From Heterotrichella gracilis (Eukaryota; Sar; Xanthophyceae; Tribonematales; Xanthonemataceae), in contig JAULBX010025275.1 of NCBI GenBank assembly GCA_032358255.1, positions 1 to 64,000 of the forward strand: a DNA stretch of 64,000 bases. Direction: 5' to 3'. The notes under the pieces were generated by a model, which worked only from the letters and a program-made list of their open reading frames with translations, was not told the origin of the DNA and did no database searches. The position numbers and the translations under genes are program-made. Of the stretch, positions 1 to 64,000 are shown one piece after another (position 1 is the stretch's first letter; the number at the start of each line of letters is the position of its first letter).

Positions 1-1534
1 CCCCCAGTGCAAGGGGGTTGGTAGTAATGGCCCCAGCTTGCCGGGGATTCATTCTCGTTTCAACGCATCCCAGTGTACAGATGGGGGGGTCTGGAAGCGC
101 TTCACAAGCTTGCCACTCTGCAGTCCCGAGATGAAAACCTTCAGGTTGTTCCAATAGTCGTCGTGTTTCAATCAGCTGGCCTTGGTACTACACCAGGGTT
201 GAAAACAACTTCATAGTGGCGAGTGAACCACCACTCCGGTGCGCACACTTGCGCCTGAACTCTACAGCTGTTTTGTGAACGTGAACGGTCATACCCCGGA
301 CCACAGTCGCAGCGGTTCGCAGACGGTTCCGAGTGGTTTACAAATGGTTTCGAAACGAAGATATGACTGTGTACGTTTACGTATTCCAGCCTTTTCGCCT
401 GACGAACACAAAGGTTGCACCACACTCACTGGTCAGCTGCGGGGTTGCAGATTGAATTTTCGGGATTATAGAAAGTAAGTTGGGGACCAGCTGCTTTCCT
501 GGACCAAGCTCACATGGGTTTCTGAGCCGCGACGGGTACATTATTATTCTAATTCTAATTCTCACATGGGTTGGGGTGGCGATGGTTGAGGTTGAAGATG
601 TTGGTATGGGATAGGCATGCCCAAGGCGCTGGAGAAGATGGTGCCATGCCATATTGCCGTAGTGCCATAATGATTCACTGACAATGCCATCCACTTTGGC
701 GCCTTGGCGCATATGGCATGGGTGACCGTGGTGACACAGCGATCAATTATGCTGTTGCACTTACTGTTAGTGGGCTCTTATGGCCAGTGATGCACATACA
801 CCTGCCTGATGATAATAACTCATGAACAACACTCCATGATTTTCACTGCTCAGCAGCTACCTTGTAATGGGGCAGCGCTAGTAGTCGGTGTTCACATCAA
901 CTTGCATGTCCTGACCCTGTCCTGCCCAGTCCTGCCCCTGCAAAATAATTTACGGCCGTTTTTAAACAGCACCTCACTGTCTGTAGTGAGATGAAGACCT
1001 AAACCTACATGACTGCTCTAGGCTAACCTGTCACGCTGTACATCCCTCTCCGTGCCCCTCAAATTGCATGCCACCCCAGAGACTAACCGGTGCAGCAATT
1101 GAAGAATGAGATCCCACCTCCACAAAACCCCCTCTCCTCTGCCTACCCTTTTCCATATACCCCCCAACCCCCCCATCCCCCATCCCCTGCCCCCTAGCGC
1201 CGATGCACCCCAACCCCCACCACCTCCCGCTGCCCCAGGATGCCGGTGAACGACTCCCCACTCCCCCCGCCACTGCGGTGGGGGGGCAGTGGTGGTGGGG
1301 GTGCTGACGTGGCATCGTCGCACTGCCCATGTGATCCAACTGGCCAGTCATGCGTCTCCTCGTCATATTGGTGCACCTGCAAAGGGGGTTAACTTCAAAA
1401 CCCTAAACCCTTTCCCTAATTTGACACATGTTGGGGTCGTTGTGAAGCCAGAGCAATGGTGGGTCAGCAGGCACTGGGATGTACCCGCATGATGGCAGGG
1501 ACGAAAAAAATCAGCTCAAAGAACTTGGCCACAA
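1..1534. other. No gene recognised (3' flank of MFS gene)
   Basis: No open reading frame here resembles a known protein or carries convincing splice sites. From about 1120 to 1290 the sequence is C-rich on the plus strand (runs of CCCC and CCACC), which makes long but meaningless minus-strand frames rich in Gly and Trp. The stretch next to 1534 probably holds the 3' untranslated region of the minus-strand transporter gene. Confidence 0.5.
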
Positions 1535-4500
1535 TCACATGCAAAAATAGCAGTTTGGCTTTACCATACTCACATTACGCACGTAATCAGATCTCACCTG
1601 CTGGTACTCGCTCCTATATATGTGCCTGGTGCGCATGTGCAGCAGCGATGCGCACCCCACCACAGCTGACTGCAGGGCCAGAACCACCAGGAAGGTCGAC
1701 CTGCAAGGCAGCAAACTCCCAATTTGCAAAAAACGGGGCTTTACAAGGGACGCACAGCAAATTGACCAAGCAGTCCCAGCACCACAAGTGAGCCTGGCGG
1801 TCCCACCACCACAGCCTGGCAGCATGGAAAGCACTTTCAGAATAGGAAGAGCGGCCAGGAAGTAAACAGCTCGAGTCCCAAACCCTTCACTATGCCGCAA
1901 GGAAGGTCCCAAACCCTTCATAACGTTTCTACGAACGGCAGGCTCGTAACCCTGTAGAATTCTGAGCCTATGCTCTAACAATAGCATTCCCTTGGATTCC
2001 CTAGTAAGGATCAATGCATGCCCAAGAACCCAAACCCTTCACTGGGGCTCACCAAATCACGACAAATGCACCCTCCCCAATCTAGCACCCCCAACCCCCA
2101 CCTGAAGCAGTCCGCCCCCAGGCATGTGTGGTGGTGGCCCCCTGTGGCGTGGTGGCGGGAGAGGGCACGGGAGTACAGCCACCCCGCCAGCTTGGCGGCC
2201 ATGCCAAAGCTTGCGGCTGCTGGGGCGGCCTGTGGTGGGCAGCAGCAGGTGAGGGTTTAGCAGGGTTTTGGATGTTGTTTGGGGACTGAAAGTCGGGTCA
2301 GTGGGAGGGTTTTGGCGGGACTTCTGTCACTCGATATAAGTGCATATGGGCGGCGATGGTTGGCTAGTGGTGTGAGTGCTTTCTCCAGACCAACATTGAT
2401 CGGAAGGCACTGTAGAACTTTGCCCCGAATTTGGGCTTTTGGGCCAAATCAGCGCAATCATTCTCAGCGCGTTATGGCACCACAGAGCGCCAGGCAAAAC
2501 CCCGCACCTGGATTAGGTCGTAGTTGGTGGCAGTGTGCGCATGAGGCGAAACCCCGCACCTGTATGAGATTGTAGTTGGTGGCAAAGTGCGCCAGACCAA
2601 ACAGCTCTGAAGTGAGTGCGGGGACCAGGCTCCAGTGTGCGCCAAACGCAAACCCTAGGGTGGTGGCCACAAGGTAGAGGGAGGGGAGGTCGGCAGCAGC
2701 TGCTATCAGCGCTCCCACAGCCATCAGCACGCTAGCGCCAATCATGAACAGCGGCCTGTAGGGTTCAGGATTTTAGGGTTTTGGACCGGCGAGGGTTAGG
2801 GTTTTTCAGTGTTTGTTTCTACCAAACAAACACACAAAATTTGCAAGGTTTCAGCACGAAAGAAGAGGGTTTCATCTGAGGTTGCCGTGCTTGTGCAGCA
2901 GGGTGCAGGATTGTAAGGTTTTGACTGTAGGGTTTAGGGTTCGCACCTGGGGGTGCCGTGCTTGTGCAGCATGGTTTCCGAAAAGTAGCCCGCCCCCAGC
3001 CTGCCCGCGCAATTGCTGACTGAGAACACAGACACAAACACAACCTGGCCGTCCTTCTGGCCCCCAAGCGCCCGAACGAGCTCAGCTGCAAAGGGGGGTG
3101 GGGATGGGGGGTGGTGGGGTTTTCAGGAGGGGAGGAGGGAGCAGTGGGTGGGTGGTTCAGGAGGGGGTGTCGTGGGAGAATGAAGGGGGTGTCGTGGGGG
3201 GGAGGGGAGGGGATGACAGGGATTTGTTTCCATGACGCGCGATTGCTGACTGACAACACAGACACAAACGCAACCTGGCCATCCTTCTGGCCCCCCCGAG
3301 CTTGCACGAGTTTGGCTGCAAAGGGGCGGTGGTTCAAGAGGGAAATCCAGTGCAGTTGGAGGTCCTAGAACTGGCAGTGGGTGGTTCAGGAGGAGGGGTT
3401 GTGTGGGATCCCCAGGATCCCCAAGGATCTCCAGGATTTGGGAGGGCAGCATGTAACCGACACAGGGGTGAAGGGGTGTATAGGGAAGGGACTGGAGGGT
3501 AATGTGACAAGGCTCCCTAGCCAATGCATGTGCTCCTGTCGGCACATGCAGCCTGTTGGAAAGGAAAAGGACAGGGCATTCCTGGGCCCCACTGCAAGCA
3601 CCTCCACATCCCCTACAACAACCCTCAAACCCCCTTCAAAACCCCTCCAACAACCCCTCCAATCTGTACCTGAGTTGTTGAGGAAAACTAGCGCGGTCCC
3701 CACCCCTATCCCAAACACCGCACACAGCAGCCAGAAATCCAGCGAGGCCAGGCAAGCCAAGGGGGAGAGGTCGGGCATGGACGAAGGGGGGGTGCGGGTG
3801 GGTGAGGGGGCAAGGGGCGCAATCTCCTGTGGAGGTGGGATGCGGTTGTGGGTTTGGGGTTGTGGGTGGTGAGAGCACTCGCACACATTTTGGCAATCTA
3901 ATAGATAGAAAAGTGTAGGGTTGATTGTCTAGGGTTGTGCGGGGTGAGAGCGCTTGCACGAGTTTCCAATGCAACAAAAGAACACCGTGTGGCAAATGGA
4001 ATCACCCATGCGTGGCAGGCGAAACCACATCTTTGCGGGCATGTGCAATCACCCGTGCATATATATAAAGCCACCCATGGCTCATACCAAACCTTCCATC
4101 CACCCCCCACACCCGTCCACCCACCTCGCCTTTGACAGGGCTGGCCTGAAGCTCCTCCCCCTCCTCCACCCCCCTCTTCGCCCCCCCTCCCCCCTCCTCC
4201 CCACCCCCCTCCAGCGGCACCGCATACAGCCCCGGCACTCCCCAGGGGACGAAAAACGACAGGCACGCGAGTAGGAGGCTCCCACAGGCAAAGTAGGTGC
4301 GGGCTGTGTGGTATTCAGGGTAGCGCTGCCCCAGCAGTGCGGTTGCCACTTGGTATATTGCTAGGGCTCCCACAACCTGGTAGAGAAAGGCAAAACGCCG
4401 CCCTGCGGGGGTGCAGGCGATATTGAATGTGAAGAAATGAACATATACATATCTATACAGCTACGTAGCCTGTCCTTAACACGCGCAAAGAGGAGCAATT

Positions 4501-6476
4501 AGCAATTAGGGACGGCAATATCTCTGTCCACGGTGTTCTCTACGATTAGGTGGCAAAACAATGTGATATCGCATGTGTGATACGCCTGTGCTATGCAACC
4601 AGGTGATATGGCATGTGTGATACACCTGGGGTATGGCGGATGCGGCATGGTGCCTGTAATGATGCGCATGCGACCCCACCCCTCCCCACTCCTGTGCCTA
4701 GCGGTTGCTTGCGCATATGTGCACTTCGCCATGCGAACCATTCACATGTGGCCCACAGCGTGTCCATGGCCATGTGACTCAATCATCCCATTGTGACAGC
4801 CCCATGTGACCCTCCCACCCACCACACAGCACACACCTGTGCTGCTACCGCTGCCCCCCTTGGCCCCCTCCGATTGCTCCACAAATGGCACGTGGTTTAC
4901 CAGGGGGGCGCACACAAGGGTGATGGCGGCGGGGAGGACACCCAGGCACAGCACGAATGAGGCGGCGTCTGGGAGGAAGAAACCCTGGTAGAGGGTTGTG
5001 TACACGCTGGCGCTCAGCCCCACAAAGGACTTCATGATCCCCACCACCATGCCTGGCCAGAGAAAGAAATTAACTAACAGGAAGCTGAGAGAAAACAAAA
5101 CGAATAAAAATTGAGACAGGGATACTGGTGGGTTTTGGAATACACCCTAGTAGAGGGTTGTGTACACGCTGGCACTCAGCCCCACTAAGGACTTCATGAT
5201 CCCCACCACCATGCCTCTCCAGAAAAACAAAAGAACAAGTTTTTGATTAATTTGATATCAATAGGGATAATGGTAATTTCTGGAAGAGACCCTGGTAGAG
5301 GGTTGTGTACACGCTGGCACTCAGCCCCACTAAGGACTTCATGATCACCACCACCATGCCTGCGCCGTGTGACAAATATTGATTACACAGGTTTGAACAG
5401 GTGCATTGCTTGAATTGCAGCGGCCGTGAGGCCATGTATGGTGGATGAGTGCATGCATGCATGGTGCACACCTCGCTCGTTGGGAAAATTCCTCAGATTT
5501 GTGGCCACCCCCACGGTGTCGGTGTATGTGCCCCCGTTGCACGCCAGCATGGCGATGAGGGTCAGCTGCCAATAGGACACATAAATCCGCCTGTGGGGTG
5601 GGAATCGGTAGCATACACCTCCGCCACGTCGAACAAGGTGTAACCAAACAAGTTGAGAAAATAAATGTAAGCTCAAATCCCAGGTTGGTCCTGGCGCATG
5701 AGTGCACGACTGGGTTGGCGCTGAACACAGTAGTGCTTGACCAGGGGTGCGTGAACAGGCTGCGGCGAGGCACGTATTGGGCATTTCGCAACGATGGCGA
5801 GCTGTGGAATTTGGTGAGCAATTTTGAATGCATCAAGGGGTTGACAACCACAGCGTTGAGGATTCACCAACGTGCTGGGACAGTGGCTAGGGTTTGTGTA
5901 GGGTTTTGACTCGTACCCGGTGATTGCCGCCCACAGGACGGTATACCCTACTAGGTCGACCACAGCACCGATCCCCAGCACCAGCCTGCACACAGGTGGC
6001 ACACAGTGAGGCCTGGCGTGTGCACCAGCAAGCCAAGCGCTTCACCACTTGCTTTGAATGCGCTGTTTGTTCATGGCTAGGCAGCTTTTTGCAACAGCAC
6101 ACCCAATGCAGCTGTGAAACCCTAGGGGAAACCCTGCAACGTCAAGCAATTCAGGGAGGTGTGCGGTGGCACGCTCCGGCGGACGCATGCACAGCTACGC
6201 AGCTTATGCATGCATGCATCACCACCCGCATATGCATGCGTTGCCTCACCTGGGCCCAAGCTTATGGTGGTGCTCCAGGAAGTCATACACCAGTCCCGCC
6301 GCCAGCCCTGCGTAGCCGCCCAGGTTGCACGCCGAGCCCACGCCCTCCAGTTGCGCTTGGGTGAGGTCAAACCTCCCTTTGAGCTCCTCGGCGTATATGG
6401 AGAAGGTGTATGCCAGTCCGGCTGAGAGCAGTATGGGGGCGGTTGCAGCAAGGGTGTACCACTTGCTCACGTACAT
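1535..6476 (-). CDS. Nodulin-like major facilitator superfamily transporter (10 exons)
   Basis: A membrane transporter of the plant nodulin-like MFS family; the substrate cannot be told from sequence. Exons (minus strand): 6476-6250, 5985-5917, 5590-5472, 5052-4837, 4402-4125, 3826-3670, 3085-2947, 2755-2560, 2229-2102, 1700 to about 1535. All junctions are GT-AG and phases agree throughout. The start MYVSKWYTL leads into the first membrane segment. Family signatures follow in order: YWQLTLIAMLACNGG, NLRNFPNERG joined to MVVGIMKSFVGLS, SLDFWLL, FVSVFSVSN...GYFSE, FGAHW, SELFGLAHFATNYN, TCLGADCFR, and a last hydrophobic segment ending RTRHIYRSEYQQ. About 560 residues, the usual family size. 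The C-terminus is uncertain: either the frame reads to the stop at 1535, or the donor-like GTGAGA at 1597 leads to a further exon. At least three introns hold partial exon copies, listed separately. Confidence 0.87.
2493..2545 (-). repeat. Downstream exon echo of MFS exon 8, direct tandem unit
   Basis: The end of exon 8 (CCACCAACTACAATCTCATA, then CAG) plus its donor GTGCGGGGTTT is followed at once by a second copy (CCACCAACTACGACCTAATC, then CAG, then GTGCGGGGTTTTG). The unit is about 52 bp and spans the exon-intron border, so this looks like a plain tandem duplication across a splice site. Confidence 0.85.
2876..2912 (-). repeat. Downstream exon echo of MFS exon 7
   Basis: A short copy of the last roughly 35 bases of exon 7 (encoding LLHKHG) lies in the following intron. 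It lacks a good donor: CAG is followed by AT instead of GT. Confidence 0.65.
3227..3323 (-). repeat. Upstream exon echo of MFS exon 7
   Basis: Repeats the acceptor (TTTGCAG) and about 85 bases of the 5' part of exon 7 (3085-2947), encoding GGQKDGQVAFVSVLSVSN, then breaks off into unrelated G/C-rich sequence. It lies in the intron before exon 7. Confidence 0.8.
5145..5362 (-). repeat. Two upstream exon echoes of MFS exon 4
   Basis: Two copies (about 5145-5216 and 5287-5360) repeat the first 70-75 bases of exon 4 (5052-4837), encoding MVV.IMKSLVGLSASVYTTLYQG, each preceded by an AG acceptor. Both diverge into intron sequence before the exon ends. Only the copy at 5052 continues into the rest of the exon and ends in a usable donor. 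Spacing is about 145-165 bp. Confidence 0.85.
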
Positions 6477-8329
6477 GTCAGCGCCCGAATACGGGTATGT
6501 TTACGCGCGTCGGCCAGGCCGTGCGTTCAGCACACAACAGTCTGCAAATTGCATGCTGTCAAATCTGAGGCCACTAGCTGCCAACGTTTAACTAACAGCA
6601 CCATCGCCCTACATGGTCAACGTACGTAGAGGGAACGACGCAGTTGTGCACCAGAAAAGAGGGGTTAATCTTATAAATACAAGGCCAGCGATTGCGTTCC
6701 AGGTGCATCTGGCACGAGCAGTCGGTGACTGCAAGGGAATCGACTATGCAACAGCGAAAGCGCACTGCGTTGGGAAACGCCTCAACAAGGAGTCAACCTG
6801 TGGGCTCTCGTGGGCTAGTAGTGTGTGGCAACTTGCAGTTGCACACGCCATGCATTGCATGAAATTGATTGCACGTGCACGTGGATGCTTTAATGGATCC
6901 ACGGGACACGGTGGCTGTGGCGGTCGCGGACGATATGCATGCCAGGAAATAACGACGGAACAGTGCGCTTTATGCTTGTGTGCTACCGTATATGCTACCA
7001 CAGGGCAAACAGCAACCACGCGTTGCTGCAGCGTGCACCCACATCGCCTGCTTCAGGAGGGTGTGTCGCTCACCTTGTTCGCTCTGTGTAAGGGCGAGTG
7101 CTGGCTCGGAGGATGCCAAAGCTGGTACCCTTATTCAGCCTCACCTAGCCTAGGCCCTAGGCCGTAGGCTAGGGCGCCCAAACAGCAGCTGGGCAGAACT
7201 CTCCATCGGGTGCAGGAGCCGGCATGCTGTGCCGCCATGATCTAGCATTGTCGGCATCCACCTAGCTACAGCAGCTTTGACCGCGAGCAAGGCCTCTCTA
7301 GCAACTCCCAGGTGCTGGATCCAACGACAGAGGTGCCGCACGCTCTCCTGGCCTAATCCCGCCGCCCACCCAGCAGCTTGACAGTAGGCGGTACCCATTG
7401 AGCGCCAAAGACTGGCCCAAACTTTGGGCCAAAGGGGGTGCTCCAGCCCTTTCCCCCTGGGTGCTGAGCCTCTCCCGATGCAGTATCCTGGGGATGGCAG
7501 GCGTGCAGGTGGGCCCTTCACCAAGGTGCTCATGGGCCCACAAGGCTCCTAGTGAGGCATGCATGCAATGTGCATTGCATATATGCCTGCCCTGACCATA
7601 TGCATACATACATGCTTGCCTGACCACATGGCAGTGACATCCACACATCGGATTAGCAACCCTGTGTACACAACTACCAACATTTGCTGCTACCAACAGG
7701 GCCTTCTTACAGTTTTGGTGATGTACCTGCCTAGTGGTGGTAGCAGCCCAACGTGAAGCATCCTGGTAGCCGTGGGGCCTGCAAGGATGGCTGTGGTTGC
7801 CTGGCACCCAGTGGCCTTGCTTTCACTGCTATGGTGGGTAAAGAGCAGCACATGCTAGTCATGTTAGTCATGCAATACATGGTTATGTTTGTAAGCAGGC
7901 CCTGTTGGTAGCACTGTTGTTCAAAACGTTGGTGCTATTCCGATGTGTATGTCACTGTCATGCATGCCATGCATGCCTGACCAGGGGCCCATGGGCATGT
8001 TGGTGATGTATCCATCTAGTGGCATGCGACCTTGTTACACAATCACCGACAGCCGCCGTGCACGTCAACAACAGTGTTAAGGAGAAGGACAGGGATAGTG
8101 GATTGTGCTGTCAATCCGCCGCAGCAACTGACGTGCAGCCGCTGTGCAAGTCAGTGCCATGCAGATGGGGCAGACATGCAGCTGTAAACCCTAACCCTAA
8201 CCCTAAAGCCTGCCCAAGCTGACATGCAGCCCCAAACTCTAAACCCTAATCCCTGCCCACGTTGACCCGCCCTGCGCCAGTCCTGTGATACCCACCCCTT
8301 GTCGCCACGCCATGCAGCCTTGCTTCACA
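6477..8329. other. Intergenic region between divergent genes, no gene recognised
   Basis: This lies between the starts of the minus-strand transporter and the plus-strand fucosyltransferase. It should hold both promoters and the missing 5' exon of the latter, but I could not identify either. A minus-strand frame at 7150-7533 (127 codons) has fairly protein-like composition but matches nothing I know. Telomere-like words (CCCTAACCCTAACCCTAA) occur near 8190, and ATGCATGC words recur. Confidence 0.5.
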
Positions 8330-11300
8330 GCTGCTGGCTGCACCGATACCGGCGACCCAACCAGTGCAGCCAGGGCGCTATTTGTTCTTCCGCACCGATC
8401 ACGATGGCTTCAACAACCAGCGCATCGACCTGTACCACGCGGTGTGGTGGGCCAACCACACCGACCGCACCCTCGTGCAGCCTGAGGTGATTGATGTGTT
8501 GTAGTTAGGTACTTGGTTACATGCATTCCAGGAATGCAGCCAGATGAGCAGTCAGGCGTGCACATGCGGCGCCACGCAGCTCTTTCCTGGCATTGTTGAA
8601 CCACCTATTGATCCCACGCGACTTGAGGTCCTGCTGGAGAAGGTCAGATGTGGCTTTGCTTCATGATTGAGATATACATCGCATTTATGAAGCATCCCAC
8701 ATCACGTGTCACTCGCATCTATGTGGCATTGTCATGCCATGTCATGCCAGGGGACATCTGTCACGTGTGAATTGACCAGCGTACAGTGGTAGCTTCTGTG
8801 TCATGACCGCATTGCGCATTTCAGACCTTTTCCAGCAAGACCTCAAGTCGCGTGGGCTCAAAAGGTGGTTCAAACAGTGCCAGGAAAGAGCTGTGTGGCG
8901 GCAAGGATGTTATTCGACAGTCACATTCAGGGAGCCAACCCAAGCTCACAAGACATTTTTTTTAACTTACTGTATTTATCCATGTATTTATTCATTTGTG
9001 TTTGCCTGACACTGGCGAATTGCAGGTGCTGGAGGACTTTCAGTATGGGCACAGGAACTACGACCACCACTACCCGCTGGCTGACTACTACAATATAACC
9101 CTACTGGACCAGGTAATGGCTCACCCTTCCCTCCCCTTTCTTTCCCCTGTCTTCTCCCTTTCAAGCTGGCTAGGGAGGTGCGTGGGTTGGAACTGTCGCA
9201 GGATGTACATTCACCAGCCAGAGGACCAGCTGCAGCCGACTCTCATCCCAATAAAAACACCATTCAGGCCGTGTTTCCACTGTGCCATATAATCTCCCAT
9301 TTTCAGATCGAAAAATTTCCTCAATTTGTACGATCCTGCAGCGCCCCACCTTAAACATGATGTTCTGCATTTCTTGCCCTCGCCTATATTAAAGCTTTAT
9401 GCACTGGACCAGGCACTGCCCAGGGGGAGCGTCAGCATGGAAAATTTCCGTCGTGATGTATAAATATTGTAATATAATCATTGTATAATTTAATCATGTT
9501 GTTTCTTATGCACTGGCCCAGGCACTGCCCAGGGGGAGCATCAGCATGGCAGATTTCCTGCTCCAATGCAATGCAACCTTGGAGCTTGCAGTCGTGAATG
9601 ACAACCACTGCCACTCGAGCAGGAACGCAACAGGATCTGCTGCCGCGACAGGCCAAGGTGGGTGCTCAGAAAGAACGAAAGAAAAGGAGAAAAGGGGCCG
9701 CCAGATGCGGAGTTAGGTGGCCCACTGGCTCCCACCAGAGCACCAAAACCATAACAGTATCCCTCTCATGAACAGGAATGTTTGAAACGCGAAATGATTT
9801 GGCTGTTTAATTGCATATAGTAGTCTTCACATCTTATGTATTACCCAATGTACCAAAACCCTGTAAACACCCAAAATTGGTACGGTCCGAGCAGTGTGAA
9901 ATCTCGTTAGAGTGACGTTAAGCCTAATCCCTAACCCCTAACTCTAAACGCTAAAAAATATCAACTCGTAGCCTGTTGCTGCCACAGGCCAAAATGGGAC
10001 CCAAGCGCGCTGCCTGGTCCATTGGGACAAGCTGGAGTCTAGGCTCCACCTGCATGGGGAAGTGCCTGAGACGTCAGTTCACGACTTTGTGACAGGGGAG
10101 TATGACACAAGCCTGCGGTGCGTGGGGTTCCTGGCAGGAACTTCCAAAGCCAGACCCAAGGAGCTGGGCGTCTACTCCCGCTACAATGGCCCAGAAGGCT
10201 ACCAGGTGATTGCCAGGGGGTGCTAGCTTGCAAGGCTGTGTAGGGTTGCTAGGGTTTAGGGTGTGTGTGGTAGGCTTGCCTTTGCCGGGTGTTGTTCTTT
10301 TTGTCACCCCTGGGATTGGGCTACTTCTCGGGGACCTGTTTGCTATTGCGCATGGGCGCGCATGTATTCTCATGCTACCAATAAAACAATGTCAGCTCAT
10401 GCTATAAGCAATATTGTGTTCTGTTGTGCATTATATATATGACCCCTTATGGTATATGAGAGTCTTGCATCCTCATGCATATTCGCATTTACAGTCACGT
10501 CTGCATCCACATCCACACCCACATCCACATCCACATCCACATCCGCTTCCACATCCACATCCACATCCACATCCACATCCACATCCACATCCACATCCAC
10601 ATCCACATTCACGTTCTCATTCTACCAGGGGTACCGGGCGGATGAGAACGAGGTGTTCCGCTCCATTCGGAGCCATGTGGATGCACGGGAGGACTATTGG
10701 AAGGAAGCCAGAAGGTACCTGGGGTCGCTCCCAGGGGGGTGTTGGGCAATACACCTGCGCCTGGGGGACTACATCAACACGCACTGCAAAAAGTGAGGGG
10801 CCAACTACCTTGCCTGCAAAACCTGCAAAGTAATTGCCTTGCTTACAGTTGATTGCAAATCATACGATTGATGGGTTGATGTATAAAATTGTTGATTGCA
10901 AAGGGTCTGCTCTATGCATGTGTATGCTAGCCAGCCTGGGCACTGTTTAGGGTTAGGGCAACAATAATCACCCATATTCCTGCCTGCAGTCACAGTTACA
11001 GGTACATTGAAATGCAACACAGGCACATACAGTTTACACTTTGTACCGCTTACCACTAAGTACCGCTTTTTTGCAGCTGGGCCAAGTTCAAACTGGCATC
11101 CCCAGACCAGGCCTGCCCCTCCTACCAAAACGTGAGCGACTGTGCATCCCTGGGAGGCGCCCCCTGCTTATTCGTGGCCACAACCAAACAAGACATCCCC
11201 GAGGTGAAAAACCAGCTGGCTACATACCTGCCCCACACACCCGCATTTTTCTACCAGCCCACGGGCCAGACACCCAGCCTGGACCTGGGTGAGCGTGTGG

Positions 11301-11449
11301 ACACGGTGAGCCTGGTGGAGATGTGCATTTGCACCCTGGCGGAGGTGTTTGTGGGCAACAGGCTGTCCAGTTGGTCGGGGAGCGTGATCAGCGGGAGGAT
11401 GCTGTTGGGCAGGGCTAGGAACGCAACCAAGGTGTGGGGCCACTGTTGA
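8330..11449 (+). CDS. O-fucosyltransferase-like glycosyltransferase (5' end not found)
   Basis: Resembles the GDP-fucose protein O-fucosyltransferase fold used in the secretory pathway; the acceptor is unknown. Exons: about 8330-8486, 9026-9112, 9522-9657, 9988-10205, 10629-10792, 11077-11449, with phases agreeing. Family features seen: RYLFFRTDHDGFNNQRI (the usual N-terminal GGFNNQRI-like motif), RTLVQPE, the central HLRLGDY, and the C-terminal block VSLVEMCICTLAEVFVGN followed by LSSWSG, which in this family forms the nucleotide-sugar pocket. The first visible exon has no start codon in frame, so an upstream exon, probably with a signal anchor, is missing from the model. The stop is at 11447. 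Intron 1 holds two inverted repeat-element fragments, intron 2 an exon echo, and intron 4 ends in a (CCACAT)n tract. The exact sugar specificity is inference. Confidence 0.78.
8497..8640 (-). mobile_element. Repeat-family fragment, possibly the 3' tail of a LINE
   Basis: On the minus strand this matches 42765-42905 over about 140 bp. It encodes DLKSRGINRWF and, after a shift, the CQERAAWRRMC motif, followed by a shared trailer (TGACTGCT.ATCTGGCTGC) ending near ATGCATGTAAC. The W...R..WR pattern recalls C-termini of LINE reverse transcriptases, but that assignment is inference. It sits in fucosyltransferase intron 1, opposite in direction to 8827-8907. Confidence 0.55.
8827..8907 (+). mobile_element. 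Second fragment of the same repeat family, inverted to the first
   Basis: Encodes QQDLKSRGLKRWFKQCQERA and so matches the fragment at 8571-8640 in opposite orientation, with roughly 190 bp between them. The pair could fold as a long imperfect hairpin in the fucosyltransferase pre-mRNA. Confidence 0.6.
9413..9450 (+). repeat. Upstream exon echo of fucosyltransferase exon 3
   Basis: Repeats the acceptor context CACTGGACCAG and the first 35-40 bases of exon 3 (GCACTGCCCAGGGGGAGC, encoding ALPRGS.SM) 109 bp upstream of the real copy at 9522, then breaks off into A/T-rich intron. Confidence 0.85.
10498..10612 (+). repeat. (CCACAT)n hexanucleotide microsatellite
   Basis: About 19 units of CCACAT with a few substitutions (CCACAC, CCGCTT), ending 16 bases before the acceptor of fucosyltransferase exon 5 at 10629. 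It forms part of the polypyrimidine-rich end of the intron. Confidence 0.95.
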
Positions 11450-12728
11450 CTCCAGGTGTGCACACAGGGTAACGTACGTACACCCTGTTTACACTGTTGG
11501 CACTAGTGACACTGTGGGCCTCGGAATGGGCTTGGCTAAGAGTGCCGCATGACTTGCCCAAGACGCACCATGACGGGGATGGATGCCTTGTAGCAAGATG
11601 CTGCCACTGACAGTGAGCGGTGTATTAATAGTTTATTAGAATTAATCGTTAATCATCACCAATGATTAATAAACCCATTCTGATTATAGTAGATAACTAT
11701 TATTACCTTATTCGGTCGGTGTCCAGGGCCTGGTGCGAGCCAGTGGCCCCTAAGGCTTAATTTTGCCTTTGCGCGTCCCCTTTCTTCTTCAAGAATCTTC
11801 TTTTTTTAAAGTGGCATTTTCAATAGGCTCTGTGAATTCAGACTACAATTGCTAGGGGATGTGTATTGAGCCTGTGTGCGCACCAAGCCTGACAGTGGTG
11901 CCTGCCAGCCTACACACGGGTAGGGCATTTTACCCCTTGGCTCGTGCCCTGTGGCGGCAGCTGCCTGCGTGCGCTCGCCACTTATGCTGCTTTGCTTGTG
12001 CAAAGCAACCAGTGTTCGGCATTTGACACCTCACACAGCTATTTTCCATGTTGGTGCTTATTCTGGCCTGTTCCAGCTAGCTCACAGCATTCCATTGTTT
12101 CCACATATTCTAGCGATCGTTTGCAAGGAGCAACAGCACACAAGTTTACCATTTTACTGTCCAACAACAGCAGCAGCCCTTTTCTTTGGCGGGGGGGAGA
12201 ATCCTCCTGTTCAAACATGACAAAATACTCCAACAATTTATAACTTGAACGTTATTCCTGGATCGTTATTCGTGGACCACAGTCTTAATCATAATGCAAC
12301 CAAACATGCCTCATTACAGCGAGTATATGAGCCAGCTTTATGTATGGTACATACCTCTATTAATTTCCAAACTGTATATCTTTCTCACAATTTACATCAC
12401 ACGGTATTTACAGCAAAATGCCATTACATCCCAAGCCTGTTTCAGCAAGGTTACAGCATGTGACATTCTCTCTCGTTCTCTCTTGAGATTCCCACAATTG
12501 CAGTTAGACCTGTATAGCGACAGGAATAGTCCGATGTTATTGTATTCTACCAAAGTGTTAGTAGAGACAACGTGATCTCCGGCTATGCTTATCTGAAGCT
12601 ATGCCTCTTTGTTCACACCAAGTGCCTCAACCAGGCCTGGTTCAATGTAAACTTTTGCTTACTACACTGGATCCAGGGTGGGTGCATGGTTCACCCCGCG
12701 AGGATGGACCAGGTACAGGGGCCCGGCC
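11450..12728. other. Intergenic, convergent 3' ends, no gene recognised
   Basis: Lies between the 3' ends of two convergent genes. It is A/T-richer than its surroundings around 11620-11720 and 12050-12600. No frame resembles a protein. It probably contains both 3' untranslated regions. Confidence 0.5.
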
Positions 12729-13610
12729 TCAACTTTGGAAAGCAGGGGCTCGCACTAAAGTGAACTCGCTGCAGTGTGAGCACAAACGGTTGTCTTCCCT
12801 ATTGACAACACCATACCCTAGCGATGCCAAGCGGTCAAACGTGTAGGCCTCCTGGGCTAGTGAAACAGTGCCAATGTATCCGGAGTGGTGCTGCGTGGGC
12901 AAAGGAAGATGGGAATAGTTGAAGTGGAACTCCACAGAAACCTGTGGCGCTAGCAGCGAGCGTGCTGTCCACTCGGCAAACACGTCGTACTCGCCACCCT
13001 CAATATCCATCTTCAGCAAATCAAGCTGGCCCCCACTGAAGGTCCTCACTGCCTCGGTGTATGTGACAAAGCGTGGGTCCTTGAATGGGCCAAAGCAGAG
13101 CTGGTGGAAAAAGTGTCGCTTTTGAAGACTGCGTCCAACAACAGTGCAGTCAAAGGTGTGCACCGTGCACTGGGTGCGGTTGAGCACCTGTGTTTCAAAG
13201 CCGTACTCGTTTTTGCTGCCGATCGAGAACACCACGCATGGCGGCCGCAGCTGGTCCAGCCCGCATATCCACTTGCCCCCGTCGCCCCTGCGCCCGCCAA
13301 CCCTCTCCAAGGCGTGACCAGGGGGACACGCTATATAGGGCTCAAACAGGTCATACCGGGAGTGGCCTTTGGGTTCATGCGCGTAGGGGTTTACCCTTGA
13401 GACCATGGCGTTCAGCTCTGGGGAGCTGCGTGCAACCCGGTAGGTATCGACCAGGCGCCCAAACAGCTGTTCCCTCCAGGTTGCTATTTTGTCAGTGGTC
13501 TGCGCCACGTACTGGGCCATGGTGGGCTGCTGCTGGCAACTGGCCCTCGGTGGTGCGTGGCAAAGCCCCAACACCGCGACCAACACCAGCCACGCGTCTC
13601 TCCTGACCAT
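12729..13610 (-). CDS. FkbM-like / METTL24-like methyltransferase, secreted or luminal
   Basis: A single-exon gene of 293 codons starting MVRRDAWLVLVAVLGLCHA, a good signal peptide or signal anchor, so the enzyme probably acts in the secretory pathway or outside the cell. The catalytic part runs from about residue 120 to the end. PPCVVFSIGSKNEYGFE fits the SAM-binding motif I region, TVHTFDCTVVG fits the acidic end of strand 2, and LDLLKMDIEGGEYDVF is the hallmark DIEG(G/A)E motif of FkbM-type methyltransferases. VSVEFHFNYSHL follows. The substrate is unknown; related algal and animal proteins are poorly characterised. It is divergent from the F-box gene at 15082. It is one of only two intronless genes here. 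Confidence 0.85.
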   Translation of the reverse strand: MVRRDAWLVLVAVLGLCHAPPRASCQQQPTMAQYVAQTTDKIATWREQLFGRLVDTYRVARSSPELNAMVSRVNPYAHEPKGHSRYDLFEPYIACPPGHALERVGGRRGDGGKWICGLDQLRPPCVVFSIGSKNEYGFETQVLNRTQCTVHTFDCTVVGRSLQKRHFFHQLCFGPFKDPRFVTYTEAVRTFSGGQLDLLKMDIEGGEYDVFAEWTARSLLAPQVSVEFHFNYSHLPLPTQHHSGYIGTVSLAQEAYTFDRLASLGYGVVNREDNRLCSHCSEFTLVRAPAFQS

Positions 13611-15081
13611 TGCTGCAAGTGCTGTCTCCTTGTGCTTGTCAGAAGAGGTGTGTTGAGAAGGCTGGTGTTAGGCCTGCCTCATGGCCGTGCCTGCACCTGG
13701 AAGTAATGAGCCAGCAACTTAGGCAAAGGCTGTGCTGTAAGGGGTGGGGAGGCAGGCACCATCAGCCATTTACACACCACTTGGGATTAAGAAGAGCACC
13801 TACAGGTACGTCAGAGCATCTACAGATACGTCAATGCGATATGTCAGAGCATCTACAGGCAAGTCAGCCAAGCAGAACGGTGTGTATGTATACTTAATAA
13901 CCATTTTCATTTGAAGCACGGCATGCAAGCATTGCACTCTGACCTCGTGGGGGTCACGCAGTGCAGCAAAACAAGAGTCGTTGAAGGTACGCCCCCAATA
14001 GTAGTGTTAACCACGAAGTAATGGGACGCATGGGCTGCTAGTTGTGCCGTGTCACCCAACCGTGCTTAAGCAGCCACATCAAATCTGACAGATAGTGCCA
14101 GAAGGGCATGTTGTACGAGCAGTCCTTGCCTTTTACACCACGTACGATGTAGTATGGTTTCATACCTTTTGGGTTCACTCAAGAGAGCTGATGGCAGACC
14201 ACTCCGTTCTCTGGGGCTCACTCAGATGATGATCTACTCCGTTGTACTGTGCCAGGATGCATGCATGCATCTGTGTGGATGCGATGTGGGCCGGGGCAAA
14301 AGCACGCAAAGCTGTGACTGCTATGTTTTACGGCATGACAAGGGCATAAAAGCATACATAACCACTGTTGCCGGGTAGGGTTAGGTGCACACTGCGGATA
14401 TTCGTGTTGTCAGCATATTGTGTGCTAACAAAAGCACACCGTGTTGTGCACTCGTGTCATATAAAACCAGACTGTTTTTAGGGCCCTAAACGTCCAAACT
14501 TCACTGCAAGCTTTGCAAGGGAATGCGCCTACTTGACTTCAGCAGTTTGTAACACAGAGTAGTAATACTGACACCTATGATACGTTGGTCATAGCCATCT
14601 GTGTCAGTTGCCTGCTCAGGGCCCGAGACATCTCCACGCCACTGCGACGCATATGCTGTGGACACCACCTTCAGCACCCATAATGTAAGCTAAGCAGCGA
14701 AGCACATTGCAGCAGGTCAGCAGTCGCTGGGTAGTCACAGTCTATGTGGGTTGCTGCATGCCGGTGCATGCATATATTGAACTTGTTGGCGGCAGGTGAT
14801 ATAGAGAAAGCGTTTGTAGAACGGTGACGTGGTCGCAAACTTTGAGTCCAGCACAAGGCACACAGTGCGTAGATGGGCAGGAACATGTTAGAGCTCGAAG
14901 ACTGTTGTGGGAGCCCAAGGAGGGCTGGGCCGCCTTGCAGTTTGCAGCATGCTTTCTTGCACGATGGTGTCGAGTGGGGTGGTTTCCACTGCTTTTGGTT
15001 TCTGAATATCAATTTTTACCCTTACCCACTGCAGTACAGCTCTACTACATCCACCTCAAGAGGTAGCAGCCATCAGGTGCC
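13611..15081. other. Intergenic, divergent promoters, no gene recognised
   Basis: Separates two divergent intronless genes. A short near-repeat (CAGAGCATCTACAG.TACGTC and variants) occurs three times at about 13805-13865. No coding sequence is supported. Confidence 0.5.
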
Positions 15082-16437
15082 ATGGCAAGCAGTAGCAGCC
15101 CAGCAGGGCTAGACCAGCGGCACAGCAGGTGCCCCATACACTCCCTCCCAAACGACCTGCTGCAGCGCATCTTTGGGGAACTTCCCTTCTCATGGATACT
15201 AGGCAACCATCAGGAAGACAAGCTGGAGTATTTCTATAAAGGGGAGTTGCAGCTGGTTTGCAAGCGCTGGCGCCAGGCCCTCGCGGGTCCAAGCAAGGCA
15301 TGGGCAAAGCTGGAATATATCCAGCGCCCCAGCAAGTCGTTCTATGACTGGCTGTGTCCCAGGCTGGCAGCAACCAAGTCCTACAGCTGGGTGCAAGGCG
15401 AGCCAGCGGACATGCTGCGGGTGCTCAGCAGACTCAGCCCATCGTGCCTCACTTCTCTGCGTTACCAGCATGGCGATGAAACGCGGAGCGCCATGCGTGG
15501 AGACAGTGCCAGGCAGCTGCTTGAGGCTGTCTTCCGCCTCACCTCCCTGACTTTCTTGCACCTGTGCCTGCGCTGCACGCCAGGGCAGGCGGCGCCCTTC
15601 ATGCCAGCCATGTCAGCACTGGTCAACCTGGAGAAGCTCGAGGTGGATGTCTTGAACCCAACCGCCCTTATCCAATGCTGGTGGCCACAGCTCCCCTGCC
15701 TACCCAAGCTCTCCAGCGCAACACTGGCGGCAAACGGGGAAGACTATGTGCCCATGCTAGCCCACCAGGTTGCGCTGACCAGGTTGCATGTGGAGCAATC
15801 GGCATATGCTGGCGGGGATGTGGGCATCAGCCCTACCATGTGGCAGCTCACCCAGCTGAAGCGCATGCAAGTGGAGTGCAGCACCCTTGCTATCCTGCCT
15901 GGCTGCTTCCCCACGTCACTGCAACGCCTCGACATCGATTGCCGTGAAGTGGCGATGGATTGCATGGCGGTTCTCCCTGACCTCGTCCACCTGACGGCGC
16001 TTGACCTAGTAGGTCAAGGCATGTGGCGCTTGTCCCCTGCCCTGGCCAGCCTCACCAACCTCCGGGAGCTGGGCCTCTCATGGATGCCTGAGCACGTGGT
16101 GCTGCCGGTCATGCCCAGCCTCACACTGCTCATGGCATGGTGCGTGGGCAGCCTGCAGCTGCAGGTGCCCATCAACCCCCAGCTGCGCCTGTGGACGTGG
16201 GCCAATGAAGCCCCCGACACACCACCACCAGGCGGGGTGATCATCATCAACGGGCGGCACGGCATCTACAGCATGGGCGTGGGTGTCGATGACTTAGTGG
16301 TGGTGATTGCAGCACAGCGCCTGCCCACCGCTTACGGTCCCACGCCACCCTCTGCAGACTGGGTGCGCGAGGCGAGGGAGGAGCGGGAGCAGTGGATTGG
16401 GTGGCTGCACACCGCCGCAACAGCACGCTCACACTAG
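15082..16437 (+). CDS. F-box/leucine-rich repeat protein, family 1 copy A (intronless)
   Basis: Probable substrate adaptor of an SCF ubiquitin ligase; its target is unknown. Single exon, 451 residues, starting MASSSSPAGLDQRHSRCPIH. The F-box is at about residues 16-70, with IHSLPNDLLQRIFGELP then LQLVCKRWRQAL, the usual hydrophobic contacts for Skp1. Residues 110-365 are irregular leucine-rich repeats (LTSLTFLHLCL, LVNLEKLEVDV, LTNLRELGLSW). The tail carries GGVIIINGRHGIYSMGV and an acidic WVREAREEREQW segment that is conserved in copy B at 17375. The copy B intron is absent here. Confidence 0.85.
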   Translation: MASSSSPAGLDQRHSRCPIHSLPNDLLQRIFGELPFSWILGNHQEDKLEYFYKGELQLVCKRWRQALAGPSKAWAKLEYIQRPSKSFYDWLCPRLAATKSYSWVQGEPADMLRVLSRLSPSCLTSLRYQHGDETRSAMRGDSARQLLEAVFRLTSLTFLHLCLRCTPGQAAPFMPAMSALVNLEKLEVDVLNPTALIQCWWPQLPCLPKLSSATLAANGEDYVPMLAHQVALTRLHVEQSAYAGGDVGISPTMWQLTQLKRMQVECSTLAILPGCFPTSLQRLDIDCREVAMDCMAVLPDLVHLTALDLVGQGMWRLSPALASLTNLRELGLSWMPEHVVLPVMPSLTLLMAWCVGSLQLQVPINPQLRLWTWANEAPDTPPPGGVIIINGRHGIYSMGVGVDDLVVVIAAQRLPTAYGPTPPSADWVREAREEREQWIGWLHTAATARSH

Positions 16438-17374
16438 TGTGCGTGAATGGGTATTGAACCAATCGGTTGTCATCTTGCTTCTGTTGCTGCCGGGTTGGAA
16501 CATACTATGGCATCCATGTCAGGCAGTCAATGCCATGGTATTTTCTATATTAAACATGTACTACGTTGTCAACCTTGTTACAACCTAATTCAATTTTGGT
16601 ACGGTAATATTTTCTGTAAATGCACTACATTTTCAAATAATGCAATAAATTACTTCACATGCTCCAGGTGCCAAAAACCTGTCTTGGTAAAGTTCGCAAG
16701 TCAGAAGGAAGAACTGTCTTTGTACTGCTATCGCACTTTTGCTGTAAAGTACTTTATCTATATTTGGTTATTGCCTGCCACCTGCCTCTGTGCGCAAGAC
16801 TTCGCCTCGCACGCGCCTCGCACGCTCATACCATCACCTTCAGTACTCAGGTTTAAAGCTGAGCGGCGAAAACATCGTAATCATACCAGAGGCCGCTGAG
16901 TGGGTAACTTGCAGGTGGGTAGCTGCAAGCATGTAGTATGTGCATGCTTGCCCAATGTATATGCATGCGTTGTGATACAATGGGCATACAATCAGCGTAT
17001 ATGTATGCGTTGTGATGCATCTTGTGTACCTTTAGTGCGGTTTAACCTCTTTTGAGCTTGGCAGCAGTGCCCCTAGGAGAGTGTTTGTCCATTGCGAATT
17101 GCACATGTTTGCAAGCAGCTTAGTCGTGTCCTGAAAGACACAGCGCAGCGCCATGGTATGTTGTTCAAGACTCGTGACACCAAGCGCGGTTTGAAGTCTT
17201 AGTGTTGAAGATAGGTTTGTGCCTAAGAGAGCTAGGCTTTCAACCAGGTCACAACACTTGTACAGTCCGCTTTCCAAATGGGTTATTGTCCCTGACACAC
17301 ACTTTTCACCCTCAATCACTGCAGTGCAAACCTACCACACCAGCCACCGCAGCGCGCAGCAGCCAGCAGGCAAC
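16438..17374. other. Intergenic between tandem F-box genes
   Basis: 3' flank of copy A and promoter of copy B. TATATGCATGCGTTGTGAT-like words are repeated near 16960-17015. The last 100 bases resemble the region just before copy A (ACTGCAGT.CA..CTAC and CAGCAGCCAGCAGG), so the duplication included the 5' untranslated region. Confidence 0.5.
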
Positions 17375-18926
17375 ATGGCCAGCAGCAGCAGCCCAGCGGT
17401 GGTGCTAGACCAGGGGCGCAACACATGCCCCATACACTCCCTCACAGACGACCTGCTGCAGCGCATATTTGGTGAAGTACCCTTCTTCACGCGCGACGCG
17501 TCCAGCCCATCCGTTGAAGCATCCCATGACAGGAAACGCTACAAAGCGGAGCTGCAGCTGGTGTGCAAGCGCTGGCGCCAGGCCCTGGCGGGTCCAAGCG
17601 AGGCATGGGCAGACATGCGGTGTGACGTCCTACAAGGGCCAGGTTTCCTTGACTGGCTGTGCCCCAGGCTTGCGGCCACCAAGGCCCTCTATGGTCTGCA
17701 AGGGGAGCCACATGGCATGCTGCAGGTGCTCAACAGCCTCAACCCATTGTGCCTCACTTCTCTATGTCTTGAGGAGTACAACGATGGGGGCAATATTGCA
17801 TACAGCGGGGACAGCGTGGGACAGCTGCTCGAGGCCACCTTCCGCCTCACCTCCCTGACAGCCTTGCACTTGCGCCTGTGCTGCACCCCGGAACAGGCGG
17901 CACCCAGCCTGCCAGCCATGGCAGCACTGGTCAACCTGGCATATCTCCACCTAGAAGTCAGGAGCCCACAGCCCAGCACGCAGCACTGGTGGCCAGAGCT
18001 GCCCGTCCTTCCCAGGCTGTGTGACGCAACAGTTGTGGTGAATGGGGCAGACTTCTCAATGCTGGCAAACCAGACTGCACTGGTCCACTTGCAACTCATT
18101 GAAAGAAGCATTTTTCGGGGGGTGGGGGTCAGCGCCTCGCTGAGTCAGCTCACTCAGCTGACGAGCATGCACGTGGAATTCTACCGCATGGCGCTCCCGC
18201 CTGGCTGCTTCCCCACGTCTCTACAGCGGCTCGACATCGAGTGTGGCTCGTATCTGGCTATTGACGCCATGGCGCTCCTCCCAGACCTCGTCCACCTGAC
18301 CTCGCTTATCCTACTTGGTAAAGGCATGCAGCACGTGACCCCTGCCCTCGCCAGCCTCACCAACCTTGTGGAGTTGGATGTCGCCTGTCTTCCTGAGCAC
18401 CTGGTGCTGCCCATCATGCCCAATCTTACAAAGCTCGTGGTGTACGACACATGGAGTGTGCAGCTCCAGGTGAATACATATAATATGTATATGTATTTTT
18501 CAATTAAACTGGATCAAATTGAATTGAATCTGTGTTTCCGCAGGCTGACCAGCGAATCAAGCTCTTGAAATGTAAAAGAACGTTTTATGATCTTGCAACT
18601 GAAAAGAAAAGCTCTTTATCTTTTGTACTTTCGTACAGGTTCCATTTGCCCCCAAGCTGCAATTCAAATGGAGTAGGGAGCAGCCGCGGGCGCCGGGACC
18701 ACCTGAAGGCGATGTGGTGATTATCAAGGGGCGACACGGCAGGTACAGCATGGCGCTGGATGAGGACGACTGTGCGGTGGTGCACACATCGCAGCGCCTC
18801 ACTCGTGGGGAAGCTGATGCTGATGCTGATGCTGATGCTGAATGGGCAGGCGAGGCGAGTGAGGAGCTTGAGCAATGGGTGGTGTGGCTGCGCACGGTCG
18901 CCAAGGGTGGACGCTATGACTGGTGA
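17375..18926 (+). CDS. F-box/leucine-rich repeat protein, family 1 copy B (2 exons)
   Basis: Paralogue of the gene at 15082 and likely another SCF substrate adaptor. Exon 1 is 17375-18469 (365 codons) and exon 2 is 18639-18926; total about 460 residues. The start MASSSSPAVVLDQGRN was chosen because it aligns with copy A. The F-box reads IHSLTDDLLQRIFGEVP and LQLVCKRWRQAL. The 169-bp intron falls inside the block that is continuous in copy A (SVQLQ joined to VPFAPKLQFKW, compared with SLQLQVPINPQLRLW), so one gene gained it or the other lost it. Exon 2 contains VVIIKGRHGRYSMAL and a short (GCTGAT)n tract at about 18811-18841 coding an Ala-Asp run that copy A lacks. Confidence 0.83.
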
Positions 18927-19879
18927 AAATCAATCATTGAGGGATTCAATATGAATTTGGTTGTATCTATTGGTATTTATAACTTGATACTACTACCGTC
19001 CCTTAGGGCCCTGGGCCACCTGAATTTGCGGCTTGAACCCAGCTACTCCAGCATGGTTTGACAGATGTGTACCGTCGAGTCTTGAACAAGTTGTTTGGGA
19101 CGAGAAGCGCTTGCGCATGTCCAATAATGATGTACGCGTGGGCCAATTCAACTACTCGCTTTTGGTGCACCGGGCGCGAGCTAGTGGCCCCAAAAGTATG
19201 CCGCACAGCAAAGCGCCCCTGACAGAGGCGCACAGTGTGCGTCGGACTGCCGTGCGGGGCCCCATTTTCTTTCCTGAAATCATCTTCTCTCTACTCGCCA
19301 TTGACAACATTGTAGACACTCGACAGCTAGCTTTAGCGCAAGGCCGCATTGCCAGGTGCACCACCACCTTGTGTGGACCACCGTTATTGGCATTGTACCG
19401 ACCAGGCACCACCTGTCATCAGGATAATGTACCCTAGTCTGACTCTATATCCCTCTGAAGGGGCCAAACAGTTGCACACACTTGTCCCAAGCCCTGGGCA
19501 TGTCATAAGCCGAATACAACGCTATGAGCCAATGCGCATGCCAGGTCCAGCCCACGACCAACCCCCAAACAAACCCCAACAACCCGCACAAGCCACGGCG
19601 CACATGCCAAGCGCACCGCTTCAGCGCCTGCTCAGCCCTGGCACGTGCCTGGAGGCAAGTTACATCCGCCCGAAAGGGGATGTAAAAAGGACCATGGGAT
19701 CCCAGCCGACTTCGCTGTCCCTCCCCTGCTGGTCTGAATTAAATCAAATTCTGCCCTAGCTAGGGTGTTGAAGAAGACAGACCCTGGCGCGCGATCCAGG
19801 CGGGTACACGCACAATACCCGGCATTTAATCAGCCTGAGGCGAATCTGCCCTGAGACAAATCCACTCTCGAACGCTCTG
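18927..19879. other. Intergenic, no gene recognised
   Basis: 3' flank of F-box copy B and distal 3' flank of MIC60. No frame looks like a protein. No RNA gene was seen. Confidence 0.45.
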
Positions 19880-20288
19880 ACGAATGCACAGACGAGTTCA
19901 CCCGCCAGGCATGGTGCGTGGCCCGTGAGCAGCTTCAGATCCTGCTCAGCCTCGCTATGCCTAGGCAGCTTCAGCGCCCAAGCCCTGGCGCATGCATGCA
20001 CATGCGAGTCCACCCGCAGAATCCACCTGCTCCGGCATGTGCCCACCAGAGGCAATCCACCCTCTCCAGCCCTGGCGCATGCACAGGCGAGTCCTCCCGC
20101 TCAGCTCACGCTTGCCGCCAGGCACGATGCGTGCGCCGTAAGCAGCTGCAGCGCTCGCTCAGCCTATGCCACCCATGCCGCCCACTCGGGCCCTGGCGAG
20201 CAATGCAGGCACGTCCACCCGCACAAGCTCCGGCATGTGCCCACCCTGCGGCGAATCCACCCGCATGCACAGGCGACTCCTCCCCAGC
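19880..20288 (-). repeat. Tandem echoes of the MIC60 last exon
   Basis: Downstream of the MIC60 stop at 20289 the last-exon end recurs at about 20100-20170 and 19890-19990 (minus strand: AGCGCTGCAGCTGCT..CGG, then a GGCGGCAAGCGTGAGC match). The copies are separated by related sequence (GGTGCATGC.CAGGCGA, CGGCATGTGCCCACC). The unit is about 190 bp. The copies degrade with distance, so the real exon is the one nearest the gene. Confidence 0.7.
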
Positions 20289-23200
20289 TCAGCTCACGCT
20301 TGCCGCCAGGCAGGATGCATGTGCTGTGAGCAGCTTCAGCGCTTGCTCGGCCCTGGCGCGCGCCCTGGCTGCCGCCACCCACTCGCTCACAGCCGCCTCG
20401 GCAGCGGTGCCCCTGCATGGGCGGGGGTTGGGGTGGGGTGAGGTGTGTGGCCCAAGCGCAGCCAGCACACTGCCATGCGCAGGGTAGGGTGATGGAGAAG
20501 GGTAATGGGGCTGCTGCAGGGGCGTGGGGACCACCCAGGGCGGCAAGCACGTCACAAAGTAAGGATACGCTGTGGTTGGACGGGGAATGGGCCCACCCCC
20601 TCAACAGTCCACCCTCCAGCCTCCCTCCCCGCCGCCCCTTTCAGTACCCTTCCCCCAACCCTTCATCTTAAACACTGAATACACCCACCTTGCGCTGTCC
20701 TCCAGTGCCTGCGCAGCTTCCAGGAGCCTTCCCGCCACCAGGTGCCTCTCCACCGCCGCCAGGCGCGCGCTGGGGCTGCCCTGGGGATCAGGCACCTCCC
20801 ACACCTGCAGGGGGCAGGGTTGGGATTGAAGGTTGCAATTAGGGTTCATGAAGAGCCTGAAAGCCGCCCCAGGAGGCCTCTGGCCACCCCCTGGACCCTA
20901 AACTTGGATACAAGCCAAACACCAAAGTCATGAATGAGGCCGCACAGCAAATGCCCACTGCAACTATGCATTCAGAGACCCTAGGTGCAATCGTATCCTC
21001 GTGACCCCAGCTTTCGTTACATAACCTTGCCTAGGGTTTAGGGTTCTGGGATTCAAGGTTGCCCCTCACCGTTAGCCTGGATGCGATCCCCGCCAGCGCC
21101 AGAGCCAGCACCCCCCCACCCCCCTCCGGCACCATACCCAGCGCCAGCACCCTCCGCCGCACAAGTGGGAACCGGTCCACTAGCTGCGTGAGGGTGGGGG
21201 GTGGGGTGGTGGTGGTGGGGTCTGGGAGGGATGCGACTGCTGCCTGGACAAGGGGGTCGTCGGGGAGGGCCTGCGGAGGGGAGGGAAGGGGGGTTGAGGG
21301 CGGATGGGGGGGAAGTGGGTGTGGGAGTGGCGGTGCACACTTGGAATCACCAATGTGAGTGAGAAATGCATAGCCCTTTTCGAAATAAGTGCTGCAGCGG
21401 GTACCCTTGTCACTGACACATCCAGCAACTTGAAGTGCTTAGGCGTTGCGTGGTCGTCCTCGCCTGTGTAACAACCTCCACCCCACCCCACCTATTTCAA
21501 AGACACAACCTCCCTCCCGCACCCCCTTCCCCTGCTCCAGCCCTGACCCACAGCCAGAGCCCCCAGGGTCGGCCGGCGCACCTCATAGCCTGGCTCAGGA
21601 ATTACCTCCCACACCATCCCCACCTAGGCCTCCACCAAACCCCCCACCATCTCCCTTTACCACCACCCACCACCCACCACCCACCTGCTTGAGGAACGCC
21701 ACCTCCCTCCCGCACCCCCTCCCCTGCTCCAGCGCCTGGCCTACAGCCAGCGCCCCTAGGGTCAGCCGATGCACACCATGGCTGAGCCGCGCGCCCTCGC
21801 CCCGCGCCTCCAAACCCTGCTTTAGGGCATTCACCTGACCCCGCACCTGGGCCAGCTGGTTGGTCCGGTAGGCGCGCTCCTTGGCGGCCGCCTGTGGGGG
21901 TGGGGGTGGGTGTAATGGAGGGTGTGAGGGGAGAAGCTCTGAGGTGGGGTAATGCTGACGGGAGTTTTGAACTTACGTCCGCATCCACCAGCACCAGGTA
22001 CCTCGCCCACACCTTCCCGGTACTCTGGACTTCAATCCAGCCACACTCTAGCTTAGGAATTACCCTAGGTACTCCCTAGCTTATGGTTCGAATCCACCTC
22101 CACCAGCGCTTACTCCCTTCCAACACCCTAGCGCTAAACCCTGCGACCCACACCCTAGCCTAGGGTTTCACCTCTGCCACGGCCAGCACCAGGTACTTGG
22201 CCTGCCTTGCAAGCTCCTGCTCCCGCTGCCTGTCAGCCAGCCACACCCTAGCCTAGGCTTTACCTCCACCCCAGCATACGCCAGACACCACACCTTCCTA
22301 CTGCCCCCGCCAGCCCCTCTCTAGACTTTGGCACAACCGCAATCACACCCTAGTCTAGGGTTTTACCTCTGCTGCAGCCAGCGCCAGGTACTTGGCCTGC
22401 CTTGCAAGCTCCTGCTCCCGCTGCCTGTCAGCTAGATGCTGCTGCTGCCGCATGGCACCCGCAACCTCCTCCACAGCCGCCATGGCGCGCGCGTCTGCAT
22501 CCTCAACCAGCGCGTGGGCGGCGGCCACTGCGCCTTCAAGCTTGCGCCGCTCCTCCTGTGAGGCGGGAAACGGCAGCTGAGGGTTTTGCCAGGCCATCAA
22601 TAGCCTTTGTGCAGTGCACAGGGGACTGGTGTGGGGATTTGCGGTGTGTAGAAGGGGTTACACCAGAGTGTTGTTGTTGGCGACATGGGTCAGGGGGGCA
22701 GCTGCAGAGTTTCGGATTTTCAATTTATCACGCCAGCTCTGGACGGTTTTTTCTGTTAGTTTTCCCCACCTGCTGCTTCTCCTCCGCAGCAGCCAGCACC
22801 TCCTGCAGGGTGAGTGCGTCCTCCGCTGCCTGGCGCACCCGCGGCTCGTACTCCCCCCACTCGAACGCCGCCTTGTGGCGGGCGATGGCACGCGAGACCA
22901 GCTCGGCGGCGGTCAGGGGAAGGGGGCCCGTGGGAGCCTGCAGGGGAGTGATGTGAAATGTGATTAGGGATTGGGGCCTAGGGTTTAGGGTAACATGTGA
23001 GGAAATGGGATGAAGGTAAGCAGGGAGGCCTTGCGTGTAGTGTACGTTACATCCATCCCCTTCTGATCCCGAAAAGGTTGAGATTAGCTGATGTCAGTCA
23101 CAGCCTGTGCAGGGCGCATGTGCATGAAGTACTAGGCTATTGGATCCAAGCCAATCACGAGACCACCTGGGGCACATGGCTCCTCACCTTGCGTGGTGGC

Positions 23201-25005
23201 GCCACCCCCTCACTGCTCCCCTCAAGTAATGGTGGTGGTGCATCAGGAACTGCAGCCTGCAGCGTCTCCTGCACACGGATGTGGGCGAAGGCTGAATAAT
23301 CCAAAGGGAAGCAGAAAGCAAAAAGGCACGGCCCAAAGGAGGATCATGCAGGGCATGTCACAGCTTCGAGGTTTAGGGTTTCGGTTATGGTTGACACAGC
23401 TTTGAAGTCAGGGTTGGCATTGCTGTATATGCCAATGGCCACCCAGAGCATGCCCCCATGCAGCACCTCCCACCCCCACTACCCTCCTATGCTGGTCAAT
23501 GCTGAGGGTAGGAGGCTGGCTGGCACCCCACATGCTGGCATCCCTTATCGATAGCCCCACCCCAAGCCCCGTCTCAAGGCCCATGCACGCTGGCACCACC
23601 CCCTTGGCCCCCATGCTGGCCACCACCACACCGGCACCACCCCCACCCCCCACCTGTAGGCCCATGCTCACTGCCGCCTCCCCCACAGTGCCTGCCACCC
23701 CCTCCTTCATTGCAATGAGAGTCTCCTCCACTTGCCTAGCCTCAGCAGATGGACCTGGTGGACACAGGCACAGGGGTGGTCATGTGATCCTCTGGTGGCC
23801 ATTGACTGCCTGCCAGAACAACAAGCGGTCCAACTGATGGCAGGTGCACGTGTTTATCTTCAAATGGACTTTGTTCCAGTACATGAGGCTTGCATAGTGA
23901 CTATGATATTCTTCGTTGTTCTTCAGTCAACATCGATAATTTGAATAACAGCAGCGATGCCAGAAGAGCTCTAAGATATCGCAGTGATGTATTGAATTCC
24001 TCCTGCTAGCAGATGCCCATGGGTTTAGTCCCCCCCCCTGCATTTGTGTGTCTACCCCCCCTGCACACCCCACCCCTCACCTGGCACAGGCGCTGCCTCC
24101 TCTTGCGCTGAGACCAGGCTGCCTGACAGCACATCGTTGATCAACCCAAGCACCTGGGTACCGTCCACATACGTGGCTGGCCCTACACTGGGCGTCAACA
24201 CAACATCTCCGCATCCCTAAGTACCCTATGTACCCTACTTGCACTTCTGACGGCGCCTAATGTGCCGAGTGTGCCCCCCCTCTTGCTCACCTGGCACAGG
24301 TGCCGCTTCCTCCTGAGCTGGCACCAGGCTGCCTGACAGCACATCGTTGATCAACCCAAGCACCTGAGTACCATCAACATATGTGGCTGGCTCTGCATCA
24401 CCCTCAGCACCCGTCTCACCCGCCCCCTCGACCTCCCCTGTGGCTGCCTCGCCCTCTGAGGGCTGCTGTTGGTGGGTGGTGGGAGGTTCCGCCTCCGGTG
24501 GGGGGTGGGGGATGGTGTCCGCCTCGGGAGTGGTGGGGACTGTGGTGGAGGGGGTGGGTTTGGGCTCGCTGGAAGCAAGCGGGGGTGGTTCCTCTTCCTC
24601 TGAAGGTGATGCTTCTTGGAAGCCTGCCCCAGCATATGGGTCCTCAGCAGTGTCTGTTGCCGCCTGTTTTTGAACCGGCTCAGGCTTTTTTTGCAGGCCG
24701 TCCCTGATGGTGATGTAGTAAAAACCAGCCAGGCCCACCACACTCCCAACCACTAGGCGCACGTCGATGGGCACCGAGGGGTGGAGTAGCCATGCGTTTG
24801 GGTTGCTGCCACTGCCTCCGCCGCCTGGCTGTTGCTGGGCTGTGGGGCCAGCTGGGGGTTTTACGGGAGGGGCGAGGGTGGGTGGGGCTGCTGCTGGTGT
24901 GGGGCTGGGGTCTGATGCCTGCTTTGGTGGGACTTGGGGTGCGTTGTGCTTCCCAGCCTGATGTACCCCCTGGGTGATACACGAGAAGAATGACTGCCTG
25001 ACCAC
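20289..25005 (-). CDS. MIC60: MIC60/mitofilin, MICOS core subunit (start exon not found)
   Basis: Inner mitochondrial membrane protein that shapes crista junctions. Exons (minus): about 24985-24291, 23754-23654, 23291-23188, 22937-22770, 22555-22367, 21891-21685, 21270-21070, 20804-20689, 20412-20289. The first has a Pro/Glu-rich region around a single membrane segment (RLVVGSVVGLAGFYYITI), as in all MIC60 proteins. The middle exons are coiled coil (EERRKLEGAV, QREQELARQAKYLALAAAE). The C-terminal mitofilin domain is unmistakable: EGARLSHGVHRLTLGALAVG, LALGMVPEGGGGVLALALAG, RLLEAAQALEDSARG, RARARAEQALKLLTAHA. The initiator ATG and the mitochondrial presequence must lie in a further 5' exon, since a stop precedes the frame near 25007. 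Phase does not match at the 23654/23291 junction, so that border is unresolved. Confidence 0.85.
21505..21597 (-). repeat. Downstream exon echo of MIC60 exon 21891-21685
   Basis: Repeats most of the last 95 bases of the exon (encoding LTLGALAVGQALEQGRGCGR) with several changes, 180 bp downstream, inside the following intron. Confidence 0.8.
21972..22245 (-). repeat. Two downstream exon echoes of MIC60 exon 22555-22367
   Basis: The exon end encoding QREQELARQAKYLALAAAE with its donor is repeated almost exactly at 22245-22172 (reading ARQAKYLVLAVAE) and more loosely at 22012-21977 (ARYLVLVDAD then GTAAGT). Telomere-like or CTAGGGTTT words lie between the copies. Spacing is about 195 bp. Confidence 0.85.
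24081..24182 (-). repeat. Downstream exon echo of the first MIC60 exon
   Basis: About 100 bases of the exon end (24392-24291) are repeated 210 bp downstream. They encode YVDGTQVLGLINDVLSGSLV and AQEEAAPVPG, with the same donor context CCAG/GTGAG. The two copies differ at only a few positions. If used instead of, or after, the first copy it would duplicate about 34 residues, so alternative use is conceivable, but no acceptor precedes it. Confidence 0.85.
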
Positions 25006-25706
25006 TTTTCATACGAACAGAGTGGACAGATCGAAGGCAGATGGCTGGCATCGTGCCCAATCAATATGCATGCATATGTGTCACTGATCCCGATGCATCA
25101 CATTTGCGGACGTCGACACAGGGCCTGGGGAGGGCGGGGTCTCGATGTGTACCTTGCTTCCGTGTTTGGATGCGTACGCCCGCCGGCTCGCGCTGCTGGC
25201 GTATCGCAGGAGGGTTGGCCCTCGCTGCATTGTACCTCACATTACCCACTTCAGGCCAGATACCACAACAGCTCCTTGCTTCCACCAGCGAGGTTCACAC
25301 GATTCTTGGGGTCTGCAGGTTGTACAAGGTTCAAAACAACGGTTGCAGACTTGCTATGTTACTGTTTGTGCACTATGGTATAAGGGCAATGCAGATACGA
25401 AAAGCAACGGGGAGACAACATCGTCATTGTCATGAGGGACTCGCCAAAGTGGATAAAGTCAAGGGCTACCATTCTATTACCAGTCCAATTGGCAGCCCAT
25501 TGCGCTCATTCTAAAGCCTCTATATTGCAAAGTGCCTTCTGACTTTGCCTATAATCGTACGTTTTGGTTTGTTTGGCACATCAGTGTGAGCCACACACCG
25601 TCCATCGTCACAGCTTGTACCTCTTCGTTACTCCCCTACGAGACAGCTAGTTGTGTCACATTGATGGTTTGACACCTTGCTTCTGCTGGTGTTCTGGCCA
25701 CAGACG
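25006..25706. other. Divergent promoter region of MIC60 and PRP4 kinase
   Basis: About 700 bp between two divergent housekeeping genes. It should contain the missing first exon of MIC60 (minus) and both promoters. No TATA box or other clear element could be picked out with confidence. Confidence 0.45.
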
Positions 25707-31730
<6,024 letters not shown>

Positions 31731-34502
31731 GGCGGGAGGGAGGCGAGGGAGAGGCGCGCGGGAGGTGGTGTGCGCTGCTAAAGGGAGGTTGGGAGGGGGT
31801 TCTGCGGGCGTGCAGAGGCGTCGGGGGGTGGGGTCTTTGGGGTAGGGGTGCGGCTGGCTGTTTGACATCCCGCAGTGTTTGAAACCTCCTTTTAGGTTGT
31901 TTCGAAGCCAAGGGCTAACAAAATAATGACTTTCCACCTATTTCACCCCCTTGTGTGCTGCGGTGTCCTTGTTGGTGCAGGCAGCAGCGGTTGCACCTCA
32001 CTCACGCACCTGGCACTGCCTTGGGGGCGCACGTGGGTGCGCTGGCACATGCGGCCACCGCTGTGTGGCTGGGGGCTGAGGGGGTAGGGCCTGACGGGAC
32101 GCATGTTGAGACTGTATGTGCCAGTAGGCCCTAGGCTAGGGTATATGCCCTTAGGGTTTTTGGGGTGTGGAACCTGGCGATTTGGACAGAAGCAGTGCTT
32201 TGTGCTTGTGCTGTATCTGCATGCCTGGTTTTCAGCAACCCTGTTGCAACAACGTTCCTAGTGAGATCTCCTAGCGTGTTGAGCGCATTTTGGGGCAGTG
32301 GCCGCTGTGCTTATCTGCTGGTGCTTGTTGCTGATGCTGTGCTGCCTTGCCTGTAACTCCTGCTACTGCAATCATTCCTGCCCCCATCTGATATATCTCC
32401 CAATTCCATGCTATATTGCTCAGTCACTCACTCCCCCACTTGTGTGGAATCCCACAGCGCATGCCAGGCGGACTCCAACCCCACCACCGCCGGCAACCCC
32501 TCCTCCTGTCACCACCGGCCGCCTGTTGCAGCCCCGCACATGGCTAGACAGGGTACTGCGCCGCATGCTGCTTGCCCCATCTGCCTCCTGCATTTGCTGT
32601 GGCCTGGCGGGTGCCCTCGCATGGTGTATGCGCAAGGCGTGTTGATTAGGGTTTAGGATTTGCCTTGTTGTTCCCCACAGCATCCTGCCCTTTCTCCCGC
32701 ACGCCACTGACATCCGGCTTTGTGTGGTGTGCTTTGCTTGCGTGCGTGGGGGGGCGAGGGGACTGGAGGCAACCATCGGGGCTGCTACTATCCTAAGACA
32801 GGCCGAGCACCAACATCTGCAAATCCATTGTGGTAGATCGCTTGCGCATGTCTGGTTTGGATATGCTACTGGTGAGGAGTGGTGGAGAATCCTGGATTGG
32901 GCAGCCATCAAGGAGGCACCGAGTGCAGTGATGGCGGCGGCGGCGGTGGAGGTGGTGGTGGTGGCCGCACCGTGGAGTGGTGCACCAGGCGCGCACAGTG
33001 GAGCAGTGGTGTGCCTAGTGGCTAGAGGAGCCCTGCAGTGCCAAAGTGTGTAGGGGAGAGAGTGCATTGGGGGTGCTCCTGGGGCGAGGAGAGTGGTGTG
33101 CTGGGCGAGTGGCGGACTGGCGTGCTTGTATTCAAGGGTCGAGGGGGGTGCGCTCACTGATGCTCTGGATGACAAGTAGCTTTCAGCAGGTAGCCCCACT
33201 TACCAGGCACGGGGTTTCCAGGGTGCCCAGTGCCCAGTTCCTGATGCGGCTGCCTGTGGGACTGGGATTAGTAGAGCAGTGCCCAGTGGCTAGTGCAGCA
33301 ATAGAGTGACTGCGCCCAATGTACAATGCTAGTGCGCAGTGCCTGATTAAGCAGAGTGGCCAGCTGCACAGTGGACCAGTGCTGTGGCTAGTGGAGCGGT
33401 GCAGTGCCTAGCGGCCAAGGGCAATAAAACCGCGTCTTTGTGTGCAGTGGGACAGTGCAATTGGTGGTGCCTAGTGGTTACCGAAGCAGCTGGGGAGGTT
33501 TCTAAAACTTGATGCATAGGCACCCGGCTGTGGGCAGTGTGTACTGGGTGGTTGCAGTGGCCTTGGTATGGAGACACAAACGCAGGTCCTTCTTTCCTTT
33601 GATGTGTTCCCTGTGCACGTTGCTTGTTTGCTCCAACTGTCTGGGTTGGATTTTTGAAGCAATTGCCAGTAGTTTGCCTGGAATGCTATGCCCGCTTTCA
33701 ACGCTGTAGTATTTACAACTCTCAGCGCAAGGACATGGCGTGGTGCAGCGTAGAGGTTCACACGAGCAGACCTGATGACAGGCCACTTTCCAGAGGTCAC
33801 CTTGATGCTGTAAGCAACTGCCAGTGGTTCAGCAGTGCTACTTTGGCAGCCCACAAAGAATTCACTTAGTTACAATGATATCTGATATTTTGCGCTACAG
33901 TGAACCATGTTGAGTAAAAAAGGCCTGGACATGGTCAGATACAAACGTACAACAGCAGTACAAAAAAAACCAGAAGTAGCTATGTCATTGACTTGTCCAG
34001 GTGTGTGCTCTGACCCCATACAAAACCCAAGGACCCCAACCTGATGCACCACTCAGACCCACCGCCTGCAACTAAGACTCCAAAGGACAGTCGTGACTGT
34101 GTCTGCAAAAAAACTGTGCAACGCATTCCATAAGTGCAACGTGCTAAATAATTGCACGTCCACTTGCAGCATGCGTTGGTTGCCAAACGAGCCAGAAAAA
34201 CCAACAATATCAGTACCAGTTCCAAAAGCGCCAGCAAAACCTTTTTGTAAGTACACTCCACCTGCCCCAAACTGGAGCGAGTTGACTACCCCATCCTGTC
34301 AGCAACTTATTTAATTGCTCCCTAGTTTTTTAAGATTGTAATTTCAACACTGGCAAGGTGCACCCTCAGTAGGGCACATACGTCGACCGTGGTGCAGCTT
34401 TATCCCAACAAGCCTGCCACCAACAAAGAATGGGTTCAAAACTTCAAATATACACAACCCAGAACAGGACTAAGCACCCTGCGGTTCTCCATCCTGCCTG
34501 CC
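31731..34502. other. Long intergenic region between convergent genes
   Basis: 2.8 kb between the 3' ends of PRP4K and the CONSTANS-like gene. From about 32985 to 33480 the sequence is a degenerate low-complexity repeat built of AGTGG, CAGTGCC and CTAGTGG words, which yields a long spurious minus-strand frame (32420-33199). A (GGC)n/(GGT)n run is at 32935-32970. I see no protein-coding gene; a noncoding transcript cannot be excluded. Confidence 0.5.
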
Positions 34503-36136
34503 TCACAGCACTGGCACCAGGAAGTCGTGGGTTCCTGGCTTGTTGCTGCCCTTGAGAGCCACCACCTCCTCCCTCTTGGCAAAGCGCCCCTTGATACGGG
34601 GGCGGATCTCTGCGTAGGCCTTCCTGGAGGCGTATCTGATGGTCTTCTCAAACACCCTCCTCTTCCTCTTCTCCTTGTACCTCATCACACGGACCTCACG
34701 GGGCACAAACTCCTCCTCAACCACGGGCAGGTTGTTGCCTGAGGGGACCTCGAAGGCGGCCTGGGGGGTGGGAGCCTGCTCTGCCACTGGGGTGATGCAG
34801 GGGACGAACTTGGCAAAGGGTCCCTCGTACGACTTGTCCTGCAAGATGAGAAGCATATTGGTCAGTACTGGTGTGTACCCAGGTAGAGCCACTGACCCAA
34901 TTCCCCCAGGACAAGTTTTGGGTTTATGCCATGCTCAGATCATCGACTGTTGAGTCGTTTATGACACTGATGCTGACACAAGTTTAATGTAGCCAGATTG
35001 TTGCCATATGTAGAGCCATGTTGCAGCATTGTATGAGTGGAGGGTGGTAGTGGGTTCAACCCAAGCAAGGTTGAATGCTGTGGTGTCTGATGCCCAAACC
35101 TACCTCGGACTCGGAGGGAGAGTGGTCCACAATGCTGAACAGCCCCGACTCCATCGACATCGTGTCATTGCAGGCAGGTGCCCCGTGGGAGTGGGAGTGG
35201 GCAGCGCTGCAGCTGACACTCTCTGCTGGGCCGCAGTTTGGCACAACACCTGCAGCGATTGGGGTAGGCGTTAGGAAACTGGCCTGAAAACCTACGCCAA
35301 CCCAAATGCCCCATGTCTGCGCGCGGGACTTGGTACAAAACTATCAGGCAACTGGGCAAGGGCTTACCGTCTGAGGGCGTGTTGGAGGCAAGGATGTCGT
35401 TGCACTCGAAGGTCCCAAAGTCGAAGCCCATATCAAAGAATGAGCCATCAATGTCAAACACCTGCACACCAAGTCCGATGTAAAACAACTGCCAAACGCC
35501 AATTGAATTCACCTGCCCAACAGCTATCCATATTCTACTCACGTCCAAGAATTTGCCCTCCTTGGCGTTATCAGCAGAAACATGCAGCGCCTCGGCCACC
35601 ATGGCATCGGTGGTTGCTGGCACAGCGAACTGGTGTGTCGCTTCCGCAGGCTGCTGCAGAGGGGCTGCCTGCTGTGTCGCCATCATCACTGGCACCAGGG
35701 GTGGTGTCTCGATGCTGATGGGAGCCTGTTGGCAGATAGCAAGGGTAAGCAAGTAGTTGGGATTGGACTTGGCCGCCCCACTAACCCTACGTCCCGCGTG
35801 ACGTGCTTTCTGGAAGTGTCCCAGCGAGCTGTAACAGTAGCCTACCTGCATCGGCAAGCCGGCTGCGTTCAAGGGCATACGCTCGTGGCGGGCTGCCAGG
35901 GGGTTGCTCAGGTGGATCTCCGCGTCGCAGTTTCCGCACAGGAACGCATCATCGTTCTTGCAAAATATCTTGGCTGGCTCGCTCTCACACAGCGCGCACA
36001 GCTGCACGCGGGTGTGGCTGGCAGCGATCATATTCGCACTGTGTATCCAGGTGTCGCAATCCGTGCACAGGAAAGCTAGGTCCGCTGGGCAGTATACTTT
36101 TGCAACTGATGTACAGCAGCGGGCGCAAGGTTTCAT
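34503..36136 (-). CDS. CONSTANS-like B-box/CCT transcription regulator
   Basis: Nuclear regulator related to plant CONSTANS and the single Chlamydomonas CO, which links light and circadian signals to growth. Exons (minus): 36136-35846, 35725-35543, 35461-35368, 35249-35104, 34838-34503. Phases agree; 349 residues. Two B-box zinc fingers are intact at residues 4-43 ([20 protein letters not shown] then CTDC) and 47-88 ([20 protein letters not shown] then CGNC), with the usual Cys/Asp/His ligands. The CCT domain at about 286-329 reads [20 protein letters not shown] then [20 protein letters not shown], with its basic nuclear-localising stretch. The middle is Gln/Ala-rich ([13 protein letters not shown]) with acidic patches. 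I saw no exon echoes in its introns, in contrast to its neighbours. Confidence 0.93.
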
Positions 36137-37551
36137 GTCAAACGCTGCGGATTAGTGACCCTACGTGTGTGTGGTGATGCTCCTCGTACTAGAGGCCTAT
36201 CGCTAGCACGCCCAACTGAAGCAGCACCCTTTCTCAGCAAGCAAACTCAGGTGGGAGTCAGGCACTAGTGACAACGAACACGTCGACTGCTTGCAAAGGA
36301 ACTGGCGCGTTGTGTTGCATGTTCGAACACGACAACACATATATGTGTGTGTGGTTCCGACGCGACGGGACGCCGTGGCTGCGTAACAACTCTCAATTCT
36401 CACGAGGGCAGTCGAGACAGTCTCGACCTGTACCAGAAACTGATCAAAACCGTACCTGACACTGATCCTAGCCGCTAGATGACCCCAGAAACTCATCTAA
36501 ACCGTATCAGATTGTCCCAGGTGGCAAGGGTCGCAAGCGAAAGCCCAAACGTTGACCGCAGAAATATCAGCAAATGCTGACATGGCAGCGGTGGCCGCTG
36601 CCAGGCCGCGCACTGGCCACTGGCGGCGCGCCGCCGCGCGGCGGCGGTGGAGCCAGTTTTGGAAAGTGCCTGTCCGCTGCTGACGCACTGCTTCAAGCCA
36701 GGACACACAGGCTAGGTTCCATTAGGGTTCTCATCTGGCAGTGCCCAACAGGTGGGCACCTCACATATGGGACAATCACAGCTGGTAGGTTACGAAGATC
36801 AAGGTCGCAAAGAGCAAGGTCGTGGTGGCACCATACAGCGCAAGGCTTGGGCCAGGGTCAAAGCAAGCATGGTATGGACTGCTGCCAGTGCTGCTGCCAG
36901 CGCTGCTGCCAGCTGCCAGCGCTGCTGCCAGCTGCTGCTGCTGCCAGCGCGTCCCAGAGCAACCCTTGCAAGTCCTTGCCAGCTGGCAAGCCTCAGTGGG
37001 ACCGACCACGCTCGGCGGTGCCAGGCAGCACAAAGGACTATGCCAACAGCACTTTACACTACCGTAGTGCCCCTACTACACGGAAGGTCAGCAGATCATT
37101 CGTGGCATGGCCCACATGTGCACATGCCACCCGACCTGAAGACCCAATCCCAGCACCCTGGTTAGCAACAGGGTCAGATTTGTAAACCCAAGATACCCGT
37201 AGGATAGTCCCCGGGGATAGACTCACCATTACAACCCGTGACGGAGGTTTGCTGGCGCAGCTGGTGGCGCTATGTCCAAGGGTGGGCTGCAGAGCCGGAT
37301 TGTCTGGTAACAGATAAGGAACCCACTGCAGACAGCTGCAACCCACAACCACCGACAAATGCACTTGCCAAGAACACCCAACTGGCAACTGTTAAATTTG
37401 CTGTACACAAGACACGTACGTGGCTACCTGCCCCCCACGCTCTGCCTCATGCCAAATGTCCTCTTAACCCACCCGCCCCGCTCCCCTATCTACCTCATCC
37501 AACCTCACACGCACCACCCCCGCCCCCACGCCGCCTGCGCCCCCCAAAACA
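36137..37551. other. Intergenic: CONSTANS-like promoter and CYP40 3' flank
   Basis: Contains the upstream region of the CONSTANS-like gene. A very GC-rich near-palindrome (GGCGGCGCGCCGCCGCGC) lies at about 36622-36652. Plus-strand frames here (for example 36574-37185) are repeat-driven and resemble nothing known. Confidence 0.5.
36879..36955 (+). repeat. CTGCTGCCAG-type tandem repeat
   Basis: Seven or so imperfect copies of a CTGCTGCCAGCG / CTGCCAGCG unit, interrupted by CTG triplets. It can form CTG/CAG hairpins. It is not inside any supported gene. Confidence 0.8.
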
Positions 37552-40500
37552 TCACCCAAACATCTTGGCATAGGCCGCCCTCTCCCTTGCTCGTGCCCCA
37601 TCCCTCCCCTTCTTCACCCGTGCCACCTCCGCCTTGATCCCCTTGTCCTCTGGCTCGAGCTCCGATGCCTGCTGAAGCACTGCCAGGGCCTCGTCATAAT
37701 CCTGGGGGAGAGGAGAGAGGGGCACAGCCACGTTAGGGTTTGTGTAGGGTCTTGCAGTAATCTTCAAACCCCCCAGAGCGTCGCCTCGTTTTACACCAAT
37801 GGTAATAAGATACATACTCACGCAGGGGCAACGAAGCGTAGCCACCACATTCAGGCATGCCTGGGGTGTGTGCAGGGGAGCCCAGTTCAGGCGATTGGGG
37901 CCAGACAAGCTGCAATGGTGTTAGCAGTATGCCTTAGGTGATAGTATGGGCATTGGGCCCACCTGGACCCCTGCGTCGTGCTACATCTGCAAGGGGGTCG
38001 GGGAGAGGCCAGGGTAGGGTCTTGGGTACCCACTTCAGGCCACGTCGCCACCCCACTTACAACCTAACCCCACATGCACATGGTACTCCGCCACAGTCCC
38101 CCACCCCCCCACCCACCTTTAGAGCCGCCAGCGCCTGGCCCTTCCTGAACAGCGCCTTGGCAGAGGCTGGGTCCCGCTCAAGCACACTGCCGCACATGTT
38201 CAGCACTTGGTGGTACTGCTGCAGCTTCAGGTGGCAGGCGGCACTGCGGGGGAGGTGGCGTGGGGTTGATCGAGTGAGGGGGGAAACGGGGGACATGTGC
38301 CAGATGGTAGGGCGCGTATGGAGCATGTGACGCCCATGCATGTGACACCATGCCAGGTGGCGGGTGATGCCAGGGATGAAAGTGGTCCCCACATGGCTGT
38401 GACCTTTGACCCGGGGACAGCAACTGTTATACAGAGCCTGGGCTCGAGTAGCGCAGGGCCTTGCTGCAATGAGACATTGCCTTCTCGGTAACCTGACATG
38501 GCTACTTTCCCGGTATTATACAGCAATGCCGCACATGACTGCGCGCGCCCCCCTCCCCCCTCCCCCATGCACCCCACCTGTTGAGCAGCAGCGGCACCGC
38601 CGCATCACCCATGGCTGTAGCTTGCGCAGGTGACAGCAGCTGCGCCATTGAGCCTGGGTTGAGGTAGCGCAGGGCCTTGCCGTAGCGAGACAGCGCCTCG
38701 GCTGCGTCGCCCTGCAGTAAATGGCACACAGGTTGAGGGTCAGGGTTTAGGGTTAGGGGTTAGTGTGCGGGAGTTTGGCGCAGCGAGACAGCTCCTTGGC
38801 TGCGTCGCCCTGCAAGGACCGCACAGAGATTGGGGTTAGGGTGTAGGGTTCCAGAATGAGGGAATGTGGCGTAGCGAGACAGCGCCTCAGCTGCGTAGCC
38901 CTGCAGGGGGAGCAAATGGGTGGGGAGTTCGGGGTGCGGCCAAACACCACCGCACCGCCATCCCCGCCACCACACACCACCCCAAGCTTGGAGATGGTGT
39001 GCGCATTGAGGGTTGTGGCTGCCGACACATTCCGCTTCCATTGCTGGGCTTGCACCCAATACAGCACGCAGCAATTGTATCCACAGCTTAATGATGGAAG
39101 CCATTTGATATGCCTGCACCTCCAGGGTGGAACCGCGCCCAATCCCAGGGAGGCATGCAGGAGCTGCTGGAATCTGCTAAAATGCATGGAAACGATGTAC
39201 AGTCATGGAAACGATTGTACAGTTCAGGGGACGCATTCCCTCCCCACCTGTTTGAAGTATTGGTTCCCCTTCTGCCTGATCTCCTCGGCTGCCCTCATGC
39301 GCCATGCGTACTCCTCCTCGCCATCGCTGGGGCCACTGGCGTCCTCGGGCCACACAGGGTAGGGGTCGCCCTCCTACGGGGGTGGGGGAATAAATGTCAA
39401 CATGTGTAGGGGAGGGGGGGGTTGCTGCCCTCCAGCCCCACAGGGTAGGGGTGCCCTCCTACAGGGGCAGGGAGAAATTGAGAAGAAATGTCAAAATTAC
39501 AAAGGATGTTGGGGTCGTGCCACTCTTTGGCCACAGGGTAGGGGTCGCCCTCCTGTCCAGGGGGTTTGGGGGTTGAAATGGAAACAAATGTCCACATCCG
39601 GAGGACGTCAATCTTCCCCAAAATTCTTACCTCCCCAGGGGGGTTCAGATACTCCTCTTCCTCCTCCTTGGGTATGTGCCCACATGCAGCAATCACGCAT
39701 GGCTTGGTGGGGGCATCTCCCGCACCAACGTCCCCCTCCTCGATCTCCTTCACCACCCCATATCCCCTCAGCACCTGGGAAAGAGGTGCAGGTGGGAGGA
39801 AACTGGGTCTACAACTGAAAACAGGCAGACCAAAACAGCAAAAGCAGCTTTCGAAGACCAGAGATCATGCCAGGTACATGTATACTATCCTTCTCATTCT
39901 AAGCCAGGAACATGTTCAATTTTAAATGTTTTAACAAAAATCCTAATCTCCCTCTCATGCTTATTGTTGTTCACAACTTTTATGTAAATGTACCTAACAT
40001 TTCTATTCTCACCTGGCCAAACACCACGTGCTTGTCATCCAGGTGTGGGGTGGGCACTGTGGTGATGAAGAACTGGCTGCCATTGGTGTTGGGGCCAGCG
40101 TTGGCCATGGATAGTAGGCCCGGGCGCTCGTGCTTTATATCAAAATTCTCATCCTCGAACGTCTCCCCGTAGATTGACTCTCCCCCCCTGCATGGAGGTG
40201 GGTACGGGTGGGTGGGTGTTGTGCAGGGGTCTGTCACAGTCGGCCATGGGATGTTGCTGTAATGGCTAGTTTGAATGCTGCAAAATGCTGTAAATGATAG
40301 TTTATTTCCAATTTCTGGCTGTGGATACAGATGCTGTCCAACAGAGAGCGTAGAAAACCAACTGGACACTGGATCAGTGGTGTATTCACCTCCGTGCGGG
40401 TGGCCAGAAGGATCTGTGCACTCACACTCACGTTCCATTCTTAGCTGAGAAGTCCCCGCCCTGGATCATGAACTTGGGGATGACTCTGTGGAAGGGGCAG

Positions 40501-41322
40501 CCCTTGTAGTGCAGAGGGAACCCCAAGGCTGGGCCCACACCAGCCTCCCCAGTGCACAGCTGGCGGAAGTTCTCTGCTGTCTGTCACCAAAAAATATTGA
40601 CATGGTCAATAGGGTGGGGTGAGTGGGGCAAAGGGGCGTGGGTTCGTTCCATATACTATATGGATGACTGTACCAATGGAGGACTTCTAATTATTACAGC
40701 AAGTGCGAAGCATGCTGTGCGACAGGTGAGAAGAAGAAAAATTGTGTGTATAACCAAGGGGTATATAGAAAGAGATCTCTTTCTATATACCCCTTGGTAT
40801 AACCCAGATTTATCATGGCAGGCGGTGGCCAGTGGCTGGGCCCACTACAACGTGTGGGTGCACAGCTTGCGGAAGGCTCTTGCAGTCCAGAACCATGCAA
40901 GCAATGGTCTAGAAGCATACATTCTAGTGGCAATTGATGACCCCGAATGATGACCACAGCAGTGACCTCGGGTGCCAGCGGCTTACACACAAGGATGCTT
41001 GTTATGACTACCACGCAAGGATGTGTGCAACGGGGTGGTCCATTGACCAATGCAGACCGGTGTGATGAGGAGGGGTTAAAAGCAAAGGCAGGGTGGTGGT
41101 GAGTGGTGGTAGAGGCACTTACAAGTGACCAGCAAGTTATTCTAATAACTAAAGTACTGCTGTCAGTTGATCAGGGGTTGGTTGTTGGCTGGCGCCACCC
41201 CTCACCTTGGGCACCACATCTTGGAACAGCTCGAACACCACTCTGCCAGCTGGCTCCCCACCCACGCTGATGTCAACGTACACCAACGGGTTGTCAGCGC
41301 TTCGTCTGGTGGCGAATGGCAT
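37552..41322 (-). CDS. CYP40: CYP40-type cyclophilin with TPR repeats (peptidyl-prolyl isomerase D)
   Basis: Hsp90 co-chaperone with an N-terminal prolyl isomerase domain and C-terminal TPRs. Exons (minus): 41322-41206, 40580-40432, 40187-40013, 39774-39631, 39373-39248, 38711-38578, 38243-38117, 37701-37552. All phases agree; 373 residues, matching the family size. Cyclophilin motifs: [35 protein letters not shown] (catalytic Arg about 71), [12 protein letters not shown], and [13 protein letters not shown], where His replaces the cyclosporin-binding Trp, as is usual in CYP40. The TPR part starts at KGNQYFKQ and includes [18 protein letters not shown] and [17 protein letters not shown], then a charged helix ending AAYAKMFG, the classic CYP40 tail. 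Several introns hold exon echoes, and intron 1 has a perfect palindrome. Confidence 0.95.
38415..38480 (-). repeat. Degraded downstream echo of CYP40 exon 6
   Basis: Matches the interior of exon 6 (AAGGCCCTGCGCTAC..GAGCCCAGGCTC against AAGGCCCTGCGCTACCTCAA) with many changes, in the intron after exon 6. It is older-looking than most echoes here. Confidence 0.6.
38777..38902 (-). repeat. Two upstream exon echoes of CYP40 exon 6
   Basis: TTGCAG/GGCGACGCAGCCAAGGAGC (exon-like start at 38810) and CTGCAG/GGCTACGCAGCTGAGGCGC (38901) precede the real CTGCAG/GGCGACGCAGCCGAGGCGC at 38711, 91-99 bp apart. Each runs about 35 bases into the exon, then into telomere-like AACCCTAACCCC or A/C-rich intron. 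Confidence 0.88.
39437..39552 (-). repeat. Two upstream exon echoes of CYP40 exon 5
   Basis: TAG/GAGGGCACCCCTACCCTGT (39458) and CAG/GAGGGCGACCCCTACCCTGT (39552) repeat the start of exon 5 (TAG/GAGGGCGACCCCTACCCTGT at 39373). Flanking intron words (AAATGTC.ACAT) are duplicated too, so the unit is about 85-95 bp. Confidence 0.88.
40753..40798. repeat. Perfect 46-bp palindrome in CYP40 intron 1
   Basis: Two exact 23-bp arms, the left beginning ACCAAGGGGTATATAGAAAG, meet with no spacer at AGATCT. A direct repeat TATAACC flanks or overlaps each outer end. Such a sequence would extrude as a hairpin in DNA or RNA. It may be the remnant of a very short inverted-repeat element. Confidence 0.95.
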
Positions 41323-42538
41323 CTTGAAACGTGCCAGGTGGTGGTCGCCTACCCCTCACAAGGTCAGGCTCGTCCTATCCCTTACAGGCTGGTTCCTTCC
41401 TGCAGCAGGTTGCAAGTGATGAGTCCCCTCCTTTAGGGTGCAAGTGGTGAGTCCTGTGCAACGGCAGGGGTTTTGACTGTGATCTGAGGAGGTTATCTTA
41501 ACGATGCCCGTCGTGGCTGAGCCGAGTAAGTTGCAACCTGACCTGCTGCTAACATGCCATTGTATTGACACATGCCGTCAGATCGTTACTTTGGTATTTT
41601 GCCTACTTGCACGGCAAACTACCGAGATCGTTGCAGTCAAACATATCATATCGAATAGGACACTACAGATGGAAAGGGTTTTTACCTGCCTCTGCGGCTA
41701 TAACCAATTTGCAGCGACGCAGAATGCATGCATCATGGCATGCATAGGTAAACATGTGCCCACAAACGATGCGAGAAGAGTAGAGTCTCGCAAGAGGCCA
41801 GGGCACTGCGCCATACACTTGCCTACACGCCTCAGCTCCACCGTGCACCTTACCTGAAAAGCACGATTGCCTGTCCCTTGCCTTCACAGAGCGGCAATGC
41901 GTGAATGGAGGTGGTTGGATGGCTCGTGCAGATCAATCGTCAGGAATATGGCAGGGAATATGGAGTGGAATACAAGGACGATAGGCTTACAAAGCGTATG
42001 GTTATGCCACAACCATCCGCGCACAGTGAATGTCACGGCTTGTGAGTACACCATAAAAATCCAACGCGGTGGTGAAGTTCTAGACAAAGATGGACTGCTT
42101 TGATGCGCTAATCTAGTAGACATTATGAGCAAGAAAAATAGTTTACAAGTCCCGCAATGGCAGCCAAGGCATAGGTGTCTTTACACCTGTGCATGGTAAT
42201 GCTTGTTTGGGGAGCACTGACTAGATACCTGCAGCCCACATCACCCAGCATGCCATGCACCCCATCCGTTCACAATGATCGCCAGTAGCAGTTTGATCAG
42301 TGGCTACTATCTGACCCTGTATAACCACCCAGATGCAATCATCCCCAGGTGCCACTTACCCCTCCTGTACCATGGTCTCCACCGCCCACAGGCATTCCGG
42401 ATGCCACCCAACTGCGTAAAGTGCTGAAGCACTTTCGTAACGGGGATTGCCACCATCCCGCTTCATACACTGACCCAGTCTTACTGTTGCATGTCATGGT
42501 TCCAACACATCGAGCGCCCATGGCCCACTGGCAGAGCT
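41323..42538. other. Intergenic: CYP40 promoter and lipase 3' flank
   Basis: Upstream region of CYP40 and downstream region of the lipase gene. No coding potential recognised. Confidence 0.5.
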
Positions 42539-45500
42539 TCACAGCTCGCTTTTTGGCTTTCGGGACGCTGCCATGGCCATGTGCTCTGCCACCAGCTGGT
42601 CCTTCTTGGCAGCCGCGTAGGTCTTGACCATGGCCGCCAGGGCGCCAAAGGCCTTCTTGCTGGCCGCACCCACAGCCGCGCCCACCTGGAAGCATGGATG
42701 TTAGAGTTCATTATCATTCCAAGAAAAAATGGGGTTTAATGCTAATCACTAGGGCAACGTGGGCTGACCTACTCCAGCATGACCTCAAGTCGCGTGGGAT
42801 CAATAGATGGTTCAAGCAGTGCCAGGAGAGAGCTGCGTGGCGCCGCATGTGCAAGACTGACTGCTAATCTGGCTATTTTGCTGGAATGCATGTAACTAAC
42901 TAACTAACTAGGCGACAAGGTTTTTTTTACTTCTTTGCTAATCATTATTCCAGCTCAAATGCAGGGTGCGTCAGTCGATGTAAACCACAGCTAAAAGATG
43001 TTTTTTTGCTGTATATTAAAGCCCACGTACTCCAGCATGACTCTATGCAGAGTTGCGCGCACGGCTTTTGTCATTGGTGCCCCCACCTTTTCCGCCTTGA
43101 CATGCGCCTCGCTCTTTGGCCTGTCCGCTTGCACCAGGAACAGCTCCTCCAGGCTGGACACATCCTCCTGGTCAGACGCACCCTGCGCAGAGGGTAAGCA
43201 AGTGGGTGGAGCAGGGGGGATTAAGGTCAAGGTGGCTGCAGTCCTGGGGTTCATATGATCCACCATGGGCATCCTCCTCGTGAGCGCATGCATAGGTTTT
43301 GTACCTTCAACCGTCAACCATAAACTTACAACCCACTTCTCCACTCACCAGTCCTTGAAGCCATGTCGCAGGTCCATGGCCAGGCTAAATCCCAAACCCT
43401 AAACCCTAAACCCGAAACCCGAAACACACGAACCCCAAGCACCAGTCTCTGCCAGCCATGTGGCGGATCCATGGCTAGGTTAAACCCTAAACCCAATACA
43501 CACAATCCGCACGCGCCAGTCCCTGCCAGCCATGCCGCAGTTCCATGGCCAGGTTAAACCCTAAACCCTGAACTCACAAACTCCACGCACCAGTCCCTGC
43601 CAGCCATGTGGCGCGTCCATTGCCAGTCCGTGCAGGTGCCCCTTGACCTTCTTCTCATACACAAGGATGGAGTGGTCAAGCAGGGCGCCACCATTGCCCA
43701 TCTGCGCACTGAACGACTTCCACACCTACGACACGCAGCTCCAGGTCAGACACAGAGGGTAGGGTTTAGGGTTTAGGGTTTGGGTTTACACCAGTATGGA
43801 GCGGTCAAGCAGGGCGCCGCCGTTGCCCATATGAGCACTGAAACACTTCCACACCTGCAGCACGCAGCTCCCAGGTCAGACACAGAAGTAGGGTTTAGGG
43901 TTTGGGTATGACTCTCAGGTATAAACAGAACAGAGCTGCTTGGCGCCGCATGTGCAGGATTTGACTGCTAATCTGGCTGCATTGCTGGGATGCATGTAGC
44001 TGGGTATGTTGACCAACATACCCAGCACTGCCCTCCTACCCTCCACCCACCACCACCCGTCCTGACAGCCCTCCAATACCGCAATCCCATGCCAGCATCT
44101 ACACGAAGCCCCCATCCCCCACACCCTTACCTGGCGCACATCTAGGTTTTTCGCAACCTCCCCTGCATACTTTGCATCCCCTATCCTCCCCTTGGAGCTG
44201 GGGGCATCTGAGCCCCCCGGCAGCAGCGTGCGGATCGTGTCCCCAATCACAAAGTGGTAGGTGCCAAAGGGTTGATAGTGGTAGGCGATGCCTTTCACGG
44301 CCTGCAGAGATGATACGAGAGATGGGACACAAGGGTCTTGACGCAAGGTTTTTGTGCCAAGTCATCTTGAGTGATGGGGATGTACGACTCTGCAAACGTT
44401 TGGATGTGGGCTTTAGGGATTAGGGTGTAGGGTTCACCTAGAGAATGGGGATGTACGACTCTGCAAAGATGTGGGCGTTGGGTTTAAGGTTTCAGCGTTT
44501 AGGGTTTAGCGTTCACCTTGAGAATGGGGATGTACGACTCTGCAAAGGTGTGTATGGAGTCCAGCGCACTGCCCAGCACCCGAGGTACGATGTCAGCGTT
44601 GTTGACAAAGTTGTGGAACTGGAGGCGCCCTGCATAGGCTGGATGCTGCTCCAGGCGTTGCAGGGAGGCATACAACGTGGATGGAGAGGGGGAGTGGATG
44701 ACCATGGGGGCGCCAAAGGTGATGACTCCGCCGCCTGCAGGGTGGGGGATTGGGGTGGGTGTGTGGTACAACAGGAGGGATATCGAGAGGCGTATGTGGG
44801 GGCGCCGAAGGTGATTGCCACCTGCATGGTGGGTAAAGGGGTGGGGGCAGTGTGAAGGGTTGTACATGGAGTCTTACAGGTGGATGGAGAGGGCATGTGA
44901 ATGAACATGAGACTTTGTCCTAAATGCCGACTTTGTCCTAACACTGGCGTTTGGTTGTAAAATGTACAAATTATGTGCTTCAAAATTTAATCTGTAATTT
45001 TAAATTTGTTTGAAGTCACTTGTATGCGACAATACCTGTTGCAAATACTCCGCCCATCTCCACCGGGTGCGTGAGCACATGCAGCATCAAGGCATTGGCG
45101 TAGCCGCCGCCCAGCGAGTGGCCCGTGATCCACACCCTCGCCGGGGTGTCGCGCTTTTTCTGGTACTCTGTAATGAAGGTGACGATGTCGCCTAGGTTCT
45201 TCTTCAAGCCCTCGTAGAACCCCGAGTGGATGTTGATCTCCACGTCCTCTGCAGGAATGAAATGTGAATATTAGGGATTAGCGTGTACTGTAATTCAATT
45301 CCAATCCTCTGAAGGAATAGATGTTATCATTAGGGGCTGATAATTACTGTCAATTGGATCCCATTGATGCCAGAATGGTGTTGACCACCACGTCCTCTGC
45401 AGGAATTTTAACAATCCCATTGGATCAATGGAGTTTCATTGAACAGCCAATTGACACGAGAACAGCATTCCAGATGGTGGTGCCTCAAAAGGTATCAAAT

Positions 45501-46678
45501 GGGCCATGGGTCTCCTGGCACATAGCCAATGCAACCCTTCCACCCTACTTATGATACCCTGTAAATTCAATCCAACCCATGCACCCTCACCATTGTGCCC
45601 CGTGATGTCCATCCGCTGGCTAATGATGTTGACATCGATGAGCGCATCGCTGTAGGTGGTGGTGCCCCTGAATGCAAGCACCAGGCCGAGCCCATCCACC
45701 TCCCAAATGGCAAACTGCTGGGGATCCTTCAAATCCTCGTCGCTGCGTGCCAGCCTGCACAAAAGGTGGGGTGGTGGGTGGGGAGAGGTAGGAATTATGC
45801 ATGCGGAAAGGGGATTAGTACTGCAACGTAATCTCCCAGTTGTGTAATGGACCCACTACAGTGTGCGTCAAGAGCGGTGCATATGTGGGGTTTTGGGTGT
45901 GCAAGGCTGTGCAGTAGGATGTGCCAGACTGCTTTATGTTGTGGGTGGCGCAAGCTATGCAAGGGTGAGTCCTGAGCTAGTGGTACAGCCGGAACGCACG
46001 TAGCTATTCACTTAATTAAAGGTCCACACCTGATGTACAGCAGCTTTGCCCAGATGACCTTGGTGCGGTCCATCCTGCCCATCAGCGGGACATCAAACTG
46101 GGTCTCCTGGCCAACCTAAGAGGCAAAGCACAACCCAACAGTTCTCAGCATGGCGTGCCTAGACCCTAGCTAGGGTCCATGTGCCAGCTGCTTGCTGTGC
46201 AAAATGCGTGGATGTAGTATTACTGGATCACATCCCAGTGGCAAACCCATGAGCTACCAGGTACTGGAGTGCAAACTGCTGCGTTTGTCAAAACTAGCAC
46301 AATATAATGGACGGTATGGAGTCATGGAATGACCCCAGTGGCAAACCTTTGTTTAGGGATCTTTGGGGCTGCAGCAGCACTGATTCCTGGCGAGCAGGTG
46401 AATGAGTGCGTAGCGCGGCCCAACCACCATCTCCCACTTCCCACCTGGTCCTCTATGAGCGAGTAGATGAGCACCGAGAGCTGTGCAAGCACGTAGGAGC
46501 ACCTCAGTATGCCCACGTCTTGCTCCACCGGGGGCAGGTCAAACACTGCATCCGTGGCCACCCGGGAGATCACAGAGGCTGCTTTGAAGAAAGAGAAGCC
46601 TCCGGAGCTGGGACCCGCTTTTGGGCTGTCGCTGGTCGGGCTGTCTTGTTCAGGTTGGGTGTTGGCTGGGCTTGCCAT
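42539..46678 (-). CDS. Class 3 (fungal-type) lipase domain protein
   Basis: Probable triacylglycerol or galactolipid hydrolase; substrate unknown. Exons (minus): 46678-46445, 46115-46030, 45754-45591, 45248-45036, 44734-44517, 44301-44131, 43725-43591, 43182-43027, 42685-42539. Phases agree; about 507 residues. The start MASPANTQPEQDS opens a Ser/Pro-rich stretch. Lipase features: GLVLAFRGTTTYSDALIDVN (oxyanion-side strand), WITGHSLGGGYANALML with the nucleophile Ser about 206 in GHSLG, FHNFVNNADIVPRV with the acid Asp about 280, and LLDHSILVYEKKV with a candidate His about 380. The C-terminus (ASKKAFGALAAMVKTYAAAK) is an amphipathic, Ala/Lys-rich helix that might bind membrane; that is inference. 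Introns contain eight exon echoes and two LINE-like fragments. Confidence 0.88.
42765..42905 (+). mobile_element. LINE-like 3' fragment with (TAAC)n tail in lipase intron 8
   Basis: The best copy of the repeat family. It encodes DLKSRGINRWFKQCQERAAW then RRMCKTDC and a stop, followed by a short trailer and the tail GTAACTAACTAACTAACTA. A coding end followed by a tetranucleotide tail is what a 5'-truncated LINE insertion would look like. It is antisense to the lipase gene. Confidence 0.6.
43349..43560 (-). repeat. Three downstream exon echoes of lipase exon 7
   Basis: The exon end (CATGGCTGGCAGGGACTG, donor at 43590) recurs with donors or donor-like sites at 43516 (GC), 43442 (GT) and 43348 (GTGAGT), 74, 74 and 94 bp apart. 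Telomere-like TTTAGGGTTTA words fill the space between copies. The copy at 43349 has the best donor consensus but would change the reading phase. Confidence 0.88.
43796..43862 (-). repeat. Upstream exon echo of lipase exon 7
   Basis: CAG/GTGTGGAAGTGTTTCAGTGC then GGCGGCGCCCTGCTTGACC repeats the first 60 bases of exon 7 (start 43725), then ends in TTTAGGG-type sequence. It differs at about seven positions. Confidence 0.88.
43928..44005 (+). mobile_element. Shorter copy of the same repeat family in lipase intron 6
   Basis: Begins within the motif (RAAWRRMC) and shares the trailer TGACTGCTAATCTGGCTGCA and the end GGGATGCATGTAGC with the copy at 42765. Strongly 5'-truncated. Confidence 0.6.
44366..44475 (-). 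repeat. Two downstream exon echoes of lipase exon 5
   Basis: TTTGCAGAGTCGTACATCCC (coding FAESYIPI) recurs at 44475-44438 with donor CTAG/GTGAAC, and at 44405-44366 without a donor. Spacing is 79 bp and then about 70 bp, with TTTAGGG words between. Confidence 0.88.
44790..44826 (-). repeat. Upstream exon echo of lipase exon 5
   Basis: GCAG/GTGGCAATCACCTTCGGCG then CCCCC repeats the start of exon 5 (GCAG/GCGGCGGAGTCATCACC) about 85 bp upstream of the real one, with base changes. It diverges from the exon soon after the shared CCCCCA. Confidence 0.75.
45377..45405 (-). repeat. Short upstream exon echo of lipase exon 4
   Basis: CCTGCAG/AGGACGTGGTGGTCAAC resembles the exon 4 start CCTGCAG/AGGACGTGGAGATCAAC at 45248. 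It is only about 18 exon bases long. Confidence 0.7.
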
Positions 46679-46766
46679 GGTGAGAGAATGGTGAGGTACA
46701 GTGCCCAGTAGGGGCAGTGGGATAGGGCGGTGCACCTGAGGGGCTTGGAAGGTTTGTGCAGGAGAT

Positions 46767-47118
46767 TCAGCATGCCCCACACGTCTTCCTGCAGGCCTCT
46801 TTCACATAGCCTGTGGCAGAGACACCAGATCAGTTTGTGACGACTGAGCTAAGTGGTTTCCCAAAGGGCTCATGCATACCGTCATAGGTAGCTCCAAGTT
46901 TACACTGTGGCTGTACCTGTATTGCACATGTTGTTCAGCTTGTACCCGTTGCACATCTTGACGGCAAGCTGGTCTTGGCAGTCTGCTACCGCTGCTGCAT
47001 CCACGTCAATAACTTCAGAGTACCCAACGAAGGAGCCCTCTCTTTTCACTGGTCGAGCACAGTGACCAACACCGAAGGTGAGAAACAACAGGAGGAGTAG
47101 AGAAAGCAGTCGCTGCAT
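46767..47118 (-). CDS. Small secreted ShKT-like cysteine-rich protein (2 exons)
   Basis: 81 residues. Exon 1 is 47118-46917 and exon 2 is 46810-46767; the phase agrees. A strong signal peptide (MQRLLSLLLLLFLTFGVGHC) is followed by a short mature chain with six Cys at about 47, 56, 65, 74, 78 and 81, ending ACRKTCGAC. This C...C..C ending and spacing fits the ShKT (ShK-like) domain, common in algal and animal secreted proteins, often as an accessory domain. The function of a stand-alone copy here is unknown. The gene ends only 89 bp before the lipase start on the same strand, so the lipase promoter must be very short or lie within this gene. Confidence 0.65.
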
Positions 47119-47558
47119 AGTTTCAGGTCCTCACATCGACTACCGAGTTTGCCCATGGAAATTTAGTGCATGCATGCCATATGCATACTGGCACCCAACA
47201 CCGTTTACTTCCGTTGAGCAACAACCGTGACTGTACAAAGAGTAAGGTGCGCATCCTATGGTGCGTATCCAATACTGGGCTGCCTTCTTATTTCTCGTTT
47301 CTGGTCAAGGGCACTTTTCACCGGGGTCGTCCTTTTGGGACGGTGGGCCCTTATTATCCCAGGCAAATAGTTGCTTGGCCCATATAACTTGGTTGCCCTG
47401 CGCTGCAACTCCGACAATTCTTTTGTGTAGGTGGCTAGGTTAGAAAGTTTCCTTGCAACATTTTTCCACACGCTTTGACGCCCTTGTATTGCCCGCCCGA
47501 TTTTGGCCATCTCCCCGCATCTCAAGGTTTCACAAGGAGGTGGTCGTGGGTGTGGTCC
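47119..47558. other. Divergent promoter region of ShKT gene and KAPA synthase
   Basis: 440 bp between two divergent genes. No individual promoter element could be assigned. Confidence 0.45.
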
Positions 47559-50500
47559 ATGAACGACTGGGAGGACTGGATTGCCGGGTCAGTCCAATAC
47601 CTGCAAGATAAATCGCTGCTGCGGCGCCTCAGACCGACCATTCCCAGCGACAATGCTGTTGAGGTAGCAATGCATGCATATGGACTGTAACCCTACTTTT
47701 CTGTGGGTTGCCCTTACATGCCACGGCTCATGCACAGGTGGAGATAGCGACAGACGAACTGCAGGCATGGGTTGATGACCAACCGTCACCTTCAGACACG
47801 GCTCCAGACGGTAACATCAGCAATGGACAAGGAGCGCCTCAGGTATCCTTGGCATTAATCATCGGATGCATCAAACATACATGCATTACCACAGTCAATA
47901 CATGGCGCTGCACGCACCCATGCGTGGATATACACCTTCAATTTAAAGCACGAATACCCACCACCGCCACCCAACTGCATGGATACCCACCGCAGCCACC
48001 ACTACCACCACCACCACCACGCACAATCACATGCCTGGACACCACCGCCGCTGAACAGAAAGCGCTCTGCATGTTACATGCGCCAAACTCACCTTCACTT
48101 TTAATTGTACTTTCTCTCTCATCCGACTTTGTCGTGTGGATACAGCGGCTACGCCTCTTCAGCCTCAATGACTACATGGCGCTGTCAACACACCCGGAGG
48201 TGCGAGGGGCAGCCGCAAGGGCAGCAGCACAGGCGGGCATGGGTGAGCCACAGACACTGCAACGGTTCCCTTCTTCCATTGCAGTACCACTTCTGGCAAT
48301 TGCACCTCGCATTAATTGCATTGCAGTACTACTTCTGGCGGATGCAGCTCGCCCTTTGCATTGCAGTACCACTTCTGGCGTTAGTGCCTCTCCCTCTCAT
48401 CCACACCCTTGCCATTCCCTCCCCACATACACTCCTCCTCTGCCCCACCCACGTCATCCCCAACACTGGAACCACCTCATCGCCAATTCACACCCCGCAT
48501 CCATTGCCCATTGCAGGCCCTCGGTCCTCTGCACTGGTTGGGGGCTACACCACCCACCACCAGCGCCTTGAGCGCGCCATTGCACAGCTGAAGGGTGCAG
48601 AGGCCTGCCTGCTCTTCCCCACAGGTAGGCTGCTTTTGTTTTTGTATTTTAATAGTTCCTGCATTTGTATATATAGCTGTTTCTTATTGTTATCACTTTT
48701 GTATATATAATATTTTCATTGTTACTGCATTTGCATTATATTTTTGGTTGTTACTGCATTTGCATTAATATTTTTGGTTGTTACCGTATCGTATTTATAT
48801 CTGCTTTCATTGTTACTGCATTTGTATTAAGATTTGTTATCAATTGTTTCTGGTCTTGTATTTGTATGTGTAATTGTTGCATTTATTGCTATTGCTTTTG
48901 TATTCACGTGTTATATGTGTTTATTTCCCACAGGCTACGCCGCCAACCTGGCGGCCACGGCGGCGCTGTGCGGCAACTCCCACACCGCCATCTTCTCAGA
49001 CGAGCTCAACCATGCATCCATCATCGACGGGTGCCGCCTGGCGGTGCGGGACGGGGCCAAGCTGTGGGTGTACCGCCACAATGACATGGACCATTTAGAG
49101 CAGCTGCTGTCTGCATGCCCTAAAGGTGAGGGTGTCTTAGAGCTGTGTCAAATGGGCATGTCATCACTGCACCCATCATCCAGCGCGGAGAGCACAGCAC
49201 GGCCAACTCTCTAACTCCCTGCGCCCGGGGGGGGGTTGGAAGAACAAAAGGAAAAAATCTACAAAATAACTATTGCGCCTAAAGCACCTCACACCTCGCA
49301 GGCCTGCGCAAGTACGTGGTGGTGGACAGCCTGTTCAGCATGGATGGCGACTTTGCCGACCTGCACGGACTGGTGGCGCTCAGGCGGCACCACGGCTTCA
49401 TGCTGGCCATAGACGAGGCCCATGCAACGCTGGTGTGCGGCGCAAGGTACGGGCCCACGCAGGGTCATGTGCACCAGTCATGTGCAGGCATGTACACTCA
49501 TTTTTGCCCCATTAATGCGCATTTTGTCTGGCATTTCTCTGGACCAATTTGTCTGGCATTTTCCCCCCAATCATGTGCACTCAAGGGCCTGATAGCGGTC
49601 AGGCGGCTGCATGGGTTCACACTGACCACAAAAGGCGCATGCAACGCTGGTGGCGGGTGCAAGGTGCGGGCCCGTGCACATCCTTGTGGGCTTCATGGGG
49701 GTGGTTTGGGCGCTAGGAAATATACGGAAATACTAATGCTAGTACCAGTACACCCCTGGTCGTGTGCAGTAGAGGGCAAGCGCAGCAATGTGCACCCCAC
49801 ATGCACCCACCAACAAGGCGCATGCGGATGCGCCGCAATGCCAACGCATTTACTTCCCCTGGCGGTTGCAGGGGAGGGGGTGCAGCGGAAATGATGGGGG
49901 TGGAGCATCACGTGGATGTGCACATCGGGACCCTAAGCAAGGGTTTTGGCGCCCTGGGGGGATTTGTGGCCTGCAGCTGCCAGGTGAAACAGTACCTGGT
50001 CAACCGCGGCAGGCCCTACGTGTTCTCCACCTCGCTCCCCTTGCCTGTGGTGGCAGCAGCGCAGGCGGCGCTTGATGTGTCCCTCAAGGTGCGCCACCGC
50101 ATTATATTACAGGGTTCTTAGATTTAGGATTGATAACATGCCCTATGTGTTTTTAATCTCGCTCCCACTCCCACTGGCGGCGGCCCAGGCGGGGCTGGAT
50201 GTGTCCCTCAAGGTGCACCACTGCATTTAGGTTACAGGATTCGCAGATATGGGATTCATGACAGGCCCTATGCGCTACATGCCTTTTTGCCAGCCTGCCC
50301 TGTGCTGGCACTGTCATACCATCTCTGAATCCTTTTTTGTTTATTTTTATTACTATAAAATACTACTAGTACTCTTGCGGCCGCAGGATCCCAGCTTACG
50401 CGCCAACCTGTGGGCCAGGGTGCGCCAGTTGGGCGATGCCCTGGGTGTGCCTGCGCAGTCCCCCATCATCCCGCTCATCATAGGGAGCGAGGCAGATGCA

Positions 50501-50966
50501 GTGAGGGCGGCCAATGCCCTGCTGGCACGTGGCTTCCACGTGCCCGCCATCAGGCCGCCGACTGTGCCTGCAGGGACCAGCAGGTGTGGTGTAGGGCAGG
50601 GTAGCGATGGGGCTTGGCCGTGTGCAGGAGGGTATATGTTTGCTGGGATGCCAGATAACTAGTGCATGCATGTATGCTCCAGGCTGCTGGCCAGCTTGTC
50701 TGCAACACACTCGCTGCGTAGGACGTTCATGGGACATTTCCCTTTCCAGTGCATGGTAAAATATGGTATATGTCGATTTGCCCCCCCAGTTGATGATATA
50801 ATTTCTACATAAGGAGAAAACAAGTGCTTGCTGCAGGTTACGGGTGAGCCTATCTGCTGCACACACTGCAGAAGACATCGACGACTTGGTGGCGGCGCTG
50901 CACGAGTGCGGTGTGCAGATACAGGGCACCACTGGTAAAGGCGTAGCCGTGCTGTCCAAGTTGTAG
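47559..50966 (+). CDS. BIOF: 8-amino-7-oxononanoate (KAPA) synthase with peroxisomal SKL signal
   Basis: PLP enzyme that joins pimeloyl thioester and L-alanine in the first committed step of biotin synthesis. Exons: 47559-47663, 47738-47842, 48146-48242, 48517-48624, 48934-49125, 49302-49446, 49872-50088, 50387-50583, 50837-50966. All phases agree; 431 residues. The start [20 protein letters not shown] aligns with plant KAPA synthases. Motifs: [73 protein letters not shown] (Asp about 240, His about 243) and [14 protein letters not shown] (PLP Lys about 274), then AIRPPTVP. The last residues are VLSKL, a canonical type 1 peroxisomal signal. It is not serine palmitoyltransferase or ALA synthase: the plant-type N-terminus and FSMDGD/IRPPTVP motifs fit KAPA synthase. 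Three introns carry exon echoes. Confidence 0.93.
48270..48390 (+). repeat. Three-copy tandem with acceptor-like ends in KAPA intron 3
   Basis: CATTGCAGTACCACTTCTGG recurs three times about 40-50 bp apart, each carrying a TTGCAG acceptor-like end as in the real exon 4 acceptor (CATTGCAG at 48516). No coding match to exon 4 follows. Confidence 0.8.
49597..49690 (+). repeat. Downstream exon echo of KAPA exon 6
   Basis: About 67 bases of the exon 6 end, with the donor, recur 217 bp downstream (GGCGCATGCAACGCTGGTGG then AAG/GTGCGGGCCC, against GAGGCCCATGCAACGCTGGT and AAG/GTACGGGCCC). The similarity continues into the intron. Confidence 0.82.
50139..50225 (+). repeat. Downstream exon echo of KAPA exon 7
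   Basis: Repeats the last 74 bases of exon 7 (CTCGCTCCCACTCCCACTGG, GCGGGGCTGGATGTGTCCCT then CAAG/GTGC), 124 bp downstream. The following intron bases (CACC.CATTA) also match. Confidence 0.9.
50683..50720 (+). repeat. Degraded upstream echo of KAPA exon 9
   Basis: CCAG/GCTGCTGGCCAGCTTGTCTGC resembles the exon 9 start GCAG/GTTACGGGTGAGCCTATCTGC with scattered changes, 154 bp upstream. Confidence 0.5.
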
Positions 50967-51695
50967 GGATCTGCTTTCTGGGAGCGGTGATGGAAGCAGG
51001 GTGACCTAAGCACCGGGTGTGTGGTGTGATTGCTGGACCAAGCTATGTGCCGCTAGACTCTGACTCATGCTGAATTGCAATTTATTAAGTCGTAGAGTTG
51101 CTGTATAGGTTTCTTATTCCAATCAATTGTGACAATTTGCAATGTGCATGATGACAGTACAATTCTTCAAAGTGCACCGTTGGTGCGTTTGCTATGGTCA
51201 CCAGAGGTTGCAACATCCTTTCGACTTTGTTGTGGTTTCAACCTGGAACTATTGCAAGTTCTGGTTCAACCAAATTGGGTACAAGTTATGCGGGTGCAAC
51301 AAGTTTTCTAGCCGTTTCAATCAAGTTGTTGGACGTTGGATGTGAGACTCATTGATATGACATAGAGTTCAACTCTATGTGACAGTGACAGGATCGACTT
51401 GGATCAACGCAAGTCTAATTGAATATGAGCTAACTATAATATGTTACTTGAATAACTGCTTCACTATGATAGTCCAAAGGATCTCCAGTAATTGTGCCTT
51501 GACCAACATGACAGGGTATATGCCACTGTTACTGTAACAATAAATTTAGCCGCCGGCGGGCTGAAACAGCACAACATCAAGTCACCTTCAGTGAACAAAG
51601 TGTCATTAACAAGCCTTAGGCTGAAACAGCACATTACCAGCTAATGAATACAGTTCAAAGCATGGGCAGGGTTCCACGCCATCACCGTAACCCCG
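50967..51695. other. Intergenic between convergent genes, no gene recognised
   Basis: 3' flanks of KAPA synthase and the F-box gene. A/T-rich relative to neighbours, with a local repeat of the words GGCTGAAACAGCACA.CA at about 51560-51640 (two copies). No coding potential. Confidence 0.5.
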
Positions 51696-53879
51696 CTAAT
51701 CTGGCACCCCCCACGGCGCCATCCCAACGCCTTCCATTGCTGCAACCACTGCCCTTCCAGATTCACTTAACCTCTGCAGCTTGGCCTCTAGAGCAGAGGG
51801 GGGGCACCACAGGTCCTGATGGGCAGAGGCATCAAAAGAATGCACCCACACCCCCCCCTTTACAGAAGTCCCAGCCGCATACACACCAGCTGGCACACTT
51901 ACGCGCGGTGGGCACCCCTCCAGCCGCTCCCACAGCCACAGCAGCGCCTTTGCCATGCCCATGCATACCAGCATGCATATTTGCGTGTCGTGTGGCGCAA
52001 GGTAGCAGTATGGGGTGAAGCTATCATCCACAGGCTCCTCAGTGAAAACAGCTCCCACCTTTGCGTCCCCGCCCCAAGCACACCCCACAGTGACTGAGAT
52101 AGGCACCTGAGTCGGCCCTTCGTCCCCCTCTGATGGCCCCTTGATGACCAGGCGCCGCAGCGCGGTGAGCTTGGTGATGCTTGCTGGGAGGCTGAGAGTT
52201 GCCTGCCTTGTCTTGTCATCGTGTACGTCAAGGAAGTTGGGTTTGTATCCCAGGCAAAGGTGGGTGAGGCGCGTGAGTGCACAGATGGCCCCGCCCAATT
52301 CCACCACATCCTGCTGCTCCATCCAGTCAAACAAGGAGATCTCCAACTGCACCAACCCAGTCAAGGCACCCACCCCTTCCGGCATCAATAATGGGAACAC
52401 ATCGTACTCCACACCCTCGCACACCCATTGCATCACGCGCAACGCAGTGAGGCCAGACAGGTACCTCAACGCCCCCAAGCTGGCAGCCCCGGCAGAGTCA
52501 TACATGAACCGATCCAATGCCAGGCTAGCAAGGTTGGGCAGCTGGGCAGGAAACGCACCCACCAGGGGGAGCGACAGCGCCACATCATAACTGCATGCTG
52601 TGTTTATGGTCAGGCGGCGAAGGGAGGTGCTGGAGCTGATGGGCAGCGGGCCTGACTCCCGCCCATTTACTGACCACTGGACCCTGTTCAGCAAGTTGCC
52701 CAGACACAGCTGCAGCTCTTCGAGGTGGGGAAACCACCCGAGGTCTGCCGGGGATGGCACATTCTGGAGGTGGAGGTGGGTCAGCAGAGTGAGATGCCGC
52801 AGCTCGTTGGATGCCGCCTGCGTTGCCGATTCCACCTCCCCAAACTCCGGCAGCGAGTTGAAGAAGTCCGGGAAACACAGCTCCAGGTGCCGCAGCTGCT
52901 TGAGCCCCGCCACGTGTGCCAGCACGCCCCGAATCTTGGGACCACCGACCTCCCAAGTATATATGCCAGGAACCACCACGTCCGCCTTGAGTCGCGTCAG
53001 GTGCGCGCATGCCGTCATGGCGGCCAGCGCGTCGGGCGGAACTCTCCCCAGGCGCAGCCAGCGCAGCGAAGAGCCAAGCCCGAGGATGGAGGCGATAGCC
53101 GTGCTGTGCGTGTCGATGGGATCTGAAGGGTAGGGCACCTCGCGCGGGAGCCACAGGTGCTGCACGCAGGGCATGCGGGGCAGCAGCCAGCGGGCGAGGA
53201 GGGCGTAGTAGATGGCTGATGGGCGGGTCAGGCATAGCCTCACTATCGGCTCATTGGTGTACCCTTCGACGCAGGCCCAACTGAGTGCGTCTGGCACCTG
53301 TGGGGGGTGGGCGAGGGGAGGGATGCTCAGCGCACAGGTGGGTTGTGAGATCCATGGTGGGCCAACGCACAGACAAGGGTAATAATATATGATGGGAGTA
53401 TTATGTCTCATTACCGTCGGCACTGGCACTACGGGGTGTGGGTGCCCTATACTCACAGTATAGAGCACCCACACCCCAAATTTGGTTGCCACCACCCAAA
53501 CCCCAGCAGAGGATGCACAGCTTTTGCCACAGGGAAGCGCAAGCCCACGTCTCAATAACATGGTATATGTATGCCAAGATTGGACTGTTTTGGCGCTGCG
53601 TGTGCGCGGCTGGGTGCTAAGCAGGCTATACTCCTGACACGCGCGTAACCCCTAATAAATTGTCTTAAACAGAGATGCTGGCAGACGACTCACCTGCACA
53701 TCCTCCCACATGGGCGAGGGGCCCACGCTGAGGCGGTGCCAAGCCTTGCACACCAGCGGCACAGACCGGACTCTGTCCCCCAGTGGGATCAGCGCCAGTA
53801 TGGACGGGAGGAGTTCGGGGGGCAGTGCGTGGATGGTGGTGGTGGCGCTTGGCGCTTCCAATTGGGGCACAGTGGCCAT
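51696..53879 (-). CDS. F-box/leucine-rich repeat protein, family 2 (intact copy)
   Basis: Likely SCF substrate adaptor, target unknown. Exon 1, 53879-53694 (62 codons), carries the F-box: IHALPPELLPSILALIPLGD then RSVPLVCKAWHRLSVGPSPM. Exon 2, 53297-51696, carries the rest; about 595 residues. Exon 2 contains LARWLLPRMPCVQHLWLP, then repeats such as LRRLTINTACS, LPNLASLALDRF, LTALRVMQWV and LTRLTHLCLGY, and a conserved C-terminal block (WLWERLEGCPPRVSVP and GVWVHSFDASAHQDLWCPP). The intron sits just after WEDVQ, the same place as in the two decayed paralogues at 55762 and 59553. The reading frame is open throughout, so this is the functional member visible here. Confidence 0.85.
53433..53477. 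repeat. Near-perfect 45-nt hairpin in the F-box gene intron
   Basis: Arms of 21 bases (left starts GGGGTGTGGGTGCCCTATAC) with one mismatch flank a 3-base loop, CAC. It lies near the middle of intron 1. In RNA it would form a strong stem; the arm length resembles a small-RNA precursor or a very short inverted-repeat element. Confidence 0.88.
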
Positions 53880-55761
53880 GGCGCAGGCGTGTACCGGCCT
53901 GCGCTGTGGGAGGGCAGTTAGTAACTGTGTTCCAGCAGTACGGATGAGCAGCCACCCTGGCAAAGCTTCCGCCAACCAGCCCCGCCAATTTTGGGAGCTA
54001 AATGCTGCAGGCGCGGCTGTGGGGTTGCCCATCCCACACTAGAGGGCGCCCCCACAGTGGAAACCACCGAGGTACAAACAGTAATGTGCCTTAAAATGTA
54101 TCACAACCAGACCACCTTGCTAGGCATAGTAAGCGGCAAGATTCAGTGGTGACAGCCGGGAATACGCAGCAGCAGGTGCGGTAAAGGGCGCTTGTAGCCT
54201 TGGCGGGGTGGCGGCCATGGCAATGCATGCCATGCCACCTGACTGGGTGGTGGTCCTGCGAGTGCCCTAGGGTAGATATAACGGTACTGCATTATTCACT
54301 CACACGGCTATCAGCGCGGCAATCCCTGCACTCTGGTGCAGCACCGTCGATGGCCATGCATACATAATGCATGCATATAATTATGCATGCGTGGGTACCT
54401 GTCGCGTTGAAGGGTTCGCCTTGGGGGCACTGCCACCACTCATGCAGCTAGTTGCGGTACGTGGGAACGTTTTAACCTCTGTGGGGATACGTGGGCGAGG
54501 AGCGGGGAGTCGGAGCAGGTTTCGTGCTAAGGCCTCTGGTTATACCACAGCAACAAAGCGTCGAAAACATCTGCCAGCATTATGTTTCCAGGTCTGGAGT
54601 GCTAGATTACTCTGCTGCAAGCACATCAGGGCAGCATCTGAGCAAAGGTTACCGAATTACCCTGAGCAGTGGTGTGGACAAAAGTTTGAGCAGGCGGTTT
54701 TGTCAGCAGCCTGCCAGCAGCTGGACAAAACACTTTGTTTTTTTATTTGTGCACAACTTGGGGAGAGTGTCCAAACTGTCCCAAAGCTCGTCAAACTCTG
54801 TATTGGGTGCCTCAAACCTCGCAGCCGGACAGTCACACTGTCATGACGTGCTTGCAGTGTATTCCTAGCGACTGGTCAGGTGTTGCTCACCAGACAAAGG
54901 TTGCCGTCGAGACTTAAATATACGCCCATATTGGTGTCCTGCTCCCTCGTTCCTAAAACCACCCCTCCACCCCCTGAGACACTGTGCTTGGCTGTGGCGA
55001 ACTAAAGCCTGAGCGGCGACGAGTGTCTCAAAACCAGCCCTTCAACTCAACGCGACACCGAAACCGATGCATGCATTTGCCGGGTCCTCGAGGTGCGCCC
55101 ACTGGAATGCTGCCCGCCCACCCACCTCCCGCCCACTATGCACAAGGAGCTCTGCGATGTTCTTCGTATGGGTGAAGGATGCTGTATTGTTATGGCTAGC
55201 CCTAGAACGCTCACAGGAACACCTCCACCTGTCTCACTCGCAGATGCATGCATGCACTCAGGCTGAGACTCTCACCCTGCCCTTTGCCAAACCTATTGCT
55301 CCCGGCTGTTATCCAGTAATTCTTGCCGCGTCCTTTATCCAATGGGGTGGGTGAGAGAGCATATGGTTCAGCTGGTGGGTAACTTCAGCGCCCAGGACCT
55401 GGTGACATCAGTGCACATGGTGCCAGGGCTCTTGAAAAAAAAATATTTTCACCTGGGAGTAGCTGAAATGGTAGACACCGTACTAAATGTCACGGTGGCT
55501 CATTGTTTCGACTCCATTGGTATGTGCATGCCCTACGTGGGTTTACAGCTGGGCTCTCATAAGCCGCAAAAACCCTAAACCCTAAAACCCTAAGCCCTAA
55601 ACAGCAAGCTCTGGGCAGCACCTCAAGGTCTCCAAAATTGACCGCGCCTGTTGGGGCAAACGGTGCAAGAGTGACTGCTCATCCGCCAGCAGTGCTGGAA
55701 CTCAGTAGCTGACTGCTGTGTCCCAACGGCGCAGGCCACACATACCTTGCACCAATGGGTC
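53880..55761. other. Intergenic between divergent family 2 F-box genes
   Basis: 1.9 kb holding the promoters of the intact F-box gene and the first decayed copy. Telomere-like words (AACCCTAAACCCTAAAACCC) occur at 55570-55602. The stretch 55640-55710 faintly resembles the LINE-like trailer. Plus-strand frames at 54367-54868 overlap each other and match nothing known. Confidence 0.5.
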
Positions 55762-58156
55762 ATGGCGGATGCGCCCCAGGTAGAGGATCTTCTGAAGCCA
55801 GTGGCCACCACCACCATCCACGTGCTGCCCCCCGAGCTCCTTCAGTTCATACTGGGCCTGCCGGAATTGACTTTGGGTGACAGGGTGCGATCCGTGCTGC
55901 TAGTTTGTAAGGAATGGCACCGTCTCAGCCTGGGCCCATCGGCCATGTGGGAGGATGTGCAGGTGAGCAGACTGCTGACCCCCCTTGTCTGTGATAATAT
56001 CCTTTAGGGCTGCTTACATGGCTATCAGCAAACAGCCAGTTTAGCAATCTGTGTGGCACACCTGATGCCAAGCTATCACAATTAGTAGCAGGCTTCAAGC
56101 AATTCAGCCAAAAGTAGCAGCCTTGCACATGCGGCGCCAACCATTATCATTTTGGCAATGATCATACCTATATGAAAGGATGTGCTGACGAGCCGATTGC
56201 TGGCCATTTTGTCCGCATATATAATAATGTTTATATAAAAAGCGATTATGGTGAAATAGTAAGGAATTAAACTTTATATATTATTTTTTCATGTAATTCA
56301 TAAATGCACATTTCAGAACCGAGCCAGCCTTGCACATGCGGCGCCAAGCAGTTATACCCTGGTACTGCTTTCAATCTAGTTCACCGCGTGGGCGCGTGTA
56401 TTGTGTGGCGAGCGATGTACATCCCTCTTTAGGGGCAGCTTGGGTGGTGGCAGCCCACAGTCCCATCCCTTCGAGCCAATGCAGAGGGTCTCTGTGGGCC
56501 CAGCCAGGCACCAATGCACTGACCATCCTCCCCCTGCGCCCCCCTTGCCACAGGTGCAAGACGCGCTCAGCTGGGCACGCATCCACCGGTGCAGCCAAGA
56601 TCCACGCACCCACCTCGAGCAGTCCCGCCCACCAGCTGCCGACTACGCGCTTCTCGCCAGCTGGCTGCTGCCCCGCATGCCCTGTGTGCAGCGCCTGGGC
56701 CTCCCGCACACATCAGGCTGCCGCACCAGCGACCATAGCACGGCCATCACCTCCATCCTCAGACTCGGCTCCTCACTGCAACAGCTGCATCTGGGGAGCG
56801 TGGCGCCCGACACGCTGGTCGCCCTGTCGGCATGCGTGCACCTGACGCAACTGCAGGTGCACATAGAGGATGTCCCTGACTCCACTTGGCACGAATCTGG
56901 GCCCAAGATCCAGAGCGGGCTGGCCCATGTGGCCGAGCTCACACAGCTGCGGTGCCTGGAGCTGGCTGTTCCAGTCTTCAGCAAGTCGATTGTTTGCCTC
57001 TACAGGCCGGGATGGCCGAGGGAGGAGCTGCTCTTGACAATGCAGGCGGCTTCCGACCAGCTGCGCCACCTCACTCTGCTCACACAATTGCACCTTGCAA
57101 ATCTGCCGACCCCGGCGGACCTCCATTGGTTCCCTGCCTGGATGGTCTCCAAATGGACCTTAGTGACTTGCTGATGGAGTCCTTATGGATGGAAAATGAG
57201 GAGTTGTCAGTCCCACTTCCCATCCGCTCAAGCACCTCCCTATGCAGGCTGACCATACGTGCAGGCTGCAGCGATGGATATGCACCATGGCTCCCCCCGA
57301 TTGGCGCACTTCCCACTCAGCTCCCAAACCTTGCCAGCCTCGCACTGGAAGGTTTCCGAGAGGATGAGTATGGTAGTGCCAGCCTGGGGGCGTTGTGCAT
57401 GCTGTCTGGCCTCACAGCCTTGCGCGTGGTCTAGTGGCTGGGGGAGTATCAGAAATACGAGGACATTTTCCCTGTGATGCCTGTGGGGGTGGGTGCCCTG
57501 ACAAGGCTGGTGCAGCTTGAGCTGTCATTGTTTGACACGTTGGTAGACCTAGTGGAATTGGACTGGGACATCTGTGCACTCAGGCGCCTCACCCGCCTTT
57601 GCTTGGGATACACGCTCCATGTCTATGACATGCGCGGCGGCGGCAAGACAGTGCAGGCGACTCTCAGCCTTCCAGCAAGCATCACTACCCTCACTGCGCT
57701 GCAACACCTGGTCATTAAAGAGGGTGGCGGAGAGCCGACATGCGTGTTTATATCAGTCACGGTGGAGTGTTACTAGGAGGAGCTTCCGGCAAAGGTGGGA
57801 GCAGTGTTCACTCACGAGCCCACGGATGACACCTTCACCCCTACTGCTACCTTGGGCCATGCTTCGCACAAGTGAGCGTGGGTCAATGCGCTGACATGGC
57901 GTGTGCGCTGCTGTGGCTGTGGGAGCGGCTGGAGGGGTGCCCACCGCGCGTAAGTGTGCCAATGTTTGACTCGCCTGGGACCAGCTTAGAGGTGGCGGGC
58001 GTGTGGGTTCACTCCTTTAATGCCGCTGCCCATGGGGAGCTGTGGTGTCCCCCGGCTAAGCTGGCTGGCAAGCTGAAGAGGTTGGTGGTGCCAGGTGCAG
58101 CCTTGAGAGGCTTGGCGGCAGCGCCATGGGGTGTGCCAGGGCCAAGGCTGAAATAG
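55762..58156 (+). pseudogene. Decayed F-box/LRR family 2 copy
   Basis: Paralogue of the gene at 51696. Exon 1 is 55762-55962, with an intact F-box (IHVLPPELLQFILGLPELTL, LVCKEWHRLSLGPSAM). Exon 2 starts at 56554 after a good acceptor and runs to about 58156. Exon 2 is broken. The frame shifts by one near 57128-57140 (after LANLPTPADLHWFP), an in-frame TAG follows at 57432-57434 (after LSGLTALRVV), a second TAG lies at 57774-57776, and another shift between 57776 and 57875 is needed to reach the conserved tail (LLWLWERLEGCPPRVSVP). All domains are still recognisable, so the decay is fairly recent. A truncated F-box protein could still be made. Confidence 0.8.
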
Positions 58157-59552
58157 TAGGTAGCATGATGGCAGGGTGTAACAGGGGCACTTTGCCCACT
58201 TCTGGGAGGGCCCATGTGTTTTTGGCCTAACAGTATGAATGAAGGGTAGCAGTTTCATGGGAGTTCAGGGGCGTGAAAGGGAACGTGCGAAGGCAGAGTT
58301 TGGAGGGGGTGGGGGACTCAGCATTAGGGGAAATCCATTTGTTGGACCAATATCATATGAGCGCTATTTGGCAAAATATGACATAATATGTTATGTTTCA
58401 TGTATGGAACGGCTCGAGGAGCCACGATTCTTGAGGTTTAACCACGTTGATGTTATCCTTGGGTAATAAAAACTTCACGCTCACTAAATTGGGGCTGCTG
58501 GCAGTCCGGTGGTTTGTTGCCAGTTGCACACTGTGGTAAATAATTGTGTTGAACACATTTATCTACCACGTGTTTGCACAGTGTGCAACTGACGACAGCC
58601 CCCATTTTAGTAAAAGAATTTGCTTTTATCACAATATTATATGTAAATGTGCGTACTGTTATGTAATCTGGCCATCTGCCCGGCCTTACATACAAGCTTG
58701 CAGAATGTACATGCAAGCTGATTCTTTCCGACTGGTGTGGTGGTTCTTGAGCATCTTGCTGTGGAGCCAGATTGGTGTCCTGCCTATGAAAAGAGAGCTG
58801 TCCTCCCTTTCCCCACTCACACCTCCCCCCGGCTCCAAGCAAAATCTTGCCCACGGATCTAAATAGCGGCGCAAGGACTGAGCAGCGGCAAAGGCTTAAG
58901 GTTGAGCCATCACAGGTAACCATGCATGCACCATACATGCACGCTTGAATTGCACCCAGGAGCTGCATGGAAGGGCACAGGTGGCACGGCTTTGCTACTG
59001 GTATGGGTGCAGTATGAGGTTATCGTTGTGGCCAGCAATAGGACGCTCACCAAGTGGACCGCCATTGCTCACATGCACGCATATGGACGCAGTGCATGGG
59101 CTCTCAACCTGCCCTTTATCACCTCTGCTGCTGGACATCCCGGCTGTTAAATAGTGGTGACTGCCTAAATCCCTGTTAAAGTGGGTGGTTGAAAGGGGAT
59201 TAATTGCAATGGTGGACAGGTTCAACTTGCATGCACATACACCACTGCTCCTGCGGGCACGGCTCGTGGTGTTGAGTGTTGAGTGTGGTTTGGTATATTT
59301 AGATACGCTCTCTGCCAGACTTGGTGGTCACAATGCTGTTGGTGTGTTCATGCACTGTTTAGGGTTTAGGGTTTCAGAAAGCTGGGCAACTGTATCAGCA
59401 ACAACTGCACCAGCCCACAACGTCAAAATGGCAGGGCTGGGTGGCGCAAGCTGTGCAAGGGCGCCTACTCATGCGCCTGCAAATTTTTGATCTCTCGTGA
59501 TGGACCAACTAACCTGTCCGGTGGTGCAGGCCAGCGTGTACCTGCATTAGCC
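58157..59552. other. Intergenic between two decayed F-box copies
   Basis: No gene recognised. Parts resemble the region 5' of the first copy (GGGTG.A..ATGAGG..AT.GTTGTGGC..GC and CTCTC..CCTGCCCTTT near 58990-59120 versus 55150-55290), so the duplication included upstream DNA. Confidence 0.5.
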
Positions 59553-61753
59553 ATGGCTGATGTGCCCCAAGTGGAGGAGCCAGTGGGCACCACCACTATC
59601 CACGCGCTGTCCCCTGACATCCTCCAGTCCATACTGCTTCTGCCGGGAATGACCCTGGGGGACAGGGTGCGATCCGTGCCGCTGGTGTGCAAGGCCTGGC
59701 GCGATCTCAGCCAGGACCCATCGGCCTTGTGGGAGGACCTACAGGTGAGCAGACTGCTGGCCCTTTTGTTGAGAAATAATGTATTTGATGACTGTTATTT
59801 TGAACTTTATTGGAACATTTTCCTTCATAGAATGCACATTCCATAACATAGCCAGCCTTGCACATGCGGCCCCAGCCAGTTATGTCTGGCAGCTTGTCAG
59901 GAAGATAACGTGTTAGGGTAACTAGTAAGCCATAAATGTACTTACTAATTAGTTGTACTTGTACTTATTTACACAAGGAAGCAATGTGTTACTTAGTAAG
60001 AGGGCATGGCATGTTTGTGCTTTCCAAACAGCTCTCCGTTCTGCTGCTACCTCTTTCACCCTGCGCTATGACCTGACCCTTCTTCCTCGCCACAGGTGCC
60101 AGGCGTGCTTCGCTGGACAAGCAATGTCAATTACGCAGAGGTGCAAATCACGTACCTCCAGCTGTCCCGCCCGCCGTCCGCCTACTACGCGCTCCTCGCC
60201 CGCTGGCTGCTGCCCCGCATGCCCTGCGTTCAGCACCTGTGGCTTCCGCTCACTCAACGCTGGTCCTCGGAACCCAAAGGCGACCACACCGCAGCCATCG
60301 CTTCCATTCTGAGGCTCGGCTCCTCGCTGCGGCAGCTACACCTGGGATGCGGGGCGCCCGACGCGCTAGCTCCCCTGACGGCATGCGTGCACTTGACGCG
60401 GCTCAAGGTGCACATAGAGGTTCCTGGCGCAATGACTTGGCAGCGTAATGGACCCAAAATCGAGGAGGGGGTGGCCCATGTGGCAGCTGTCAAGCAGCTG
60501 AGGCACCTGGAGCTGTCCATCAGAGACTCAATTGAGTCGGTGCGGGCTAATGGACAGTATGGGGAGCTGGCTTCGGACATGCAGGGGGTTTCTGACCAGC
60601 TCCACGATCTCACACAGCTCACATGCCTGCGCCTGGGCCACCTGCCTGCCCCGACGAGTCTCGAGCGCTACCCCAGCTTGGAGGTCCTTCGGCTGGACTT
60701 TGGCGAGCTCCTCAGCCATGTCCAATGGATGGCAAACGACCGGGTGGCAGCCTCGCTCCCCATTGGCTCCAGCGCCTCTCTTCGCAGCCTGGCCCTCCAC
60801 ACAGCATGCGATCCGCATGGGGACGGGATAGTACTGCTGCTCCCCTCGGTGGACCCCGTTCGTGCTCAGTTTCCCAACCTTGCTAGCCTGGCACTGGACA
60901 GTTTTGTGGAAGATTCCTATGAGGTTGGGGTTTCCAGCCTGGTGGCATTGAGCGTGCTGTCCGACCTCACGGCGCTGCGCGTGGTGCAGTGGATGGTGGA
61001 GGAGATTTATTACGATGGAATGCTATCGCCACTGATGGTAGAGGGGATGGCCGCCTTGACTGCCCTCGTGGATCTGGAGCTGTAATACTTTGACGGGACC
61101 AAGTGTGGGGGTTTTCAGGGGGACCTGGTGGAACTAAAGTGGGGTATCGACAGGCTCACCCGCCTGACCCGCCTTTGCTTAGGGTACTCACCCGTTTACC
61201 CTTCCCATGCCAACAAAGCCATGACAGTGCAAGCAACTCTCGCCCTTCCAGCAAACATCACGACCCTCACAGCGCTGCAGCGCCTGGTGGTCAAGGGCCC
61301 ATTGGAGCTTTACGCTGAGATGGCATTGGTGCCCATCTCTTTGAGAATGGAATGCCTAGGGCAGGAGGCAATGGTGGGCGCAATTTTCTCTCATGAACCT
61401 ACCAATGGCAGCTTCACCCCCTATTGCTACATAGAACATACCAGGCTGGAGTGGGCGGGGGTGAATGTCGGGCCATGGCGGGCGCGCTGCTGTACATGTG
61501 GTTGTGGGAGCGTCTGGAGAGGTGCCCACCGCGCGTCAGTGCGCCAATTCTTGAAGCACCTGGGCTCAGCTTAGAAGTGGCGGGTGTGTGGGTTCAATCC
61601 TTCGATGCCGCTGCCCATGGGGAGCTGTGGTGTCAGCCAGCTGAGCTGGCTGACAAGCTCAAGAGGGTGGTAGTACCAGGATCTGCGACAGCCTTCGCCC
61701 CGGCAGGCAGGGCGATAGCACTGTGGGGGGTGCCAGGGCCATGGATGAACTAA
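59553..61753 (+). pseudogene. Decayed F-box/LRR family 2 copy, nearly intact
   Basis: Second paralogue. Exon 1 is 59553-59744 (F-box IHALSPDILQSILLLPGMTL, LVCKAWRDLSQDPSAL) and exon 2 is 60096 to about 61753. Exon 2 is open for 329 codons to a TAA at 61083-61085 (after LTALVDLEL), directly after which the family sequence resumes in the same frame (YFDGTK, then LTRLTRLCLGY). A frame change near 61450-61470 is needed to reach the conserved tail (LLYMWLWERLERCPPRVSAP). So there are only two lesions in about 600 codons. A protein lacking the last third could be produced; the alternative is sequence error at these two sites. Confidence 0.78.
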
Positions 61754-62546
61754 TAGCTCGCATGATGGCAGGGTATGCGGAGGCGCTTTGTCCACTTTTG
61801 GGAGAGCTAGCTATCGAGCTCGTGTGTTTTTTGCTTGCCAATGGTGTCACGTGAATGAAGGGTAGCAGGTGCGTAGCAGGGTAGGAGTTTTATAGCAGTT
61901 CCAGTTGACAACAATGTACTGGGGTTATTGACGTGCGCAATTTTTGAATCCTACACAGGGGTGTCAAGAAAATACTTCATACTTAAAAGGGTCAATTTGT
62001 CAGTCTCAGGGCCCATCCTTTTGGGCATTGTTCCATAAACCCTCCCTCAACCTTGCAAGGGCACATCGTGGCAGGATGCGGTGGAACAGCTCTTGGTGTT
62101 GTCTCTGAACTGTACTAGCGTTCTGAGCAAGACTGACCTGTTATGTCCAGTTTTGTATACAGTTTCTCAAAATCTCTCTCGTCTCAAAAAAACCTTTTCA
62201 AGGTTCAAAACTCCAACCCTAAACCAGGGTGACCACCTGCCGCAAACCGCCTTACGAACGGCGGCATATGTCACGAATTTTCGTCAAGACAACTAATTGT
62301 ACAGTATTTGTTTCGACACGTAAACAGTCATACAAGTTGCCAGAGACTCCAGTTATGCTGTTTCCTGGACTTGCACCACACCCTGTCGTACACCGTGTGC
62401 TGGATGGAGCTGTTGAACCCCCTTTGACTGGCGTCACAATGTTTCACACGGTCAGCCATGACTTACTGCCACGGCCACTTGTGGTCTGCTCGTTTAAACG
62501 TTGTGGTGTGTACTACCTGACTCTCTGATATTATTGGTAAGCCATC
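61754..62546. other. Intergenic: katanin p80 promoter region
   Basis: 3' flank of the decayed F-box copy and upstream region of the katanin gene. No gene or clear promoter element recognised. Confidence 0.5.
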
Positions 62547-64000
62547 ATGGGCTCGCACAAGTCCAGCAGGGCCGGCTACAAACTGGCAGAGTTCCAGGCC
62601 CATTCGTCAGCGGTCACCTGCCTGCAGATAGGCAGGAAGGCCTCTGGAGTGATAGTGACCGGAGGAGATGACAACCAGGTCAACATGTGGGCAGTTGGCC
62701 AGAGCACACCGGTGCTGGTACGTTCCTTGAGACCTCTGGTTCAGTGTATTTCCAGGCCTGCTCCCACAATGACCCACATGTGTCACTGTGCCACAGAGCC
62801 TTTCAGGGCACCAAACACCCGTGGAGTGCGTGAGGTTTGACCAGGCTGAAGAAGTTGTGGCAGCTGGGGCAGCCAGTGGCACCATAAAGCTGTGGGACTT
62901 GAAGGAAGCTAAAGGTTAGTAGTCAGGTTTCACTTGTTGCCACCAACTCCCCACTCCTGTGCAGCTGCATAACAGCAATCTTTCACCGGTGATATACAGT
63001 GACAAGGACTATGAAGGGGCACGCACATGCAGCCACGGCCTTTGAGTTCCATTTGTTTGGGGAGTTTGCAGCTTCGGGTTCACTTGACACCAGCGTGCGG
63101 TTGTGGGACCTGAGGGAGAAGAACAGCTTTGCAACCTACAGGGGCCATTTGAGTGGTGTCACACGGCTAAAGTTCAGCCCTGATGGCCGGTGGCTGGCGT
63201 CAGGAAGCCTGGACGGAACCATCAAGCTGTGGGACGTTGCTGCTGGCAAAGTGATACAGGAGTTCAACAACCACACGGGGAGAGTCACAGGTTAGTCAGT
63301 GAGGCAGCTACATGCAGTCCCACAATACAGCAGGGAGAGCAGTCAGCCTTCGTACATGGCATCAAGCAGGTCTTTCACCTCTCAGCAGCGTCAACTCGAT
63401 AAACAGTATGTACTGCACTGGGTAGCATTCTACATCACCGTTGCCACGCTAAGGGCACCTCTGTCTTGCAGCTTTGGAGTACCATCCAGTAGACTTCGTC
63501 CTGGCGTCTGCGTCTGCAGACAAAACCGTCAAGCTGTTTGACCTGGACACCTTCACGCTGATTGGAACAGCTGGACCAGACTCCTCAGGTGAGGTTCGTC
63601 TCTAGGCAATGCTCCTCCTGCACCTGTTCCAGGTTACTGCCTGTTACCAATATGCAAGCCCAAACCTGACAATACAATGGTCAACCATGGACGTAACCAG
63701 TGAACCACACGGAAGGATTTGAGGCTCTAGGGTATTTGTGGCCCTAGGGTTTTGTGTCCAACCGGCTCTGTGACAAGCTCATTGTGTGCCCTTGGGTACA
63801 CAACCATGGCAATGCTGCCCCTGCATCTGTCCAACCATGTGCACCCCACCAAGATGCAAGTGACTTTGGCTGGTTGGCAGGTGTGAACGCCATTGCCTTC
63901 CCCATGAACGGGGCAGCGGTGCTCTCCGCGGTGGCAGACGGCGTCCGCAGCTGGTCTTGGGAGCCTGTCAGGATGCTGGACACAGTCGGCCTGCCCAGCT
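62547..64000 (+). CDS. KATNB1: Katanin p80 WD40 subunit B1 (5' part; continues past window)
   Basis: Regulatory and targeting subunit of the microtubule-severing enzyme katanin; the Chlamydomonas counterpart (PF15) is needed for the flagellar central pair. Exons: 62547-62717, 62797-62914, 63000-63290, 63472-63588, 63881-beyond 64000; phases agree. The start MGSHKSSRAGYKLAEFQAHS is typical. Five or six WD40 blades are visible: VTGGDDNQVNMWAVG, GAASGTIKLWDLKEAK, SGSLDTSVRLWDLREK, SGSLDGTIKLWDVAAGK, SASADKTVKLFDLD, and the last with SAVADGVRSWSWEPVRMLDT. The C-terminal katanin-con80 domain, which binds p60, would lie outside the window. No exon echoes were seen in these introns. Confidence 0.95.

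Follow-up and report, generated by a model that had tools for sequence, protein, structure and literature searches.

The window, a stretch of 64,000 nucleotides from Heterotrichella gracilis (Xanthophyceae; assembly GCA_032358255.1, contig JAULBX010025275.1), contains seven named genes, encoding an MFS transporter, an O-fucosyltransferase-like protein (O-FucT), MIC60, PRP4 kinase, CYP40, a lipase and KAPA synthase. Models of the PRP4 and KAPA synthase genes were built by hand, and those of the remaining genes were taken from a self-trained gene finder. Pfam domains identified in the window genes were Nodulin-like/MFS, O-FucT, Mitofilin, cyclophilin plus TPR, Lipase_3 and a protein kinase domain. 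The name PRP4 stems from the initial annotation, Pfam supporting the kinase domain and not the name itself, and the identity of KAPA synthase is based on homology; by this protein the nearest named relatives are Trebouxia, Elliptochloris, Coccomyxa and Asterochloris, and the source was taken here as a green alga. Introns of these genes carry partial copies of exon edges, hereafter echoes, which were searched for with one fixed BLAST criterion across the whole sample. In the seven genes this criterion returned 34 border-containing copies at 22 borders (MFS 5, O-FucT 1, MIC60 4, PRP4 10, CYP40 4, lipase 8 and KAPA synthase 2), in good agreement with the initial annotation, which had counted about 30. 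They are listed below with strand, type of edge (acceptor or donor), copied exon and percent identity; one further array member, missed by the BLAST criterion and outside the 34, is marked as such.

MFS transporter
2492..2540, minus, donor-type echo of exon 2560-2755, 86%
2866..2904, minus, donor-type echo of exon 2947-3085, 85%, GT reads AT
3236..3332, minus, acceptor-type echo of exon 2947-3085, 86%
5137..5231, minus, acceptor-type echo of exon 4837-5052, 91%
5282..5362, minus, second acceptor-type echo of exon 4837-5052, 95%
O-fucosyltransferase-like gene
9397..9449, plus, acceptor-type echo of exon 9522-9657, 92%
MIC60
21472..21589, minus, donor-type echo of exon 21685-21891, 79%
22149..22240, minus, donor-type echo of exon 22367-22555, 92%
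22242..22284, minus, additional, more diverged donor-type echo of exon 22367-22555, 77%
24076..24187, minus, donor-type echo of exon 24291-24839, 88%
PRP4 kinase
26320..26344, plus, acceptor-type echo of exon 26472-27198, 92%
about 29174..29265, plus, extra array member before exon 29610-29780 (family D2), missed by the BLAST criterion
29277..29320, plus, acceptor-type echo of exon 29610-29780, 82%
29346..29428, plus, acceptor-type echo of exon 29610-29780, 86%
29467..29542, plus, acceptor-type echo of exon 29610-29780, 86%, telomere-like linker
30471..30521, plus, donor-type echo of exon 30102-30390, 75%
30596..30639, plus, donor-type echo of exon 30102-30390, 80%
31124..31231, plus, donor-type echo of exon 30838-31067, 89%, gene-finder exon 31164-31211 inside
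31282..31346, plus, donor-type echo of exon 30838-31067, 88%
31419..31457, plus, acceptor-type echo of exon 31533-31730, 87%
31446..31506, plus, acceptor-type echo of exon 31533-31730, 84%, CCCTAAA linker
CYP40
38775..38847, minus, acceptor-type echo of exon 38578-38711, 80%
38867..38906, minus, acceptor-type echo of exon 38578-38711, 93%
39429..39467, minus, acceptor-type echo of exon 39248-39373, 88%
39532..39554, minus, acceptor-type echo of exon 39248-39373, 100% over 23 nt
Lipase
43306..43383, minus, donor-type echo of exon 43591-43725, 73%
43407..43478, minus, donor-type echo of exon 43591-43725, 83%
43477..43552, minus, donor-type echo of exon 43591-43725, 82%, GT reads GC
43787..43894, minus, acceptor-type echo of exon 43591-43725, 86%, telomere-like linker
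44362..44406, minus, donor-type echo of exon 44517-44734, 87%, GT reads AT
44409..44473, minus, donor-type echo of exon 44517-44734, 88%
44797..44845, minus, acceptor-type echo of exon 44517-44734, 76%
45370..45406, minus, acceptor-type echo of exon 45036-45248, 87%
KAPA synthase
49586..49673, plus, donor-type echo of exon 49302-49446, 77%
50137..50248, plus, donor-type echo of exon 49872-50088, 77%, gene-finder exon 50189-50212 inside

Occurrence and specificity of the exon-edge copies

The 75 introns of the window were analyzed together with 239 introns from 18 other nuclear 10-kb stretches (180 kb). Loci L001-L008 were excluded from the analysis, seven stretches of the bacterial-like contig C331 were excluded from all gene statistics, and low-complexity repeats (3-mer entropy below 3.8 bits) were removed from the local-repeat searches. 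Outside the window, 45 border-containing copies were found at 32 borders, and echoes were present in 30 of the 239 introns, versus 21 of 75 in the window. Six of the seven nuclear contigs sampled contained echoes, at very uneven density: contig C607 had none in 51 introns, and the genes bearing them were clustered (p=0.0005). A mixture of two species in one assembly was rejected as the source of this unevenness, codon usage and splice motifs being alike across contigs. Gene models outside the window were machine-made, and at least two of them (L032 gene 44 and L033 gene 47) contain echo-like pieces as exons, so that real exon and echo may be swapped in these two.

Over the whole nuclear sample, 89 intron copies contained exon sequence, of which 79 included the exon-intron border and 10 did not, bearing out the proposal that the copies span it. 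The same 628 queries produced no match against introns of similar length from other genes, and a single one, devoid of the border, against the reverse complement of their own intron. Strong local repeats were direct in 108 cases (6 of them in C331) and inverted in 2, which upholds the earlier remark that the copies face the same way as the gene; a more sensitive search returned 133 direct and 40 inverted repeats, 34 of the latter being self-overlapping palindromes.

Decay, geometry and filler

Copies diverged from their exons by 0-27%. Mismatches amounted to 9.6, 8.3 and 18.9% at codon positions 1, 2 and 3, respectively, an excess at position 3 that the constrained exon would itself add. Indels shifted the frame in 24 of 29 cases, copy spacing modulo 3 showed no bias (26/31/24), and 67 of the 69 intact echo sites would introduce a stop or a frameshift if used. 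Combined, these results indicate neutral-like evolution of the copies, without constraint, and coding use of the echoes was rejected on the same grounds. GT or AG was intact in 69 of 81 echoes, and 67% of donor and 64% of acceptor echo sites scored at least 4 on the splice model, versus 5.5 and 4.0% of intronic GT and AG dinucleotides. Median scores were 5.65 (donor) and 4.57 (acceptor), compared with 6.56 and 7.04 for real sites. Echoes thus leave strong false splice sites inside introns.

The intron remaining behind the nearest copy had a median length of 274.5 nt (minimum 76), against 274 nt for echo-free introns. Because a normal-length intron lies behind it, the border of the nearest copy looks like a former splice site. 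Among the 79 copies, the smallest distance from echo border to far splice site was 64 nt. None lay closer than 45 nt, where random placement expects 9.6 and never gave fewer than 2 in 2000 trials; none lay closer than 64 nt against 14.0 expected, a cut-off picked afterwards as the smallest distance observed. Measured from the farthest copy, the remaining intron was shorter (218 versus 274 nt, p<0.001). Stacking of events at the working border would leave the greatest divergence in the farthest copy; at the 17 borders with several copies, the closer match to the exon was the nearest copy in 6 cases and the farthest copy in 11, which counts against stacking.

Repeats involved 54 borders and, in 21 cases, intron sequence only (9 of these outside echo introns), whereas simulated uniform placement gave intron-only and border events at 223:111, that is, about one border event to two intron-only ones. 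This supports duplication of splice borders above the uniform expectation. The initial annotation had left open whether duplication is focused on borders or tolerated there. Much is accounted for by tolerance, since a duplication of adjacent DNA persists only when splicing removes the surplus copy, which explains why the border is nearly always included; focus accounts only for the remaining excess. Simulations of uniform duplication with filler came close to the exon/intron split of the copies, with an intron share of 0.37 against 0.30 observed (KS p=0.03). Neither runs of G downstream of donors nor runs of C upstream of acceptors were enriched at echo borders; such tracts were thus discarded as the cause of the excess, and no sequence reason for it was found.

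DNA between the exon and the nearest copy was homologous in 18 of 52 testable cases at p<=0.01 (26 at p<=0.05), compared with 94% (97%) of 624 testable events in simulated plain tandem duplication. At identity of at least 86%, the corresponding figures were 5 of 24 (8 of 24 at p<=0.05) and 99-100%. The recurrent local tandem duplication proposed initially therefore holds as to recurrence, given the copies at borders outside the window, but not as to plain tandem form for most copies, 34 of 52 spacers being non-homologous. With about a third of spacers homologous, a subset of copies may be plain tandem. Filler of at least 20 nt was present in 43 of 54 nearest copies, an arrangement of direct repeats flanking a non-homologous insert, as in insertions at staggered breaks. 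At the 54 nearest copies the filler had a median size of 57.5 nt; among fillers of at least 20 nt, the mean was 82 nt. A local template was identified for 5 of 40 fillers versus 16 of 400 controls.

Telomere-like 7-mers made up 7.9% of the bases in the 43 fillers of at least 20 nt, versus 1.6% in echo-free introns; they occurred in only 19 of the 43, the remainder resembling ordinary intron. At equal length, the repeat was tied to echo introns (odds ratio 3.4, permutation p=0.0015), and even echo-free introns carried it more often in echo genes (29 of 97) than in echo-less genes (20 of 166; p=0.0005). Pure telomere-like arrays open contigs C70 and C140, and the 17-mer CCCTAAACCCTAAACCC had 2,437 (overlapping) matches genome-wide, its reversed control a single one. 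The species' own telomere repeat thus also forms short arrays away from chromosome ends, as in interstitial telomeric sequences. At donors the repeats showed no clear orientation (0.0294 versus 0.0368), and the idea that telomerase primes there gains no support from this.

Origin of the copies

We consider it probable that echoes are scars of a duplicating repair of DNA breaks, with filler, across exon edges, tolerated as the surplus copy is spliced out. A break or a pair of nicks would leave one end within the exon, about 10-120 nt away from the border, and the second end within the intron, and the stretch between them (exon edge, splice site and some intron) would come to flank the repaired join as two copies. 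The join would usually gain tens of nucleotides of non-homologous filler, sometimes telomere repeat (TTTAGGG/CCCTAAA). The copy continuous with the exon would retain the outer splice site, presumably the one used according to the gene models, and the other copy, still backed by a full-length intron, would turn intronic and be spliced out, leaving the protein unchanged and the event therefore neutral. The intronic copy would thereafter decay at the neutral rate, and some arrays may expand later as tandem units. The start would be a double-strand break rather than, for instance, replication slippage with filler, and the telomere repeats would have been supplied by telomerase or telomere DNA. The event was reconstructed from a single assembly, in which no empty, pre-duplication allele was seen: a second PRP4 copy was searched for an empty site and none was found, and the search for a second lipase copy, in which 40 of 826 candidates were scored, was swamped by a dispersed repeat.

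Plain local tandem duplication, by slippage or unequal exchange followed by neutral decay and without filler, would equally predict border inclusion and a full intron behind the copy. It accounts for the minority of homologous spacers and for the arrays before PRP4 exon 29610, after lipase exon 43591-43725 and in L028 and L033, where the intron linker is repeated too. Against the near-universal spacer homology of the simulations, however, it is unlikely overall, and as sole process it is refuted unless the turnover of intron DNA is many times that of the copies, although these are intronic themselves. Templated insertion, in which nearby exon pieces are copied into random intron places, would fit exon parts up to 95% similar beside intron flanks unrelated beyond about 10 nt (L028 borders 4609 and 7847). 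Random positions should nevertheless bring copies close to the far splice site, where none lay, and borderless exon-internal pieces should be common instead of few, which makes this origin improbable. High exon-part identity beside unrelated flanks could also reflect gene conversion in which the exon repeatedly overwrites its copy, holding only the exon-derived part similar, and the greater similarity of the farthest copies at most multi-copy borders points the same way. Conversion should, however, homogenise the linked intron part as well, and the distribution of mismatches over codon positions is what a simple neutral clock would give, although it is compatible with conversion; we give this process little credence.

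Echoes might instead be retained for function, serving either as splice sites, alternative or poison, or as alternative coding exons, as the many intact and high-scoring sites would suggest. By our arithmetic, however, their retention is about what a 9% per-site decay predicts, their scores fall below the real-site medians, and frameshifts, stops and unbiased spacing speak against such use. Nearly all intact sites are disruptive, as a poison site would also be, and on balance the chance of such a function is slim. Mobile introner-like elements inserted with a long target-site duplication are very improbable: filler sizes resemble small introns, but 40 fillers compared by eye share no evident sequence, and the matches of the PRP4 region elsewhere are short and mostly concern its GTGG-rich introns. 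With neither an evident filler family among those 40 or for the PRP4 spacers nor, by eye, a consistent AG or GT at the inner copy end, this candidate was set aside. An assembly artefact is hardly credible, as the divergence follows an evolutionary codon-position pattern and echoes recur across contigs; nothing in its favor was found.

Relation to known systems

Tandem genomic duplication was reportedly described as a source of introns by Gao and Lynch in 2009. It is also treated in a review (PMC3443670) and in PMC9860276 and PMC4974935. Here as there, a segment that itself contains splice sites is duplicated locally; unlike those cases, the copies described here span an existing border and lengthen an existing intron rather than giving rise to a new one, and filler is usual. 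In Daphnia pulex, new introns carry footprints of staggered double-strand breaks, and 55 of 90 neointrons have internal direct repeats (PMC4202315). Common to both are break repair with insertion, as we read our copies, direct repeats of exon-terminal sequence and repeated intron-lengthening events. The Daphnia repeats, however, measure 4-12 bp and lie at the opposite end of the new intron (PMC4202315), whereas those found here measure 10-120 nt, include the splice site and lie mid-intron, before a full-length intron. Three of the 314 introns examined reached a score of 24 for the crossed signature expected of new introns (null 0), and two of these read as gene-model errors. Human and horse interstitial telomeric sequences were inserted at breaks, a few of them with direct target duplication attributed to staggered breaks: duplication alone at 3 of 66 horse loci, and duplication together with deletion and addition at 2 more (PMC7215372). 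Telomere repeats at internal sites are common to both systems; those found here are of plant type, reach a higher density in introns than between genes, and are associated with duplicated exon edges. Among the titles and abstract beginnings matched in one open-access library with the terms used, none described copies of exon edges that carry splice sites within introns.

Extrapolation from the 32 borders in 180 kb suggests an order of ten thousand borders genome-wide, at a density very uneven between contigs. Echoes would represent a datable record of intron lengthening and link telomere repeats and the edges of exons through a single repair process. They also offer a natural experiment on splice-site choice, the modelled working pair being the one that gives the longest intron despite similar nearer sites. 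More tentatively, exon-intron borders might be hot spots of duplicating, partly telomere-assisted repair, perhaps coupled to transcription or splicing in particular genes, so that introns would grow outward by repeated exon-edge copying, moving the working splice site and leaving thousands of strong decoys that the spliceosome reliably ignores. Gene annotation was misled by these copies, the gene finder having called echo as exons at 29388-29399, 29502-29513, 31164-31211 and 50189-50212.

Copies of exon edges beside splice borders

The assembly comprises 68.5 Mb in 903 contigs, with the window as its contig C277. Repeats and sequence of the window were inspected directly, gene models were built by hand for PRP4 (10 exons) and KAPA synthase (8 exons, the end of the gene missing), and both served to train a small gene finder, which was then run repeatedly on the window plus 18 other 10-kb stretches drawn from six contigs. 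Hand models included, this yielded 48 genes with 362 exons (median 165 nt) and 314 introns (median 287.5 nt), a sample of one genome with machine-made gene models and contigs picked among those known as long. Of the seven gene names, Pfam supported six, that of PRP4 no further than "kinase", and homology supported the remaining one, KAPA synthase. None of the 120 proteins listed as related to the KAPA protein was identical to it, and trebouxiophyte green algae ranked high (identities: Trebouxia, 62%; Elliptochloris, 62%; Coccomyxa, 69% over 82% of the protein). The 596-kb contig C331, with GC 0.34–0.38 in the seven stretches read (L009–L015) and long cyclophilin-family frames without stops, is probably a bacterial contaminant or symbiont within the algal assembly; six of its stretches held no local repeats, and the seventh held 6 direct ones spaced by ca. 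550 nt.

By a single BLAST criterion, the exon-versus-adjoining-intron comparison proposed in the initial annotation, run on 628 borders, detected 89 exon copies in the 314 introns, and the splice border was included in 79 of them. Such copies, hereafter echoes, were found at 54 of the 628 borders (22 acceptor, 32 donor) and in 51 of the 314 introns (21/75 in the window, 30/239 outside it). The window contributed 34 of the 79 border-containing copies, all within its seven named genes, and the observation of exon-edge copies therefore holds. The same 628 queries gave no match against introns of other genes, and one against the reverse complement of their own intron. Strong local repeats were direct in 108 cases versus inverted in 2, in agreement with the claim that copies face the same way as the gene; a more sensitive search returned 133 direct versus 40 inverted repeats, 34 of the latter being palindromes. 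Other repeats of the window are as follows:

40753–40798: 46-bp perfect palindrome in a CYP40 intron
42749–42910: dispersed repeat of ca. 160 bp in a lipase intron
8502–8647, 8824–8900, 43926–44001: pieces related to the dispersed repeat
15010–16135, 17300–18440: diverged direct pair of local duplicates
51769–53340, 56509–58211, 60085–61807: three diverged local duplicates, one inverted
22149–22450, 46160–46185, 19770–19790: small CCCTAG..CTAGGG palindromes in introns and flanking DNA, like head-to-head telomere units

The dispersed repeat, possibly a SINE or MITE, occurred in at least 39 other places at 93–98% identity, with 826 first-look candidates genome-wide. Outside the window, the main exon-exon repeat cluster of the sample (L021:6201–7619) probably encodes a repetitive protein, and segments repeated in three predicted proteins (L028 gene 38, BBE-type; L032 gene 44, Methyltransf_4; L033 gene 47, M24 peptidase) are either echoes called as exons or true exon duplications.

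A process "focused on, or tolerated at" splice borders had been proposed. Duplications were simulated with even placement across introns and exon edges, then aged and searched for with the self-comparison applied to the real sequence; their sizes and ages, as in all simulations here, came from the data under test. Detections numbered 223 intron-only versus 111 border-spanning (449 simulated events in these classes, 212 others set aside). The observed set contained 21 intron-only repeats (12 inside echo introns) and 7 intergenic ones; against these stand 71 intron-to-border repeats from the same comparison, and 54 echo borders. Borders are thus hit several-fold above the uniform expectation, an excess for which tolerance alone is insufficient because intron-only events should be no more harmful. 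G-runs and C-runs were examined and do not account for it.

Position of the copies and intervening filler

The remainder of the intron behind the nearest copy had a median of 274.5 nt (minimum 76), versus 274 nt for echo-free introns. None of the 79 copies lay <45 nt from the far splice site, the smallest distance from an echo border being 64 nt, whereas random positions placed a mean of 9.6 copies there and never <2 in 2000 trials. The border of the copy thus resembles one that was once in use and has kept its intron, which speaks against random insertion into the intron and fits adjacent duplication. When the farthest copy is taken as the starting point, the remaining intron was 218 nt, below normal (p<0.001), which this former-border picture leaves unexplained unless later deletions occurred.

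Adjacent duplication agrees with the earlier proposal of a local duplication process, though for most copies not in its plain tandem form. Among the 52 testable borders, 18 (26 at p≤0.05) had a spacer after the exon that matched the DNA after the copy, versus 94% (97% at p≤0.05) of 624 testable tandem events simulated with the same geometry and age; for copies ≥86% identical the figures were 5/24 and 99–100%. A plain tandem origin is hence rejected for most copies, and non-homologous filler lies between them. Filler of ≥20 nt was present at 43 of 54 borders (mean 82 nt). Uniform placement with filler came close to the proportions of exon and intron seen in the copies (intron share 0.37 simulated versus 0.30 observed; KS p=0.03). 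A local template was found for 5 of 40 fillers ≥25 nt, versus 16 of 400 control intron pieces.

Decay of the copies and decoy splice sites

Copy and exon differed at 124/1288, 106/1282 and 241/1276 sites for codon positions 1, 2 and 3, respectively, a pattern composed of a flat share from the copy and a synonymous share from the exon. Indels shifted the frame in 24 of 29 cases, stops were present in 6 of 38 ungapped copies, and spacing between echo and real border had no three-base bias (26/31/24). GT or AG was intact in 69 of 81 echo sites, about as predicted by the same neutral clock, and the copies look like neutral relics. Splicing at the intact sites would bring in an in-frame stop at 63 of them and a frameshift at 4; 2 would stay open. 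Echo introns nevertheless contain strong decoys, since good splice-site scores were retained by 67% of the donor-type and 64% of the acceptor-type echoes, versus 5.5% of intronic GT and 4.0% of intronic AG.

Telomere-like DNA and a proposed break repair

The telomere-like sequence CCCTAAACCCTAAACCC matched the assembly 2,437 times, overlaps included (reversed control, 1), and contigs C70 and C140 begin with pure telomere-like arrays. Telomere-like 7-mers covered ca. 0.9% of intergenic DNA, 0.3% of exons and 1.6% of echo-free introns, more in echo introns, and 7.9% of filler. At equal length, telomere-like DNA was commoner in echo introns (odds ratio 3.4, p=0.0015), and the duplicating process is marked by it. 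On the acceptor side the orientation was mostly CCCTAAA, both in echo introns (0.0637 versus 0.0100) and in others (0.0177 versus 0.0055), which would provide a pyrimidine-rich tract and a branch-point-like CTAA; near donors no clear orientation was found. Echo genes were clustered (p=0.0005), their echo-free introns carried telomere-like DNA in 29 of 97 cases versus 20 of 166 in echo-less genes, and contig C607 had no echoes in 51 introns and little telomere-like DNA. Thus, certain genes or regions seem prone to duplicating repair.

The best account of these data is a duplicating break repair with filler, in which repair would copy DNA across the exon-intron border, filler, sometimes telomeric, would be put in during repair, and the duplication would be retained through splicing-out of the surplus copy. 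As far as the available text of each source goes, the nearest published cases are Daphnia neointrons from staggered breaks (PMC4202315) and insertions of telomere repeats at horse and human breaks, with target duplication in a few (PMC7215372); tandem duplication as an intron source has been reviewed (PMC3443670). The combination seen here of existing splice borders, exon copies of 10–120 nt and filler was not found in the available portions of these three papers. At the 17 borders with several copies, the nearest copy was more similar to the exon in 6 and the farthest in 11, an order that misfits simple outward stacking, so that later exchange or conversion was probably involved.
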